A stretch of DNA of 64,000 nucleotides from assembly GCA_943736015.1 (NCBI GenBank), contig OX031059.1, positions 50,541,159 through 50,605,158 of the forward strand, in the 5' to 3' direction. The stretch is from Tridacna crocea (taxonomy: Eukaryota > Mollusca > Bivalvia > Cardiida > Cardiidae). Numbering within the stretch: position 1 is the stretch's first letter; each line of letters begins with the position of its first letter. This document shows, in pieces, positions 1-64,000 of the stretch. The notes below the pieces were generated by a model, which was not told the DNA's origin, made no database searches, and saw only the letters and a list, made by a program, of their open reading frames with translations. A program made the position numbers and the translations under genes.

Positions 1-58
1 AGGACTGTCTGGTACAGGAATAACTGAGTCCATTGTTTTGTTGGGGATGATTTTGTAG

Positions 59-145
59 GAATCAGATGTGATTACGCTGGACCCAGTCGTCTTTCCAGAT
101 ATCATAACAATGTCCCTACCATCATACCCTTGGCTGGTTGATATG
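59..145 (+). CDS. FRRS1: Possible upstream exon of the FRRS1-like gene
   Basis: A TTTTGTAG acceptor precedes 29 open codons (ESDVITLDPVVF... ...PWLVDM) ending at a weak GTAAAA donor. The other two frames are closed by stops, and entering and leaving in phase 0 matches the phase-0 start of the DOMON exon at 6499. It would encode the linker before DOMON. I do not recognise the peptide, so the support is only splice sites, openness and phase. Confidence 0.35.
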
Positions 146-226
146 GTAAAAAAGGAAGGCATGGGTTGTAATCTCAAATATATCAACTTAACCAGTTGAC
201 TGCCATATTATGATTACATGAAGTAC

Positions 227-390
227 TTAACCCTTTACTTTAATGTCCCTTTCAAAAACATTGAGGGAAAAGTAGAAAATGCTGGTAACCAGCATTTCTT
301 CTTTTTCCCACAATGTTTTTACCCTATCAAAGAAAAATTGCACCTTTTCAGCAGGTAAATGTTTAGTCAAAATTGTCATATGCCATATAG
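227..390. mobile_element. TTAA element, degraded
   Basis: TTAACCCTTTACT end and core GAAAATGCTGGTAACCAGC; right arm decayed. Confidence 0.7.
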
Positions 391-870
391 CTTGCAACAT
401 GCAAAAAGAGGAACTCGAACATTTGTGTAAAGTGTTGTCTTGGAGCAGCCTGCAGAGTTAGCGCACGTTAATCTGAAATAACACTTTCTGTTTTTATGAG
501 ATTTTCCATTTAGAGTAAGTCTACCGAAGAACCAAAACTGATGCAGACATAAAGTGCCATCTCTGATTAGCCTGCGTGGACTGCGCAGGCTGATCCAAGA
601 CGACACTGTACCCAAATCTCAGAATGCCCCTTTTCATGTGTTGCAAGCCATATCAGGGAATTTGGAATCTAATAAAAATAATTAACACAATATCACCTGT
701 AGATGACTTCTTTCTATGCAGCAGATCAGATTTGAAAACAATTGGAAAAGGAGAAATTTCTCTTTATTAGCCTCACAAAGTAAACCTTAATTCATTTTGA
801 TTTTCCATGTATTGGAAGGATAGTTAGTCAAAGATGCCTGCATCGTATTTGTTTTACTGGAGAAATGTAG

Positions 871-1099
871 TTAACCCATTACCACACAATCCCTACTTTT
901 GAAGACCCTGAGAAAGAAGCCTGTAGAAAACTTTGTGGGAAAAGGAGAAAATGCTGATAACCAGCATTTTCTCCTTTTCCCACATTGTTTTCTACCCTTC
1001 ACAAAACAAATTTCAAATGTTCAGTCACTTTTATTTTGTCATCTGCAAATGCTTTCAATTTGGACAAGCCAAAGATTTTGTTGTTTGGTAATGAGTTAA
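871..1099 (+). mobile_element. TTAA element, full length
   Basis: TTAACCCATTACCACAC to GGTAATGAGTTAA; loop reads GCTGATAACCAGC. Confidence 0.92.
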
Positions 1100-1154
1100 C
1101 TGGAGCAATGTACTTGAATGGCCATAGAATATGAAAATTATATAAATATCAACC

Positions 1155-1376
1155 TTAACAAAATGATCCCGTGTTTTCATGCCCTAAGGAAAAAGGATAT
1201 TTACAGCATTGTTTGAAAAGAAGGAAATTCTGGTTAATACTATTTTCTCTTTTACCCTCAATGTTTTGTACCCTTTCAAGGAAAAATTCCATTGTTAGAG
1301 AATCAATTATATGGTTGTCTGCAAATGCTGTCAAATTGGACAAGGTTAAAATTTTGAAGTCTGGTGAAAGAGTTAA
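1155..1376 (+). mobile_element. TTAA element, diverged
   Basis: Core decayed to TTCTGGTTAATACT; arm 2 and right TTAA recognisable. Confidence 0.7.
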
Positions 1377-1596
1377 ATGGGAGACTTTTTACATACTGAT
1401 GAATCATAATTATACATGTATCATGTTTTCCACAAAATGACAATGAGGTGCATTATTATGACATAATAAATGTTTATGATAAATAATTTTGAATGCATTT
1501 AAGACATAAATAGATGTTCTTACTTACATTGTGCAAAGCACATTGTTTCAAAGATTTAGATTTATAAAATTGCATGCATCTGTACACTAACTTCTT

Positions 1597-1832
1597 TTAA
1601 ACCTGTACCAAACAAAGACATTTTAGACTGGTACAAATTCAAAGCACTTGCAGACGTTAAAATAAACATAACTCAATTATTGAAATTTGTTTTCAGCAGG
1701 CAGCAGGATAGAAAACATTGTGGGAAAAGGAGAAAATACTGGTTACCAGCATTTTCTCCTTTTTCCACAATGTTTTCAAAAGGTTTCTATCTAAGGGTTG
1801 TAAAAACCAGGGATTGTTTGGTAAAGGGTTAA
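1597..1832 (-). mobile_element. TTAA element, full length
   Basis: Left end TTAAACCTGTACCAAAC; right GGTAAAGGGTTAA; core AATACTGGTTACCAGC. Confidence 0.88.
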
Positions 1833-2724
1833 GCAGCCACACAAAAAGTTCATTACTGCTGAAGGCTCAGTACAGTTCAAATGATTTTAAACTGATTGGG
1901 GAAACTTTTCTCTGGTTGTTATAGACAGGCTGGCTGTTTAATAGAGAGGTTTGACTAAAGAGGTTTGACCATATTTTGAAGAGATCAAAGTACTAGCAGT
2001 TTTAAAATCTGAAAATGCTTCTTAACAATCAGAACATATTAGAGTATTCAAACAGATGACTAGTAATAAATGAAGTATTCAAATAGATGAATAGTAATAA
2101 ATGGAATGATATTTATTATAGTCACAGGAAAAAAACAAACCTGACTGTGACAAACTGATGCAGTTGAGGTGGCATGCGCTTAGACATAGTTTTTGTTTGC
2201 ACCTCCAAATTGGATCCATCTCAAGAATACAGTTTGATGGGCTTCTTAAGTACTTCACCAAAGTCCATGTTATAAGTTCTCATGTGACTTTATTCATTTG
2301 TATGATTCATTTTAATACTCACAACATGGGTTTAGATAAGAGCTAAAAGTAACATGAATGAAACCATGCATGTTTTTAAAAGCATGTTGCATGGGTTGTG
2401 GTTGACTTGTAAAACAATTAAGTCTTTACTGAAGAAAAAAAAATTTGGACTTGTCCTAATTCAAAGATGCTGCAGAAGATAAATCAAATGTTGCAATTAT
2501 GATAGAATTTGTATCAGAAAAGATAGAAAACGTTTTTGGAAGAGCTAGTATATAATGATTGTAACCTGAGCAATGTTTTCAACAGTCTTTCACTGTAGGA
2601 TTATTACAACACAGAAAAAGACATGTCATTTTTTGTTGTTTTTGCAAATAGTTTGGATTAAGATCATAATACACTAAGTATTCTGTCTGATCTTGGATAT
2701 ACACTATTATTTGAAAAATATTCC

Positions 2725-2953
2725 TTAACCCATTTCCACACAATCCCTACTTTTGGCGCCCCTGAGAAAGAAGCCTCTAGAAAACATTGTGGGAAAAGGA
2801 GAAAATGCTGGTAACCAGCATTTTCTCCTTTCCCCACAATGTTTTCTACCCTTCACAAAACAAATTTCAAATTTTCAGTCACTTTTATTTTGTCGTCTGC
2901 AAATGCTTTCAATTTGGACAAGCCTAAAATATTGTCGTTTGGTAATGGGTTAA
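2725..2953 (+). mobile_element. TTAA element, full length
   Basis: Intact stem; right TTAA shared with the element at 2950. Confidence 0.93.
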
Positions 2954-3177
2954 CCCTTTATCCCATAAGGCATTTCTGAGGTATCTCTAATTGACTCTAA
3001 ATAACAGCAAGGATGAAACCGTTCTTATGTGTATGTAACACCTTTCAATAGCATAGAAAACATTGTGGCAAAAGGTGAAATTGCTCGTCACGAGCAATTT
3101 CACCTTTTGCCACAGTGTTTTCCAAAGGCTACTACAGGGAATGTGTAGAAATGAGTATCTATGGAGTAAAGGGTTAA
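2950..3177 (-). mobile_element. TTAA element, subfamily B
   Basis: Core GCTCGTCACGAGC; arms GGTATCTCTAATTGACTC and GAGTATCTATGGAG. Confidence 0.92.
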
Positions 3178-3494
3178 ATGGCTTTGACTACACTGGAAAT
3201 GTTCACATCATGTACTTAAGGCTTATTGGTGCATGTAAATGATGGGTACAGGTAGGTTGAAATCTTTTTGTATAATTATGTTCTACAAACAATAGAATTT
3301 ATTGAATGTTTTGTTGTGAAAATTCAATTGTAATTTTTTAAACAATATATTCTAGTATGAAACATTAATTCCTTTTTTTTTTAAAGTAATTTGCTAATGG
3401 TTGTTTCAGGAGGAATGTATTTGAATGAAAAAAAGAGATAGCAAAAAAGTAATGATTAAATCAGTTCCAGCCATTTAGCAAACCAAAGATAATA

Positions 3495-4839
3495 CAGTGG
3501 AGCTCCGTTATAACGCCGTCGGTGGGAGCCATGGTCGTCAACAGCGTTATATCCGGGGTTACGTTTATAACGCTGATTCCCCCCCCACACACACACACAC
3601 ACACACACTACCCGCAGCCCATCCGCCAATCATTGCCAGACTACAGAACTATGGCTTATTAATTACAGTTTATCGCAAATTTATTCTGACAAAAATGAAA
3701 TAGCAATGTTCCAAATACTAAAACTAAGACATGCCTATTTACGTTTAAACATTATTTAAAGGACATTGAACAATTTAGATTCTTTTCTATGTAACGCCTG
3801 AACTATTCCCAGTTAGTTTCTGTCATCAAATAACGTTACAACTACGTAAAAGAGCTTATTTTACCTTTAGGACCGTTTCTTTTAGAATTATTCAGCCGCT
3901 GTTTTACTAAATTACTGCAAGATTCATTCCAAAATTAAATCAAACGGTATCGTTTTGGATTGCAGACGGTGCCACCGCCATGTTTTTTTAATCATGCTGA
4001 CGATTGCATAACGAACCCTAATCGGCAATGACGAAAGAAATCTCTTTCATAATCAAACGAGATAAGACCCCCGTACATGTTGAAAGTCACAGGGGAATTT
4101 AACCTACTATCCGTAAAGAAATCACATCAGTCGTTTATCCACACAATATTTGAAGTAAAGTTTGCATTAGTGGTTCATGTATGACGTAACACACCAATAA
4201 TGCAAAGCGAAAGGGTTGTAAGTGCAAGTGTTTGTCGTACACACTTAAACCGTTTCGCCTGAAAAATTTACACCTGGCTATGGGCTGACCTACATTCAAA
4301 ACTATGCAATCACGCAATAAGCCAGTATCTCTGTTGCTTTATATTTTCTGATACAACCCTTCTGCGTATCGTAATGATAATTGCAAGAGTACCCCAGTCG
4401 TGTCACGTGCACGTTGTGTAGTCGGTAGAAAGAGAGTCATTCGGCTATTTTCTGATATCGCCGTTACGATCTACATACAGACAGACATATTGACGTAAAG
4501 TTTGTATAATGCAAGATTGTTTGCAAAGACAATTATGGGACGAGGGCCTTTTGTTACCTACTGTGCGTGTATTTGTCAAAGTAATTGTGCAAAGCCATAG
4601 GTGATAAATGTAATCAACAAGGTAAAAGTGTGAAAAATTGTCACGTTATGTGTACGGTATCGATTTTTTTTTTGACCGAGAGGTCTTTTTTTTTTTACAT
4701 TGAAGATTCTTGTGAGAGCAACGGTGGATTCGGATCAGACTCGAAAATGGTCAACCCCCGAAATTTTGGGAGCCAAAGGACACCCGCATTATAACGGAAT
4801 CAGCGCTATAGCGCACTTCGTTGTAATGGGGTTCCACTG
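3495..4839. mobile_element. pogo/Tigger-like non-autonomous DNA transposon
   Basis: The ends are inverted: CAGTGGAGCTCCGTTATAACG at the left (first 20 shared in part) against CGTTGTAATGGGGTTCCACTG at the right, flanked on both sides by TA. CAGTGG-type ends with TA duplication are typical of the pogo/Tigger branch of Tc1/mariner. The 1345-bp interior is less AT-rich than its surroundings, contains a C8-(AC)n tract at 3581-3608 and has no ORF above 69 codons, so the element is non-autonomous. Confidence 0.75.
3581..3608. repeat. Poly-C plus (AC)n microsatellite
   Basis: Eight C followed by about ten AC repeats, inside the pogo-like element. Confidence 0.95.
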
Positions 4840-5001
4840 TATCTGTCAGTAAACAAATCCCACTTTTTGTAATTATAAGATTGTTAAGATATTAAGATTA
4901 CATGTATCTATCAAAACTCTATGTTAGATCTATGATCAGGCTCCATGTTTTGTATTGTCTGATCCTAATTTACATCATCCATAAAGGCACATCATGTTGC
5001 C

Positions 5002-5229
5002 TTAACTCTTTAACAAATTATTCCAGGTTTTCACGACTCTGGAGTGAGAGGCCTTTTGAAAACATTGTGGAATAAAGAAAAAATGCTGGTAATCAGAATT
5101 GTTTTCCTTTTTTCCACAATGTTTTGTACCCCTCACAGAGACAAGTTTCTGTTCATGAGTCAAGTTTAGTCGGCTATGATTGCTTTCAATTTGAACAGGT
5201 CTAAAATTTTGTTGTTTGGTAAAGGGTAT
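5002..5229 (+). mobile_element. TTAA element, right end decayed
   Basis: Left TTAACTCTTTA; right end GGTAAAGGGTATGA has lost the TTAA. Confidence 0.85.
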
Positions 5230-5439
5230 GATAAATGTTTTGTCAGAGTAAACAACTGCATCATATCTAAGCTTCAGCAGGACATAGTTGACATTTTTAT
5301 GATTCAGTGTACACTTACTAACATTTAGATTATTGCATTTTCAACCTTACACCTTATACTTTATAAAACATTTACAACTCATAAAGATACAACCCTTTCT
5401 TCCATTTGATCTTTTATTTGATATACAGCTACAACAATC

Positions 5440-5667
5440 TTAACTCTTTACAAAATGACAATTTTTTTATTGGACCAAATTGAAAATATTTGCAGACGAC
5501 AAAATAAATGTGACTGAAAAATTGGTATTTTGTTTGCGAAGGGTAGAAAACATTGTGGATAAAGGAGAAAATGCTGGTTACCAGCATTTTCTTCTTTTCC
5601 CACAATGTTTTCATAAGCTGTCTTTCTCAGGGTCATCAAAAGTCGGAAATGTGTGGTAAAGGGTTGA
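5440..5667 (-). mobile_element. TTAA element
   Basis: Left TTAACTCTTTAC; right GGTAAAGGGTTGA. Confidence 0.9.
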
Positions 5668-6134
5668 TATGCAAAAAGTTGCAGAAATACAAATTCTACG
5701 TCAAAATAAACATTATTTTTTCATTGTAAAACACCTATGTACTAGTGTTTGGAAATGCATCAAAATGTTTTAACTTTCTCTTAATCTCTTTTGTGGTATT
5801 CCATATGACAAGATTTACAAGCACTTCATGGAATTCTTTTACCAAGCGAACAATCTCATGGAATAAAAACAGAAACAGACTCTTGTCAGAGTTTTATATT
5901 GACAACATTTATAAACACATAATTTTTTAAGTCTCTTTTACAAATTTTCAAAATGTTTCAGATGGTAAAACAAGTTATGAAATGTGTAAATTACATTAGG
6001 AGCATTAGATGTTTATAAATGATAGTGTTTCCTCTATCTTAGATTGTTTATGTATACCCTGTATACATGCTGTATTTGGTAGTCACTTTTAGAAAAAAAA
6101 GGAGAAAACTAGGTTTAATCAACAATGTATTATT

Positions 6135-6363
6135 TTAACCTGTTACCACACAGCAGAATTATAGACCTATCCATATTGAAAGCATTTGCAGACAACTATT
6201 TGATAGTGGCTCAAACGATGCAATTTTTCTTTAATAGGTTAGAAACCTTTGTGGAAAAAGGAGAAAATGCTGGTTACCAGCATTTTCTCCTTTTCCCACA
6301 ATGTTTTCTAAAGGCCTCTTCCTTAGGGTCGTTAAAAGTTGTCATTGTGTGGTAAAGGGTTAA
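6135..6363 (-). mobile_element. TTAA element upstream of the DOMON pseudoexon
   Basis: Both TTAA intact, perfect central stem. Ends 20 bp before the exon duplicate. Confidence 0.93.
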
Positions 6364-6382
6364 AGAATTAAAAAATAGTCTT

Positions 6383-6474
6383 GAATGTGAACCATCTAAA
6401 GGTTGTTTTGTAAAATGCTAAGGCAAAAATTGTGAATTAATGGTGACATGGCATGACATTAATTGGTAATGCTA
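6383..6474 (+). pseudogene. Decayed tandem copy of the DOMON exon
   Basis: This intronic stretch aligns to exon bases 6523-6609 at an offset of 140 falling to 136 bp, sharing GGTTGTTTTGTAAAATGC and TGGTGACATGG. In the exon frame it reads ECEPSKGCFVKC, then a TAA where the exon has AAA (Lys), then GKNCELMVTWHD and further stops. It starts 20 bp after the right end of a TTAA element. It is a dead exon duplicate rather than an alternative exon, because the frame is closed in two places. Confidence 0.85.
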
Positions 6475-6498
6475 ATCTATTTAAATGTATTTTTGCAG

Positions 6499-6693
6499 GA
6501 TGGAAAAATAGCCTATGATCCTGAATGTGGGTCTTCCAAAGGTTGTTTTGTAAAATGCAAAGGAGAGAATTGTGAATTCATGGTGACATGGCGTGATGTC
6601 GGTAATGCTGTCAGATTTGAGATCTATGGAAAGCCAGATGGGGCTGCCCCTGAAGCATGGGTTGCTGTTGGGTTCTCAACAGATACTAGGATG
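6499..6693 (+). CDS. FRRS1: FRRS1-like exon: DOMON domain, first part
   Basis: The exon lies between a TTTTTGCAG acceptor and a GTGAGT donor, 65 codons in phase 0/0. The peptide starts DGKIAYDPECGSSKGC, continues through the beta-strand-like CEFMVTWRDVGNAVRFEIYG and ends PEAWVAVGFSTDTRM. The WVAVGFS...RM pattern is typical of DOMON haem/sugar-binding domains; the terminal Met lies where family members carry a haem-ligand Met (inference). Four cysteines in the first 25 residues suggest disulfides on the non-cytosolic side. Confidence 0.85.
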
Positions 6694-6747
6694 GTGAGTT
6701 TCATGCTCATGACGTACTAACCAACTTCTGAAACCAATTTTAGTTGT

Positions 6748-6830
6748 CATAACCCATTACAACACAGAAAATTTTTTATATCTATCCAAATTGAAAGCAT
6801 TTTGCAGATGACCATTTCAGCTTGTGCAGT
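6748..6830 (-). mobile_element. TTAA element fragment
   Basis: Terminal part of arm 2 only (CATAACCCATTACAACAC, CCAAATTGAAAGCATTTT). Confidence 0.65.
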
Positions 6831-6981
6831 CTACAAAGACTGATGTGGATCAAATCCTTTTGCTACATGTATTTTGTCGCTATTATTATTTTATAATTTT
6901 GACCCATCACACAAAAAGGGGCCATCTGGGAATACTGTACATCAATCAGATGAAAACAGATCATCGATAGTGCAGGTCAGT

Positions 6982-7210
6982 TCAACTCTTTACCACACAA
7001 CAATTTTTCAGACTGGTCCAAATTCAAAGCACTTGCAGTCGACAAAAAAAAAGTGACTGAAAAATGGAAATTTGATTTGGAAAGGATAGAAAACAGTGTG
7101 GGAAAAGGAAAAAGTGCTGGTAACCAGCATTTTCTCCTTTTCCCACAATGTTTTCTAAAGGCTTCTACCTCAGGGTCGTCAAAAGTCATTATTGTGTGGG
7201 AAAGGGTTAA
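6982..7210 (-). mobile_element. TTAA element
   Basis: Left end TCAACTCTTTACC; right AAAGGGTTAA; core intact. Confidence 0.9.
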
Positions 7211-7356
7211 GTTGATAATTAAAAGATAAATGTATAACAAGGTATAATGACTGCAATAGCGCAGTCTGACCAGGGTTGACACTTTTCGCAGTGTCCAGAA
7301 GGTCCCTTTCTGCATGAGGGGTCATAATGATCATTATTATTCATACTATTATACAG

Positions 7357-7452
7357 GGAGAAGACAGTGTCACTGAATGCGTGTACACAAATGGAATGGT
7401 TCAGGCCTTCAATTCCTACAATCGTGGTTATTCCAATACAAGGCTGATGAAT
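7357..7452 (+). CDS. FRRS1: FRRS1-like exon: DOMON domain, middle
   Basis: Acceptor ATACAG, donor GTAAGT, 32 codons in phase 0/0: GEDSVTECVYTNGMVQAFNS then YNRGYSNTRLMN. Joined to the previous exon it gives RM-GEDSVTECV, the usual D-x-V-x-x-C turn of DOMON domains. The ORFs on the opposite strand across this region are shadows. Confidence 0.85.
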
Positions 7453-7828
7453 GTAAGTTGGAACTTTAGATTTGCAAGTTATGACAATATTGACAAATGT
7501 ACATAAAATGACCCCAAAAAAGAGATAGAATTTGAAGTACCGTGGCTGATATCCTATACACAACAAATAAATCTAATGATTATTTTTCTGGATCATTTTG
7601 TTCTCCAGAAAAATTAAACCAATTTGAAAACAATATCTGTGGAAAGCAGTTTATTCATTTGTAATGGCTCATAACTCGAGCAGGCCTCTATTGAAAACAT
7701 TGTGTCAATGCTGAACTCGAAATTATTAGAGCTAAAGTGGCTTTTACAACTACAATCCATTTTGACTTAAGCAGGCAGTTGAGGGATTTCACAAAATTAC
7801 CATCCTAATATTGGTAATTGTTTCTTAA

Positions 7829-8055
7829 TCAACTCTTGACTAAAATGCAAAATTTCAGACTTTTCCAAATTGAAAATATTTGTAGACACAGCAATTTTAC
7901 TGCAATAAAAATGAAATATGTTTTCAGCAGGGTAGAAAGTATTGTGAGAAAAGGAGAAAATGCTGGTTACCAGTATTTATCCTTTTCTCACAATGTTTTC
8001 AAAAGGCTCCTATTTCAGAGTTGTAAAAACCAGGGACTGTTTGGTAAAGGGTTAA
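7829..8055 (-). mobile_element. TTAA element
   Basis: Left end TCAACTCTTGAC; right GGTAAAGGGTTAA. Confidence 0.88.
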
Positions 8056-8205
8056 GTAAAATGATAGGATTTGTCTTTGAAAGGGCAGAAAACAATGTTG
8101 GAAAAGGAAGTTACCACCATTTTCTTCATTTCTGACAATGTTTTCGAAAAAAATTTTTAACCTCAGGGTCACTAAAACACAAGATTTCTTTCAGTTAAGG
8201 GTTCA
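8056..8205 (-). mobile_element. TTAA element, left-truncated
   Basis: Directly abuts the previous element. Core AGTTACCACCATTTTC; arm 1 at right, degraded. Confidence 0.7.
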
Positions 8206-8241
8206 GATGGACTCACTGTAGTAGCAAACTGTAAATCACAT

Positions 8242-8246
<5 letters not shown>

Positions 8247-8277
<31 letters not shown>
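8247..8277. repeat. (GATA)n microsatellite
   Basis: About seven GATA units in the intron between the DOMON exons 7357 and 9306. Confidence 0.95.
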
Positions 8278-8364
8278 TTCTGTATGAAATATACAGTATT
8301 GTAAAAGCACAATGCATGAGAAAACTTTGGAAACTTTAATTTATCAAACAATCTTATGTATAAA

Positions 8365-8512
8365 AAAGTCTTTTGAAAATGTTGTGGGAAAAGGAGAAAA
8401 TGCTGGTGTTTTCTACTCCTTCAGTGACAGAAAGCATCAACTGAGCTACATCTGATATATCATCTGTAAATGCTTCCAATTCAGTCCAAAATTTTGTCAC
8501 TTGGTAAAAGTT
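8365..8512 (+). mobile_element. TTAA element, half of core lost
   Basis: Left stem GTGGGAAAAGGAGAAAATG jumps to TTTTCTACTCCTTC; right stem deleted. Confidence 0.75.
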
Positions 8513-8556
8513 CAATACAATTGGCTGTCAAATAAAAGTAGTGCCTAATGCAAGTT

Positions 8557-8754
8557 TGAATGTAGATGTACAACTAACCCATACCCCAAGAATCAGGGGA
8601 AGAAATACATAGAGGATATTTGTCTTTTTCGATGAAAGATCGAAATTTATTTCATCGAGTGGACACCATCGGTAATATTTTCATGAGTGGCACAGCCACG
8701 AGTGAAAATATTACCGTTGGTGTTCACCAGATGAAAAAAAACAAATATTCTATT
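8557..8754. repeat. Tandem foldback unit 1
   Basis: First of two adjacent copies, both beginning TGAATGTAGATGTACAAC. It contains GGTAATATTTTCATGAGTGG inverted against CACGAGTGAAAATATTACC. Compared with unit 2 it lacks about 20 bp of the right outer arm (AAATTTCGATCTTT). Confidence 0.9.
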
Positions 8755-8974
8755 TGAATGTAGATGTACAACGAACCCATACCCCAAGAATCAGGGGAAG
8801 AAATACATAGAGGATATTTGTCTTTTCCTATGAAAGATCGAAATTTATTTCATCGAGTGGACACCATCGGTAATATTTTCATGAGTGGCACAGCCACGAG
8901 TAAAAATATTACCGTTGGTGTTCACGAGATGAAATAAATTTCGATCTTTAACTGAAAAGAACAAATATTCTATT
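8755..8974. repeat. Tandem foldback unit 2 with 57-bp arms
   Basis: Second copy, nearly identical over about 190 bp. The palindrome 8833-8949 starts AAAGATCGAAATTTATTTCA and ends with its complement, meeting at GGCACAGCC; each arm is about 57 bp with few mismatches. Confidence 0.9.
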
Positions 8975-9305
8975 TATTTCATGCTTTTAACCCTTTCTGG
9001 GAGGAGCTATATCAAAATCTAGTACAGTTCTTTTCTGTTATTCCCCGTGGTGTACCCCAGTCGCATAGCAACGCATTACAATATTATGTCAAGCGCGAGA
9101 AATGTAAGGTATATGACGTCATATTTCCCATCTGGTTGTTAGGCACGCACAACTTACCTACATGTAGGCAACAAGAACGTGAAAATCAGTATTTTCATTG
9201 GTTGTACCAGTGTAAGATCGAAAAATATTTTCACTGCTATTTCTCTATATCCTACCGGAAGGCATGAAATAGTTTAGTTTATTCTTTATGAAACTTACAT
9301 TGCAG

Positions 9306-9465
9306 CCCCAGCGTGGCCTCTCTCAGATCCAGGGTAACTATATCAATGGTATATTGATGTGCAGTTTTGTCAGAGACAAACAAGTGCCAGGTGCACCACA
9401 AGTGTTTAACCTGGAGCAAGATTGGCATATAATGTATGCCAATGGAAGGGCATTGTCAGTGCCAG
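9306..9465 (+). CDS. FRRS1: FRRS1-like exon: end of DOMON domain
   Basis: Acceptor TTGCAG, donor GTGAGT, phase 0 in and phase 1 out. The peptide runs PQRGLSQIQGNYINGILMCS, FVRDKQVPGAPQVFNLEQDW, HIMYANGRALSVP. The W-H-x-x-Y-A-x-G stretch is the closing strand typical of the FRRS1 DOMON. The first codon of the linker is split across the junction (G|CC, Ala). Confidence 0.87.
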
Positions 9466-9608
9466 GTGAGTTGGAAACTTGTCAATGACTTTTTATTATC
9501 TTGCAGTAGACTATTTTTGAAAATTCTGTGGCTAAAGGAGTAACTATTGGTACAAGGAATTTCTTGTGTTGCTACAATGTTTTACTACATGCTCTAATAC
9601 ATTACCCC

Positions 9609-9762
9609 TTAACCCTTTACAACACAATCTTGAGTTTTAATAACCTTGAAGGACAAAAATTTGAAAACATTGAGGGAATAGAAATGTAAATACCAGTATT
9701 TTTCTTAACCTTCCAATTGTTTGTGACTCTTTCACAGACAAATCATATCAACTTACACACAC
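9609..9762 (+). mobile_element. TTAA element, right-truncated
   Basis: TTAACCCTTTACAACAC end; core GTAAATACCAGTATTT; ends at the next element. Confidence 0.75.
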
Positions 9763-9993
9763 TTAACCCTTTGCCACACAGTCACGACTTTTAACGACCC
9801 TGGAAAAGAAAGCTTTTGAAAAACATTGTGGGAAAAGGAGAAAATGCTGGTAACCAGCATTTTCTCCTTTTCCCACAATGTTTTTCTTTCCTTCACCAAA
9901 AAAATTTCAAATTTTCAGTCACTTTTATTTTGTCACTTGCAAGCGCTTTCAATTTGGACCTGTCTATAAATTTGTCACTTGGTAAAGAGTTAA
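9763..9993 (+). mobile_element. TTAA element, full length
   Basis: TTAACCCTTTGCCACAC to GGTAAAGAGTTAA. A further arm-2 scrap follows to 10051. Confidence 0.93.
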
Positions 9994-10282
9994 TACTGGT
10001 ATAGTGCTTTCAATTCAGACAAGTCTAAAATTTTGTCATCTGGTTAGAGTTTATTTCCAAATAATTAGAGAATTATGACTTTAATGGTTTTCAGGAATGA
10101 TCATTTCAGGCTTTATAATTTTTTTTTAGGTCCTGTCAGAGAGGGCCTCGTTTATTTCTCTGTAATATACCAATACACAAATTACATACACCAAATAATT
10201 AATAACATATAAGATCGATCGTGCACCTTAAATCTTTAACAAACGGCAAAATTTTTTTATGGCTTTATAATTTGTTATATCT

Positions 10283-10480
10283 GGGCCGGTATTCACCAAC
10301 CATTCTTGAGAATATTCTTAGTCTTATTTTCCAAGGTTTTCCAAATTCGTAAGTAACACAACTTCTGATTGGCTAAACCGAATGGTTTAGCCAGTCAGAA
10401 GTTGTGTTACTTACAAATTTAGAAAATTCTGGAGAATAAGACTAAGAATATTCTCAAGAATGGTTGGTGAATACGGGCCC
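10283..10480. mobile_element. Palindromic MITE, TATTCACC family
   Basis: The arms GGGCC(C)GTATTCACCAACC and TTCTTGAGAATATTCTTAGT recur inverted at the right; the centre is GGCTAAACCGAATGGTTTAGCC. The 198-bp element is almost wholly self-complementary. No clear target duplication is visible. It ends 15 nt before the exon at 10496. Confidence 0.85.
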
Positions 10481-10495
10481 TGGTTATTATTTCAG

Positions 10496-10621
10496 CCTGG
10501 TCCATTTCGATGCACTCCTTGATGCCAAATAATTACCCACAAACCTCTGCAGTCATGGTGGATTATCAGTCCTATGTAGTAGTTGGAAGTGGTGCCAAAT
10601 ATCCCTTGGTTAAAGCTCATG
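10496..10621 (+). CDS. FRRS1: FRRS1-like exon: linker and start of cytochrome b561
   Basis: Acceptor TTATTTCAG, donor GTAAGA, phase 1 in and 1 out. It encodes AWSISMHSLMPNNYPQTSAV, a short spacer, then AKYPLVKAHG. KAHG carries the first expected haem-ligand His at the start of the b561 core. A palindromic MITE (10283-10480) ends 15 nt before the exon. Confidence 0.87.
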
Positions 10622-10739
10622 GTAAGATACTGTCCGTGCTGTTTGATGTCGCAGAGGAAGGTTTGATGAATTTTCAATTTAGATACATGTATAATGTTCT
10701 CTTTGATTTGTGTGAAGATTGTGAGTCTTCATTTATAGT

Positions 10740-10898
10740 TAAAAATATTGTTAAGGTTTTAGGGAACAGAAGAGCAGAAAACATTGTGGGAAAAGAAGAA
10801 AATGGTGGTAACCAGCATTTTCTCCTTTTCCCACAATGTCTTCAGAAGGCTTCTTCCTCTAGGTCGAGAAAACCAGGGATTGCTTGGTAAAGGGTTAA
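10740..10898 (-). mobile_element. TTAA element, left-truncated
   Basis: In the intron after exon 10496; core AATGGTGGTAACCAGC; right GGTAAAGGGTTAA. Confidence 0.82.
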
Positions 10899-10938
10899 GT
10901 ACCATGTTTGTAATTCACATATTTTTTTTACTTGACAG

Positions 10939-11054
10939 GTTGCCTGATGATATTTGCCTGGGTGTTGTTTACAGGAGTTGGGATTGTTGCAGCCAGATAC
11001 TACAAAAATGTTTGGGTGGACAAAACTTTTATGAAATTAAAAATCTGGTTTCAG
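10939..11054 (+). CDS. FRRS1: FRRS1-like exon: b561 helix 1
   Basis: Acceptor TTGACAG and donor GTAAGA; phase 1 in completes AHG, phase 0 out. The peptide GCLMIFAWVLFTGVGIVAAR is a transmembrane helix, followed by YYKNVWVDKTFMKLKIWFQ, an aromatic/basic loop as in FRRS1 and related b561 reductases. Confidence 0.9.
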
Positions 11055-11632
11055 GTAAGATTTGTCAATAAAAAACTCTCACATGAGAAACATCATGCTT
11101 ATTTCTGGATTATTTCTATGCAATTTTTTGTCTGCCAGTCTCTGGTAAAGCTTAAAAGGGCAAATTCCAATCAAAGCCTAGTGCTCAAAGCACAGGTTTG
11201 TAGGCAATAAAGTTTCAATGAAAACTTTTTATTATTGAGATGTTTGATATAAAGAAGTACCTAACAAAAAGAATGCATGGCTGTTGTTTGTTTTGTCCTG
11301 AAATTTGATTCTGGATGAGATTGTTGGTTTTAATGATACTTTGTGAAGAAAATATGATAAAACTAACTTTACGAAAAAAAAAATGGGATATTATTAAAAA
11401 AACATTGTCCTTTCACTTTATACTTTATGCATCATACATGGTGATATTTCATCCATTCTATGGTTCATGTATGCATTGTATTTGAATTAAATACCATCTG
11501 AGGAGTAGAGACTGGAAAATTATAGAAATGGACTTTGTATTCTACATTCCATATTCATTTTTTTCTATGAAAAGTCTTTCTGCAGATCTAAATTTTTTTT
11601 CAGATGTAGTCTATAAATTTTATAATTCACAG

Positions 11633-11719
11633 GTGCATAGGTTTTCCATGGTTGCCGCAGTTCTGTGTAATGCTATTGCATTTATCATAATCTTTGTGGA
11701 AGTTGGAGGTTACAGTAAT
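11633..11719 (+). CDS. FRRS1: FRRS1-like exon: b561 helix 2
   Basis: Acceptor TTCACAG and donor GTAAGT, 29 codons in phase 0/0: VHRFSMVAAVLCNAIAFIII then FVEVGGYSN. VHR supplies the second expected haem-ligand His at the start of a hydrophobic helix. A TTAA element starts 36 nt after the exon. Confidence 0.9.
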
Positions 11720-11754
11720 GTAAGTCTGTCTATCTTTGAACTCTGTCATTACCA

Positions 11755-11991
11755 TTAACCCATTACCACACAATCCCTAGTTTTGACAGCCCTGTGAGAG
11801 AAGCCTTAAGAAAACATTGTGGCAAAAGGAGAAAATGCTGGTTACCAGCATTTTCTCCTTTTGCCACAAAGTTTTCTACCCTTCACAAAACAAATTTCAA
11901 ATTTTCAGTCACTTTTATTCTGTCGTCTGCAATTGCTTTCAATTTGGACCAGTCTAGAATTTTGTCATTTTGTTGTTTGGTAAAGGGTTAA
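11755..11991 (+). mobile_element. TTAA element with paired stem change
   Basis: Both stem arms carry GGC/GCC (11821, 11863) in place of GGG/CCC. Confidence 0.93.
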
Positions 11992-12123
11992 TAACAAAAG
12001 AATAAATACATGAGTCAGGAGAAAAAGGTTAGTCCAAAACAAAGATGCAGTTGCAAATTCGCATGAACAGTCCAAACTGCCACTACTTCTTTATTCCAAA
12101 TCAATGTCTTATACCACAGTTAT

Positions 12124-12624
12124 TAGCTCACCTGAGCATGAAGTGCTCAGAGTGAGCTATTGTGATAGTGCTGTGTCCATCTTCCTTCGTCAATTTTTTA
12201 CCTTGTGTACGCTCTAGACGGCACATTTTTCTTCCAATAATCATGAAACGGGGTCAGAATGTTTGCCTCGATAAAATCTCGGACGTGTTTGAAATTGGGT
12301 CATGTCGGGTCAAAGATTAGGTCACTAGGTCAAATCATAGAAAAACCTAGTGTAGGCTCTAGAGGCCACATTTTCAGTCTGATACTCATGAAAGTTGGTC
12401 AGAATCTTTGCCTGGATGAAATCTCAAAAACTAGGTCACTAAGTCAAATCTTAGAAAAACCTTGTGTACCGTCAGAACGTTTGTCTCATTGATATCTCAA
12501 AAGTGTTTGATAATGGGTAATGTCTGATAAAAAACTAAGTCACTGGGAAAGTAGATTGAAAATGGTTCATGTTTGGTCAATAGACTCAGGTGAGTGATTT
12601 CAGGGCTATCACGGCCCTCTTGTT
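12124..12624 (-). mobile_element. Hairpin-ended element, short copy
   Basis: It begins with a hairpin (AGCTCACCTGAGCA then TGCTCAGAGTGAGCT) followed by ATTGTGAT and ends with CTCAGGTGAGTGATTTCAGG and GGCCCTCTTGTTTT. The interior repeats AGGTCACTAGGTCAAATC-type units. It is the reverse orientation of the 52891 copy. Confidence 0.7.
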
Positions 12625-12716
12625 TTAAATTTATTGGAATATTGAAATCACAACATACTTGTAGCTAGTAGTGGTTGCTGCAGTTAAAAACCTTAAGAAA
12701 TCTATACTATTTTTTT

Positions 12717-12943
12717 GACTCGTTACCAAACAAAAAACTGTTAGATGAGTCCCAATTAAAATCATTTGAAAACAACAGATTAAATGTGGCCCAAAAGATT
12801 GGATTTATTGCTGAAAGGTTGAAAAGCATTGTGGGAAAAAGAGGAAATGGTGGGTATCACCATTTTCTCCTTTTCTCACAATGTTTTCAAAAGGCTATTG
12901 CACCAAGGTTGTTTAAAGTCGGGCTTTTTGGAAAAAGGGTATA
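12717..12943 (-). mobile_element. TTAA element, diverged
   Basis: ACTCGTTACCAAAC left end; core AATGGTGGGTATCACCATT with matched TGG/CCA. Confidence 0.8.
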
Positions 12944-13209
12944 TTCCCAAATTTCATGTGAGATAAGACAGATGTCATGGCAAATCAGATGGCCTAGATT
13001 GCAAATTTTAATAACTGCATATTGGTGAATTATAAATTCTGTTCGCACAAAAAATGAAACAGTGTTGACCCAGAGCAGAGACCATGAAACATAAAAAATG
13101 AATATAATTCGATGAACTTGTATTTTAGGTTAAAATTTACGCTATATAGCTCTATCAATTTAACTTTCAATATACATGTATTTAGTTTCCTTTGAGCAAA
13201 ATTATCCCT

Positions 13210-13424
13210 TTAACCCTTTCCCATATTATAATATTTTAGACAGGTCCAATTTGAAAGCACTTGCAGACAACAATATTTATTTGGCACATATTATGAGATT
13301 TTAATCAGATAGTCTAGAAAATATTGTGGGAAAGGGAGAAAATGCTGGTAATCAGCATTTTCTCCTTTTCTCACAATGTTTTCTAAAGGCTTCTTATTCA
13401 GGGTTTATCTGGTAAAAAGATAAA
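13210..13424 (-). mobile_element. TTAA element, right end decayed
   Basis: TTAACCCTTTCCC left; core GCTGGTAATCAGC; right GGTAAAAAGATAA. Confidence 0.85.
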
Positions 13425-13458
13425 GGTGTTTTCCTGTACTTATAAATACATTTTATCA

Positions 13459-13687
13459 TTAACCCTTTACCTCACAATGATGACTTTTGACGACCCTGAG
13501 GTAGAAGCCTTTTGAAAACATAGTGGGAAAAGGAGAAAATGCTGGTAACCAGCTTTTTTTCCTTTTCCCACAATGTTTCCTAACCTTCCCAAATTAAATT
13601 TGGATATTTCAGTCACATTTATTTTGTCATCTGCAAATGCTTTCACGTTGGACCAGTCTGTAAATTTCTTGTTTAGTAAAGAGTTAA
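13459..13687 (+). mobile_element. TTAA element, full length
   Basis: Both TTAA present; right stem has a T-run interruption. Confidence 0.92.
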
Positions 13688-13717
13688 GTTATACTGCTAA
13701 TGATAATGATGATAAAA

Positions 13718-13842
13718 ACCTGTTTGCTTTTGACTTTAAACAACCTTGAGGAAATAGCTTTTTGAAAACATTGTGAGAAAAGGAGAAAATGGTGGTAACC
13801 AGCATTTTGTCCTTCTTCCGCAAAACTTTCCAACCTTATTTG
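13718..13842 (+). mobile_element. TTAA element fragment
   Basis: Arm 1 and core (GGTGGTAACCAGC); right arm missing, next to the stem-loop at 13869. Confidence 0.7.
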
Positions 13843-13868
13843 GGTAAGATATCTCCTTATCAGATATT

Positions 13869-13917
13869 GTAGACCAAGATCAGACTGCACAGAAGGTGCA
13901 GTCTGATCTTGATCTAC
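13869..13917. repeat. 50-bp stem-loop, TCAGACTGCAC family
   Basis: GTAGACCAAGATCAGACTGC inverted as GCAGTCTGATCTTGATCTAC around a short loop ACAGAAGGT. Nearly perfect 20-bp arms. Confidence 0.85.
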
Positions 13918-14147
13918 ATTGGCTATAAAACATCATTTTGTCAAGCTTAGCAGATGAAGGGTCAATCTTGAAAGAAATGTACATCAGACAGATCTGAAGA
14001 TTTTTTTTATAGATAAGGGAAATAATTAATTTTGAGTAAAATTCTGGCAAATGAAAAATTAATTGTTATGGGTATTTCTTCTTTTTCCGCAAAATTTTGA
14101 AATTGGTTTGCTGCAACACACAAAAAGCTATTTATTAGTAGTAATAA

Positions 14148-14377
14148 TTAACCCTTTCCCAAACAACAAAATTTTAGACTGGTTCAAATTGAAAGCACTT
14201 GCAGACAACAAAATAAATGTGACTCAGAAATTGAAATTTGTTTCTAGCAGGGGTAGAAAACATTGTGTGAAAAGGAGAAAATGCTGGTTACCAGCATTTT
14301 CTCCTTTTCCCACAATGTTTTCAAAAGGCTTCTTTCTCAGGGTTGTAAAAACCAGGGTTTGTTTGGTAAAGGGTTAA
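14148..14377 (-). mobile_element. TTAA element, full length
   Basis: TTAACCCTTTCCCAAAC to GGTAAAGGGTTAA, perfect loop GCTGGTTACCAGC. Confidence 0.93.
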
Positions 14378-14501
14378 ATGGCATATACATCTTGTCAAGC
14401 AACATCTTTTACATTTTTAGAGGGAAAAGCACGGTGAATTAGTATAAAACTGCAATTGCTTGCTGTGATGGTTTTACTCATTAGATTCTTGTTTTTCACA
14501 G

Positions 14502-14582
14502 ATTCCAGATATTCCAGGAAAATCCTATCTAAGATCACATCCTGTGATTGGAATAATAATCACCATTTTATCTGTTATAAAT
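14502..14582 (+). CDS. FRRS1: FRRS1-like exon: b561 helix 3
   Basis: Acceptor TTTTTCACAG and donor GTGAGT, 27 codons in phase 0/0: IPDIPGKSYLRSHPVIGIII then TILSVIN. SHPVIG is the third haem-ligand His motif (HxxxG), followed by a helix. Confidence 0.9.
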
Positions 14583-14865
14583 GTGAGTATAGACATGATA
14601 TAAAGGACTCGAAGGGTGCTCTTTTGATTTTTTCATAATGACCATGTAATTTAGACAAGACAAGACAAGACAAATCTTTTATTCTCCCAAGTATACAAAT
14701 CATACAAAAATGGGAAATGACGAATACCAAGCAAAGTTAAAACAAGATTTTCGGTACATTCATTGGTTTTATAAATATCTGATATCTTTCAGAAATAAGT
14801 CACCCAGTTGTGTTTGTAAGACCATTTATGGAGGTGTTAAATGCTTTCCTGAACAATCCCCAGTA

Positions 14866-15095
14866 TTAACCCTTTACTCCATAGATACTCATTTTGACGT
14901 ATTAACAACAGACAGCTTTTGAAAACATTATGGGAAAAGGAGAAATTGCTCGTAACAAGCAATTTCTCCTTTTCCCACAATGTTTTCCACTCAATCAGAT
15001 ATTTGTATCCTCATTTGTCCATATTTTTGACATCATATCTTTATTAGCTTCTGAAATGGAAGAGCCTCAAATTGGCATATTAGGTAAAGGGTTAA
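14866..15095 (+). mobile_element. TTAA element, B-type core with GGGAAAAGG stem
   Basis: B-type end CCATAGATACTC and core GCTCGTAACAAGC but A-type stem GGGAAAAGGAG: intermediate between subfamilies. Confidence 0.88.
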
Positions 15096-15276
15096 CAAAC
15101 CCAGGGAGGAAGGCTTTCGAAAGTATTGTAGGAAAAGGAGATGATGTTTACAAGAATTTTCTCCTTTTCCTAAAATGTTTTCCACCCTTCCACGTTTAAA
15201 TTTTATCTTATGGTGTATATTGATATGTTTTCTGCAAATGCTTCAATGATAGATTTTGTCATTTTGCAAAGAATTA
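15096..15276 (+). mobile_element. TTAA element, degraded
   Basis: Abuts the previous element; core GATGATGTTTACAAG; arm 2 at right recognisable. Confidence 0.65.
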
Positions 15277-15446
15277 TAGAGTAAATGAGGAGGAGAAGCG
15301 ATTTTAATTTCAATCCTTTCAATCAGATTTTGCTAAAATCCTACATTTTTGTGTAAAATGAAATTGAAGTATGGTACATGTTCTTTATGGATATTTTAAT
15401 ATGCACCTAAGTTAGACTTACGTATGGACCTAAGTTAAGACCTTGA

Positions 15447-15549
15447 CTCCTATTCACCAACCATTTGTAAGAACATTCATTGTCTCATTTTCTGGAATTT
15501 TCTACAAATCTAGAAAATATTCTGAAGAATGGTTGGTGAATACAGGCCC
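15447..15549. mobile_element. TATTCACC-family MITE, internally deleted
   Basis: Only about 100 bp: TATTCACCAACCATTTGTAAG joined to GAATGGTTGGTGAATACAGG with the GGCTAAACC centre missing (outer arms only). Confidence 0.75.
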
Positions 15550-15720
15550 AGGTCTTGGCAGCTCAACAAGGCTGATCTGTGTCAAAACTTTTGGCCTTTG
15601 GTGGTTTTTTTGCATGACCAAGGACTGTTCTATTACAGGATTCAACCCTTTGTTAGACAAAAAGATTTTAGGAATCCAGTATAATGGGATTTTTTGCTTG
15701 ATACAAAACATGAATATGCA

Positions 15721-15946
15721 TTAACACGTTACCAAACAATACCTCGATTTTAAGACCCTTAGATAGAAGTCTTTTGAAAACATTGTGGGAAAAGGAGAAA
15801 ATGCTGGTTACCAGCATTTTTTCCTTGTTCCACAATGTTTTCTTTCCTGCTGGAAACAAATTTCAATTTTTGAGTTAAATTTCTTTTGCTGTCTGCAAGT
15901 GCTTTCAATTTGGACAAGTCTCTAAAACTCTTTGGTAAATAGTTAA
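15721..15946 (+). mobile_element. TTAA element, full length
   Basis: TTAACACGTTACCAAAC to GGTAAATAGTTAA. Confidence 0.9.
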
Positions 15947-16165
15947 ACTCCTTTTTCCAGATTATTGCTCATTATGTAGTGGTATAAATCAGTGTTTTAC
16001 AAGACATTTTGATTTACCACAAAGACTGTATCCATATCGTTTTTATAGCTTTACTATTCATTTTCAATATTTCAAATAGATAAACAAGATGATATTAATA
16101 AGAAAAAAAAACATATTTTAATTCACTGATACTTTTTGAAATAACTCTGAGCTTTCCATTTGTAG

Positions 16166-16265
16166 CCGTTGATGGCACTATTCCGACCAGATCCAGAACA
16201 TTCTAAAAGACCCATATTTAATTGGGCCCATTGGGGCGTAGGTATGGCAGCCTACATACTTTCAA
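16166..16265 (+). CDS. FRRS1: FRRS1-like exon: b561 loop and helix 4
   Basis: Acceptor TTTGTAG and donor GTAAGT, phase 0 in and 1 out. The peptide is PLMALFRPDPEHSKRPIFNW followed by AHWGVGMAAYILS. FRPDP...R.IFNWAHW is a strong FRRS1/b561 signature, and AHW holds the fourth haem-ligand His. Confidence 0.92.
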
Positions 16266-16693
16266 GTAAGTAAAAGTTTCTTTTTTCTATAAATTCACAT
16301 AGTGTGTCCTATTTCTCTAGAATGACTATGTGATAAATTGGTACATGTACATGATACTACATGTATGTTAAAAAAATTCTGATTCTTTTACCTTGCTTGT
16401 TTCATCAAATACTTTCTTTAAAAATGTATAACATGTTATTATATCTAATTCATTTCTGTCAAATTATTGCCTTACACTGCCCCACAAGTCCACTTTTCAG
16501 GTCTTTCAGTCCTTTGATATCTGTCTATGTCTGGACATCAGGGGCAGGTGGTTGGGTTGTCCGATCAAATATTGCCTCATATTTTACATCAATTAGTGGT
16601 GATTTTGTCATGTCATTTTCATGTTACAAGTACAGCATTTTCAAAGGGTTACCTTTTCAGGCTTGTTGAAATACAGTATTGTGTAATAAAAGA

Positions 16694-16921
16694 TTAACTC
16701 TTTACCAAGCGACAAAATTTTAGACTTGTCCAATTGAAAGCACTTGCAGACGACAAAATAAATGAGAATCAGAAATTGAAATTTGATTTAGAAAGGGTAG
16801 AAAACATAGAGGGGAAAGGAAAAAATGCTGGTTACCACCAATTTTTTCTTTCCCTACAATGTTTTCAAAAGCTTTCTATCTCAGGGTCGTTAAAAGTCAG
16901 GATTGTGTGGTAAAGAGTTAA
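16694..16921 (-). mobile_element. TTAA element, full length
   Basis: Both TTAA; stem weakened (GAGGGGAAAGG, ACCACCAATTTT). Confidence 0.9.
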
Positions 16922-17069
16922 GACTACAATCCTTGGTGCCCCCTCCCCCTTTGTCAATCAGCCGCCGGTAGAAGTCCTATATCACTCACTCATTCACAAT
17001 TAAGTTTTTGACATATAATTTGTTTTTCTGGTATGATTTTTGCTAATATTTCCATCTTCTTTTTTCCAG

Positions 17070-17216
17070 CCATTTGTATCTGTTTTGGGTTCCAGCTGGG
17101 GAAGTCACACACCCCAGATTATGCTATATACATCATGATAGTCTATGTCACATATATTATCATATTTGATATAACATTGGAGATGATGGAAGTTCTTGCC
17201 AAACGAGAGAAACAAG
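17070..17216 (+). CDS. FRRS1: FRRS1-like exon: b561 helices 4-5
   Basis: Acceptor TTTTTTCCAG and donor GTGAGC, phase 1 in and 1 out: TICICFGFQLGKSHTPDYAI, YIMIVYVTYIIIFDITLEMM, EVLAKREKQ. It completes helix 4, adds helix 5 and ends in a basic cytosolic-type segment. The following intron is 5.5 kb. Confidence 0.9.
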
Positions 17217-17322
17217 GTGAGCAGTGTATCAATCTGTACTTTTACTTTAACCCTTGAGATAAAATGAGATACAAGTAATATAGCCTGAAGTGAACTCCAA
17301 CCAAAGAGTGCTGAGATAAGTG

Positions 17323-17470
17323 TTAAAGCTTTACCAAAAGACAAAATTTTAGATTGGTTCAAATTGAAAGCACTTGGGGATGACAAAGTAAACATAACTA
17401 AAAAATTTAGATTAGTTTCTGGCAGGGTAGAAAACAAGTTTTCAGAATGCTTCTTCCTTATAATAATACT
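17323..17470 (-). mobile_element. TTAA element without hairpin core
   Basis: Arm 2 runs to GGTAGAAAAC and joins directly GTTTTCAGAATGC; the stem-loop is precisely missing. Confidence 0.8.
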
Positions 17471-17742
17471 TTTGCAAATTCTTAACCAATCAGAAATTCC
17501 TTTAATGTCTGTCTGAAATTTTTGGTTGATACTTTTGTTGGTGTCCAAAAAAGGCAGGTAATTGTTATCTCCCTTTGTAATGAGAATATGGTGGTTTTAG
17601 ATTTATAAATGATAATTCTTAGAAGGAAAAAGGGTGACTCCATTAAAGCAATACAATAATACTCATTTTTAATCATAGCAAATTTTGTAGGATAATGTCA
17701 TAGTGGCAATAGCTGTGTTCTATTATGGGTCCACTACCATAA

Positions 17743-17912
17743 TTAACCCCTGTACCAATCAATAGTGTTTTTAACCAATGGGCATCTGAATGCATTGTGG
17801 GAAAAAAAAAAACAATGCTAGTAACCAGCATTTGCTTCTTTTTCCCAGAATATCCGCTACATCTTTCATCCTTTTCCAAACGACCCCAAGTTTTAACGAC
17901 CCTGAGAAAGAA
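17743..17912 (+). mobile_element. TTAA element, rearranged
   Basis: TTAACCCCTGTACC left; core CTAGTAACCAGCATT; then a second arm-1 piece CCAAACGACCCCAAG. Confidence 0.7.
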
Positions 17913-18271
17913 GTACATGTAATATAAAATAAAAACATGGTCAATTGCGAAACGGATAAAGTAGATAAAGATGAAGGAATATTATGTTATCTTTCTAGGT
18001 TCCTTTTTGTCTGTTTTCTTTTCAGCCTTTCCTAGTTTAAAGTTTTTAAGAAAAGGTAATTCAACAGAACTCTATGATTATGCTATATGGTGCATTTTTT
18101 GCCTTATTCGAGAAATTTTGCAGTTTTTAATCAAACAGCTTTGCTGCAAAAGTTAGTATTTTATATGTGAAGTCATCAACAAAAAGTTCATAGCTTTTGT
18201 GGTTTTATATTGGTTTTTAATTGTAAAAATGTGTTTGGCATTGTTTTTCAACTCTCGGTTCTAAATATTGC

Positions 18272-18420
18272 GGGGTCCTGTTTGGCTTGGTGGGGTAAGG
18301 TGTAAATCAGATATCCTGAAGCTCAATGGTTTGAGACTTACTGGAAGCAATGGGTTCTTCTTGGGAGTTTTCCTGGGCAAGATACTTCAGATCCCCAGCC
18401 TAGCACGGGGTAAAGACAGG
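18272..18420 (+). repeat. Candidate tRNA-derived SINE
   Basis: TGGCTTGGTGGG at 18283 fits an RNA polymerase III A box and GGTTTGAGACT at 18328 fits a B box, about 33 nt apart as in tRNAs. A body with GTTTTCCTGGGCAAGATACT follows, a phrase seen in many invertebrate SINEs. No clear tail or flanking repeats. Confidence 0.4.
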
Positions 18421-18470
18421 ACATAGATGAACAAATGAGTTGTTAACAGGACATTCAATTAATCTATCTT

Positions 18471-18701
18471 TTTACCCTTTACCAAACGGCTAAATGTAAC
18501 ACTTGTCCAAATTGAAAGCATTTTCAGACGACAACCTCAATGTGGTTCAGATGGAGAAAATTGTCTAAGAATGGGTAGAAAACATTTTGGGAAAAGGAGA
18601 AAATGCTGGTAACCAGCATTTTCTCCTTTTCCCAAAAATGTTTTCAATAGGCTTTGCATTTTAGGGTCATTAAAACTCAGAATTGTGTGGTAAAGGGTTA
18701 A
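18471..18701 (-). mobile_element. TTAA element with paired stem change
   Basis: CATTTTGGG (18583) pairs with CCCAAAAATG (18631); right GGTAAAGGGTTAA. Confidence 0.9.
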
Positions 18702-18986
18702 ATATTGATAGTGCCTCATTATCAATATTGTGGAGGTGGCTATTGACATCAAGAAAGTGATACTATCCAGTAGAAATACATTGTAAATTAAGTTGAAAGA
18801 TTAAAATTGCAAATGCGAACTTACAGCATGTAAGAAGAAAGTGAATTGTTTGTCTTGAAATTAGATTGAAAAATTCATTTCATCCCTGGCTTTGCCTTCT
18901 TTAAAAAAAAATATATTTTGTCACATGTTCACAGAAATACATGTGTATCTCAATTTTTATATAACATTAACTCTTTATATTATTAT

Positions 18987-19219
18987 TTAACTCTTTACCA
19001 AACAACAAAATTTTAGACTGGTCCAAATTGAAAGCCTTTGCAGACGACAAGATAGAGGCGACACAAAATTTGAAATTTGTTCTGGAAGGGTAGACTAGAA
19101 AACATTGTTGGAAAAGGAGAAAATTCTGGTAACCAGCATTTTGTCCTTTTCCCACAATCGTTGCAAAAGGTTTCTTTCTCTGAGTCGTGAAAACCCAAAA
19201 TTGTTTGGTAAAGAATTAA
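18987..19219 (-). mobile_element. TTAA element, full length
   Basis: TTAACTCTTTACCAAAC to GGTAAAGAATTAA. Confidence 0.92.
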
Positions 19220-20607
19220 TCTGCTTGAAGTAACCTCTTGTGCACCAGAAACTTGCTGTTATACTCTTGTAACATTTATATTGGAATATGAACATAATGT
19301 CATGCTGTAATAACTTTTCTTTGGCTGGTATTTGCCCTGGGCTGTACAAAAGAACTGGATATTCTTTAAGATAGAATCTGGAGACAGATTTTAAATGATG
19401 CTTGAACCATTCTCAGGCAAAGGGGTGGGGGCCGGGGGTTTACTGCAAAATGGTGATGTGTTATACCAAGCAAGTCATCATATAAATGTGCATCTATAAA
19501 ATTCATCTAACAACTGACAGGTCCATTAGGTTGAATGGTCCTTTGACATACAGGAAAATTACTAATAGCAAAAGATCTTGACCCATATCAGCAAGGACTA
19601 CTTAGGTTGACCAGGGTTGATACTGTTGCAAATGTATGAAGCCTCCACAGAGCATGGTTCAATGATGTGCTCAAGAAAAAAAGTACTGCATGATAATGTT
19701 ATATTTGTTTTATGATATACGTACCAGTTTTAACAACAAAAATTTACAATTTACATTTATTGATAATTCTTTTTTCCAGTAATAAACTGAATTTTTTAGT
19801 GGGTCATATTATTTGAGTTACTGGAGGGCAGATGAATATCATGACATAAAAAATGAAATATTCTGACATAAAATACTAGTAATCCGACATCATCTTACTT
19901 CTGTCTTTCTGTGCTGTCTGAATTTTACTTTTGTGTGAAGCATGGGATGAACCAAGAAAACTTTGTAGGTATAGCCATGACATGTTGGTTCACTGTACAT
20001 ATTGCTTAGAGGTAATTGTCACTTTATGGCCATATCAAAAATCGGCGACCTCTAGCGGCTTGTCTGGTCTCTATTTTGACTGAAAATACCATGACTTGAA
20101 CATGTATATCCTTACCTCAACCAACTTAATTTTTCGAAATAAAAGATTAGAATGGAAGAAAAATATATGGGAAGTGAAAATGATGTCATCGTCACCTACA
20201 TGCTTAACACCATTTACACCACCCTCTAAAGTCCTTCATTACAAGCAGTTTTACCAAAAAACATGCATTATGAAGTATTTAGGTTATCTGCTAGCTCATG
20301 TGGCAAGTTTTTCCAACCATATTACTGCAAATTGAGGCCAAACATATTGAGTTCTATTGATTTTTTTTACGGAAACCATCGAAGTCACATGCATCAATAT
20401 TAAGAATGGCTCCAGGACAGTGGTGAAGGACAAGCTTGTTTTCCTTTCAAATGTTTGGATGAAACTGCACGATATTTTCTATGACGCCTAACAAAAGATG
20501 AAATTAGAAAATAATTCGGGGATTTATTCTATACTCTGTTAAATGACTTTTTCTTGGTCAAACCATAACTACTCTGTCCCAACAAACTGCAAGGCTACGT
20601 GTATACC
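19220..20607. other. Unclassified intronic stretch
   Basis: Contains a G-rich patch at 19419-19440 (GGGGTGGGGGCCGGGGG) and no repeat or exon that I recognise. Confidence 0.5.
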
Positions 20608-20812
20608 TTAACTCCTTACCAAACAACAAAAATGTACAGATATCTAAATTGAAAGCAGTTGCAGACGTCAATTTCAGTATTGTTCAAATGATGGAATTTC
20701 TCTTTAATGGGGTAGAACACACAGTGGGAAAAGGAGAAAATGCCCAAAATGTTTTCATGAGGCTTTTTTTCTCAGGGTCATAAAAACTCGGAATCATGTG
20801 GCAAAGGGTTAC
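20608..20812 (-). mobile_element. TTAA element, half of stem lost
   Basis: Left stem GAGAAAATGCCC joins CAAAATGTTTTC; right end GGCAAAGGGTTAC. Confidence 0.85.
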
Positions 20813-20922
20813 AATACTCAGTTTGACTCTTTAAAAAGATTGATGCTGCACCTTATACTATACAATGTAATCATGTACTCTGTATATACCCACTTAAATT
20901 TCTAACTACACATTATTTTTTC

Positions 20923-21151
20923 TTAACCCATTACCACACAATCCCTACTTTTGACGCCCCTGAGAAGGAAGTCTTTTGAAAACACTGTGGGAAAAGGAGA
21001 AAATGCTGGTAACCAGCATTTTCTCCTTTTCCCACAGTGTTTTCTACCCTTCCCAGAACAAATTTTAATTTTTCATTTACCTTTATTCTGTCGTGTGCAA
21101 ATGCTTTCAATTTGAACCAGTCTAAAATTTTGTCGTGTGGTAAAGAGTTAA
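20923..21151 (+). mobile_element. TTAA element with paired CACTG/CAGTG stem
   Basis: AACACTGTGGG pairs with CCCACAGTGTT. Confidence 0.93.
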
Positions 21152-21216
21152 ATCTGCACAAAAAATACATATAGACTGGGCCAAAAAGATCTATATTTAC
21201 CACCATTGCTTACTTC

Positions 21217-21443
21217 TTAGCCCTTTACCAAACATACTCCAATTTTTATGACCCTTAAAAAGACACATTCTGAAAACATTGTTAGAAAAGGAGAAAATGC
21301 TGGTAACCAGCTTTTTCTCCTTTTCCCGCAGTGTTTTCTACCCTTTCCAAATAAATTTCAATATTTGGGTTTCATTAAATTTGTGTCTGCAAATGCTTCT
21401 AATTTGGACTAATCTAAAAGTTTCTCATTTTGTAAAGAGTTAA
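21217..21443 (+). mobile_element. TTAA element
   Basis: TTAGCCCTTTACC left; GTAAAGAGTTAA right. Confidence 0.88.
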
Positions 21444-21610
21444 AAATGCAACAAGAATTTCAACTTCTCTGAATTGAAAGGATTTATGTTAAAAAAAGAC
21501 TGTAATTAAAGTCATTAGATTTGTAACAGATTTTCACTTTTTTTTTATCAGAACTAAAAAGATCTGTAGATTTTTGTATGGGGTGCATATATACCACGAT
21601 TGGTTATCTC

Positions 21611-21839
21611 CTAACCCTTTACCACACAATCCCCACTTTTAACACCCCTGTGAAAGAAGCCTTTTGAAAACATTGTGGGAAAAGGAGAAAATGCTGGTAA
21701 CCAGCATTTTCTCCTTTTCCCACAATGTTTTGTTCCTTTCCTAAAGTAAAATTCAATGTGTTAGTCACATTCATTTTGTCGTCTGCAAATGCTTTCAATT
21801 TGGACCAGTCTGAAATTTTGTTGTTTGGTAAAGAGTTAA
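21611..21839 (+). mobile_element. TTAA element, full length
   Basis: CTAACCCTTTACCACAC left; right TTAA shared with the next element. Confidence 0.92.
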
Positions 21840-22064
21840 CCCAATTACAAAAATTTCAACTTTTTTTTTCAACTTGAAAGTGTTCGTGAAAAAAAAACCC
21901 AACTGTGATTCAAATAGAGTAATTTGTTACAAAAAATGTAGAGAAATGTGGAAAAAGGAGAAAATACTGGTTACCTGCATTTTCTTCTTTTTTTTTTTCA
22001 AAATGTTTTCAAAAGCCTCATTTTCAGGATTATTTCATTCAAGGACTACCTGGTAAAGAATCAA
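21836..22064 (-). mobile_element. TTAA element, diverged
   Basis: Starts at the shared TTAA; core ATACTGGTTACCTGC; right GGTAAAGAATCAA. Confidence 0.75.
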
Positions 22065-22709
22065 CATTATGTACAGATGTACATGTTTTTCTACAAAAAA
22101 ACAGATATCTCCCCCTTTTATGGTGTCAGAAGGATTAATAATCCATGATAGAGTTTATAACATTTTCTCGAAGACATCTATTGCGGACACAAAATTGTAA
22201 GTGAAATGAGTAAGGAAAATAGTCAAAGGGAAATAACTCAAAATATATACAAGTCAGAGTTATAGTCCTTGTGCATGACACTTTGTCTCATAGTACTTTA
22301 CAGATGTGTGAAAATTTTATCAAAATACTGTAACTTAAAAGGGTTTTCAAGTTTTAGAGGATACATGATTTGTAATGGACAGAGAGACGGTTGCACAGGG
22401 AAAAACAATATATCTCCAGACTCTGACAGGGAAGACATAATATTACTCAGTAATATGTTGATCCATAGAGCCCAAAGTATAATATAAATCCTTTTTCAAA
22501 TTGTGTAGATTTAGATTAGACTTCACATAAGATCCAGCCTGATCTTTAATGCTGTTATAATCCATGAGAGATGTTTACTGTAATTTTTTTCCTCCACGAA
22601 ACTTGTTGCAGAGAGCTTTTAACACATTCATGTTATATCTGCAAGTGCTTCCAGAATGGAAAGGTCTACACTTTTGCTAAGATAATTAACTTTTTTCTTT
22701 TGCTTGTAG

Positions 22710-22807
22710 GAAAAGTGGAACAGGTAGAAATGTCAAATGTGGCATCCAATGGTACAGAGAGTTCCATACCAAACGGAAATACAGGATCAAAAGGAAAGGT
22801 CAAAAAG
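22710..22807 (+). CDS. FRRS1: FRRS1-like exon: polar linker
   Basis: Acceptor TTGCTTGTAG and a GTCAGT donor (less common but functional); phase 1 in completes GGA, phase 0 out. The peptide KVEQVEMSNVASNGTESSIP then NGNTGSKGKVKK is low-complexity and rich in Ser/Asn/Lys, linking the b561 core to the last helix. Support is splice sites and phase continuity on both sides. Confidence 0.78.
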
Positions 22808-22856
22808 GTCAGTTCAAATGTATTATTGATAAAGGAAGTACATGTATGTTCACCTT

Positions 22857-23040
22857 CAACTAGCTACCACACAATCCCAGTAAACCTTGAAGAAAAAATC
22901 TGTAGAAAAAACATTGTTGAAATCAGTGTTGGTACCCCATTAAAGACAAATTCCATTATGATAGCCACATATAAATTGTCATCTGCAAATGCTTTTAGTT
23001 TTGAGAAGTCTACAGTTTGGTTGTTTCATACAGAGTAACT
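22857..23040 (+). mobile_element. TTAA element, core lost
   Basis: Begins 50 bp after the linker exon; CTACCACACAATCCC and GTCATCTGCAAATGC arms remain, palindrome decayed. Confidence 0.65.
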
Positions 23041-23778
23041 TTTGCAAACTAAATGTAACAGGCATTTGAAATCTTGGTGATACTTGAAGGATATGAATAT
23101 AGAATCTTTTGGTTCATGATCAGTAATTATTCCATAACTATTTTTTTTTTTGAAAACAAAGACATTTGGAATAAGGTAGAATAAAGTTTGTACATCAAAC
23201 AGTGATTGGGTTTTTTCCCCATGGTGCATCTTACCAGGTTCTTCTTGTCTATTTCTCTTGGTGAATTACAAATGCCGAAACCATTATATAGTTTGTGAAT
23301 TGTTTTAGGTATATTTACAGACTAATATTGATATCAGTTGCAGACCCTGTTTTTTTTTTAGTCTTTCACGGATAGTTAATAATTCTAATGTCTTCAGTCA
23401 AACTTTAAATACTTTTCAGGGACATGTACATGTACTCACATTGCATTTTAGTGCTTGAATAATACATATGCTGTATGTTTGTGTAAAATAAACTTCAGGT
23501 AAATGGGATTCTCACACATTTTATCTGCATTTTTAAGAAAGAAAATTACTAAATCTGCAAACATTATATGTCCATGTCTCTCAAATTGAGGTAAACATGT
23601 TGCCCCTGGGCATTTTTCTAAATTTTTATTTCATCACTAATTTACCTACATTACTTGTCAAATTAACCAAGATCTAAGATCAGATCTTCTATCAACCAAG
23701 TATGTCAAGCTCTGTAAATGTTTGATTTTCTTGTTGAAAAATCCTAATATCAAAATTGTGTTGTTTCTTTTCTTTCAG
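23041..23778 (+). other. Intron stretch before the terminal FRRS1-like exon
   Basis: AT-rich, with no recognisable repeat or coding signal apart from the TTTCTTTCAG acceptor at its end. Confidence 0.6.
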
Positions 23779-23871
23779 ACGGACAAGACAAAAACTCTTC
23801 TTCTTGCGGTTCATATGGCTTTTACTGGAGCATTTGCCTTGGTTCTAGTGTTGGTTGTGGCCCTGAACTAA
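23779..23871 (+). CDS. FRRS1: FRRS1-like terminal exon: C-terminal membrane helix and stop
   Basis: Acceptor TTCTTTCAG, 30 codons then TAA: TDKTKTLLLAVHMAFTGAFA then LVLVLVVALN. The lysine-containing start followed by about 24 hydrophobic residues gives one last transmembrane helix ending the protein, as in other FRRS1 proteins. Confidence 0.87.
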   Translation, partial: TDKTKTLLLAVHMAFTGAFALVLVLVVALN

Positions 23872-24081
23872 ATTCCCTGTATTTTCAAAAGAAATATTAA
23901 TCCTTTGTACAACTGTCTTCCTTGACAAGGCTGTGGGGGTAATTCAGCTATGGCTTGATTATTTTTAGACCAAGTAATGGCGAAACTGTAGTTTGACATA
24001 AAACAGGAGTTTCAGGCAAAAGGGTTCTTTGTATAATGAAAGTGATGAAAGTCAGTCAGCAGATTGATGAGTATGGTACAA

Positions 24082-24309
24082 TTAACTCTTTACCACACGA
24101 CAAAATTTTAGACTATTTCAAATTGAAAGCATTTGCAGACGACAAAATAAAGGTGACTGAAAAATTTAAATTTGTTCTGGAAGGGTAGAAAACACTGTGG
24201 GAAAAGGAGAAAATGCTGGTTACCAGCATTTTTTCCTTTTCCCACAATGTTTTCTAAAGGCCTCTTTTTCAGGGGCATCAAAAGTAGGGATTGTGTGGTA
24301 ATGGTTTAA
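24082..24309 (-). mobile_element. TTAA element in FRRS1-like 3' region
   Basis: Full length; carries AATAAA at 24146; right TTAA shared with the next element. Confidence 0.93.
24146..24151 (+). promoter_or_regulatory. MITE-borne AATAAA after the FRRS1-like stop
   Basis: It lies in arm 2 of the TTAA element at 24082-24309, in the string GACAAAATAAAGGTGAC, 275 nt after the stop. I found no AATAAA or ATTAAA between the stop and this site. Confidence 0.35.
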
Positions 24310-24528
24310 CTCGTTACCAAATGACAAGATTTTAGACTTGTCCAAATTGAAAGCATTTGCAGATGCCAAAATGTAACAAATGTGATTCAAGAATTGAAAC
24401 TCACCTTAGAAGAGTAGAAAACATTATTGGATTACCAGTTACCAGCATTTTCTCCTTTTCAGACACTGTTTTCAGAAGGCTTCTTCCTCTGGGTCGTAAA
24501 AACTAGGGATTGTTTAGTCAAGGGTTAA
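24306..24528 (-). mobile_element. TTAA element
   Basis: Starts at the shared TTAA; left stem decayed (ATTATTGGATTACC). Confidence 0.88.
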
Positions 24529-24674
24529 TTTAACTCTTTCAGTGACAAATATATAAACTGGATCTTTTTCAACGGCTGCAAATTTAATTCACTCTTACCA
24601 GAAATACTAGTGTCCCATAGGCCTGGCTAAACTGTATGTATAAGGTCACATTTTCACCTGTGATGCTGAAAGAA

Positions 24675-24943
24675 TTTACTCTTTACCACACAACAGAATT
24701 TTAGACTAGTCCAAATTGGAAGCATCTGCAGATGACAAAATTAATGTTAAACTTCGGGTTAGGAAGGGAATAAAACATCGTGGGAAAAGGAGAAAATGCT
24801 TTTTACCAGCATTTTCTCCATGTCCCACCATGTTTTCTACCTAGCTGGAAACAAGTTTTGATTTTTGAGTAACATTTATTTTGTTTTCTGCAAGTGCTTT
24901 CAATTGGGAACAGTCTAAATTTTGTTGTTGGGTAAAGGGTAAA
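24675..24943. mobile_element. TTAA element with two arm-2 halves (symmetric)
   Basis: Left half has TTTAGACTAGTCCAAATT; the inverted right half reads TTTAGACTGTTCCCAATT, so both outer arms are arm 2 and the whole 269 bp is palindromic. Right end GGTAAAGGGTAAA. Confidence 0.85.
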
Positions 24944-25029
24944 TGAGCCTGAGAATACGGCTTATTGAAAACATTGTTGGAAAAGGAGAAAAATGCTGGC
25001 AACTAGCATTTTCTCCTTTTCCCACAATG
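24944..25029 (+). mobile_element. TTAA element fragment
   Basis: Arm 1 scrap and stem-loop GCTGGCAACTAGC; right part missing. Confidence 0.7.
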
Positions 25030-25095
25030 CAATATGTATTTTCTATATTTTCAAAAAGCAATTCCACAAAAAAATAACCACCATCTTAGCCACAA

Positions 25096-25324
25096 TTAAC
25101 CCTTTACTCCATAGATACTCATTTCTACGGATTGCTTGTGGGAGCCTTTGGACAACATTATGGCAAAAGGTGAAATTGCTTGTGACAAGCAATTTCACCT
25201 TTAGCCACAATATTTTCTGCACAATCAGAAGGTGTCATATACACATAAGAAACAGCTTCATCCTTGCTGTTATGTAGGGTCAATTAGAGATACCATAGAC
25301 ATGCCTTATGGGGTAAAGGGTTAA
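25096..25324 (+). mobile_element. TTAA element, subfamily B
   Basis: Core GCTTGTGACAAGC; both TTAA intact. Confidence 0.93.
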
Positions 25325-25860
25325 TCAGTGAAAGCTTTTCACTCCTACAAGTCCAAGTTTCTTGTTGTGGTAAAGAGTCTATAAGTGCTTTGCCTATATA
25401 GCCTCTGCAGACAGCTTTTTGCCTTTTTCAGCAAATCAACTGTGGTGAAAGGAAAAAAAAGCTTGCAAAAGGACAATACATTTTATGCATTTTCTCCAAT
25501 TAATATGATGTTTTTTTTTTAATGTATTTTGCTTGTCTGCCTCGACACCCAAAGTCCTCTGCATGTGGTATGATAATTATGCAGACAAAATACTGTTGGT
25601 TTTTTTGCTTTCATACAACTGATCATTTCATCTTGTCTTTATACATATGGATGCTGGGTTTATCCAATAATATTCATTTTTGTATATAATTTATGTCGGT
25701 TACGCAAGGTTTTTTTTTTTTGCAAATGCTTTTAATGAGGATATAAATCACTTTATAGCATAAGCAACTTATCTAGAAATCTTGGTACTGCTGTAGAAGT
25801 TGAGGTTTTGATTATGTAAGTGGGTTTGTGGAGGCCAAGTGCTATTTCGTACACTATGTA

Positions 25861-25898
25861 AATAAATGAAAGAAGTTGTTGTAAGTCATGAAAATAAA
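25861..25898 (+). promoter_or_regulatory. Candidate poly(A) signals (two AATAAA)
   Basis: AATAAA occurs at 25861-25866 and 25893-25898, followed by TGTCACAATG and T-rich sequence. They are the first such signals outside a MITE downstream of the FRRS1-like stop, about 2 kb away. They could serve a long 3' UTR; the MITE-borne signal at 24146 is the nearer alternative. Confidence 0.3.
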
Positions 25899-25958
25899 CA
25901 AACTGTCACAATGAAACTGTTTCTCTTTATCTATACATACAGGTGGGTTTTTTTAATC

Positions 25959-26098
25959 TTAACACTTAACCATACAAACAAATAATAGACTTGTCCAAAT
26001 TCAAAGTGTTTGTAGAGGACAATTTTAACATGGCTCAAAAGATGGAATTTGTCTTTGATAGAGTAGAAAACATTGTGGGAAAAGGAGAAAATGCTGGT
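25959..26098 (-). mobile_element. TTAA element cut at the hairpin tip
   Basis: Arm 2 and left stem end at GAAAATGCTGGT, exactly at the centre; nothing of the right half follows. Confidence 0.85.
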
Positions 26099-26280
26099 CA
26101 ACTAATAATGATTTAACAGCAACTTTCAATTTGCAATAATGTCTTGCAACAAAGTAAAAAAAAGAACCTAAACAGTTTGTTACAGAAGATTGCAAATAAT
26201 CAAACTAAGAAGAAGTTTTAGTAAGCATTGTGGGAGAACGTGCAAAATCAAATAACAAACATGGTCTCATTTTTCCACAT

Positions 26281-26575
26281 GTTTTCTCACCTTTTTAAAC
26301 ACAAAATATAAACACTGAATGAGAAAACACACAAATTTATTTATTTATGTCTTTTCAACACATGTAAAAAAAACCCCAAATCATTTTTATTAAATCTTCA
26401 TCACAATAACGGCATAAAAATAAAAGTTGACAATATGGTAGTATACTATCATTACATATATTGGTTTGGGTATGATATCTCTGGAGAACTCGTACCCTTG
26501 AGATTGGGGTACGAGTTTTCTAGAGTATAAGTTCTCCAGGATACAAGTTCTCCTGATACTGTTTCGACCACTTAC
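26281..26575. repeat. Interspersed repeat with GAGAACTC motifs, copy 1
   Basis: Shares with 30940-31470 the stretches TTTTCAACACATGTAAAAAA, CATCACAATAACGGCATAAA and AAAAGTTGACAATATGG, then CTCTGGAGAACTCGTACCC and AAGTTCTCCTGATACTG. Internal inverted motifs GTACAAGTTCTCC / GGAGAACTCGTAC. Confidence 0.8.
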
Positions 26576-26746
26576 AGTAGATCTAGATCTATGTAACTCA
26601 GCAAGCAGTGAATATTTATTAAAAAAAAAAATCTATTCTATTTATTTGAGTTTCAGTGGCACAACTCTGGTCTCAAAATGCATCTTAATTACTATAAATT
26701 TGAATTTTTCTTGGAGGTAGGTCCACTAATCCCATTTGAGATGGGG

Positions 26747-26975
26747 TTAACTTATTACCAAACGACAATATTTTAGGTTTGTTTAAATTGAAAACATTTG
26801 CAGACGACAAAATAAAAGAGACTGAAAATTCGAAATTTGTTTTGTGAAGGGCAGATAACATTGTGGCAAAAGGAGAAAATGCTGATTACAAGGATTTCCT
26901 CCTTTACCCACAATGTTTTCTAAAGGTTTCTTTCCTGGGGGCGTCAAAAGTAGGGATTGTGTGGTAATGGGTTAA
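26747..26975 (-). mobile_element. TTAA element, full length
   Basis: TTAACTTATTACC to GGTAATGGGTTAA; core GCTGATTACAAGG. Confidence 0.92.
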
Positions 26976-27117
26976 CAAACCTCTCTCCGCCTCCGAAGCA
27001 AGGGTTAGCAGATGCCCTAACAGGGCTAGACCGTAGCTTGCTCTAGACAAAGCCACAATGATAACAACAGAGCCACCCTCCGAATTGAAGGTTAGCCTCC
27101 TGTCCGAACCAACTACA
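26976..27117. other. GC-richer spacer between two MITEs
   Basis: 140 bp of less AT-rich sequence (CTCCGCCTCCGAAGCAAGG) unlike either flank; possibly another repeat. No coding signal. Confidence 0.4.
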
Positions 27118-27349
27118 TTGAACCCATTACCACACAATCCCTACTTTTGACGACCCTGAGAAATAAGCCTTTACGAAAACATTGTGGGAAAAGGAGAAAA
27201 TGCTGGTAACCAGCATTTTCTCCTTTTCCCACAATGTTTTCTACTCTTCACAGAACAAAAATTTTAATTTTGAGTCACTTTTATTTTGTCATCTGCAAAT
27301 GCTTTCAATTCGGACAAAACTAAAATTTTGTTGTTTGGTAATGAGTTAA
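27118..27349 (+). mobile_element. TTAA element, full length
   Basis: TTGAACCCATTACCACAC to GGTAATGAGTTAA, perfect stem. Confidence 0.92.
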
Positions 27350-27446
27350 TAAGAAAATTAAATTTTAATTGATAAAGATAGGCAATAGATCAATGGGAGG
27401 AAATGGACGTTTTCAAATAGATCAAAATTGGACTAGAATAAAAACT

Positions 27447-27973
27447 AAAGGCCCTTGAGGGCCTGAAATTGCTCTACTGGCAATGAATTTGCTTTTGTAT
27501 TAACATACATTATGAATTTATGATGTAAAAATACAAAAAGAAAAAAACAACACAAAAGTGTGTTTATGCAACTGGGCTTCAACCCACTAAGACTTCATAA
27601 CTAGATATGGTGAATTGAAACTCCGGGGCCATTGGCCCTGGAGCGCTTACCTGAGACTATAGCTTATGGGCGAAATTCAATTCTTTGAACAAATTTGGTA
27701 GAGCTTAACCAAAGGAACATCCATGCCAAGTTTCATCAAGATTGGGGCAGTGGTTTAGGAGGTGTTTAACCCTTTACTCCATAGATACTCATTTCTACGC
27801 TTTGCTTGTAGGAGCTGTTGAAAAACATTGTGGCAAAAGGTGAAATTGCTCATGATGAGCAATTTCACCTTTTTTGTCACAATATTTTTGATGTATAAAG
27901 GAATTGTTGACAGACACTGGACACAGGGCGATCACAATAGCTCACCTTTAGGACTTTGTGCTAAGGTGAGCTA
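27447..27973 (+). mobile_element. Hairpin-ended element with nested subfamily-B TTAA element
   Basis: Left end AAGGCCCTTGAGGGCCTG; right end GATCACAATAGCTCACCTTT with hairpin GCTCACCTTtAG...CTaAGGTGAGC and CTAG. A truncated TTAA-B element sits inside at 27775. The phrase CCAAGTTTCATCAAGATTGG occurs before the insertion. Confidence 0.65.
27775..27895 (+). mobile_element. TTAA element, subfamily B, right-truncated
   Basis: Core GCTCATGATGAGC; nested in the hairpin-ended element. Confidence 0.85.
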
Positions 27974-28149
27974 GAAACAGTGAATAAAATGAAGTGCAAT
28001 TTCTCAAAAGTAAATGTTTGGAATCCAAGCCGAATCTGAAAGTGTTTTAGTATGCCTTATTTTACACAATCCTGGCTAACTTCAAGGAAACGTGACTAAA
28101 AATGTGGACTTTGTTGAGTAAACAATACTAAGTCATCAAATGGCTGCTT

Positions 28150-29060
28150 TTTCTGAATGGTTTATTAGTGTCTCTTCACTTATAAATTATAATAGAGTTC
28201 AATTTGTTCTTGAACCAAACAATCTTTGCAAGTTTCAACATAATTGGATGAACACTGTGAACTTCATTGCCTAAGCATGAAATGGAAATTTTAAACTTTA
28301 AATGGCTACTTTTCCAACACTGATTGTCAGTTGTTTTGTTTTTGTTTTAAAAAATTAATTGGGTTCAAGCTGTTTTAGATACAAAGTAATTGCGCAAGCT
28401 CAATGAAAATCCGGCCCCAAATGCTGACTTCATTGCATTAACAAGAAATGGAAATTTTCAACATTAACTGGCTGCTTTTCACATACTGATTGTCTTTTTT
28501 TTCAAAATAGATAAGGTTTAAGCTGTTGATAATACAAAACAACTGTGTAAGTTTCATGAAAATCTTACCTCAAATGCTGACTTCCATCGCATAAACTGAA
28601 GAAATGGAGATTTTCATCAGCAAAACGTTACTTTTCCAATACTGTTTTTTTCAAATTCAACAGGGTTCAAGCTATTTATGAGATTAACAAATTGCAAGTT
28701 TTACAAATATCTGATAACAAATGCAGACTTTATTGCATTAACAAGAAATGGAAATTTTCAGCTTAAAACGGCTACTTTTCCCATATTGTTGGTTGATTTT
28801 TTTTTTTTTTTTCAAAATCAATAGGCTGAAGCTTTTGATAAGATAAAGAAACTGTAAGTTTCACTGAAATCTGACCACAGATGTAGATTTTGTGGCATAA
28901 ACAAGAAATAGAAATTTCAAACTTGAAATGGCTACTTTTCCCATAGAATATGTTGGAATTTTGTCATAATCGATAGGCTTCAAGCCATTGATGAGATAAA
29001 CAAACTGTGTAAGTTTCACGAAAATCTGATGAGAAATGCAGATTTTATCACGTAAACCAA
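28150..29060. repeat. Tandem array, about 155-bp units (five to six)
   Basis: The landmark GAAATGGAAATTTTCAAC recurs at about 28279, 28445, 28601, 28744 and 28902, accompanied by GGCTACTTTTCC, TTCAAGC and AACTGTGTAAGTTTCA. Units are strongly diverged. The array is followed by a GACA/GACGG-rich stretch (29070-29115), as in the hairpin-ended elements. Confidence 0.75.
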
Positions 29061-29129
29061 AAAAAAGATTAACAGATTGACAGACAGACAGACAGAGTCA
29101 GACGGACGGAAAGATGGACTGCGGAAACT

Positions 29130-30790
29130 CCACCATGACATAGACAGTAGAGTTAAAAACTGCCATGACATAGACAGTAGAATTATAAACGAGAGAAAGC
29201 TCCTAATTATCGCTGTGGATCGGTCTCCGGTCTGTCCCAGATACGTTCTGCATTAGATTCCATTGTGATTTTTATGGTCAAAGGGAAAGAACTCGAACAA
29301 CATGGTATCCATCAGTTATGAAGAGTACTCTCCCTTATTATTACCCCCCCCTCCCCGGAGTAGTCTTTTTTTCAACCATTACAAACAGTCACACCGGTAA
29401 GAACCGGTGCAGGGTTAATTTATACCCGCACGGTCTATCGAAAAACCCAGACCCTCTATTAACAGTTATTCTGCTAATTAAGTAAAATGCGACTTTCAAG
29501 CCGATTTTGAAACCCAATCTTTGCTATTTCAAAGGAGTTTTCTTTTTAAAAATGTGCTGAATGGGCCGTGTAGATTCAAGATAAGCCTGCACGTTCATTT
29601 TATAAGTAGACACCCGAGTTTAGTCTGCTGGTTTCCCTGCTGGTATTTACAGTCAAAGGCAGGATGCTGTTGCGTTATTTCAATTAAATCAATAAATTGT
29701 CTCACAGATTAATTGTTCAAATTAATAGAAAGTGCATGACCTCCAATCTTACAAACCCCTTCCACCTCCACAAAAAAAGAGGGGGTGGGGTGTTTCTAAA
29801 CTGGGATCAACATTTATACAATCGGGAAAATCAAAGCTTTCATCTCCATTTATTACCTTGGAAGATTCAATCCCGTATGCTTTCACTATCTGTCCACTGT
29901 TCCTTGGGTCAAATGGTCAAAGAAATGATTGTTCTTTGGCAATTCAGCCCATATTGACGATATTTATTGATAACCTCGAAAACCTAATTGAACGAAAACA
30001 TGTAGTTGGTTCATACGTTTAAATGCTGTAACACAATAAAGCTTATTTATCGTATACATTCATCAGCTGATAAATTTAGTTGTAAAAGTTACATTTACAT
30101 TCTGCCCTAGCTCTTATTTTGATAACCGGATTATTACTTCCAAGTTTAAATTTCGGCGGTCGCCTTGTTTACAAATGTAATGAAATACAAGGGAGACTAC
30201 CACCTGTTTACAAAATAGTAACCATGTCTGCAATATTGGTTTTTCTTTCTTTTTTTCTTCTGTCATGATATTTTCAGAAGTAGGAGCATCTGCAATCCTG
30301 TCTTAAACTTTACCAGAAATAATGACAGCTCTACAAATATATTTTGCGATACAGATCGTCTTCACAAGCTGCAATGATGTTTATTCGTCTTCGGTTTTAT
30401 GCCTTCCACATCTGTAAGGGAAGTAACTCTGTCATGAAAAGTGATATCAGTAAATACGAGTTTTCTCCCTTTGACCATAAAATTGCACCAAATTTTAGCC
30501 GATCTCGGTTCGTTCCACACACAACTTCTCATTGACGTAAATCAGTGTAAACAGGGTGGAGAGAAAGTAGAAGTGTTCATGAGATACAGAAACATCTAAA
30601 AGTCGCACAAATTAATATGAAAATAGGCATAGCCTAAAAACAGGAGAGAGAGACTTCTTTTTTCTTTCCCAGCGATTTTTTTAATGGAAGTAGATAAATG
30701 TATACTGCTTTAACTAACAAGCTACAAATTTTACACTCTTCTAAATTGTAAACTTCTTCAAAAACATTCAAATGTTAGACAAATGAAACA
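29130..30790. other. Apparently unique intergenic stretch
   Basis: No MITE, palindrome or convincing exon; overlapping short ORFs at 29697-30022 have no motifs. A C-rich run occurs at 29344. Confidence 0.5.
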
Positions 30791-30794
30791 AGAG

Positions 30795-30916
30795 CCTCAA
30801 CAGGGTAAAAAACATTGTGGAAAATGGGGGGGAGAACGTTGGTTACCAGAATTTTCACCTCAGAATCATTCTCCTTCAGGGTTGTTCAGACTCGGGATTG
30901 TGTTGTAGAGAGTTAA
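30795..30916 (-). mobile_element. TTAA element, degraded
   Basis: AACGTTGGTTACCAGAATT core; right AGAGAGTTAA. Confidence 0.7.
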
Positions 30917-30939
30917 CTCTGGATAAATTAAACTCCAGA

Positions 30940-31470
30940 TTATCAAACACAAGATTTAAACACTGCATGAAAAAACACGCAAGTTTATTAACTTTATTTG
31001 TCTTTTCAACAGATGTAAAAAAAAAAAACATTTTAATCAAATCTACATCACAATAACAGCATAAAAATAAAAGTTGACAACATGGTGGTTAACCCTTTCC
31101 CAAACGACAAACTTTTAGACTAGACCAAATTGAAAGCATTTGCAGACGACAATTCAACTTTTGCCTTAAAGATGATTTTGTCTACGAGAGGGTAGAAAAC
31201 TTTGTGGGAAAAGGAGAAAATGCTGGTTACCAGCATTTTCTCCTTTTCCCACAATGTTTTCAAAAGGCTACTAGATCTACTACAGACCCGTAAAAACCAG
31301 GGATTGTTTGGTAAAGGGTTAATTAACTATTATTAGTGAAAAGTAAGGGTACAAGTTCTCCAGAGAACTCGTAACCAGGGTACAACTTCTCTGGAGAACT
31401 CGAACCCTTGAGATTGGGGTACAAGGTCTACTGGGTATGAGTTCTCCTGATACTGAATAACGGGCAGTTT
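30940..31470. repeat. Interspersed repeat with GAGAACTC motifs, copy 2 (interrupted)
   Basis: Same order as 26281-26575, but split by a TTAA element at 31089-31322 placed after GTTGACAACATGGTGG. Confidence 0.8.
31089..31322 (-). mobile_element. TTAA element nested in a repeat
   Basis: TTAACCCTTTCCCAAAC to GGTAAAGGGTTAA, splitting the repeat 30940-31470. Confidence 0.93.
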
Positions 31471-31563
31471 TTGTCTCATTGGTGAATTCACAACAAAAAT
31501 GCCAGGGATCCGTCTTCAAAAGTATCGAGGAACTGTCTCCAAAACTGTCGGGGAACTGCACAT

Positions 31564-31815
31564 GTGTCTTGTTCCCCGGAACAAGAGGCTAGAAGAGAAA
31601 CATGCAGCTTTGAGTTTGATACTAATGATAGTTCGGATGAAGTTTTAGCAGATATTGAAAAATATGAAAGTCAAAAACCGGCCTCAGTAGACAAACTGCC
31701 AACCGATCATGCAAGATCTCTTATGCTGAATTCCACTTTCTCCAACTATATACGTTTAATTTTTCACTTAATTACAACCAATGATTTACGAATATTTCGG
31801 ATTCATTCTGTTTAA
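31564..31815 (+). other. Unrecognised small ORF
   Basis: The 83-codon frame starts MSCSPEQEARRETCSFEFDT and continues with the acidic NDSSDEVLADIEKYESQKP; after about residue 52 it becomes AT-rich and non-protein-like. The first half looks more coding than its surroundings and could be the remnant of a transposon ORF or an isolated 5' exon. I see no Kozak context, splice partner or family match, so I do not call a gene. Confidence 0.15.
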
Positions 31816-32206
31816 AAGTTTTTGAGAAATAATCAATACCCGCAGTTATTGTTTAAAAAGGTTAATGAAAAGAAAAAAAGCTCAAATAAATGTTGTTATA
31901 CAACCAAATCGTTAGTGTGAAATAAAGAGGTTATTTCACATATCGTCTCGTTCTAAGCTCATATTACTAATACTTAGTAGGGAATATTGATTGGTAAATA
32001 ACTGTAACCTTGCCCTAGGAAGAGGTTAAATGGATGGAAAACAGCACTGTCACTCGATGCTGATTAACTGTACCAAGTTCTGAAATTCAAACATGAGGTT
32101 TAAAGTTATTGGCCTGATACAACCACCATCTTCCCCACCACAGTGCAAACGCCCAAACAGAGATGCAGGCAATATCTACCAACCACAATCAGAATCATAC
32201 AGATGC

Positions 32207-32436
32207 TTTATCTCTTTACCAAATGACAAAATTCTAGACTGGTCCAAATTGAAAGCACCTGCAGACGACAAAATAGACGTAACTTAAAAATTAAAATTTG
32301 TTTCCAGCAGGGTTGAAAACATTGTGGGAAAAGGAGAAAATGCTGGTTACCAGCATTTTCTCCTTTTCCCACAATGTTTTCAAAAGGCTTCTATCTCAGG
32401 GTCATAAAAACTAGGGATTGTTTGGTAAAGGGTTAA
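32207..32436 (-). mobile_element. TTAA element
   Basis: TTTATCTCTTTACC left; right TTAA; perfect stem. Confidence 0.92.
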
Positions 32437-32535
32437 TATTCTGTACCTTTTGAACTTATGTGCTATAATCTGTGTACCAGAACTTCACAATTTCATAATG
32501 TTTTCCAAAGTTTTTCAGAGTTAACGTGTCAGATG

Positions 32536-32970
32536 CAGAGCTTCAGATAAGAGAGAGTGATGGTTTTCTAAATCCATTATTTCTCATCCAAACCCAATGT
32601 CGTGGGTACTCAATGTAATCATCTCAATGAGATGATTGAATCATCTCAATGAGATGATTCTAATGAGTACCCATAACATAAGGTTTATCTGGGAATAATT
32701 AACCCATTACCACACAATCCCTACTTTTGACGCCCCTGAGACAGAAGCCTTTTGAAAACACTATGGGAAAAGGAGAAAATGCTGGTTACCAGCATTTTCT
32801 CCTTTCCCCACAGTGTTTTCTACCCTTCCCAGAACAAATTTCTATTTTTCAGTCACCTTTGTCGTCTGTAAATGCTTTCAATTTGGACCAGTCCAAAATT
32901 TTCTCGTGTGGTAATGAGTTAATATTTTCAATACTCAAATCAAAATCACTTCCTTTATCTATAGCTGAGC
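32536..32970. mobile_element. CAGAGCTC-family MITE interrupted by a TTAA element
   Basis: The left end CAGAGCTTCAGATAAGAG and the inner palindrome GGGTACTCA...TGAGTACCC match the copies at 49046 and 52494. The right part is split: AGGTTTATCTGGGAATAA, then a TTAA element (32699-32922), then TATTTTCAATACTCAAATC to the end. ATG flanks both ends, possibly a 3-bp duplication. Confidence 0.85.
32699..32922 (+). mobile_element. TTAA element nested in a CAGAGCTC-family MITE
   Basis: AATAA-TTAA-CCCATTACC ... AATGAG-TTAA-TATTTTC; the host copies at 49046 and 52494 show the single TTAA. Confidence 0.95.
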
Positions 32971-33015
32971 AGATGCATGCATGGACAGTAATGTTAGCAT
33001 TTCACCATACATTGG

Positions 33016-33131
33016 CCAAAGGAGAAAATGCTGGTGTTCTCCATGTTTTCTACCTTTTCTGATTGAATTTGTCATCCTGAATGCTTTCAATGTGGCAAAG
33101 TCTAAAATTTGTGTGTCTTCTGAAGAGTTAA
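33016..33131 (+). mobile_element. TTAA element fragment
   Basis: Left stem then TTCTCCATGTTTTC; arm 2 to AAGAGTTAA, sharing TTAA with the next. Confidence 0.72.
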
Positions 33132-33347
33132 CTCATTACTAAACAAGAAAATTTTAGACTTGTCCAAATCGAAAACATTTGAAGATGACAAAATAAAAGT
33201 GACTGAAAATTGAAATTTGTTTTGAGAGGGGTAGAAAACATGGGAAACAAAGAAAATGCTGCTTAACAGCATTTTCTCCTTTTCCATCAATGTTTTCAAA
33301 GGCTTTTCATGGTCGTCAAAAGTAGGGATTGTGTGGTAATGGGTTAT
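33128..33347 (-). mobile_element. TTAA element
   Basis: TTAACTCATTACTAAAC left; GGTAATGGGTTAT right; core GCTGCTTAACAGC. Confidence 0.88.
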
Positions 33348-33865
33348 ACAGTCTACAACTACACTGTTGGAAGAATATCTCTGTCTCTTTCTGATGGGGG
33401 GTGGGGGAAGAAAGAAGAACAAGAGTATTGAAGTTTGCATTTATAATTTTTTTCAATTAATCGAAAATAATGAGATTTTTTGTGATATATCACAAGATAG
33501 ATATAAAAATTACATATACACAGTCCTTCCTCAACTATGTTACATTACCAACAGCTATATATACATAAACATGAAATTCATGTACAAATGGTATGAAATA
33601 CAACATTTCATATACACCATGGTTGCCAGTCTGGTAGTCAGTTACCACATATTTTTTTTGAAAAGTATTTCGGTCAAAAATATACAGCCTGATGAGCCTG
33701 TGCACAATTCTAAGCATCCTAAGCTTACCGGTATATTCTCAGGGTCAGTAAAAGGACAAAGGACTGAAGAAGATAACCATCCACCAAATGACAAACTCCT
33801 AGACTTATCAATACTTGCTAAACATTTATAGCTGACAAAATGATTCCAACAGTGGATTTGTCTGT

Positions 33866-34087
33866 GTAACTATTTACCAAACTGGTTTTCACGACCCACA
33901 GGAAGAAGCCTTCTGAAAACATTGTGGGAAAAGGAGAAAATGCTGGTAACCAGCATTTTCTCCTTTTCCCACAATGTTTTCTACTCTTCTAAAGTCAAGT
34001 TCCAATTTTTGAGATACATTTAATTTGTCGTCTGCAAATACTTTCAATTTAGACAAGTCTAAAGCTTAGTTGTGTGGTAAAGAGTTT
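33866..34087 (+). mobile_element. TTAA element
   Basis: Left end decayed (GTAACTATTTACC); right GGTAAAGAGTTTA. Confidence 0.87.
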
Positions 34088-34091
34088 AGAG

Positions 34092-34212
34092 TAGTAAACA
34101 TGGCAGGAAAAGGAGAAAATGCTGGTTAACACTATTTTCACCTTTTCTTACAATGTTTCCAAAAGCCTACTTGGACAAGGTTATTAAAGCTCATGACATT
34201 TTGGTAAAGGAT
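34092..34212 (-). mobile_element. TTAA element fragment
   Basis: Stem AGGAAAAGGAGAAAATGC and GGTAAAGGATG right end. Confidence 0.7.
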
Positions 34213-34448
34213 GTCTGACGGTTTTTCACCAAAATGAGCTTGACATCATTCAAATTATGGTCAGTCTTCAGACTGCAATGCCATTCATTTTGTTGATTGA
34301 CAGCTGCTTGCAAAAACCTTTTTCATCAGTCAGCGGTCTACATTTAAAAAAACACAGCGGCAATAAAGACATTTTCTAAATACAATTTTTCCTGTCAGCC
34401 ATGTAAAATAATGTCTCGTCTTTTACCCCACATCAAACAATCCTGTCT

Positions 34449-34678
34449 TTGAACCCTTTACCACACAATCCCTGGATTTTATGACCCTGAGATAGAAGCC
34501 TTTTGAAAACGTTTAGGGAAAAGGAGAAAATGCTGGTAAGCAGCGTTTTCTCTTTTTCCCAAAATGTTTTCTACCCTGCTGGAAACAAATTTCAGTTTCT
34601 GGGTTAAATTTATTTTGTTGTCTGCAAGTGCATTCAATTTGAACCAGTCAAAAATTTTGTTGTTTGGTAAAGAGTTAA
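34449..34678 (+). mobile_element. TTAA element
   Basis: TTGAACCCTTTACCACAC left; GGTAAAGAGTTAA right; core GCTGGTAAGCAGC. Confidence 0.9.
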
Positions 34679-34689
34679 CAAATCCTAAA

Positions 34690-34860
34690 AAAATGACTGT
34701 AGTAAAGAGAAGAAAATGCTGGTTACAGGCTTTTTTTTCATATCCCACATTATTTGCAAAACAGAAAAGACAATACCCTTGACTTGTACAATTAATATAC
34801 CATCTGTGATCACTTTCAATTTGAACATGTCTAGAATTTAGTCTATGATTTTGCGTGATA
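34690..34860 (+). mobile_element. TTAA element, degraded
   Basis: Core ATGCTGGTTACAGGC and arm 2 TTTCAATTTGAACATGTC remain. Confidence 0.6.
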
Positions 34861-35099
34861 TATTATTAGACAGTTGGTGAAATATAATAAGACAAGGACA
34901 CATTGAAGATGTCTGTGCAAGTTGGTTTCAGTGAAAAGTGAACTAAGAGGTAAAATAATAATAAATTCAGTATAACTGACAATAATAAAGGCAAAGTGTA
35001 TGTAAAACATTGTATATCATAAACTATATACATTTGTTGTTCAATCAATAACTAACAAAGTCATGATTACTTTTTACAAACCAAGTAACAATATTTAAT

Positions 35100-35316
35100 C
35101 CAAACTCTTTACCATGCAGCAAAATTTTAGCCTTGTCCAAATTGAAGGCATTTACAGACAACATTTTTAATGTTACTCAAAGCAAGACAGAGTAGAAAAC
35201 AGTGTGGGAAAAGGAGAAAATGCTGGTTACCAGCATTTTCTCCTTTTCCCAAAATGTTTTCGAAAGGTTTCTTTCCCTGGGGCGTTAAAAGTTGTCAGTG
35301 TGGGGTAAAGGGTTAA
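35100..35316 (-). mobile_element. TTAA element
   Basis: Left TTAA lost (CCAAACTCTTTACC); right GGTAAAGGGTTAA. Confidence 0.9.
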
Positions 35317-35597
35317 CTGCTTTTTATGGAATACCAGAGAACTTGATTTCATCTTCAGGAATTCAAGGAAAGAAGAGAGAGTTTGCAGAATCCCTAAAAC
35401 ATTACATACGCAATTTCAAATGTTGGAATCGGTTTAGATTGGTTTATGTAGAACACATGCAATTCAATCTCTTGTAGATGAACTTTGCATCATGCTAACC
35501 ATATTGATAACATTATGACAGAAGAACTCATGATGACAATTTCTCCTTTTGGTACAAAATTATTTGATCAAATGCAAATCCCAGTTTACCTGTTACA

Positions 35598-35717
35598 AAA
35601 TATTGTCTCTGAAAGCTTTTAAAAACTTAGCAGGAAAAGGTGAAAATGCTGGTAGCTATGATTTCTCCTTTTCCCGAACATTTTTCTGTCCTTTCATTGA
35701 CAAATTCTATCATTTAA
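35598..35717 (+). mobile_element. TTAA element fragment
   Basis: Core GGTAGCTATGATT; ends at the TTAA of the next element. Confidence 0.65.
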
Positions 35718-35936
35718 CTCATTACCAAACAACAATATCTTGTTGAAAATGAAAGCATTTGCAGACGACAAAATAAAAGTGACTAAAAATTTAAAAATTG
35801 TTTTGTGAAGGGTAGAAAACATTGTGGGAAAAGGAGAAAATGCTGGTTACCAGCATTTTCTCCTTTTCCCACAATGTTTTCTAAAGGTTTCTTTCTAATG
35901 GGCGTCAAAAGTAGGGATTGAGTGGAAATGGGTTAA
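35714..35936 (-). mobile_element. TTAA element, full length
   Basis: TTAACTCATTACC to AAATGGGTTAA. Confidence 0.92.
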
Positions 35937-36068
35937 AACATATCAATGTCATCTTTAAAATACTGTTAAAGAGGAAAAGTCTGACAAATTGTGTTTTGGC
36001 CGAGAGTTGACTCATATGGAGAATGTTCTCAAAATTGTTGGCTGCAGATTTGTTCAAGGGGCAATAAA

Positions 36069-36299
36069 CTAAATATTTACCAAACAACAAAATATTAGAT
36101 TTTTCCAAATCGAAAGCATTTGCAGATAACAAATAAAATGTACTCCTAATGTTAGAAAATTGTCTTTAAAAGGGGAAAAACAATGTAGGAAAAGGAGATA
36201 AATGCTAATAAACCATATTTTTTTCTTTTCCCCCACAATGTTATCAAAAGCCTTCTCCCTCAGGACTCTTAAAGATGAACTTGTTTGGTAAAGTGTTGA
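36069..36299 (-). mobile_element. TTAA element, diverged
   Basis: CTAAATATTTACC left; GGTAAAGTGTTGA right; core TGCTAATAAACCA. Confidence 0.8.
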
Positions 36300-36395
36300 T
36301 ATTTTTAAAAGTGTGCTTCCCAGCATTCCTTCAAAGCATTGTACTAGTGTGAAAGACTGAAACTTATGCAATAACAGAAACTCATAAACTCACAT

Positions 36396-36618
36396 TTAAC
36401 CCATTACGACAATATTTTAGACTGGTCCAAATTGAAAGCATTGGCAGACGACAAAATAAAAGTGACTGAAAATTTGAAATTTGTTTTGGGTAGGGTAGAA
36501 AACATTGTGGGAAAAGGAGAAAATACTGGTTACCAGCATTTCTCCTTTTTCCACAATGTTTTCTAAAGGCTTCTTTCTCAGTGGCTTCAATAGTAGGGAT
36601 TGTGTGGTAACGGGTTAA
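36396..36618 (-). mobile_element. TTAA element, full length
   Basis: TTAACCCATTACGAC to GGTAACGGGTTAA. Confidence 0.92.
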
Positions 36619-36833
36619 GTACAAAACTTATTGGATTACCTTACATTACTTGGAAAAAGACAAGGCATAGAATTAGATATTAGAACAGTTGAAGGCCTTG
36701 CTCCTGTATTCACTAACTACTCTAAATCCAAGTCCTATTTCCAGTTCTAAAACATCTCAGGGGAAAAACTGTTTGAGCCAATCAGATGGATGGTCTTGAA
36801 ATACAAACAAAAACAGTTTTAGAATTAGTTTTT

Positions 36834-37062
36834 ATAACTCTTTCCCAAACAAGCCCTGGTTTTCATGTATCTGCAGTTCAAGTATTTAGAAAACACTATG
36901 GGAAAAGGAGAAATTGCTCATAACAAGCAATTTCTCCTTTTTCCACAGTTTTTTCTAGCCTACTGGAAAAGTTTCTGCCATTCTCATCAAACTCAAAATT
37001 GTCATCTGCAAACACATTGAGTTTGGAACAGTCTAAAATTTGTCATTTGGGTAAAGGATAAA
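36834..37062 (+). mobile_element. TTAA element with B-like loop
   Basis: A-type stem with loop ATTGCTCATAACAAGCAAT. Confidence 0.85.
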
Positions 37063-38046
37063 CAACTGTATAACAAGTTTGATAGTTTTGTTTCATCTGA
37101 CACTGAAGTAAGTTATACAAAATTCAATGGTTTATGGCTTCATTTTCACTTTGTTGCACTGATTTCAAGACAAATTGCAATTCCAAAAACACGAGTAAGA
37201 TTTTGAAGCATTTTGGGGGAAAACAGGAATTGGAAAAAGATGCAGGATTTTTTTTCTTATTATAAGCAATTGTGCCTTTCCTGTTCTTTTCTCCATATAG
37301 ATTAAAAGGTGAAAGAGATATATAAAGTAATAAAGAAATAAAGTGCAGAGTATTATTTAAAATATGAATTGATCTGCAAAGTTTAGAAAATACTAATTTT
37401 GATTGATATGAAAAACATTTGGGAGAGGTGGGAATGAGAGGAGCAATCATTGCTTGCAACAAGCAAGTGCTGCTTTCTCCATCACGTCTGATGATGAATA
37501 TTTAAAAAGAGTAGATTATTTTTAAAACTCAACTGACAGTATATTTCCTAAACATATTTATCTCAAGCTACACAACAATGTAATGAGCTAATATACGAGT
37601 TTAAATATTGAGAAACTAACAAAATATATAAATCTAAACCCATTTCCATATACATTAATTAACTTCTGCCAAGAAATTTAAGTTTTTCAGGTTCATGCCA
37701 AAAAATATACCTGATGTGTCCAAGGTGTAATAACAACAATGAAATCATCAAAAAATGATGGAATACTGCACAATCTAAACAAAGGTCCATCAGTGACAGT
37801 GGTCACATAAAACTGTTACAACTCCGCCTCCATTAATGGTTTCAACAATTTGTACAGCCGCCCAAGGTTGCACCTTTACAGTTTCAAGTCTAAGTTACTT
37901 TTTTAGAATGGTGTACAGATATTATCCTGGATTTACAGCTTCTATTATTGTTACATGTCTTACCATGAATGCTGTTTTGTTGAAATAGGTCTTTGTCAAA
38001 GACTTCATGTTGGCCCATTTATTTTGTCCCTTACAGGTATATCATT
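37063..38046. other. Apparently unique intergenic stretch
   Basis: No recognisable repeat or coding signal; the 112-codon minus-strand ORF at 37124-37462 lacks motifs and is AT-driven. Confidence 0.5.
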
Positions 38047-38275
38047 TTAACCCATTACCACACAATCCCTACTTTTGATGCCCCTGAGAAAGAAGCCTTT
38101 AGAAAACATTGTGGGAAAAGGAGAAAATGCTGGTGACCAGCATTTTCTCCTTTTCCCACAATGTTTTCTACCCTTCACAAAACAAATTTTGAATTTTCAG
38201 TCACTTTTATCTTGTTGTCTGCAAATGCTTTCAATTTGGACCAGTCTAAAACTTTGTCGTTTGGTAATGGGTTAA
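38047..38275 (+). mobile_element. TTAA element, full length
   Basis: Loop GCTGGTGACCAGC; right TTAA shared with the next. Confidence 0.94.
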
Positions 38276-38503
38276 TTCTTTATCACACAATCCCCAGTTT
38301 TAACTAGCTTGGGGAAGAAGTGTTTTGAAAACATCGTAGGAAAAAGAGAAAATGCTGGTAACCACAATTTTTTTTTTCTTTTTCCACAATGTTTCCTACC
38401 CTGCTACATACAAAAATCATCATTTTAGCTACTATGAATTTGTTGTTTGCTAATGCTCTGAATTAGGTCCAGTCCAGAATTTTGCCATTTGGTACAGAGT
38501 TAA
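38272..38503 (+). mobile_element. TTAA element
   Basis: TTAATTCTTTATCACAC to GGTACAGAGTTAA; right stem decayed to a T-run. Confidence 0.88.
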
Positions 38504-38871
38504 TAAAATATCTCTGCACATTTTTATTCAATCTCGAACTATGTACAGCGTTTCCAACAGTACCATAATTTTCGCCAAACCTATACTGTATCCGTCACCC
38601 AATTAGAAAAGCTCAAGCACTATTTCCATCAACTTTTATAACCAGCTATCTTATTGGTTGAAAAGGATAGTATCAGCCAATTAGATGGTTTGAGACTGAA
38701 TTGGAGCAATAAAGAAGTTATATTTTTTTCAATGAACAACAGTGTCTTTCAATGCAAACATGACCTGATAGCTAACTGAAATAAAAAAACAAACAGTGTT
38801 TAAATGAGAAAAAAAAAAAAATCATTTGCAGAAGTCATTTGTTGAGCATCATTTGTCATCTGCAGATGCTT

Positions 38872-39092
38872 TTAACTCTTTACCGAAGGACAAATTTTAG
38901 ACTAGCCCAAACTGAAAGCACTTGCAGACTGTAAAATAAACGTAACTCAAAATTGAAATTCTTTTCCAGCAGGGTAGAAAACACTGGGAAAATGAGAAAA
39001 TGCTGATTACCAGCATATTCTCCTTTCCCCACAATAATTTCAAGTCTTCTATTGGAGTCATCAAAACCAGGAATTGTTTGGTAAAGGGTTAA
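38872..39092 (-). mobile_element. TTAA element, full length
   Basis: TTAACTCTTTACCG to GGTAAAGGGTTAA; core GCTGATTACCAGC. Confidence 0.9.
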
Positions 39093-39555
39093 TTTGGCTG
39101 AGCTTGAAATTTTGTCATTTGTTAAAAAGATCACTAATTTAGTGTCTAATAAATTATGATTTTTCAAAAAACAAAAATCCCATGAACCGAGAATTCAATT
39201 TTTTTATCTTGGAGGCTTAGCGAACAACAGTGATGGAGTAGATCAAAAGATCAGTCTGCATATTCTGTGCTGTCTTATCATAATCTATGTCTTTCTGCTG
39301 AGAGGGATTTACTGATGTACACATTGGAAATGGGTTTATTCTGAACACAATTCTAATCCAACACAAAGTGGAGGTTATTTAAATATAAAAATATATTCTT
39401 ACTTTTTTTGTCTAGTCCATAGGAACTACATCCTTACCTTTGAATGCCTAACTTTAGACACTTTGAATGAAATATCTGCATGAGACAATATATTATAATT
39501 ATGTGAAGCAATGTTGTAAAAACGTACCATAGGTACATCTTTTAATAAGGATTTT

Positions 39556-39653
39556 TTAACAGTGTCTATACCAGTATTGCATAGATATCTGCATTGCTGT
39601 TTTCTTTTTCCATTTTGTACCATAATAAATATTAAATGCAATTACTAGATTAA
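39556..39653. repeat. Direct repeat flanking a TTAA element, left copy
   Basis: GCATTGCTGTTTTCTTTTTC and AATATTAAATGCAATTACTA match 39886-39975. The element at 39650 inserted at the TTAA closing this copy. Confidence 0.85.
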
Positions 39654-39878
39654 CTCATTACCAAATGACAAAATTCTAGGTTTGTCCCAATCAAAAGCAT
39701 TTGCAGATGACAAAATTAAAGTGACTGAAAATTTGAAATTTGTTTTTTGAAGAGTAGAAAACATTGTGGGAAAAGGAGAAAATGCTGGTAACCAGCATTT
39801 TCTCCTTTTTCCACAATGTTTTCTAAGGGCTTCTTTCTTGGGGTCGTTAAAAGTAGGGATTGTGTGGTAATGGGTAAA
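39650..39878 (-). mobile_element. TTAA element between direct repeats
   Basis: TTAACTCATTACC left; right GGTAATGGGTAAA; perfect loop GCTGGTAACCAGC. Confidence 0.93.
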
Positions 39879-39885
39879 AGAGTGG

Positions 39886-39975
39886 CTGTACCAGAGTTGC
39901 ATAATTGTCAGCATTGCTGTTTTCTTTTTCAAATTTTTTACCATAGTAAATATTAAATGCAATTACTAGATTAAA
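39886..39975. repeat. Direct repeat flanking a TTAA element, right copy (empty site)
   Basis: Second copy of the 39556 repeat; its ACTAGATTAAAGAC is the uninterrupted counterpart of the filled site at 39650. Confidence 0.85.
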
Positions 39976-40031
39976 GACAAAAATGAATTTTCTGATCTAT
40001 CAATGAACAGTGAACACATATTTGCCATAAC

Positions 40032-40213
40032 TTAACTCTTTATAAGGCAACAAAATTATAGACTTGTAACCTGATGAAAGTATTTACATAAAACAAGGCA
40101 AGTTTGTCTTACAGAGGATAGAAAGCATTGTGGAATAGGTAGAAAGCAAAGTTTAAAGGTATTTTCTCTTTTTAAGAGAAATTTATTTAAGTCTTACCTG
40201 TTGGTAAAAAGTT
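40032..40213 (-). mobile_element. TTAA element, degraded
   Basis: TTAACTCTTTATAAG left; core lost; right GGTAAAAAGTTA. Confidence 0.7.
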
Positions 40214-40217
40214 ATTT

Positions 40218-40320
40218 TTTTAACTGACAAAATTTTGGAGTTATCCAAATCCAAAGCACTTGTAGACAATGATTTGTTTGGTCCAACCCCCAACCATGGA
40301 AAATATCTTTGAAAGGCCAG
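40218..40320 (-). mobile_element. TTAA element fragment
   Basis: Arm 2 only (AATTTTGGAGTTATCCAAAT). Confidence 0.55.
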
Positions 40321-40324
40321 TTAA

Positions 40325-40549
40325 TTAACCCTTTACCGCACAAACCTGACTTTCAACGACCCTGAAAAAGAAGCCTTTTGAAAACACTGTGGGAAAAAGA
40401 GAAAATGCTGGTAACCAGCATTTTCTCCTTTCCCACTGATTTCTACCCTTCTCAAACCAAATTTTAATTTTTTGTCACCTTTATTTTGTCGTCTGAAAAT
40501 GCTTTCAATTTGGAGCAGTCTGAAAATTTCTCATGTGGTAAAGAGTTAA
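40325..40549 (+). mobile_element. TTAA element, full length
   Basis: TTAACCCTTTACCGCAC to GGTAAAGAGTTAA. Confidence 0.92.
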
Positions 40550-40629
40550 CATTTAGGGAAAAGCAGAAAAAGTTAGTAAGTGAATGGGGTTAAGCCACAA
40601 GTTCTTCCAACTTACATTCGGCCCTTCCC

Positions 40630-40729
40630 CTATAATGTTGGTAACCATCCTCTTCACTAGTACAGCAATGTTTTCAAAATCTTTCCACCTCAGGGTGATT
40701 AAAACAGTGGAATATGTGGTTGAGGGTTA
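40630..40729 (-). mobile_element. TTAA element fragment
   Basis: Right stem and arm 1 to GGTTGAGGGTTAA. Confidence 0.6.
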
Positions 40730-41059
40730 AAACAAAACAGGCACAAATGTCTTAGCTGGGTTTGATTTATTTTTATCACCTGACACAGTAGTTAGAAAAG
40801 TGGGCATTGTTGCTTACTGAACTTTGAACATAAAGACATAAACATGTCCCTGGCTAGTTTAGATTCAAGCTGTGTCTCCGTTGGAGGAAAGTCCTCATAA
40901 AAAATAATTAACAGATCAACTTATGAGAAACTGCTTTACTTACCACACTGTTTTAAGAGTTGTCTTAAGCAGATACAACAGAAAGCAGTTTAACTCCTGA
41001 CCAGTGAAAACTTAAAAGGACTCATCTATACAGACTGAATTGGAGTTGACAAATACACT

Positions 41060-41165
41060 CTGTGAATATTGTGGCACATGTGAAGAAAGGAGAAAATGCT
41101 GGTTACCACCATTTTCTCCTATTTTCCACAATGTTTTAAAAAGCCTTCTTCACCAGAGCCAAACA
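41060..41165. mobile_element. TTAA element fragment
   Basis: Core GCTGGTTACCACCATT with CACAATGTTTT; ends missing. Confidence 0.6.
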
Positions 41166-41666
41166 ATGGTTAAGTTTCATAAATGGTCAATTGCTTGAGG
41201 AGTCAAAAAGTATCATACCAATGGGGAGAGAATATAATTATTTCTAAAATGATGTGAAACACGAAACACTAAACAGAAGTTAATTTGGTCCTACACCTAC
41301 AAAGCACAATATGGTTTTAATTGGAATGTTAGTGGTTTGTATATTATATATCTGACTTTTGAGGGGCAAGGAGGATGCCGATTATATGAAAACTATTTCT
41401 TATCCAACTCATACCTTATATACAGACTGCAACTGATGCTAACAATCAAGATTGGCCTGTTGATTCTGTATCATTCATACAATACCAATCACAATGGAAC
41501 TAAATTTGATTGGGTTTCTGACCTCTTTACCGGACGAAGAAATTCTAATTTTGTCAACCTTGAAAGCATTTTGGAGATGATGAATTACCGGTAATATACA
41601 GCTATCTATACGACTAGCTGAGATGGGGTTTTTCAAACCATGAGACTCCAAGTCTTCACCACCAGG

Positions 41667-41912
41667 CTCCCTATTCACCAATCAATCGAAAGAATATTCT
41701 TAGTCATATTTGTCAGATTCTCTTTCTAACTTTGAACATAAGAAAACACCTGATTAGCTAAACCATTTATAAATGTGAAAGTAACACAACTCTTGATTGG
41801 CTAAACCATTTTGGTTTAGCCAATCAGGTGTTGTGTTACTTTCAAATATAGAAAATTATAAAGAACAAGACAAAGAACATTTTCAGGAATGGTTGGTGAA
41901 TATACAGACCCA
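41667..41912. mobile_element. TATTCACC-family MITE with partial internal duplication
   Basis: Outer arms TATTCACCAATCAATC and AATGGTTGGTGAATATAC. The left arm contains a repeated GATTGGCTAAACCATTT-like segment, making it about 50 bp longer than the other copies. Confidence 0.8.
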
Positions 41913-42149
41913 GGTTCCTTTTAATTAATACCCTACCACTTGTGGATAAATTATGGCATACATCTTCCACCTGAAAACTTTTGATTGTTACAACAGGACA
42001 AACTGTTCCATGTATACACATATGTTTATGTATGTAACCTTAGTTATGTTGATCTTCCAGGTTTACAATGATGTTTTCAAAAACATGTCTTCAGTATATT
42101 TCTGTCATACAGGCTATGAGTACATAGCTATCATTTGATATCCTCATTC

Positions 42150-42334
42150 TATGACTATTAAAACATTTGGGAAAAGGAGGAAATACTGGTAACCTGCATT
42201 TTCTCTTTTTCCGACAATGAATATATTCTATCCTTTCTTTAGGAAGACTAACTGCATTTGAAAACAGTCATGGGAAAAGGACATAATGCACATTATCAGC
42301 ACTTTCTCTTTTTCTCACAATATTTTCTACTCTT
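42150..42334. mobile_element. Two decayed TTAA element cores
   Basis: Cores ATACTGGTAACCTGC (42185) and GCACATTATCAGC (42288), both without ends. Confidence 0.6.
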
Positions 42335-42562
42335 TTAACTCTTTAGCAAACAACAAAATTTCAGACTGGTCAAGTTGAAAGCACTTGCAGACAACAAAAT
42401 AAATGTTACTCAAGAATTGAAATTTGTTTCCAGCAGGTTTGAAAACATTGTGGAAAAAGGAGAAAATGCTGGTTACCAGCATTTTCCCCTTTCCCCACAA
42501 TGTTTTCAAAAGGCTTCTATCTCAGGGTCATAAAAACCAGAGATTGTTTGAGAAAGGGTTAA
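42335..42562 (-). mobile_element. TTAA element, full length
   Basis: TTAACTCTTTAGC to GAAAGGGTTAA. Confidence 0.92.
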
Positions 42563-42740
42563 ACATTGAATTTAAAAAAGGTCTTGGTTTAAAAATCAGG
42601 ATTCTGATCTGTATCTAGTGGTGTTTGCAAATAATCAGGTTTACAGTACCTCTATTTGCTATAATGACTGACAGAGCATTTATAAGCATTTGTATGTAAA
42701 GATCAACTTCAAGTGTTTCATAGGACAATATAGATGGAGA

Positions 42741-42770
42741 TCAGACAGCACAAAACATGCTGTCTGATCA
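42741..42770. repeat. Stem-loop, TCAGACTGCAC family
   Basis: TCAGACAGCA inverted as TGCTGTCTGA around CAAAACA; the AGAC-AGC change is matched in both arms. Confidence 0.7.
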
Positions 42771-42850
42771 TCAATCAACACTGTCTGATATGTTACAATT
42801 CTAGGCCCAATACTCACTCTGTTGACTATCTTACCAAACAATTCATAGTT

Positions 42851-43076
42851 TTAACTCTTTACCAAACAACAAAATTTTAGACTGGTCCAAATTGAAAGCA
42901 CTTGCAGACAACAAAATAAACGTAATTCAAACATTGAACTTTGTTTCCAGCAGGGAGGAAAACGTGGGAAAAGAAGAAAATGCTGGTTACCATGATTTTC
43001 CCCTTTTCCCACAATGTTTTTAAAAGGCTCCTATCTCAGGGTCGTAAAAACCAGAGATTGTTTGGTAAAGGGTTAA
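42851..43076 (-). mobile_element. TTAA element, full length
   Basis: TTAACTCTTTACCAAAC to GGTAAAGGGTTAA; right stem CATGATTTTCC. Confidence 0.92.
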
Positions 43077-43080
43077 CCAG

Positions 43081-43231
43081 ACTGCCAAAAAAGAGCTTTT
43101 GAAAAAATTTTCTGAGCATAGAAGAAAATGCCTGAAAACCAGCATTTTGTCCTTACATTTCAATGTTACCCGGTCAAAGAAATACTCAAATATATCAGTC
43201 ACATTTAGCCCTTTACTGCACAATGCCTACC
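43081..43231 (+). mobile_element. TTAA element, degraded
   Basis: Core AATGCCTGAAAACCAGCATT; followed by a lone CCCTTTACTGCAC end. Confidence 0.55.
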
Positions 43232-43442
43232 TTAACCCTTTACCAAACAATCCCTGTTTTTTATGACCCTAAGACAGAAGCCTTTTGAAAACAGTGTGGT
43301 AAAAGGAGAAAATAGTGGTAACAAACAATGTTTTCTACTCTTTTAAAGTCAAGTTTCAATTTTTGAGTCACATTTATTTCCTTGTCTGCAAATGCTTTCC
43401 ATTTGGAAAAGCCTAAAAGTTTGTCGTTTGGTAGAAAGTTAT
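43232..43442 (+). mobile_element. TTAA element, right stem deleted
   Basis: AATAGTGGTAACA joins CAATGTTTTCTACTC; supplies minus-strand AATAAA at 43373. Confidence 0.85.
43373..43378 (-). promoter_or_regulatory. MITE-borne AATAAA after the ROCK stop
   Basis: On the minus strand this is the first AATAAA downstream of the ROCK stop at 44407, about 1 kb away, and it lies in arm 2 of the TTAA element at 43232-43442. I found no AATAAA or ATTAAA on the minus strand in between. Confidence 0.3.
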
Positions 43443-43519
43443 CCTTTTTTTCCAGACAACAAAAGTTTAGGCAGGTCAATGTTGTCTACATTTTGTACAA
43501 ATTAGCTCAATCAATAGGG

Positions 43520-43650
43520 TGTGTGTCTGACCAGGTAGAAAACATTGTGGGAAGAGGAGAAGTTACTGGTTTTCCCCACCATGTTTTCAAAACCCCTTTT
43601 CTTTGTGGTCGCAAAACCTCTGGGCTGTTTGGTACAGGACTGATACAAAT
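43520..43650 (-). mobile_element. TTAA element, shortened
   Basis: GTGGGAAGAGGAGAAGTTAC joined to CCCCACCATGTTTTC; right GGTACAGGACTGA. Confidence 0.7.
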
Positions 43651-43747
43651 TTGACTCTCTTGTAAATCTTGATAAGGCATAACCAGAATATCCTGATGGA
43701 GGAAAAAACTAGAGCTGACAATGACAGTGAATTAAAACCCCCACCAG

Positions 43748-43965
43748 CGCTTTGACAAACTTTTGGACTAGACCAAATTGAAAGCATTTGCAGACGACAA
43801 TTCAATTCCTGTTGAAAAGATGATTTCTGTCTATGGCAGGGTAGAAAACATTGTGGGAAAAGGAGAAAATGCTGGTTACCAGCATTTTCTTCTTTTCCCA
43901 CAATGTTTTCAAAAGGCTACTATTCTAGACCCGTAAAAACCAGGGATTGTTTGGGAAAAGGTTAA
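43748..43965 (-). mobile_element. TTAA element, left end lost
   Basis: Perfect loop GCTGGTTACCAGC; right GGGAAAAGGTTAA. Confidence 0.88.
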
Positions 43966-44097
43966 TATTTTTTTGTACACAGACTGATACAAAGACAGGC
44001 TGATTCCAGTATACCCCCAAAAACATTTGTTTTGCAGGGATATAAAAATACTCACAATGTAAATGAAGATCAGACTTAAAATCTTCAGTAGTCTAGA

Positions 44098-44286
44098 CCT
44101 GTATTCACCAACCATTCTTGAGAGCATTCTTAATCTCCAACATTTTCTATATTTGTAAGTAACATAACTTCTGATTGGCTAAACCGAATGGTTTAGCCAA
44201 TCAGAAGTTGTGTTACTTTCAAATATAGAAAATTATGGAGAATAGGACAAAGACTGTTCTAAAGAATGGTTGGTGAATACGAGCCC
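44098..44286. mobile_element. TATTCACC-family MITE in probable ROCK 3' UTR
   Basis: Near-perfect palindrome centred on GGCTAAACCGAATGGTTTAGCC, starting about 120 nt after the ROCK stop (minus strand). If transcribed it would fold into a stem of about 90 bp. Confidence 0.88.
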
Positions 44287-44406
44287 AGGTCTTCATTTGT
44301 CAAAAGAAAAACATCTACTATAACAAAAGCACCCATAAACTTAATAAGTGTAGATAAGCAATGATAATATTCTGTGGTCTGCGTGCTAAGGATGTACGGA
44401 TATATC

Positions 44407-44509
44407 TCAGTTGGGTCGCGTATTAGGAGGTAACGTTGCTGACAATGATTTCGTGGATCGATTAGCGGCACCGAACGAGGAATACTGCTTCGTGTTTCGA
44501 TTTGACGAC
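44407..44509 (-). CDS. ROCK: ROCK terminal exon: C-terminal tail and stop
   Basis: A TTTACTTACAG acceptor is followed by one base completing Gly, 33 codons and TGA (44409-44407): SSNRNTKQYSSFGAANRSTK then SLSATLPPNTRPN. The phase-2 fit, higher GC than the flanks, and the Ser/Arg-rich, Pro-Asn-ending composition agree with known ROCK tails, which end in a short RxxxxLPPNxP-like motif. Another frame is also open on this strand but cannot accept the phase. The 13-kb distance leaves some doubt. Confidence 0.8.
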
Positions 44510-44605
44510 CTGTAAGTAAATAAAGAGTAGGTATTAAAACAGGAAATACAGAGGTACCAATTTAGTCTACCATTTGTATGCAGCATGTGTTAGAATGTTT
44601 ACTGC

Positions 44606-44885
44606 TTAACTTTATACCAAACAACAAAATTCGAGACTGGTCCAAATCGAAAGCACTTGCAGATGACAACATAAACTGAACTTTAAATTGAAATTTGTTT
44701 CAAGCACTTGCAGACGACAACATAAACCGAACTCTAAAACTGAAATTTGTTTCCAGCAAGGTAGAAAACATTCAGGGAAAAGGAGAAAATGCTGGTTACC
44801 TGCATTTTCTCCTTTTCCCGCAATGTTTTCAAAAGGCTTCCATTTCAGAGTCATAAAAAATCAGAGATTTTTTAGTAAAGAGTAA
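44606..44885 (-). mobile_element. TTAA element with a duplicated arm segment
   Basis: The AAGCACTTGCAGACGACAAC stretch to AAATTTGTTTC occurs twice in tandem, making it about 60 bp longer. About 100 bp upstream of the ROCK tail exon. Confidence 0.87.
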
Positions 44886-45157
44886 AAACCATCTTAAAAT
44901 TATATCAGTAAGATTTAGGCTGCTGGTGCACCAATAGACACATTCCAGTCTTTAATTAGTACAGCACACAACTTTCTTTCCATGCAACTAGCATTTTTTC
45001 CACAGAAACATTGTCCAAACAATGTTCAACAGGTAGAGGAATAAGTTCTCTAGCAATGGCAATCAACAATCCTCAGAAACAAGCCTGCAGAACTTAAGAA
45101 ATGTTGTATGCAGTACTCACTTCTAAGATATGTTTTCATACATACCTTTACTGATAT

Positions 45158-45240
45158 AACTCTTTACCACAAAGTCCTGACTTTCAACACTGTTGCTGGA
45201 GAACCCTTTTGAAAATATTGTGGGACAAGAGAAAATGCTA
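45158..45240 (+). mobile_element. TTAA element, right half missing
   Basis: ATAACTCTTTACCAC to GAGAAAATGCTAACT. Confidence 0.7.
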
Positions 45241-45541
45241 ACTAGATGACAAAAGTTGTTGGCTACCTGTAGATGGTTTTGCTACTACTACCTACAGGTA
45301 TATTGTTTCATGTGTGACAAAACCCTTGCAAACTTTAGATCTAGGTATCAAAGAGCAAAGTAGTAACAGTGAGTTTTGGCGGAGTGACCACTGCAAGATC
45401 TAGCAATTTGCCATTGATTAAACATCAAGGTGAAGAAAGATTTTTTTGCCTTAAAACAATAAAGCTTTACTGAATACCCTAAATATTACGCAAATTTTCA
45501 TATTTACTGCTTTTATGTCACTTGTCGATAGGCTTCTATAA

Positions 45542-45723
45542 TTATCCCTTTACCACGCAAAAAACTATTTGGACTTGTCATCAATGTGGCTAAAATTGTG
45601 GAAATTGTCTTTGATAGGGTAAAATGCTGGTGACCACCAGCATTTTCTCCTTTTCCCCCAATGTTTTCAAAAGGCTTCTTTATTAGGGTCCTCAAAAGAT
45701 GAGATTGTGTGGTAAAGGATTAA
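45542..45723 (-). mobile_element. TTAA element, left stem lost
   Basis: AAAATGCTGGTGACCACCAGC core; right GGTAAAGGATTAA. Confidence 0.8.
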
Positions 45724-45940
45724 TCAATACATGATATGCAGGCTGACCTCGAATCTACATTACTCAAGAGCTTTGCACTTGAAAAGCTTGCAAGTTTTCA
45801 GTTTTACCAGTCTTGTGGTCACTCCCTATTCAGCTTTTCTTTTCTATGACCAGAATAAAATAATACCATACTCATGAAAATGATAATAAATCTACAAACA
45901 AGTAAACTGTGAGTATAAAATGAAAATACTGATAATTTTC

Positions 45941-46178
45941 TCAACCCTGTACCAAACAATCCAGTATTTGTACAACTCTGAAAAAGAAAGCTATAGAAAA
46001 CATTGTGGGGGAAAAAAAAAAAGAGTAATTGCTCGTAACCAGCATTTTATCCTTTTCGCACCATGTCTCCAAAATTTATTCAAGCAAAAACGTTATCATT
46101 TGAATGACATCTCATTACAGTCTGTCAATTCCTTCAATATGGACAAGTCTAAATTTCTTTCATGTGGGGAGGGGTTAA
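45941..46178 (+). mobile_element. TTAA element, diverged
   Basis: TCAACCCTGTACC to GGAGGGGTTAA; core mixes B-like ATTGCTCGTAACCAGC. Confidence 0.82.
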
Positions 46179-46289
46179 TTCCTTTGTATTTAATGTTCCA
46201 ACCCAAAATAATATATGTGTAAAAATATGGAATGGTATAATATAACAAAATGCACCAAAAGCCAACTTACTGTATACCTATATGTTACA

Positions 46290-46516
46290 TTTACTTTTTA
46301 CTAAACAACAAAATTTTAGACGGGTCCAAATTGAAAGCATTTGCCGACAACAAAATAAGTGACTGAAAAATCATAATTTGATTTGTGAAGGGTACAAAAC
46401 ATTGTGGGAAAAGGAGAAAATGCTGGTTACCAGCATTTCCTCCTTTTCCCACAATGTTTTCAGAAGGCTTCTATCTCAGGGTCGTCCAAAGTTGTCCTTG
46501 TGTGGTAAAGGGTTAA
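46290..46516 (-). mobile_element. TTAA element
   Basis: TTTACTTTTTACTAAAC left; GGTAAAGGGTTAA right. Confidence 0.9.
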
Positions 46517-46622
46517 CACTTAGGGTTGAATCTCATGAAAAAAGAAACTCTTTCAATCATGTTCATGTAGAAAAACACCTAAACTGTACTCCGAGGCAGT
46601 TTTGGTAAGAGTATTTCACATA

Positions 46623-46847
46623 TTAACTCATTATCACACAATCCCAGGTTTCAATAACCCTGTAAGAGAAGGCTTTTGAAAACAATGTGGAAAAAGAAGA
46701 AAATGCTGGTAACCAGCATTTTCTCCTTTTCCCCACATTGTTTTCTACCTGATCAAAAACAAAAATTATCATTTCAGTTACATTTGTCATCTACAAATCC
46801 TTTCAATTAGGCTGTTTAAATATATTTGTCAATTGGTAAGGAGTTAG
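46623..46847 (+). mobile_element. TTAA element
   Basis: TTAACTCATTATCACAC to GGTAAGGAGTTAG, followed directly by a stem-loop repeat. Confidence 0.9.
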
Positions 46848-46853
46848 AATGTT

Positions 46854-46901
46854 GATCCAAAATCAGACTGTATATCATTATACAGTCTGATCTTCATCTA
46901 C
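46854..46901. repeat. Stem-loop, TCAGACTGCAC family
   Basis: ATCAGACTGTATA inverted as TATACAGTCTGAT, ending CTTCATCTAC. The inner arm differs from the 13869 copy (GTATA for GCAC) on both sides. Confidence 0.8.
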
Positions 46902-47142
46902 CTTGTGCATGAAGGTGTTGGAAACTACCTATCATAACCAGAATTGCAAACAAAAAAATACAGAACATACAAATATATGTTGAAATGACATAAAAACATC
47001 CAAATGACAATGATTACATGGGATGAAAAGCATAAATATATTTGGTTTGAATCTTGGTATAAAAACATTTATAGCAAACAATTAGAAACAATGTAATAAG
47101 TAATAAGGCTCTTGAACTATATGTTCTGTTGTACCTGACTGT

Positions 47143-47363
47143 TTAAGTTTTTACCATACAATGACAACTTTTAACAACCCTGGGAAAGAATTTTGAAAAC
47201 AATGAGGGAAAAGGAGAAAATACTGGTAACCAGCATTTTCTCCTTTTTCCACCATGTTTTTTATCAAGGAAAAACTGCACCAATTGAGCCGTACTGAAAT
47301 TGTTGTCTGCAATTGGTTTCAATTTAGACAGGGTAATTTTTGTTACGTCTGGTAAAGGGTTAA
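47143..47363 (+). mobile_element. TTAA element
   Basis: TTAAGTTTTTACCATAC to GGTAAAGGGTTAA; right TTAA shared. Confidence 0.88.
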
Positions 47364-47570
47364 CCCATTACCACACAATCCCTACTTTTGATGCCCCTGA
47401 GAAAGCAGTGTTTTGAAAACACTGTGGGAGCAGTGTTTTGAAAACACTGTGGGAAAAGGAGAAAATGCTGGTAACCAGCATTTTTTTCCTTTTCCAAGTG
47501 TTTTCTACCCTTCCCAGAACAAATTTCAATTTTTCAATCACCTTTATTTTGTCGTCTGCAAATTGCAATT
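47360..47570 (+). mobile_element. TTAA element with duplicated stem piece
   Basis: GCAGTGTTTTGAAAACACTG occurs twice (47405, 47430) before the stem; right end lost in AAATTGCAATTGC. Confidence 0.87.
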
Positions 47571-47642
47571 GCATTTGAAGTTTGAGGAGCATCAATAGAT
47601 TCCGTTCAGTGTTTATTGACAGAAAACAATCTAGATAAATGT

Positions 47643-47865
47643 TTAACCTAACAAATTTATGGACTGGTCCAAATCGAAAGTATTTGCAGACAACAAAATA
47701 TATGTGACTGAAAAGTTAAAATTTGCTATAGAAAGGGTAGAAAACATTGTGGGAAAAGGAGAAAATGGTTAACAACATTTTCTCCTATTCCCACAATGTT
47801 TTCTACAGCCTTCTCTTTCAGTGTTGTCAAAAGTTTTCATCGTGTGGTATGTGGTAAAGGGTTAA
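47643..47865 (-). mobile_element. TTAA element
   Basis: TTAACCTAACAAATTT left; GTGTGGTATGTGGTAAAGGG right shows a small repeat. Confidence 0.88.
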
Positions 47866-47912
47866 TGCATGAATGTCAATAGAATAAGACTACATATTCA
47901 GGAATGGCTAAT

Positions 47913-48140
47913 TTAACCCTTTACTCCATAGATACTCATTTCTATGCATTGCTTGTAGGAGCCTTTGGAATACATCGTGGCTAAAGGTGGAATTGCTCGT
48001 GAAGAGCAATTTCACCTTTTGTCACAATGTTTTCTATGCTATCAAAAGGTGTCATATACACATAAGAACAGTTTCATCCTTGCAGTTATTAAGGATCAAT
48101 TAGACATACCATAGAAATGCCTTATGGGGTAAAGGGTTAA
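47913..48140 (+). mobile_element. TTAA element, subfamily B
   Basis: Core GCTCGTGAAGAGC; both TTAA intact. Confidence 0.93.
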
Positions 48141-48290
48141 ATGGATAAATGCAATGTGCAGTATATTTCTACTCTTATACTGCGAAATAAGTGACATGAA
48201 ACTTTCAAGCCGATAAAAAAACCCTCCTGTTTTGCGATTTCAAAGTTATTTTTTGAGACAAACACATCTTTATCAAACTTTGTGGACACA

Positions 48291-48328
48291 AGATCACTTT
48301 CTGTGCAGTCTGATCTTGATCTACACTG
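48291..48328. repeat. Half stem-loop, TCAGACTGCAC family
   Basis: GTGCAGTCTGATCTTGATCT with ACACTG; the left arm is degraded to AGATCACTTTCTG. Confidence 0.6.
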
Positions 48329-48559
48329 TGTTTAAAATGTCCTGAAGTCCGATTTGGCAGCCTTTGTGTTAAACTGGTATAAAATCAAGGATTACGTGAA
48401 ACAAAAACATGAAAAGCTCTGGCTTAGTACATAGTTAGCCTTTGAAAGAAATTTTCAAAATAATTACATGTACATAAAATCATGGAAAGTCCAAATTATT
48501 AGCTAATAAAGGGGCAAGTCCCAGATTACAATATACTGGTAAACATAGAGATGCAAAAT

Positions 48560-48660
48560 TAAAAGGAGCCATGCTCTGTGATAAGGGGGCTTAATGCATC
48601 TGTAAAAAATGTCAACCAAGGTTAGCCTGCGCAGTTGGCACTGGCTGACCTGAGCTGTAA
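48560..48660. repeat. Fragment of a GCCTGCGCAG-type interspersed repeat
   Basis: GGAGCCATGCTCTGTGATAA and GTTAGCCTGCGCAGTTGGC resemble, from memory, a repeat common in bivalve genomes; a related GCCTGCG patch lies at about 558-600. Confidence 0.35.
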
Positions 48661-48667
48661 TCGTTTG

Positions 48668-48898
48668 TTAACCCTTTACTCCATAGATACTCATTTCCAC
48701 GCTTTGCCTGAAGGAGCCTTTGGAAAACATTGTGGCAAAAGGTGAAATTGCTTGTCACAAGCAATTTCACCTTTTGTCACAATATGTTTTCTAAGCTATC
48801 AAAAGCTGTCATATACACATAAGAAACGGCTTCATCCTTGCTGTTATTTAGGGTCAATTAGAGATACCATAGAAATGCCTTATTGGGTAAAGGATTAT
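48668..48898 (+). mobile_element. TTAA element, subfamily B
   Basis: Core GCTTGTCACAAGC; right GGTAAAGGATTAT. Confidence 0.92.
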
Positions 48899-49045
48899 GT
48901 GTCAATTTTTCCAGCTCCAGGGACCAGTTTACCTGCAAATTCAGTTGGTCACCATAAAACAAGAGATTTTATGGATGACTTGCTTGGTATCATGCAACAT
49001 GGAGATGCATATCTAGCCCCTTTTTGCAGGAGCATGTCTTATTTA

Positions 49046-49237
49046 CAGAGCTCAAGATGGAAGGAGTGATTTTGATTTCAAAATTGAAAATATTAATAAT
49101 TCTCTGCTAAACCCTATGTTATGGGTACTCATTAGAATCGTCTCATTGAGAAGATTCTAATGAGTACCCACAACATAGGGTTTGGAAGAGAAACAATGGA
49201 TTTAGAATACCATCACTCCCTGTTATCTTGAACTCTG
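49046..49237. mobile_element. CAGAGCTC-family MITE
   Basis: Ends CAGAGCTCAAGAT and ATCTTGAACTCTG; inner palindrome AACCCTATGTTATGGGTACTC with its complement around GTCTCATTGAGAAGA. TTA flanks both ends. It preserves the empty TTAA site ATTATTAATATT on its inverted strand. Confidence 0.85.
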
Positions 49238-49385
49238 TTATTTTTTTTAATGTTACAAACATATAACATAAATATATGATCCCATTCCTTTGCTTGATTT
49301 ACCTTATCTTTTCTTGGGAACACTACTCAAATCAGAAAAACAAAAGAAAAAAAATGTCAGAAAGATAAAATATGTTTAATACATT

Positions 49386-49515
49386 TGTCCCTTTACCATA
49401 CAATCCTGACATTTAATGATCATAAGGAAGACGTCAATGGAACATTGTGGAAAAAGGCATTTTCTCCATTTCCATAATGTTGTCTAGCCTTTTTAACACA
49501 AATCTCATCCTTTGA
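49386..49515 (+). mobile_element. TTAA element, core lost
   Basis: CCCTTTACCATACAATCC arm; GGAAAAAGGCATTTTCTCC joins the two stems without the loop. Confidence 0.72.
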
Positions 49516-49525
49516 GCAACAATCA

Positions 49526-49724
49526 GGGTCTGTATTCACCAACCGTTCTTAAGAACATTCTTTGTCTTATTCTTCAAGATTTTCTAACAGTGAAAGTAAC
49601 AGAACTTCTGACTGGCTAAACCAAATGGTTTAGCCAATCAGAAGTTCTGTTACTTTCACACTGACAAAATTCTGAAGAATAAGACTATGAATGTTTTTAA
49701 GAATGGTTGGTGAATACGTACCCT
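49526..49724. mobile_element. TATTCACC-family MITE
   Basis: Ends GGTCTGTATTCACCAACCG and GGTTGGTGAATACGTACCC; centre GGCTAAACCAAATGGTTTAGCC; inner arms AGTAACAGAACTTCTGA and its complement. Confidence 0.88.
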
Positions 49725-50345
49725 GGTTTTCCTTCATAAATACTTTCACTATGTATGAGTCAAAAATTTTGTTGCATAGTACAGGGTTGAACCATACATA
49801 AATGCTGCAAATTTTGTAATGTCTAAAGTCATCTAGAATTATCTGTACTGTACTTGAGAAAAGTAACAAAACCTCTACCCCATATCCAACACTGACACTA
49901 ACACACATAGTACCCTATTGCTATCACATACCCAGCTCCAAAACAAATTTATTATACTGCAAAGAAATTTCTCATGATCTGATTGGATAATACCGGTATG
50001 CCAAGAACATATATATCATGTACACTGGCAAAACCCTTCTAAACACAGTTTCCCTTTCCGCAGCCCCGTATACATTACTACATATTAACACAACATCCAA
50101 AATGAAGGCGTCAATCAAGATTAACATCAAGATTGTGTGCCAAGCTTCACATTTTAGCACATATTATCAAAGTTTCAGTGACGTTAGTTCCCCATGACGT
50201 CAGTTTTTATTGAATTGGGGCACTCGGAAGGGAAATTCTACTTTGTCAGTAAACATTCTCAATTTTTAAACCAGAAAAACAGGTAAAATTTGTTTAACAA
50301 ATGTTGGAATGGTAAAACTTTGCAGTATAATAAATTTGTTGTACA

Positions 50346-50459
50346 GTCAGATGGCAGGGGACTTGGAAACTTGTTCACGGCTGTGGTGAATCATGTAAGG
50401 GAGGGCCACATGATTCACCATAGCCATGAACAAGTTTCAAAGTCCCCTGCCATCTGACC
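50346..50459. repeat. Foldback with 51-bp arms
   Basis: GTCAGATGGCAGGGGACTTG is inverted at the right end and GTGAATCATGT meets ACATGATTCAC around AAGGGAGGGCC. Only a few mismatches in 51 bp. It is not related to the other palindromic families and is single-copy here. Confidence 0.9.
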
Positions 50460-50701
50460 GTAAAAAGAATAAAGTTTTGTTTACAGAACAAGTGTGTAAC
50501 TGACACAAAAACAGATTTAATTTCTCTGCTTACCGGTACTTTAGTATCTCTGCTTTGTCAGAAATATGACAATCAAGTTGCAGACTAAAATTTCAATCAA
50601 GATTGGCAAGAAAGGTTTAACATACATGTATGGAAGAGGAGACACTTTGATCACCTTCTGTATTTTTTTTACATACTGCAAACTGTGAAACTCTATGTTA
50701 T

Positions 50702-50895
50702 TTAACCATTTACCAAGTGACCATGTGTTTTTTATGAGCCTTAGTGAGATGGATTGTTGAAATAATGGTGGAAAAAGAGAGGTACAGCTCATGATTAGTA
50801 TTTTCTCCTTTATTTGAAGTTTTTACCCGTCAGTTGTCAGCTGATTCTTCTAATATGGACAAAACTTTGAGATTTTCTGCCTTGTAAGGAATTAA
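50702..50895 (+). mobile_element. TTAA element, degraded
   Basis: TTAACCATTTACC to GTAAGGAATTAA; core decayed. Confidence 0.75.
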
Positions 50896-51399
50896 AGATC
50901 TTTTATCCATTTTCAAACACAGACCAAACCATGCCAACACATTCAGATGTTCAACTGTGACTAACCAACAACATAGTGATGTTCACAAAAAGAATCTATA
51001 GCAAATGCATGTGGGGTGACCAGAATCCAATACATGGTGAACAAGTATCACTCTCGTAAGAACTATGTGAAATAACCAACCTGCACATATAGAAATGCTC
51101 CACATATTTAAACAAAGAATGTTCCACCTTTACTGTAAGAAATATTCAAATAGGCACAAATGAAAATGATATTACATAAAGTTATTATAATGAGGTATGG
51201 TAAACTGTTTTTAGAACTGGATTGAAATAGGGTGTTTAAAATGAATAAAACCTTTTGAACCTGACGAAACTCTAACGATGCAATACATGTCATGTGAAAA
51301 TACCAGAAGAGAAGACATTTTGTGGACGATATACCTAAATCATAACTTTCATGACTCATATGACGAGAAACATTTTATGTACTTACCAGATTCCTTTGC

Positions 51400-51492
51400 T
51401 TAACCCTTTCCCAAATGATAAATTTTAGACTGTCCCTAACTCAAAGTGTTTGCAGGCACGTAAAAACCAGGGCTTGCTTGGGAAAGAGTTAA
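51400..51492 (-). mobile_element. TTAA element, 93-bp internal-deletion form
   Basis: Both TTAA intact (CCCTTTCCCAAATG, GGGAAAGAG); the entire hairpin and inner arms are missing between TTTGCAGG and CACGTAAAAACC. Confidence 0.9.
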
Positions 51493-52493
51493 TGTGGAAG
51501 TTTTAAAATATAATGAATTTACCTTGTTTCAATATTTCCAATTTGGATCTTGTTTTTTTTCTCTCTTTTTTTTATAGATAATTAACTGGCTGCCACTGAT
51601 TAAAAAAAAATTTCTGGTTCTAAAGAAATGCATACATAAATACCTATGACATAAATGCATATGAACGAAAATATAATTCGGTATACTGAAATGGCAATTT
51701 TTATTCTTTACTGTAAAAATGGTACCTTGGAAAGCATAGCCGCCAGGTAAAGACAAAGAGGCATGAAGTGATCATTTTACATGTATGTAGAGGTTGGTGT
51801 GTGGAAGAAAATGTTTCCCTTACTGAAGGCCATTTTTTGGGATGTGAAACTTCCTGTTGACCGTTTGCTATACATTAAATTTTATTTCATGTATTGGTAG
51901 GTGGTAAAATGTTTTCCATTGCCATAGCAGAACTGATTATATTCCCTTCCAATATACTGTCACATTGTTTTAATTTGAAAAACCCAAAACTGTAGTCAAT
52001 TTAACCATTTAACCAAAAATACAAATACATAATGTGACAGAAGAACAGGTTTATGCCGTAAATGTTGAAGTATATGGACATAAAGTGAAACAACTACAAA
52101 TATAATATGAACCCTGTGACAGCTAAGTACAACAAAGTCACACATCTAGAATCAGGCAGAATAGTTCAACATCAGTATACACATAGCATGTATTCTGATC
52201 TTGGATGTGTGATATACATGTACATGTATTCTTGTCCTTAGCTATCTAAGGGTACATAAACTGAAAAAAAAAGGAAGAGTAAAATTCTACAGTATGAAGA
52301 CCTTGACAAAAGTCAGAAACTGAAAAGTTCTTCCTCTCCTTCCTTATATACAGTCAGCCATTTCATGCTTTGAAATAAAAAACAAACAGAAGAGCACATT
52401 AAAATTACTGTTTTTACTGACAGAATCACTACAAAATGAATTTATAGCCTCGATACAAACTTCATTTCACATCTCTAAACCCCTTTCATCTAA
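51493..52493. other. Unclassified stretch of ROCK intron
   Basis: AT-rich; no repeat, exon or palindrome that I recognise. Confidence 0.5.
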
Positions 52494-52681
52494 CAGAGCT
52501 CCAGATAGCACGGAGTGCTGATATTCTTAATCCTTTCTCTTCCAAACCCTATCTTGTGGGTACTCATTAGAACTGTCTCAATGAGACCATTCTTCTGAGT
52601 TGTCATAACATTAGGTTTAGAGAAGAATAATTAATATTTTTAAGTTCGAAATCAAAATCACTCACTCTATCTGGAGCTCTG
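52494..52681. mobile_element. CAGAGCTC-family MITE
   Basis: Ends CAGAGCTCCAGATAG and CTATCTGGAGCTCTG; inner inverted repeat AAACCCTATCTTGTGGG against GTCATAACATTAGGTTT with more mismatches than the 49046 copy. It holds the empty site AATAATTAATATTTTT corresponding to the filled site at 32699. Confidence 0.85.
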
Positions 52682-52699
52682 ATCAATCAAACCGTTTTA

Positions 52700-52770
52700 A
52701 CAATTCTAGGCAAGAAGCCAGGATGACAAGCATTTTCTCCCTTTCTCATAATGTTTTCACCTCTATAAGC
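52700..52770. mobile_element. TTAA element scrap
   Basis: AAGCATTTTCTCC and ATAATGTTTTC only. Confidence 0.5.
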
Positions 52771-52890
52771 ACATGTTTTATTATCAGGGCTGCAAATCAT
52801 CAGTAAATCTGGAAAAGCCTGCACATTTTTGCGAGGTGAAGTCATATTCAGCGACAGATGATGCATCAATACTCGTTCATCAAAGGTAAA

Positions 52891-54724
52891 ACAAGAGGAC
52901 CATGATGGTCCTATATCGCTCACCTGAGTACTAAGCAGCAAAGGTCTACAACAAAGACTATAATTACCAAATACTGAGGTTCAAGGGCTAATGATGATGA
53001 AAAAAGAGCGGCAAATTGTCGAAAGATATGCAATCCCACCACCAGTTGTATAGGAGGTATAATAGTTGCAAAGGGCTGGCAATGCAACAGACAATTTAAC
53101 TTGAGACTTCAAAATTCCACTCTGGACAAGCAAACAATACTATTAAAATAAAGATCAAAGTGGAATTTCTCAAAATCCACCCTAGGTAGAGTTATTGTTC
53201 TTGAACCGAGTACTCAGTAATATCACAACAAACATGCATACCAATTTTGAATTCGTTCCGACTTGAGATGACAAAGTTATATTCCAAACAAGCATTCAAT
53301 GCAGACTCATGTGAGATTTTATTGAGAAAAACATTCTAACCAATTTTCAATTCAGCTTAGCAAGAAATGTGGTCTCAAGAGTGCTCACAAGAACACTTTT
53401 AAACATTTCCCTCTTTATCTCTATGTGAAATCTGAGACCAACAACATAGGGCTAACTTTCACACCAGGACCATAATTTGAAGTATTTTAGTAGAGGGCCA
53501 CTAGATGATGCTACATGCCAAATATGAAAGCTCTAGCCCTTATGGTTTGGGAGAAGAAGATTTTCTAAGATTTCCTCCTTTATTGCGATGTGAAATCCGG
53601 GAACCTACAACATAGGGCCATAATTCGAGGTATGTTGATAGAAAGCCACTAGATGATGCTATATGCCAAATATGAAAGCTCTAGCCCTTATGGTTTGGGA
53701 GAAGAAGATTTTCTAAGATTTCCTTCTTTATCGCTATGTGAAATCCGGGAACCTACAACATACGGCCATAATTTGAGGTATGTTGATAGAAAGCCACTAG
53801 ATGATGCTATATGCCAAATATGAAAGCTCTGGCCATTACGGTTTGGTGCAAGAAAATTTTCTAAGATTTCCTTCTTTATCGCTATGTGAAATCCGAGACC
53901 CACAACATAGGGCAAATTCTTTACATCAGGGACATAATTTGACGAAAATTAGTAGAGGGCTACTAGATGATGCTACATGCCAAATATGAAAGCTCTGGCC
54001 TTTACCATGTGCAAATCCAAGACCAACAACATAGGTTTAATTTCACACCAGGGCCTTAATTTGAAGTATTTTGGTAGAGGGTCACTAGATGATGCTGCAT
54101 GCCAAATATGAAAGCTCTAGCCCTTATGGTTTGGGACAAGAACATTTTCTGAGATTTCCTTCTTTATTTCTTTGTGAAATCCGAGACCCCACAACATAGG
54201 ACCAATTTCCACACTAAGGTGATAATTTGAAGTATTTCAGTAGAGGGCCACTAGATGATGCTACATGCAAATTATGAGAGCTCTAACCCTTACGGTTTGG
54301 GAGAAGGAGATTTTCTAATATTTCCTTCTTTATCTCTATGTGAAATCTGAGAACCCACAGCATAGGGCCAATTTCAAGACTAGAGCCACAATTTGAAGTA
54401 TTTTGGTAGAGGGCCATTAGATGATGCTACATGCCAAATATGAAAGCTCTAGCCCTTACAGTTTTTGACGAGAAGATTTTTAAAGTTTTTTCACTCTGTT
54501 GCCATAGCAACCAGAGTTCTACATGGAATTCAAATCTTTGAAGTATTTTGAAAGTGCATCATCTAGGGATCATTTCTGTGAAGTTTGTCTGAAATCTGAT
54601 TGTTAGTTTAGGAGGAGAAGATTTTTTTGTAATTGTGAACGGACGGACAGACAGACGGACGAACGACGGACATTGATCGATCACAATAGCTCACCTTGAG
54701 CACTTCGTGCTCAGGTGAGCTAAA
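52891..54724 (+). mobile_element. Hairpin-ended element with 166-bp tandem core, complete copy
   Basis: Left end ACAAGAGGACCATGATGGTCC and CTCACCTGAGT; unique stretch to about 53440; about seven tandem units marked by ATGAAAGCTCTAGCCCTTA (starts 53523, 53671, 53819, 53985, 54107, 54273, 54439); a GTTGCCATAGCAACC palindrome; a GGACGGACAGAC-rich segment; hairpin 54689-54720 (GCTCACC...GGTGAGC) then TAAAAA. The plan resembles bivalve 'pearl' elements and Helitron/Helentron-related non-autonomous elements; that link is inference. Confidence 0.75.
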
Positions 54725-56432
54725 AATTAAGGGAGCAGGAGTTATGATTCCTGTGCACTGCACTCCCCCTTGATGAGATCTATCCACCCATGAAATTTCA
54801 TAACCCTAGCTAGTATAGTTAAAGATTTCCTTCTTTATCTCTATGTGAAATCCGAGAACCCACAACATAGGGCTATTTTCAACACTAGGGCCATAATTTG
54901 AAGTATTTTGGTAGAGGGCCACTAGATGATGCTACATGCCAAATATGAAAGCTCTAGCCCTTACGGTTTGGGACAAGAAGATTTTTGAAGATTTCCTTCT
55001 TTATCTCTATGTGAAATCCGAGAACCCACAACATAGGGCCAATTTCCATACTAGGGCCATTATTTGAAGTATTTTAATAGGGGGCCACTAGATGATACTA
55101 CATGCCATATATGAGAGCTCTAGCCTTTATGGTTTGGGACAAGAAGATTTTTAAAGATTTCCTTCTTTATCTCTATGTGAAATCCAAGAACCCACAACAT
55201 AGGGCCATTTTCAACACTAGGGCCATAATTTGAAGTATTTTGGTAGAGGGCCACTAGATGATGCTGCATGCCAAATATGAAAGCTCTACCCCTTAACCCA
55301 TTACCACATGACAATATTTTAGACTGGTCCAAATTGAAAGCATTTGCAGATGACAAAATAAAGGTGACTGAAATTTTGAAATTTGTTCTGGGAAGGGTAG
55401 AAAACACTGTGGGAAAAGGAGAAAATGCTGGTTACCAGCATTTTCTCCTTTTCCCACAGTGTTTTCAAAAGGCTTCTTTCTCAGGGGCGTCAAAAGTAGG
55501 GATTGTGTGGTAATGGGTTAAGGTTTGGGACATAAAGTTTTTTACAGATTTCCTTCTTTATCTCTATGTGGAATCGGAGAACCCACAACATAGGGCCAAT
55601 TTCCACACTAGGGCCATTATTTGAAGTATTTTGGTAGAGGGCCACTAGATGATACTACATGCCATATATGAGAGCTCTAGCCTTTATGGTTTGGGACAAG
55701 AAGATTTTTAAAGATTTCCTTCTTTATCTCTATGTGAAATCCGAGAACCCACAACATAGGGCCATTTTCAAACTAGGGCCATAATTTGAAGTATTTTGGT
55801 AGAGGGTCACTAGATGATGCTACATGCCAAATATGAAAGCTCTAGCCCTTACGGTTTGGGACAAGAAGATTTTTAAAGATTTCCTTCTTTATCTCTATGT
55901 GAAATCCGAGAACCCACAACATAGGGCCAATTTCTACACTAGGGCCATTATTTGAAGTATTTTAATAGAGGGCCACTAGATGATACTACATGCCATATAT
56001 GAGAGCTCTAGCCCTTACGGTTTGGGACAAGAAAATTTTTAAAGATTTCCTTCTTTATCTCCATGTGAAATCCAAGAACCCACAACATAGGGCCATTTTC
56101 AACACTAGGGCCATAATTTGAAGTATTTTGGTAGAGGGTCACTAGATGATGCTACATGCAAAATATGAGAGCTCTAGCCCTTACGGTTTGGGACAAGAAG
56201 ATTTTTAAAGTTTTTTCTCTCGGTTGCCATGGCAACCAGAGTTCTCCATGGAATTCAAATCTTTGAAGTATTTTGAAAGTGCATCACCTAAGGATCATTT
56301 CTGTGAAGTTTCACTGAAATCTGTTGGGCGGTTTCAGAGGAGAAGAATTTTTAAGTAATTGTTCACGGACGGACGCCGGACAACGATCGATCACAATAGC
56401 TCACCCTGAGCACTATGTGCTCAGGTGAGCTA
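54725..56432 (+). mobile_element. Hairpin-ended element, second copy lacking its left end
   Basis: Directly after the first copy. Units are at 54944, 55109, 55275, 55667 (after a nested TTAA element), 55832, 55998 and 56164, spaced 165-166 bp. The tail has GTTGCCATGGCAACC, a GGACGGACG segment and hairpin 56399-56430 followed by TAAAAAA. Neighbouring units are much more alike than in the first copy, implying recent homogenisation. Confidence 0.75.
55293..55521 (-). mobile_element. TTAA element nested in the 166-bp array
   Basis: CTCTACCCC-TTAA-CCC ... GGG-TTAA-GGTTTGGG; other units read CCCTTACGGTTTGGG. Perfect CACTG/CAGTG stem. Confidence 0.95.
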
Positions 56433-56509
56433 AAAAAGGACAGTATGAAACAGACTATCATAAAAAAGATGTCTTGATTTCACATGATTTTGTTAAATTT
56501 CTGTATGCT

Positions 56510-56737
56510 TTAACCAATTACCAGACAATCCCTACTTTTGAGGCCCCTGAGAAAGAAGCCTTTTGAAAACACTGTGGGAAAAGGAGAAAATGCTGGTAAC
56601 CAGCATTTTCTCCTTTTCCACAGTGTTTTCGACCCTTCCCAGAACAAACTTCAATTTTTCAATCACCTTTACTTTGTCGTCTGCAAATGCTTTCAATATG
56701 AACCAGTCTAAAACGTTGTCATGTGGTAAAGAGTTAA
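56510..56737 (+). mobile_element. TTAA element, full length
   Basis: TTAACCAATTACCAGAC to GGTAAAGAGTTAA; CACTG/CAGTG stem. Confidence 0.93.
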
Positions 56738-57079
56738 GACTTTGTCTTTAGCGTATGGCATATGATATAAACATGAGATGAGGATTGGGAAACTTTACCC
56801 TATTTTTCATTGTTTCTATAATTACACATTTTGTATTTATCAAACTCTTCACCTTCTGAATAAATTTGCAGAAACCTACTTTCAAAAACTTGTAGTAAAA
56901 TAAAGACAAACAGCACAAGCAAACGTTTACAAATAACTGTTTATGAGAAAATACTTCTGTGGAACTTAAGTTCTTTTTCTGCACTTTGACTATAATATTA
57001 TGCTCCCCCCTTCAGGGAGCATAAAAAAAGCAATGTTATTTGGACCATATTTTGTTTCACAAATGTAACAGCTTAATCC

Positions 57080-57312
57080 TTAACTCTTTACCAAATGACA
57101 ACATTTTAGACTGGTCCAATTTCAAGGCATTTTCAGATGACAAATCAAATGTGAATAAAAAGTTGAAATTAGTTTACGAAAGGGTAGAAAACAATGCATT
57201 ATGGGAAAAGAAGAAAATGCTGGTCACCAGCGTTTTCTCCTTTTCCCATAATGTTTTCAAAAGGCTCTCTCTCAGGGTGGTTAAAAGTCGGGATTGAGTG
57301 GTAAAGAGTTAA
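57080..57312 (-). mobile_element. TTAA element with paired stem change
   Basis: CATTATGGG (57197) pairs with CCCATAATG (57245). Confidence 0.93.
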
Positions 57313-57434
57313 ATTACTTTTTTATGCAAAATAAATTTCAGATTCTAAAAAGATGATATTGTGCTATTTGAAGTCTGTTTTAGCAATGGTTTGGGAGAAA
57401 GACCAATAAAATATCCTAAATTACTAGATTTGCA

Positions 57435-57475
57435 GATCTAACATCAGACATGTACTCTGTAGTCTGATCATAACC
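57435..57475. repeat. Stem-loop, TCAGACTGCAC family
   Basis: GATCTAACATCAGACATG against AGTCTGATCATAACC; a diverged copy 95 bp from a ROCK exon. Confidence 0.6.
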
Positions 57476-57569
57476 TGCACTGACTACGACACCATCTCAA
57501 ATTGTCGTCAACATAACATGGCTCAAGAGCACAGATGAGATCAAATATCCAAGAAGACCCGATTCTTAC

Positions 57570-57702
57570 CCAAGAGTTCCTGAACTTGCAATACCCTTTT
57601 TGGAAATTTTCTTGCTGAGATGTAGGACCCATTTCTTCTGGTTTTCTGTAGTGTCAGCCAGTAAAAGAAGTTCTTTTGCTTGAATATTTCTGTCAAAATT
57701 AA
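57570..57702 (-). CDS. ROCK: ROCK exon: PH domain C-terminal helix
   Basis: Acceptor TTACTTTCAG, donor GTAAGA, phase 1 in and 2 out: VNFDRNIQAKELLLLADTTE, NQKKWVLHLSKKISKKGIAS, SGTL. The LLLLA.....QKKWV.HL.KKI pattern is the closing helix of the ROCK PH domain. GG at the donor completes Gly with the last exon. Confidence 0.93.
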
Positions 57703-57768
57703 CTGAAAGTAAACAGAAATAATGTTGTATCCTATAAGTAAATTTGTATGCTTATTCTCTGTCCTTAC

Positions 57769-57920
57769 TTAACCCCATGCCAAATGATTGATTTTACTTT
57801 CACAGAATGTCCCACAAAGATTTCTCTGTTTTCAAGCAAATCCCATCATAGGAGACATGTTTTTTTTATTTTGTTGCCTGCAAATGCTTTCAATTTGAAA
57901 GGCCTAAAATTTATCTGCAA
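57769..57920 (+). mobile_element. TTAA element, degraded
   Basis: TTAACCCCATGCC left and GCAAATGCTTTCAATTTG arm 2; core lost. 67 bp upstream of a ROCK exon acceptor. Confidence 0.65.
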
Positions 57921-57989
57921 ATTTCTTTCTTCTTTTTTTTTTCAATTTTTATATTCAATTCACATGAAACTTCTTCATGCACCTTATCT

Positions 57990-58195
57990 TTAACTCTTTA
58001 CCAAACGACAAAATCGAAAGCATTTGCAGACAACAAAATAAAAGTGACTGAAAATTTGAAATTTGTGAAGGGTAAAAAACACAGTGGAAAAGGAGAAAAT
58101 GCTGCTAACAAGCATTTTCTCCTTTTCCCACAATGTTTTCTAAAAGCCTTATTCTCAGGGTCGTCAAAAGTAGGAATTGTGTGCTAATGGGTTAA
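57990..58195 (-). mobile_element. TTAA element, shortened arms
   Basis: Arm 2 lacks TTTTAGACTGGTCC; core GCTGCTAACAAGC; right TTAA. Confidence 0.9.
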
Positions 58196-58265
58196 AATTA
58201 CTGATACCTCCCTGACATAGTACCCGATATAATTATGACTGTTATTTTTTCTCTTTTGAGGACAA

Positions 58266-58320
58266 TGTAGATTGAGATCGGAATGCAAAGAATGTGCAGT
58301 CTGATCTCTGATCTACACTG
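58266..58320. repeat. Stem-loop, TCAGACTGCAC family
   Basis: GTAGATTGAGATCGGAATGC against GTGCAGTCTGATCTCTGATC and TACACTG; the left arm carries point changes. Confidence 0.7.
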
Positions 58321-58436
58321 TCTACTGCTGTATTAAAGAAAGTGTTCAAATTGTCTCTTGATCTTGAAGCAAACTTGTATCTGTAGTCTTTGTAAAGTTT
58401 GAGAAAATGTAACTTATTTATTAAGTAGTGGGAGAG

Positions 58437-58660
58437 TAAACTCTATACCACACAATCCTGACTTTTAACAACCCTGAGAAAGAAGCCTTTGGAATACATT
58501 GTGGGAAAAGGAGAAAATGCTGGTAACCACAATATTCCCACAATATTTTCTACCTTTCATAAAACAAATTTCAAATTGTTAGTCACTTTTATCTTGTCAT
58601 CTGGAAATGCTTTCAATTTGGACTAGTAGTCTAAAAATGTGTTGTTTGGTAAGGAGTTAA
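58437..58660 (+). mobile_element. TTAA element, right stem partly lost
   Basis: GCTGGTAACCACAATATTCCC; right GGTAAGGAGTTAA. Confidence 0.88.
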
Positions 58661-58854
58661 TATACATCCTGTGCCTTATATAGAGTCATAGAAGCCTGGT
58701 CAAACGGAAGTATTTCCCGAATTCTTGACAACTTTCTGGCATACTGAGAGACTACTAATGAAGATAAACATCCCAATTTGCTACGTGTAGCACAAGCAAA
58801 TGTGTCAGTGAGAGACATTACTGAAGTACACATGAAATGTAAGATGATACATAC

Positions 58855-58920
58855 CTTTACAATATGCTAGGAATTCTTCATTCTTGTCAAAATGATCTTT
58901 ATGCACTTTTGTGTGACAAC
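58855..58920 (-). CDS. ROCK: ROCK exon: C1 zinc finger, second part
   Basis: Acceptor TATTTACAG, donor GTATGT, phase 1 in and 1 out: R-CHTKVHKDHFDKNEEFLAYC-K. It supplies the remaining zinc ligands (C, H, H, C) with the ROCK spacing KxHKDHxDKxEE. Val replaces the non-ligand Cys of vertebrate ROCK in CHxKCHKDH. Confidence 0.92.
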
Positions 58921-58988
58921 CTGTAAATAGTGGAAACACATGCTCATGTACTAATAAAGCTGAGAAAGGAATTTCACTTCAATCTTTC

Positions 58989-59084
58989 TTAACCCTTTAC
59001 CAGCATTTTCTTCTTTTCCCATAATGTTTCAAAAGCCTCTTCCCCAAGGTTGTTAAAAGTCCAGATTGTGTGGTAAAGAGTTAA
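58989..59084 (-). mobile_element. TTAA element, 96-bp microhomology deletion form
   Basis: The terminus CCCTTTACCA runs straight into GCATTTTCTTC of the right stem; both TTAA intact. Confidence 0.9.
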
Positions 59085-59580
59085 TACCCCCAACAGCGCC
59101 TGGACAGAAACAGGCAATTTAACAAAAAAAAAAATATAAGTTCAAGGGGAGATTACCCTTGAATCATAAGGCGTAGACAATAGAAAGCTATGTCTTGCAC
59201 AACTTCAGTATATGTTCAATGCATTAGCAAACTTTTAAATACAATAGCAGTAAAACTGTAGGAGTTCGTGATACAGAATTTCTAGTATTTTGTACACAGA
59301 CACACAAATGAACACAGAGATGGACAGACAGACGGGCTGATTCCAGTATACCCCCAAAAACATTTGTCTTACGAGGTTAAATATACTAAGCAAGTCATCT
59401 AATAATGGATCCATAAAATCTAATGTTTAACAACTGGCTGAATTAGGAGGTAGAATATTACTTGGACATGCAGAAAATTTAGCCAAGAGGTTGTCAGACT
59501 TGACAAATCTAGAAATAAACTTGGAAAAGATCAGATTGCAAAAGAAATGACCTGGTATCAAATCTGCACAACTAGCTTCT

Positions 59581-59813
59581 TTAACCCTTTATCCTATAGG
59601 GCATTTCTATGGTATCTCTAATTGACCCTAAAATTAATAACAGCTAGGATGAAACCGTTTCTTATGTGTATATGACACTCTTTGATAGCACAGAAAACAT
59701 TGTGACAAAAGGTGAAATTGCTCGTCACGAGCAATTTCACTTTTGCCATAATGTTTTCTAAAGGCTTCTACAAGCCATGCGTAGAAATGAGTATCTATGG
59801 AGTAAAGGGTTAA
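59581..59813 (-). mobile_element. TTAA element, subfamily B
   Basis: Core GCTCGTCACGAGC; right TTAA shared with the next. Confidence 0.93.
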
Positions 59814-60038
59814 GCCTCTCCCAAATAATCCCTGGTTTTCAGGACCCTGACAAAAGAGGGCTATCAAACGCATTGTAGGATAAGAAGAAAATGCATGTAA
59901 CCAGCATATTCTCCTTTTCCCGCAATGTTTTCCACCCTCCGAAAACAAATTCCATTTTTTGAGTCACATTCATTTTGTCGTCTGCAAATGCTTTTAATTT
60001 GGAACAGTCCCAAATTTTGTTGTTTGGTAAAGAGTTAA
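59810..60038 (+). mobile_element. TTAA element, full length
   Basis: TTAAGCCTCTCCC to GGTAAAGAGTTAA; 115 bp from the ROCK C1 exon. Confidence 0.91.
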
Positions 60039-60153
60039 CCAGACTATCAATGGTGTGAAGTTTCAATATCTACATCTCGGGTATTCAGTGAGAACATCTA
60101 CATCAGCGAAATGAGCATAACAGGGGTTACAATAAGTGCCCATTGATACTTAC

Positions 60154-60286
60154 GTCGACACTCGAGAGCTGGGGGAGGATGTAACATATGCCACATGGAC
60201 TTGTTACAGGAATCACAGGTGGTTGGGGTACGGAAATGGAACTCTACAAATTCATGCCCTTTGTAATCTATAGAGTTACTTTTCAC
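60154..60286 (-). CDS. ROCK: ROCK exon: C1 zinc finger, first part
   Basis: Acceptor CATATTTCAG, donor GTAAGT, phase 0 in and 1 out. After VKSNSIDYK it encodes GHEFVEFHFRTPTTCDSC, then NKSMWHMLHPPPALECR. The His and first three Cys of the C1 pattern (HX12CX2C...CX2C) are present. MWHM.HPPPALECRR distinguishes ROCK from citron, MRCK and PKC C1 domains. The reading frame continues past the donor for a few codons, which is intron. Confidence 0.96.
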
Positions 60287-60359
60287 CTGAAATATGTATA
60301 AATTATGTATGAGGGGGATGCATGTAAATCCATCATTTTTTTCTTTGTATTTCACCCTC

Positions 60360-60584
60360 TTAACCCATTACCAAACAATCCCTACTTTTGACCCCCCCTG
60401 AGAAAGAAACCTTTTGAAAACACTGTGGGAAAAGGAGAAAATGCTGGTTACCAGCATTTTCTCCTTTTCCCACAATGTTTTTTGCCCCTCCCAGAACGAC
60501 TTTCAATTTTTCAGTCACCTTTGTCATCTGCAAATGCTTTCAATTTGGACTAGTCTAAAATTTTCTCATGTGGTAAAGAGTTAA
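60360..60584 (+). mobile_element. TTAA element, full length
   Basis: TTAACCCATTACC to GGTAAAGAGTTAA; 74 bp upstream of the C1 exon acceptor. Confidence 0.93.
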
Positions 60585-60659
60585 GTACTGTGAAATAGCT
60601 ATATCTGTCTGAAAAAGTGACTTTAAAAACAGCATCAAATGGTTTGAAACAGATAACGG

Positions 60660-60861
60660 TCCCTATTCACCATTCTTCAGAACTTTTTTAGTCTTATTCT
60701 CAGGAATGTTCTAAACTTAAAAGAACCACGATCTCTGAATGGCTAAAACCATAAACAACTTCTGATTGGGTATATGGTTAGCCATTCAGAAGTTGTTTTA
60801 CTTTCTAATCAAGAAAAAGACTGAAAATGGAATTCAGAATGGTTGGTGAATGTGTGCCCAG
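60660..60861. mobile_element. TATTCACC-family MITE, diverged
   Basis: Starts GGTCCCTATTCACCATTC and ends GAATGGTTGGTGAATGTG. The centre is disturbed (AACAACTTCTGATTGGGTATATGG) and the arms match less well than in other copies. Confidence 0.7.
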
Positions 60862-60889
60862 AAGGTTGAATCAAAGCTGCATTAAAAAA

Positions 60890-60924
60890 GGGGGTGGGGG
60901 GGTTGGGGGGTGGGGGTGGTGGGG
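60890..60924 (+). repeat. G-rich tract, possible G-quadruplex
   Basis: Runs of 5, 7, 6, 5 and 4 G separated by one- or two-base loops, in a ROCK intron on the strand opposite the transcript. Confidence 0.9.
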
Positions 60925-61822
60925 TCAAATTCAAATTTTCATATTCACTGAAAACACTAGACTCAGAGGTCTGAAGAGTGTGCCTTGCACATTATAATTT
61001 TTCAGTGTCTGGTTAAAAGTTGTACTCAAAGTATATTACACGTACATTACTATATCAAAAGTGAAGAAGGAGTTTGTTATAGAAAATTTGATATATTATT
61101 AGTATGTACATGTCCTTGTCAGACAGGCTGATTCCAATTTATACATGAGAAAAATCAAGGGTGTAAAATTCTTTCTCTGTCTATTTGTCCTGTAGGATGA
61201 GTGGGTAGAAAAAAGTTACATGTCCTTATGACACTATCACTTGTCCCAACTTGCCGGCTTGAGTGACTATTTCTATTGCACATACTACAGTGTAGATATA
61301 AGCAAAGTAGACAGTGTTTAATTCTAATTTTTTTCCGGTGGCTTGACTGGCAACCCTGTTCCGATCTAACATTATAGGAATTGCAGCACAGATCATACAG
61401 CTATACTAGTATAACCAACAATGTGAAGAGAAAACATGTCAAGCACTTTACAGATGTGCATGCATAATAAACATAAACATCCTGTTCATGATAGAAGAGA
61501 CGCTCTGGAATTTCAGTTTTACTTTTGTTTTGTGATAGTGAAATAACCTTTACTTTGAATTTTACTTAACAAATGAAGAATTCAATTGTTATAAAATGCA
61601 CTCGTCCGACAGTATGAGCTTGGCATTTTTTCCACTTACCCAAGCCAAATGTTATTTGTCAATATGAGCAGACTAGTGGAATTTTACACCCCTAATAATG
61701 TTGGTGGAGATATAATGGAACTGTGCATTGCAGAGAGTAATTATCAATTTCAGATTATTATGTTGTAAATAGTCATAAGTAGCAATAGATGATGATATCA
61801 AACACTTCAACATCACACTTAC

Positions 61823-61888
61823 TGGATTATTTAACTCGACAGACGTTTCTAATGATTTGCGATTTTCACCTTCAGTAGCATACAGCAC
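61823..61888 (-). CDS. ROCK: ROCK exon: PH to C1 linker
   Basis: Acceptor TATGTTGCAG, donor GTAAGT, 22 codons in phase 0/0: VLYATEGENRKSLETSVELN then NP. The start (FQ-VLYATEGE) matches the ROCK PH strand (FQ.LYA.EGE); the remainder is the variable linker before C1. Confidence 0.9.
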
Positions 61889-62044
61889 CTGCAACATAGT
61901 TAAAAATCAATGAATTTATCACAGAATATAAATAAATTTATCACAAAATCAATGAATTTATCAATGAACTTATCACAGATAACATGTCTGACATGCCAAG
62001 GTGCAAGAAACAAAGCTTGTTAAAGTTAGAAATATGGACTGCTA

Positions 62045-62135
62045 TTAATCCTTTACCAGACGACAAAATTTAAGCTTTGCCCAAATTGAAAGCATTTGCA
62101 GACGACAATTTCAATGTGGCTCAAATGCTGCAGTC

Positions 62136-62169
<34 letters not shown>

Positions 62170-62262
62170 TGTGGGAAATGGAGAAAATGCTGGTTACCAG
62201 CATTTTCTCCTTTTCCCACAATGTTTTCAAAAGTCATGAAAAGTCTGCTCTGTGCAGGGTGA
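62045..62262 (-). mobile_element. TTAA element with poly-A insertion
   Basis: About 23 A (62144-62166) replace the AGAAAACA segment of the left stem; right arm truncated. Confidence 0.88.
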
Positions 62263-62438
62263 ACTCTTTACCAAACCGCATAAATATAAACATGGTAGAA
62301 CTGAAAGCATTTGCAGAAGACAAAATAAATGTTGCTCAATTAATGCTGTTTACCCTTTTTAGGGTGGAAAATATTGTGTTTTCTAAAAGCCTCCTCATCA
62401 CGGTCTTTAAAATTCAGGATTGTGTGGTAAAGGGTTTA
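62260..62438 (-). mobile_element. TTAA element without hairpin core
   Basis: GGTGGAAAATATTGTG joins TTTTCTAAAAGCC; TGAA left, GGTAAAGGGTTTA right. Confidence 0.83.
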
Positions 62439-62658
62439 GTGAGTATCTTCACTTTAAGGTAAATCCTATGTACAACAGCTAATATTGATGTTACAAACAA
62501 AAACAGAACAGATTACCCAACAAATTGGGATTTCTTTATATTTTACAGGTAGTTGATAACATCAAACAAGACAATTTTTAAGATAATTCTTCAGTAATTC
62601 TTCAGACAGAAATACAATTCATGGCAAAAAGGTTTAAAGATACAGGAAAGCTGTTTAC

Positions 62659-62737
62659 CTGAAATATTCTAGGAATATCTTTAACATCAGCCCTGTACAC
62701 ATCTCCTTGTGTGACTGAACGTACATGGTACAGTTTT
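62659..62737 (-). CDS. ROCK: ROCK exon: PH domain
   Basis: Acceptor TTGATTTCAG, donor GTAAAC, one base completing the previous codon then 26 codons, phase 0 out: KLYHVRSVTQGDVYRADVKD then IPRIFQ. HVR.VTQ.DVYRAD..EIPRIFQ is strongly conserved in ROCK proteins. Confidence 0.93.
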
Positions 62738-62802
62738 CTGAAATCAAACACAACTCAGTCTACATTTCCTAGTTTACTGGTATTTTTGCTAGTAAGTCTC
62801 TC

Positions 62803-63031
62803 TTAACTCTTTACCAAACGAAAATATTTTATTCTGGTCCAAACTGAAAGCATTTGCAGATGACAAAATCAGAGTTGCTGAAAAACTGAATTTATGTTTG
62901 GGAAGGCTGGTAAACATTGCGGGAAAAGGAGAAAATGCTGGTTACCAGCATTTTCTCCTTTTCCAACAATGTTTTCAAAAGGCTTCTTTGTAAGGATCAT
63001 TAAAAGTCAGGATTGTGTGGTAAATAGTTAA
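62803..63031 (-). mobile_element. TTAA element, full length
   Basis: TTAACTCTTTACC to GGTAAATAGTTAA; 65 bp upstream of a ROCK exon acceptor. Confidence 0.93.
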
Positions 63032-63146
63032 ATGTTTTGAACTTCTGTTTCTTTCAATACATGACTCAATCTAACGACAATATTCTAAGTTTAAAACAGA
63101 TTAAAGTCTTTAAGAAAAATCACCTACCACTTCAGTTCTACGATAT

Positions 63147-63290
63147 TTAACCCTTTACCAATCAATCCCTGGTTTTTATGAACTTGAGATAGAAGCCTTT
63201 AAAAAACATTGTGCGCAAAGGAGAAAATGCTGGTAATCAGCATTTTCTCCTTTGCGCACAATGTTTTCTATCCTGCTAAATGCAGATTCA
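63147..63290 (+). mobile_element. TTAA element with doubly paired stem changes, right-truncated
   Basis: GTGCGCAAAGG (63211) pairs with CCTTTGCGCAC (63249); two compensating differences from the consensus. Confidence 0.9.
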
Positions 63291-63310
63291 AACTTATGTA
63301 GAACCTTCAC

Positions 63311-63370
63311 AAGAAAGAAACCAGGATAAGCTGAACAATATTATCAATCCACTGGTGAAGTCAAAATCCC
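63311..63370. repeat. Direct repeat between MITEs, left copy
   Basis: GGATAAGCTGAACAATATTA and CAATCCACTGGTGAAGTC match 63651-63706; the TTAA element 63387-63615 lies between the two copies. Confidence 0.8.
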
Positions 63371-63386
63371 TTTTGCCAGAGCATCA

Positions 63387-63615
63387 TTAACCCTTTACCA
63401 AACAACAAATTTTTAGACTGGTCACAATGGGAATCACTTGCAGACGAAAAAATAAACTCATCTCAAAAATTGAAATTTGTTTCCAGCAGGGTAGAAAACA
63501 TTGTTGGAAAAGGAGAAAATGCTGGTAACCAGCATTTTCTCCTTTTCCCACAATGTTTTCAAAGGGCTTATAATTCAGGGTCATAAAAACCAGGGATTGT
63601 TTGTTAAAGGGTTAA
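63387..63615 (-). mobile_element. TTAA element, full length
   Basis: TTAACCCTTTACCAAAC to GTTAAAGGGTTAA, between direct repeats. Confidence 0.93.
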
Positions 63616-63650
63616 TAGATGCTTTACCCTAATGCTGATTCTAACTTTCA

Positions 63651-63706
63651 TTAGGAAGAAACAAGGATAAGCTGAACAGTATTATAAATCCACTTGGGGA
63701 AGTTAA
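63651..63706. repeat. Direct repeat between MITEs, right copy
   Basis: GGATAAGCTGAACAGTATTA and AAATCCACTTGGGGAAG, ending at the TTAA where the element 63703-63931 begins. Confidence 0.8.
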
Positions 63707-63931
63707 GTCATAACCAAACAACAATATTTTAGGCTTGTCAAAATTGAAAGCATATGCAGACGACAAATAAAAGTGACTGAAAATGTGAAATTTGTTTTGT
63801 GAAGAGTAGAAAACGGTGTAGGAAAAGGAGAAAATGCTGGTTACCAGCATTTTCTCCTTTTCCCTTAGTGTTTTCTATAGGCTTCTTTCTCAGGGTCAAC
63901 AAAAGTAGGGATTGTATGGTAATTGGATTAA
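63703..63931 (-). mobile_element. TTAA element beside a ROCK splice donor
   Basis: TTAAGTCATAACC to GGTAATTGGATTAA; ends 12 nt from the donor GTAAGT (63943-63948). Confidence 0.92.
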
Positions 63932-63948
63932 TAGAATTCTATACTTAC

Positions 63949-64000
63949 TCAATATCTAAGACTAGAACTGGCATAGATTTCTGCTTGTCAGCCTCGCTGT
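63949..64000 (-). CDS. ROCK: ROCK exon: PH domain, partial at window edge
   Basis: The window cuts this exon. Minus-strand frame: SEADKQKSMPVLVLDI, then GA at a GTAAGT donor (phase 2) completing Glu with the next exon. MPV..LDI-KL.HVR across the junction matches the ROCK PH beta strands. A TTAA element lies 12 nt beyond the donor hexamer. Confidence 0.88.

Follow-up and report, generated by a model that had tools for sequence, protein, structure and literature searches.

The copies of family 1

The window, which is the whole 64-kb stretch of DNA analysed here, is densely filled with copies of a 229-bp non-autonomous element, named family 1, whose ends read TTAA-CCCTTTACC. Its centre is a 67-nt palindrome made of two 33-nt arms and 1 nt, referred to below as the hairpin. 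A nhmmer profile built from 116 full copies gave 112 merged intervals on both strands, covering 34.0% of the window, in good agreement with the original prediction of about 110 copies in about a third of the sequence. The same profile gave no match on the same window DNA read backwards. Using five example copies as blastn queries, 109 merged intervals (20,080 bp) were obtained, spanning 248 to 63,931. Elements with both ends numbered 62 in the window, the first of them beginning at 227. No Rfam match was found within the window. The copies referred to in the text are as follows.

227..63931, both strands: whole field of family 1 copies (nhmmer profile, blastn intervals)
871..1099, plus strand: full family 1 copy, 229 bp
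2725..2953, plus strand: example full family 1 copy, 229 bp from TTAA to TTAA, hairpin listed at 2778-2848; the right TTAA is common to the next element
2950..3177, minus strand: full copy of family F2, with ends and hairpin position as in family 1 and different flanks
14866..15095, plus strand: copy of family F3, inserted at the TTAA of another copy
18471..18701, minus strand: copy whose alignment shows T64/A112 on both arms; one of the arms has an additional base
20923..21151, plus strand: full family 1 copy with the inherited paired change ACACTG / CAGTGT and a perfect hairpin at 20978-21044
24082..24528, minus strand: two family 1 elements head to tail with one TTAA in common
38872..39092, minus strand: copy inserted at the TTAA of another MITE copy (alignments at 72-83% identity)
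42851..43076, minus strand: copy inserted at the TTAA of another MITE copy; its flanks, once joined, align over one TTAA to uninterrupted copies at 75-77% identity
55293..55521, minus strand: full family 1 copy with the inherited paired change ACACTG / CAGTGT
59581..60038, unstranded: F2 copy (59581-59813) and family 1 copy (59810-60038) with one TTAA in common
63147..63305, plus strand: partial copy whose hairpin (63203-63267) carries a two-base change on both arms (GTGCGCAAAGG / CCTTTGCGCAC)

Genome-wide, the 13-base end occurred 66,849 and 66,634 times on the two strands, 133,483 in all. This frequency is not due to chance, because the backwards-read control pattern occurred only 48 times (20 + 28). 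The predicted genome-wide spread was borne out by these counts, which rule out local amplification; the family is not confined to this locus. The exact consensus hairpin (65-mer) was present in 29,375 copies, and about 855,000 hairpin copies were estimated by extrapolation. In 20 other 10-kb stretches the family covered 17.3% of the sequence (SE 3.6%). Roughly 17% of the 1.05-Gb genome is made up of this one MITE family, an abundance notable in itself.

Structure, ends and related families

Both consensus ends of family 1 read CCCTTTACCA, and the terminal inverted repeats are 13 bp long. When the element was compared with itself, the only long self-complementary stretches were these ends and the central 67 nt. 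An element palindromic throughout, as the wording of the original prediction might suggest, was not found; the palindrome lies in the middle, between flanks that lack complementarity. Folded as DNA, the hairpin gave -37.2 kcal/mol, which none of 200 shuffles equalled.

MITEs of the piggyBac superfamily generally carry TTAA and CCYT ends, lack coding capacity and are present in many copies. Of 165 two-ended elements from the window and 28 other loci, 119 had an exact TTAA on each side, TTAA itself being part of the search pattern. The lengths of 112 of the 165 fell between 220 and 239 bp, too short for a transposase. Family 1 is a MITE by its shortness, its uniform length, the lack of a transposase gene and its 133,483 exact ends. 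At three nested insertions, the flanks were joined and matched uninterrupted copies that have a single TTAA at the site; the queries numbered 121 and gave 355 spanning hits, and the 25 alignments inspected came from 3 of these queries. For piggyBac, a CCYT motif in inverted repeats of about 12-19 bp is expected, the motif being as stated in PMC2872659. Family 1 has CCCT on both sides, and, judged by TTAA and these end sequences, it is of piggyBac type.

Transposase genes of the piggyBac type are present in the genome, with 118 PF13843 matches. Flanks were read at 18 of these loci (15 groups); within the stretch read, both ends were located for 7 loci, one end for 3 and none for 8. The ends found were CCCTTTATATAC, CCCTTTCAGTGC or CCCTAGTCATGC/CCCTTGTCATGC, and the genome contains complete piggyBac elements with TTAACCCTTT/TTAACCCT ends. 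No autonomous piggyBac element with CCCTTTACC ends was detected among the loci with ends found (10 of the 18 read, from 118 matches). Among 406 end hits, 24 had no hairpin nearby; none of these lone ends, which might belong to a longer parent, was shown to be one. The predicted piggyBac assignment stands on TTAA target, CCCT ends and resident transposases; the parental transposase with CCCTTTACC ends that was to accompany it did not turn up among the loci with ends found.

At least two further families share their ends and hairpin with family 1 and hardly anything of its flanks, namely F2 (five two-ended copies in the window) and F3 (one). The F2 consensus was built from 14 copies; an iterated profile drifted to family 1 and was therefore not used. 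The hairpins of family 1 and F2 were 85% identical and differed by four matched changes. Their right flanks aligned no better than shuffles (score 17 vs 18.1 +/- 6.9), and the score of 20 for their left flanks compares with at most 19 in 200 shuffles. The internal region is more conserved between the two families than the rest, as in the CMITEs of corals. Clustering into subfamilies by average linkage failed, and mixture classes had no BIC support for K over 1. Each mixture class shown had an identical hairpin consensus.

Divergence of hairpin and flanks

After 68 of 306 hairpin rows had been left out as duplicates or for covering fewer than 56 of 67 columns, 238 distinct hairpins remained, and the same set was used in the simulation by mismatch class described below. 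Only 20 of the 238 were perfect, the mean being 4.1 mismatched pairs of 33, and resident copies decay at scattered sites. The original prediction had set a near-perfect hairpin in many copies against the random internal decay usual for MITEs. Near-perfection in most copies and an escape from scattered decay are contradicted by these numbers. In other respects the remark is right: divergence is lower in the hairpin than in the flanks, the common changes inherited in the hairpin are paired, and copying takes place between its arms in single copies.

In 106 copies found by their ends, divergence from the consensus was 5.2% and 6.0% in the arms and 17.1% and 17.4% in the flanks. At non-diagnostic columns it was 4.8% in the hairpin vs 10.8% in the flanks, with the lower value in the hairpin in 89 of 106 copies. 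A minor base above 12% was seen in 42 of 134 flank columns and 3 of 66 arm columns. The ratio of hairpin to flank divergence was 0.33 to 0.43 across all pair distances and 0.33 in the 30 closest pairs. Since the ratio is near 0.35 even in the closest pairs, a lower mutation rate of the hairpin could also produce it.

The centre base was the most variable site of the hairpin. In flank orientation it was A in 173, T in 44, G in 25, C in 7 and a gap in 14 of 263 copies; it was altered in 31% of copies and in all directions. A-to-T changes at the centre were private to single copies. The inversion of the loop that some template-switch models predict left no clear sign, all centre changes being raised and not only A to T.

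Inherited changes in transposing lineages

Flank variants in a first tree test had also built the tree (66 of 144 clustered), and held-out trees were used for this reason. In three such trees, 10 of 56, 16 of 60 and 14 of 59 flank variants clustered, compared with 1, 0 and 0 of 20 unpaired hairpin variants. Paired hairpin variants clustered in 2 of 2 cases in each tree, only two variants having enough carriers. Clustering by mean distance at P<0.05 (unpaired hairpin variants 0/48, flank variants 18/273) was judged too weak a test and was replaced by neighbour sharing and trees. Variants below 4% were shared between neighbours at 0.044-0.052 in the unpaired hairpin class (base 0.020) and 0.045-0.050 in the flanks (base 0.023-0.026); the contrast between hairpin and flank appears only above 4% frequency.

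Of the 148 joint changes in the sample, 103 lay at seven diagnostic pairs. Common inherited hairpin changes are paired, with one exception seen, at column 109 of F2, where 9 of 18 copies have C and the other 9 have T, an inherited change that is unpaired. This change leaves a G-U pair on one strand. From the inheritance pattern we infer a role of the hairpin in transposition.

Copying between the arms

Arm copying was counted at two sites. T64 on one arm was found in 564 exact 65-mers genome-wide (A-centre orientation) and A110 on one arm in 1,035. The partner changes T64/A112 stood together on both arms in 180 copies vs 10.8 expected (16.6-fold), and T66/A110 in 269 vs 36.5 expected (7.4-fold), where for the expectations the A112 right-arm and T66 left-arm counts were set equal to those of the opposite arm. 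The non-partner control, T64 with A110, was at chance level (22 vs 19.9 expected). The copy at 18471..18701 does not belong to the 180 exact paired 65-mers because of the extra base in one arm.

On a tree built from flanks only, 20 of the 180 copies with paired 64 needed 19 changes (19.4 when shuffled), and 20 of the 269 with paired 66 also needed 19 (shuffled 19.5). In the same test the inherited paired change 62/114 needed 5 changes for 20 carriers. From the mixed-64T set, 4 of 20 copies were left out for too little flank. The two-base change GCGC had 17 arm hits and was on both arms only in the window copy at 63147..63305, the sole place in the genome with the exact 22-base arm variant on both arms; GGTG had 156 arm hits and, among the 100 matches listed, was on both arms only in the sampled copy.

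Paired changes exceeded simulation in hairpins with three or fewer mismatches (7 vs 1.4 and 15 vs 5.0), and numbered 14 vs 11.5 at four to six mismatches and 10 vs 14.6 at seven or more. In the whole sample, the paired changes beyond the diagnostic ones showed a modest excess, 46 vs 29.8 +/- 5.1 simulated. Some extra paired changes, such as 85T in F2 copies, are probably inherited.

The arms copy each other in single resident copies, as the counts at two sites demonstrate. Matched changes recur above independence at both sites in unrelated copies, the pattern known from quasi-palindrome correction. The view that all covariation is subfamily structure is overturned by the partner counts, the scattered paired copies and the two-base changes. 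Arm correction so powerful that every hairpin would stay perfect was likewise rejected, given 20 perfect hairpins in 238 and the small overall excess; arm copying fails to keep old hairpins intact.

Discussion

Family 1 is probably best described as an abundant piggyBac-class MITE with a hairpin shaped by arm copying together with constraint along its lineages. We propose that some piggyBac transposase moves family 1, F2 and F3 in trans at TTAA sites. Where the hairpin of a resident copy is still near-perfect, one arm occasionally overwrites the other, template switching or hairpin-templated repair being the probable mechanism, and a mutation ends up on both arms or, presumably, is erased. After insertion the element otherwise decays at scattered sites. 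The lineage pattern, a less variable hairpin with paired inherited changes, was observed directly; as to its cause, low hairpin variation and paired common changes in transposing lineages suggest that an intact hairpin helps the element to be copied. A bolder form of this reading is tentative: an intact hairpin may be required or strongly favoured for transposition while arm copying resets near-perfect hairpins, the element carrying its own repair template. If so, the part relevant to transposition would be error-corrected within each copy, and selection plus self-correction would help to explain how the family came to about 17% of the genome.

Less likely, though conceivable, is that the palindrome is bound symmetrically by a dimeric protein, either transposase or host factor, with half-sites changing along with the protein and pairing being irrelevant. 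The scarcity of variable arm columns points to constraint on sequence as well as on pairing, and the four matched changes between family 1 and F2 are of the kind expected; the recurrent, scattered paired changes in single resident copies are left unexplained by a binding site.

A lower mutation rate in the hairpin than in the flanks, or conversion between copies that homogenises the hairpin, would dispense with selection at transposition. The nearly constant divergence ratio, down to the closest pairs, and the like sharing of variants below 4% in hairpin and flank agree with it. We regard it as unlikely, since at higher frequencies unpaired variants in the hairpin show less inheritance than similarly common variants in the flanks, and since the loop centre is the most variable site of the hairpin.

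Quite improbable is an ordinary piggyBac MITE whose hairpin is a founder feature under random decay, with paired changes marking a few subfamilies that had perfect founders. Such a history would account for the concentration of joint changes at seven diagnostic pairs, the near independence of the remaining changes between arms overall and the clades formed by paired 62/114, but not for paired 64 and 66 so far above independence with the non-partner control at chance, the absence of clades among 20 copies of each, or the few common variants in arm columns compared with flanks. An origin from Kolobok, another TTAA superfamily whose elements also duplicate TTAA and make MITEs, is very unlikely on the ends, which are AG/AGGRR in Kolobok according to PMC6004289 and CCCT on both sides here, CCCT being also found on complete piggyBac elements of the same genome.

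We now compare family 1 with known systems. What distinguishes it from piggyBac MITEs generally is the long palindrome inside it, together with the paired changes that are inherited and the copying between the arms. Short self-complementary elements are also known from foldback elements and the Angel-type MITE model, with a proposed amplification via folded single strands. Those elements are self-complementary from the ends inward, whereas the palindrome of family 1 is central and its flanks are not complementary. The mPing MITE belongs to the PIF/Harbinger class. In this rice element, internal sequences raise or lower transposition (PMC9921582); it is of another class than family 1, and the abstract and outline of that paper mention no hairpin.

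The CMITEs of Acropora corals, piggyBac-type MITEs of about 100 bp in about 1,600 copies, are closer (PMC2872659). Like family 1 they have TTAA duplication, CCCT-type ends, tandem arrays and an interior that is better conserved from family to family than the ends. Most CMITE families lack a closely matching autonomous element, and a contribution of the interior to transposition is proposed in that work (PMC2872659). The main text of that paper does not contain the terms hairpin, palindrom-, secondary structure or stem, whereas family 1 is 229 bp long with a 67-nt palindrome and an extrapolated 855,000 or so hairpin copies. An old remark on MITEs, namely that their interior is conserved with no role assigned to it, as for the coral CMITEs (PMC2872659), becomes a testable claim: since common inherited hairpin changes are paired, unpaired hairpins should move poorly.

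In quasi-palindrome mutation or template switching, one arm serves as the template for the other within an imperfect inverted repeat, which produces matched changes (PMC3820800, PMC8794818, PMC8604942). The cases in these sources are yeast reporters, RNA genes and yeast genes, whereas here a single genome has tens of thousands of perfect copies of one repeated palindrome. Rates of arm copying are difficult to determine in a genome of animal size, since most palindromes occur at a single locus. Family 1 offers one palindrome with 29,375 exact copies and many more that are nearly exact, the separate history of each being recorded in its flanks, and the counts of partner, non-partner and single changes are a site-by-site measure of arm copying with a built-in control. 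The family lends itself naturally to tests of how DNA deals with mirror-image sequences of its own.

Abundance and structure of family 1

A blastn search with five example elements placed family 1, the main TTAA MITE, in 109 merged intervals (20,080 bp) of the window (G000:C4:50541159-50605158). The family 1 profile (116 full copies) matched 112 intervals, or 34.0% of the window, and 0 in the window DNA read backwards; the original count of about 110 copies or fragments, about one third of the sequence, was borne out. The consensus is 229 bp with TTAA on either end, beginning with TTAACCCTTTACCACAC and ending with GGTAAAGGGTTAA. Positions 56-122 (columns 55-121 in the 0-based numbering used below) form a palindrome, its 33-nt arms separated by a single base; as single-stranded DNA this palindrome folded into one full-length hairpin. 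The flanks, between the ends and the hairpin, were non-complementary on self-comparison. At a sampled locus outside the window (L016:3851-3975), left and right ends lay ~25 bp apart with the hairpin absent between them, apparently an internal deletion.

The family is dispersed well beyond this locus, a check that had been asked for: across the assembly (1,048,827,098 bases, 31 contigs) the end TTAACCCTTTACC or its complement occurred 133,483 times and the backwards pattern 48 times. The exact 65-base consensus hairpin occurred 29,375 times (backwards control, 0). Family 1 made up 17.3% (SE 3.6%, range 0 to 59%) of 20 10-kb stretches taken at round coordinates on ten contigs, with 163 hairpin copies, which extrapolates to about 855,000 in the whole genome (sampling error, roughly 20%). 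With its 34% coverage, the window lies above 17 of the 20 stretches and within their range.

Other repeats in the window are listed below. A different palindromic family, unlike the MITE hairpin, has arms with CTGATTGG or close variants, and a full MITE copy (55293-55521) lies between two of the arrays of 53466-56214.

Other repeats in the window
10320-10443, 41776-41844, 44142-44233, 49590-49659, 60753-60798: CTGATTGG-type palindromes
13868-13918, 42739-42769, 46862-46891: short ATCAGAC-arm hairpins from yet another repeat
50346-50458: palindrome, 53-nt arms, 5 mismatches, appears unlike the window's other hairpins
53466-56214: tandem repeat arrays, mostly about 166 bp
8555-8938: 198-bp tandem repeat, 1.9 copies
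28418-28945: tandem repeats of 144-160 bp

Insertion at TTAA and piggyBac transposases

Elements were inserted within TTAA sites of other MITE copies. In three nested insertions, found among the 25 of 355 spanning matches that were inspected, the joined flanks were about 71-83% identical to uninterrupted copies, and in four pairs of two-ended elements within the window one TTAA was common to both partners of the pair.

Nested insertions
14866-15095: joined flanks align over a single TTAA to uninterrupted copies
38872-39092: joined flanks align over a single TTAA to uninterrupted copies
42851-43076: joined flanks align over a single TTAA to uninterrupted copies

MITE parts also occur at regular spacing: 178 at G000:C3:9374424-9375912, where 9 hairpins carry an identical single change, and about 245 and 39 at G000:C1:1621403-1621906 and G000:C1:381101-381191. 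Six hairpins at sampled locus L011 are spaced about 1.67 kb apart.

The genome contains 118 PF13843 matches, and transposase flanks were examined at 18 loci in 15 groups; both ends were found at 7, one at 3 and none at 8. Two-copy comparison gave sharp ends TTAACCCTTTATATAC for one piggyBac family and TTAACCCTAGTCATGC / TTAACCCTTGTCATGC for another; further loci had one of these or TTAACCCTTTCAGTGC. The first family shares CCCTTTA with the MITE ends, CCCTTTACC, which were absent among the ends found at these 18 loci. The ends and TTAA target indicate that the MITE is of piggyBac class, as predicted; the predicted parent with the same ends was not recovered at these 18 loci, so the parent would be extinct, unread or a cross-mobilising relative.

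Many partial or stop-bearing transposase matches cluster at G000:C8:56710862-56757774 and G000:C13:4481437-4612957. Three pairs of open-frame piggyBac copies (G000:C10:28376412 and C18:30428954; C15:28712879 and C3:59405428; C1:8963161 and C4:57378802) have within-element flanks 98-100% identical, so piggyBac probably moved recently in this genome.

Divergence of the hairpin and its flanks

In 106 copies detected by their ends alone, the arms diverged from the consensus by 5.2% and 6.0% and the flanks by 17.1% and 17.4%. With columns of minor base >12% removed (42 of the 134 flank columns and 3 of the 66 arm columns), the hairpin diverged by 4.8% and the flanks by 10.8%, and the hairpin was the less divergent in 89 of the 106 copies. 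The sliding-window minimum fell on the hairpin, and mixture models of 3 to 5 flank classes gave one hairpin consensus common to all. Two of the three variable arm columns, 62 and 114, are partners, i.e. paired positions of the two arms.

In the relatives F2, 229 bp long, and F3, represented by a single 230-bp copy, the hairpin likewise starts at offset 55. The hairpins of family 1 and F2 are 85% identical, with four differences matched on both arms; their right flanks aligned no better than shuffles and their left flanks slightly above the best of 200 shuffles. Column 109 of F2, unmatched (C in 9 and T in 9 of 18 sampled copies), is the sole common inherited unpaired hairpin change observed. 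One strand is left with a G-U pair, a point that would be relevant if selection acts on an RNA hairpin.

Column 88, the hairpin centre, was the most variable hairpin site of the sampled copies (31% vs 6% on either side). Its A-to-T changes showed no clustering on the flank tree, which, with the high variability, would suit a fast-mutating loop.

Matched changes on both arms

Both arms of the window copy at 63203-63267 carry a two-base change (GTGCGCAAAGG); the exact 22-base arm occurs 17 times in the genome, 2 in that copy and 15 alone. A copy at sampled locus L015 has a different two-base change on both arms, and its variant arm occurs 156 times, on both arms only in that copy among the 100 listed.

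Matched changes were quantified by genome-wide counts of exact 65-mers. T at column 64 (T64) was found on one arm in 564 copies (9 from a single tandem array) and on both arms (64/112) in 180, against an independence expectation of 10.8 with the right-arm count set equal to the left. A110 on one arm numbered 1,035 and T66/A110 on both arms 269, against 36.5 with one arm's count set equal to the other's. The non-partner control T64 + A110, with both single counts measured, gave 22 against 19.9, so differences in copy age hardly inflate the expectation. In the sample, hairpins with few mismatches showed the excess of paired changes, which faded with decay, in line with a need for arms that can still pair. 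Both-arm lesions made up 13.8% (T64) and 11.5% (T66) of lesions in otherwise perfect hairpins; the counts are blind to erasure, and erased lesions may equal the paired ones in number.

Placed on a 246-tip tree built from flanks alone, the two sets of paired-64 and paired-66 copies fetched from listed places (20 of 180 and 20 of 269) needed 19 changes each, as shuffled labels did, while the inherited 62/114 change, with 20 carriers, needed 5 (19.5 when shuffled). For paired-64, the corresponding values on an earlier tree were 18 and 19.5 (P 0.08). The fetched copies therefore mostly arose separately, and the remainder could hold small groups; a few paired changes in the sample were probably inherited within F2. 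Matched arm changes thus recur in unrelated copies.

Inheritance of hairpin variants

Neighbouring copies were identified with flank columns from a held-out half. At 4-8% frequency, paired hairpin variants were shared by neighbours at 0.27-0.36 (base 0.057), flank variants at 0.13-0.16 (base 0.055-0.059) and unpaired hairpin variants at 0.09-0.11 (base 0.062). The ranking was the same at 8-20%; for variants rarer than 4%, sharing was alike in the flanks and at unpaired hairpin sites. In three runs of trees built from 60% of flank columns (variants with 8-20 carriers), 10/56, 16/60 and 14/59 flank variants clustered against 1/20, 0/20 and 0/20 unpaired hairpin variants; both testable paired variants clustered on every tree. 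Both tests indicate that the common hairpin changes passing through transposition are paired, column 109 of F2 excepted.

Origin of the matched changes and comparison with other MITEs

Template switching or hairpin-templated repair, processes known for quasi-palindromes (PMC3820800, PMC8794818 and PMC8604942), is the probable source of the matched changes. If arm copying is unbiased, it would not by itself make lineages diverge more slowly; by this reasoning the hairpin sequence seems to be under some constraint. For this part, a symmetric protein site and a lower mutation rate are both live alternatives. Among titles and abstract openings, with most subscription journals outside the search, we found no description of arm copying in MITE hairpins or of family 1; the family, compared here with the literature alone, may already have been named.

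The hairpin probably helps transposition. The internal region of the coral CMITEs has been suggested to do so (PMC2872659), and internal regions of mPing are reported to increase or reduce its transposition (PMC9921582).
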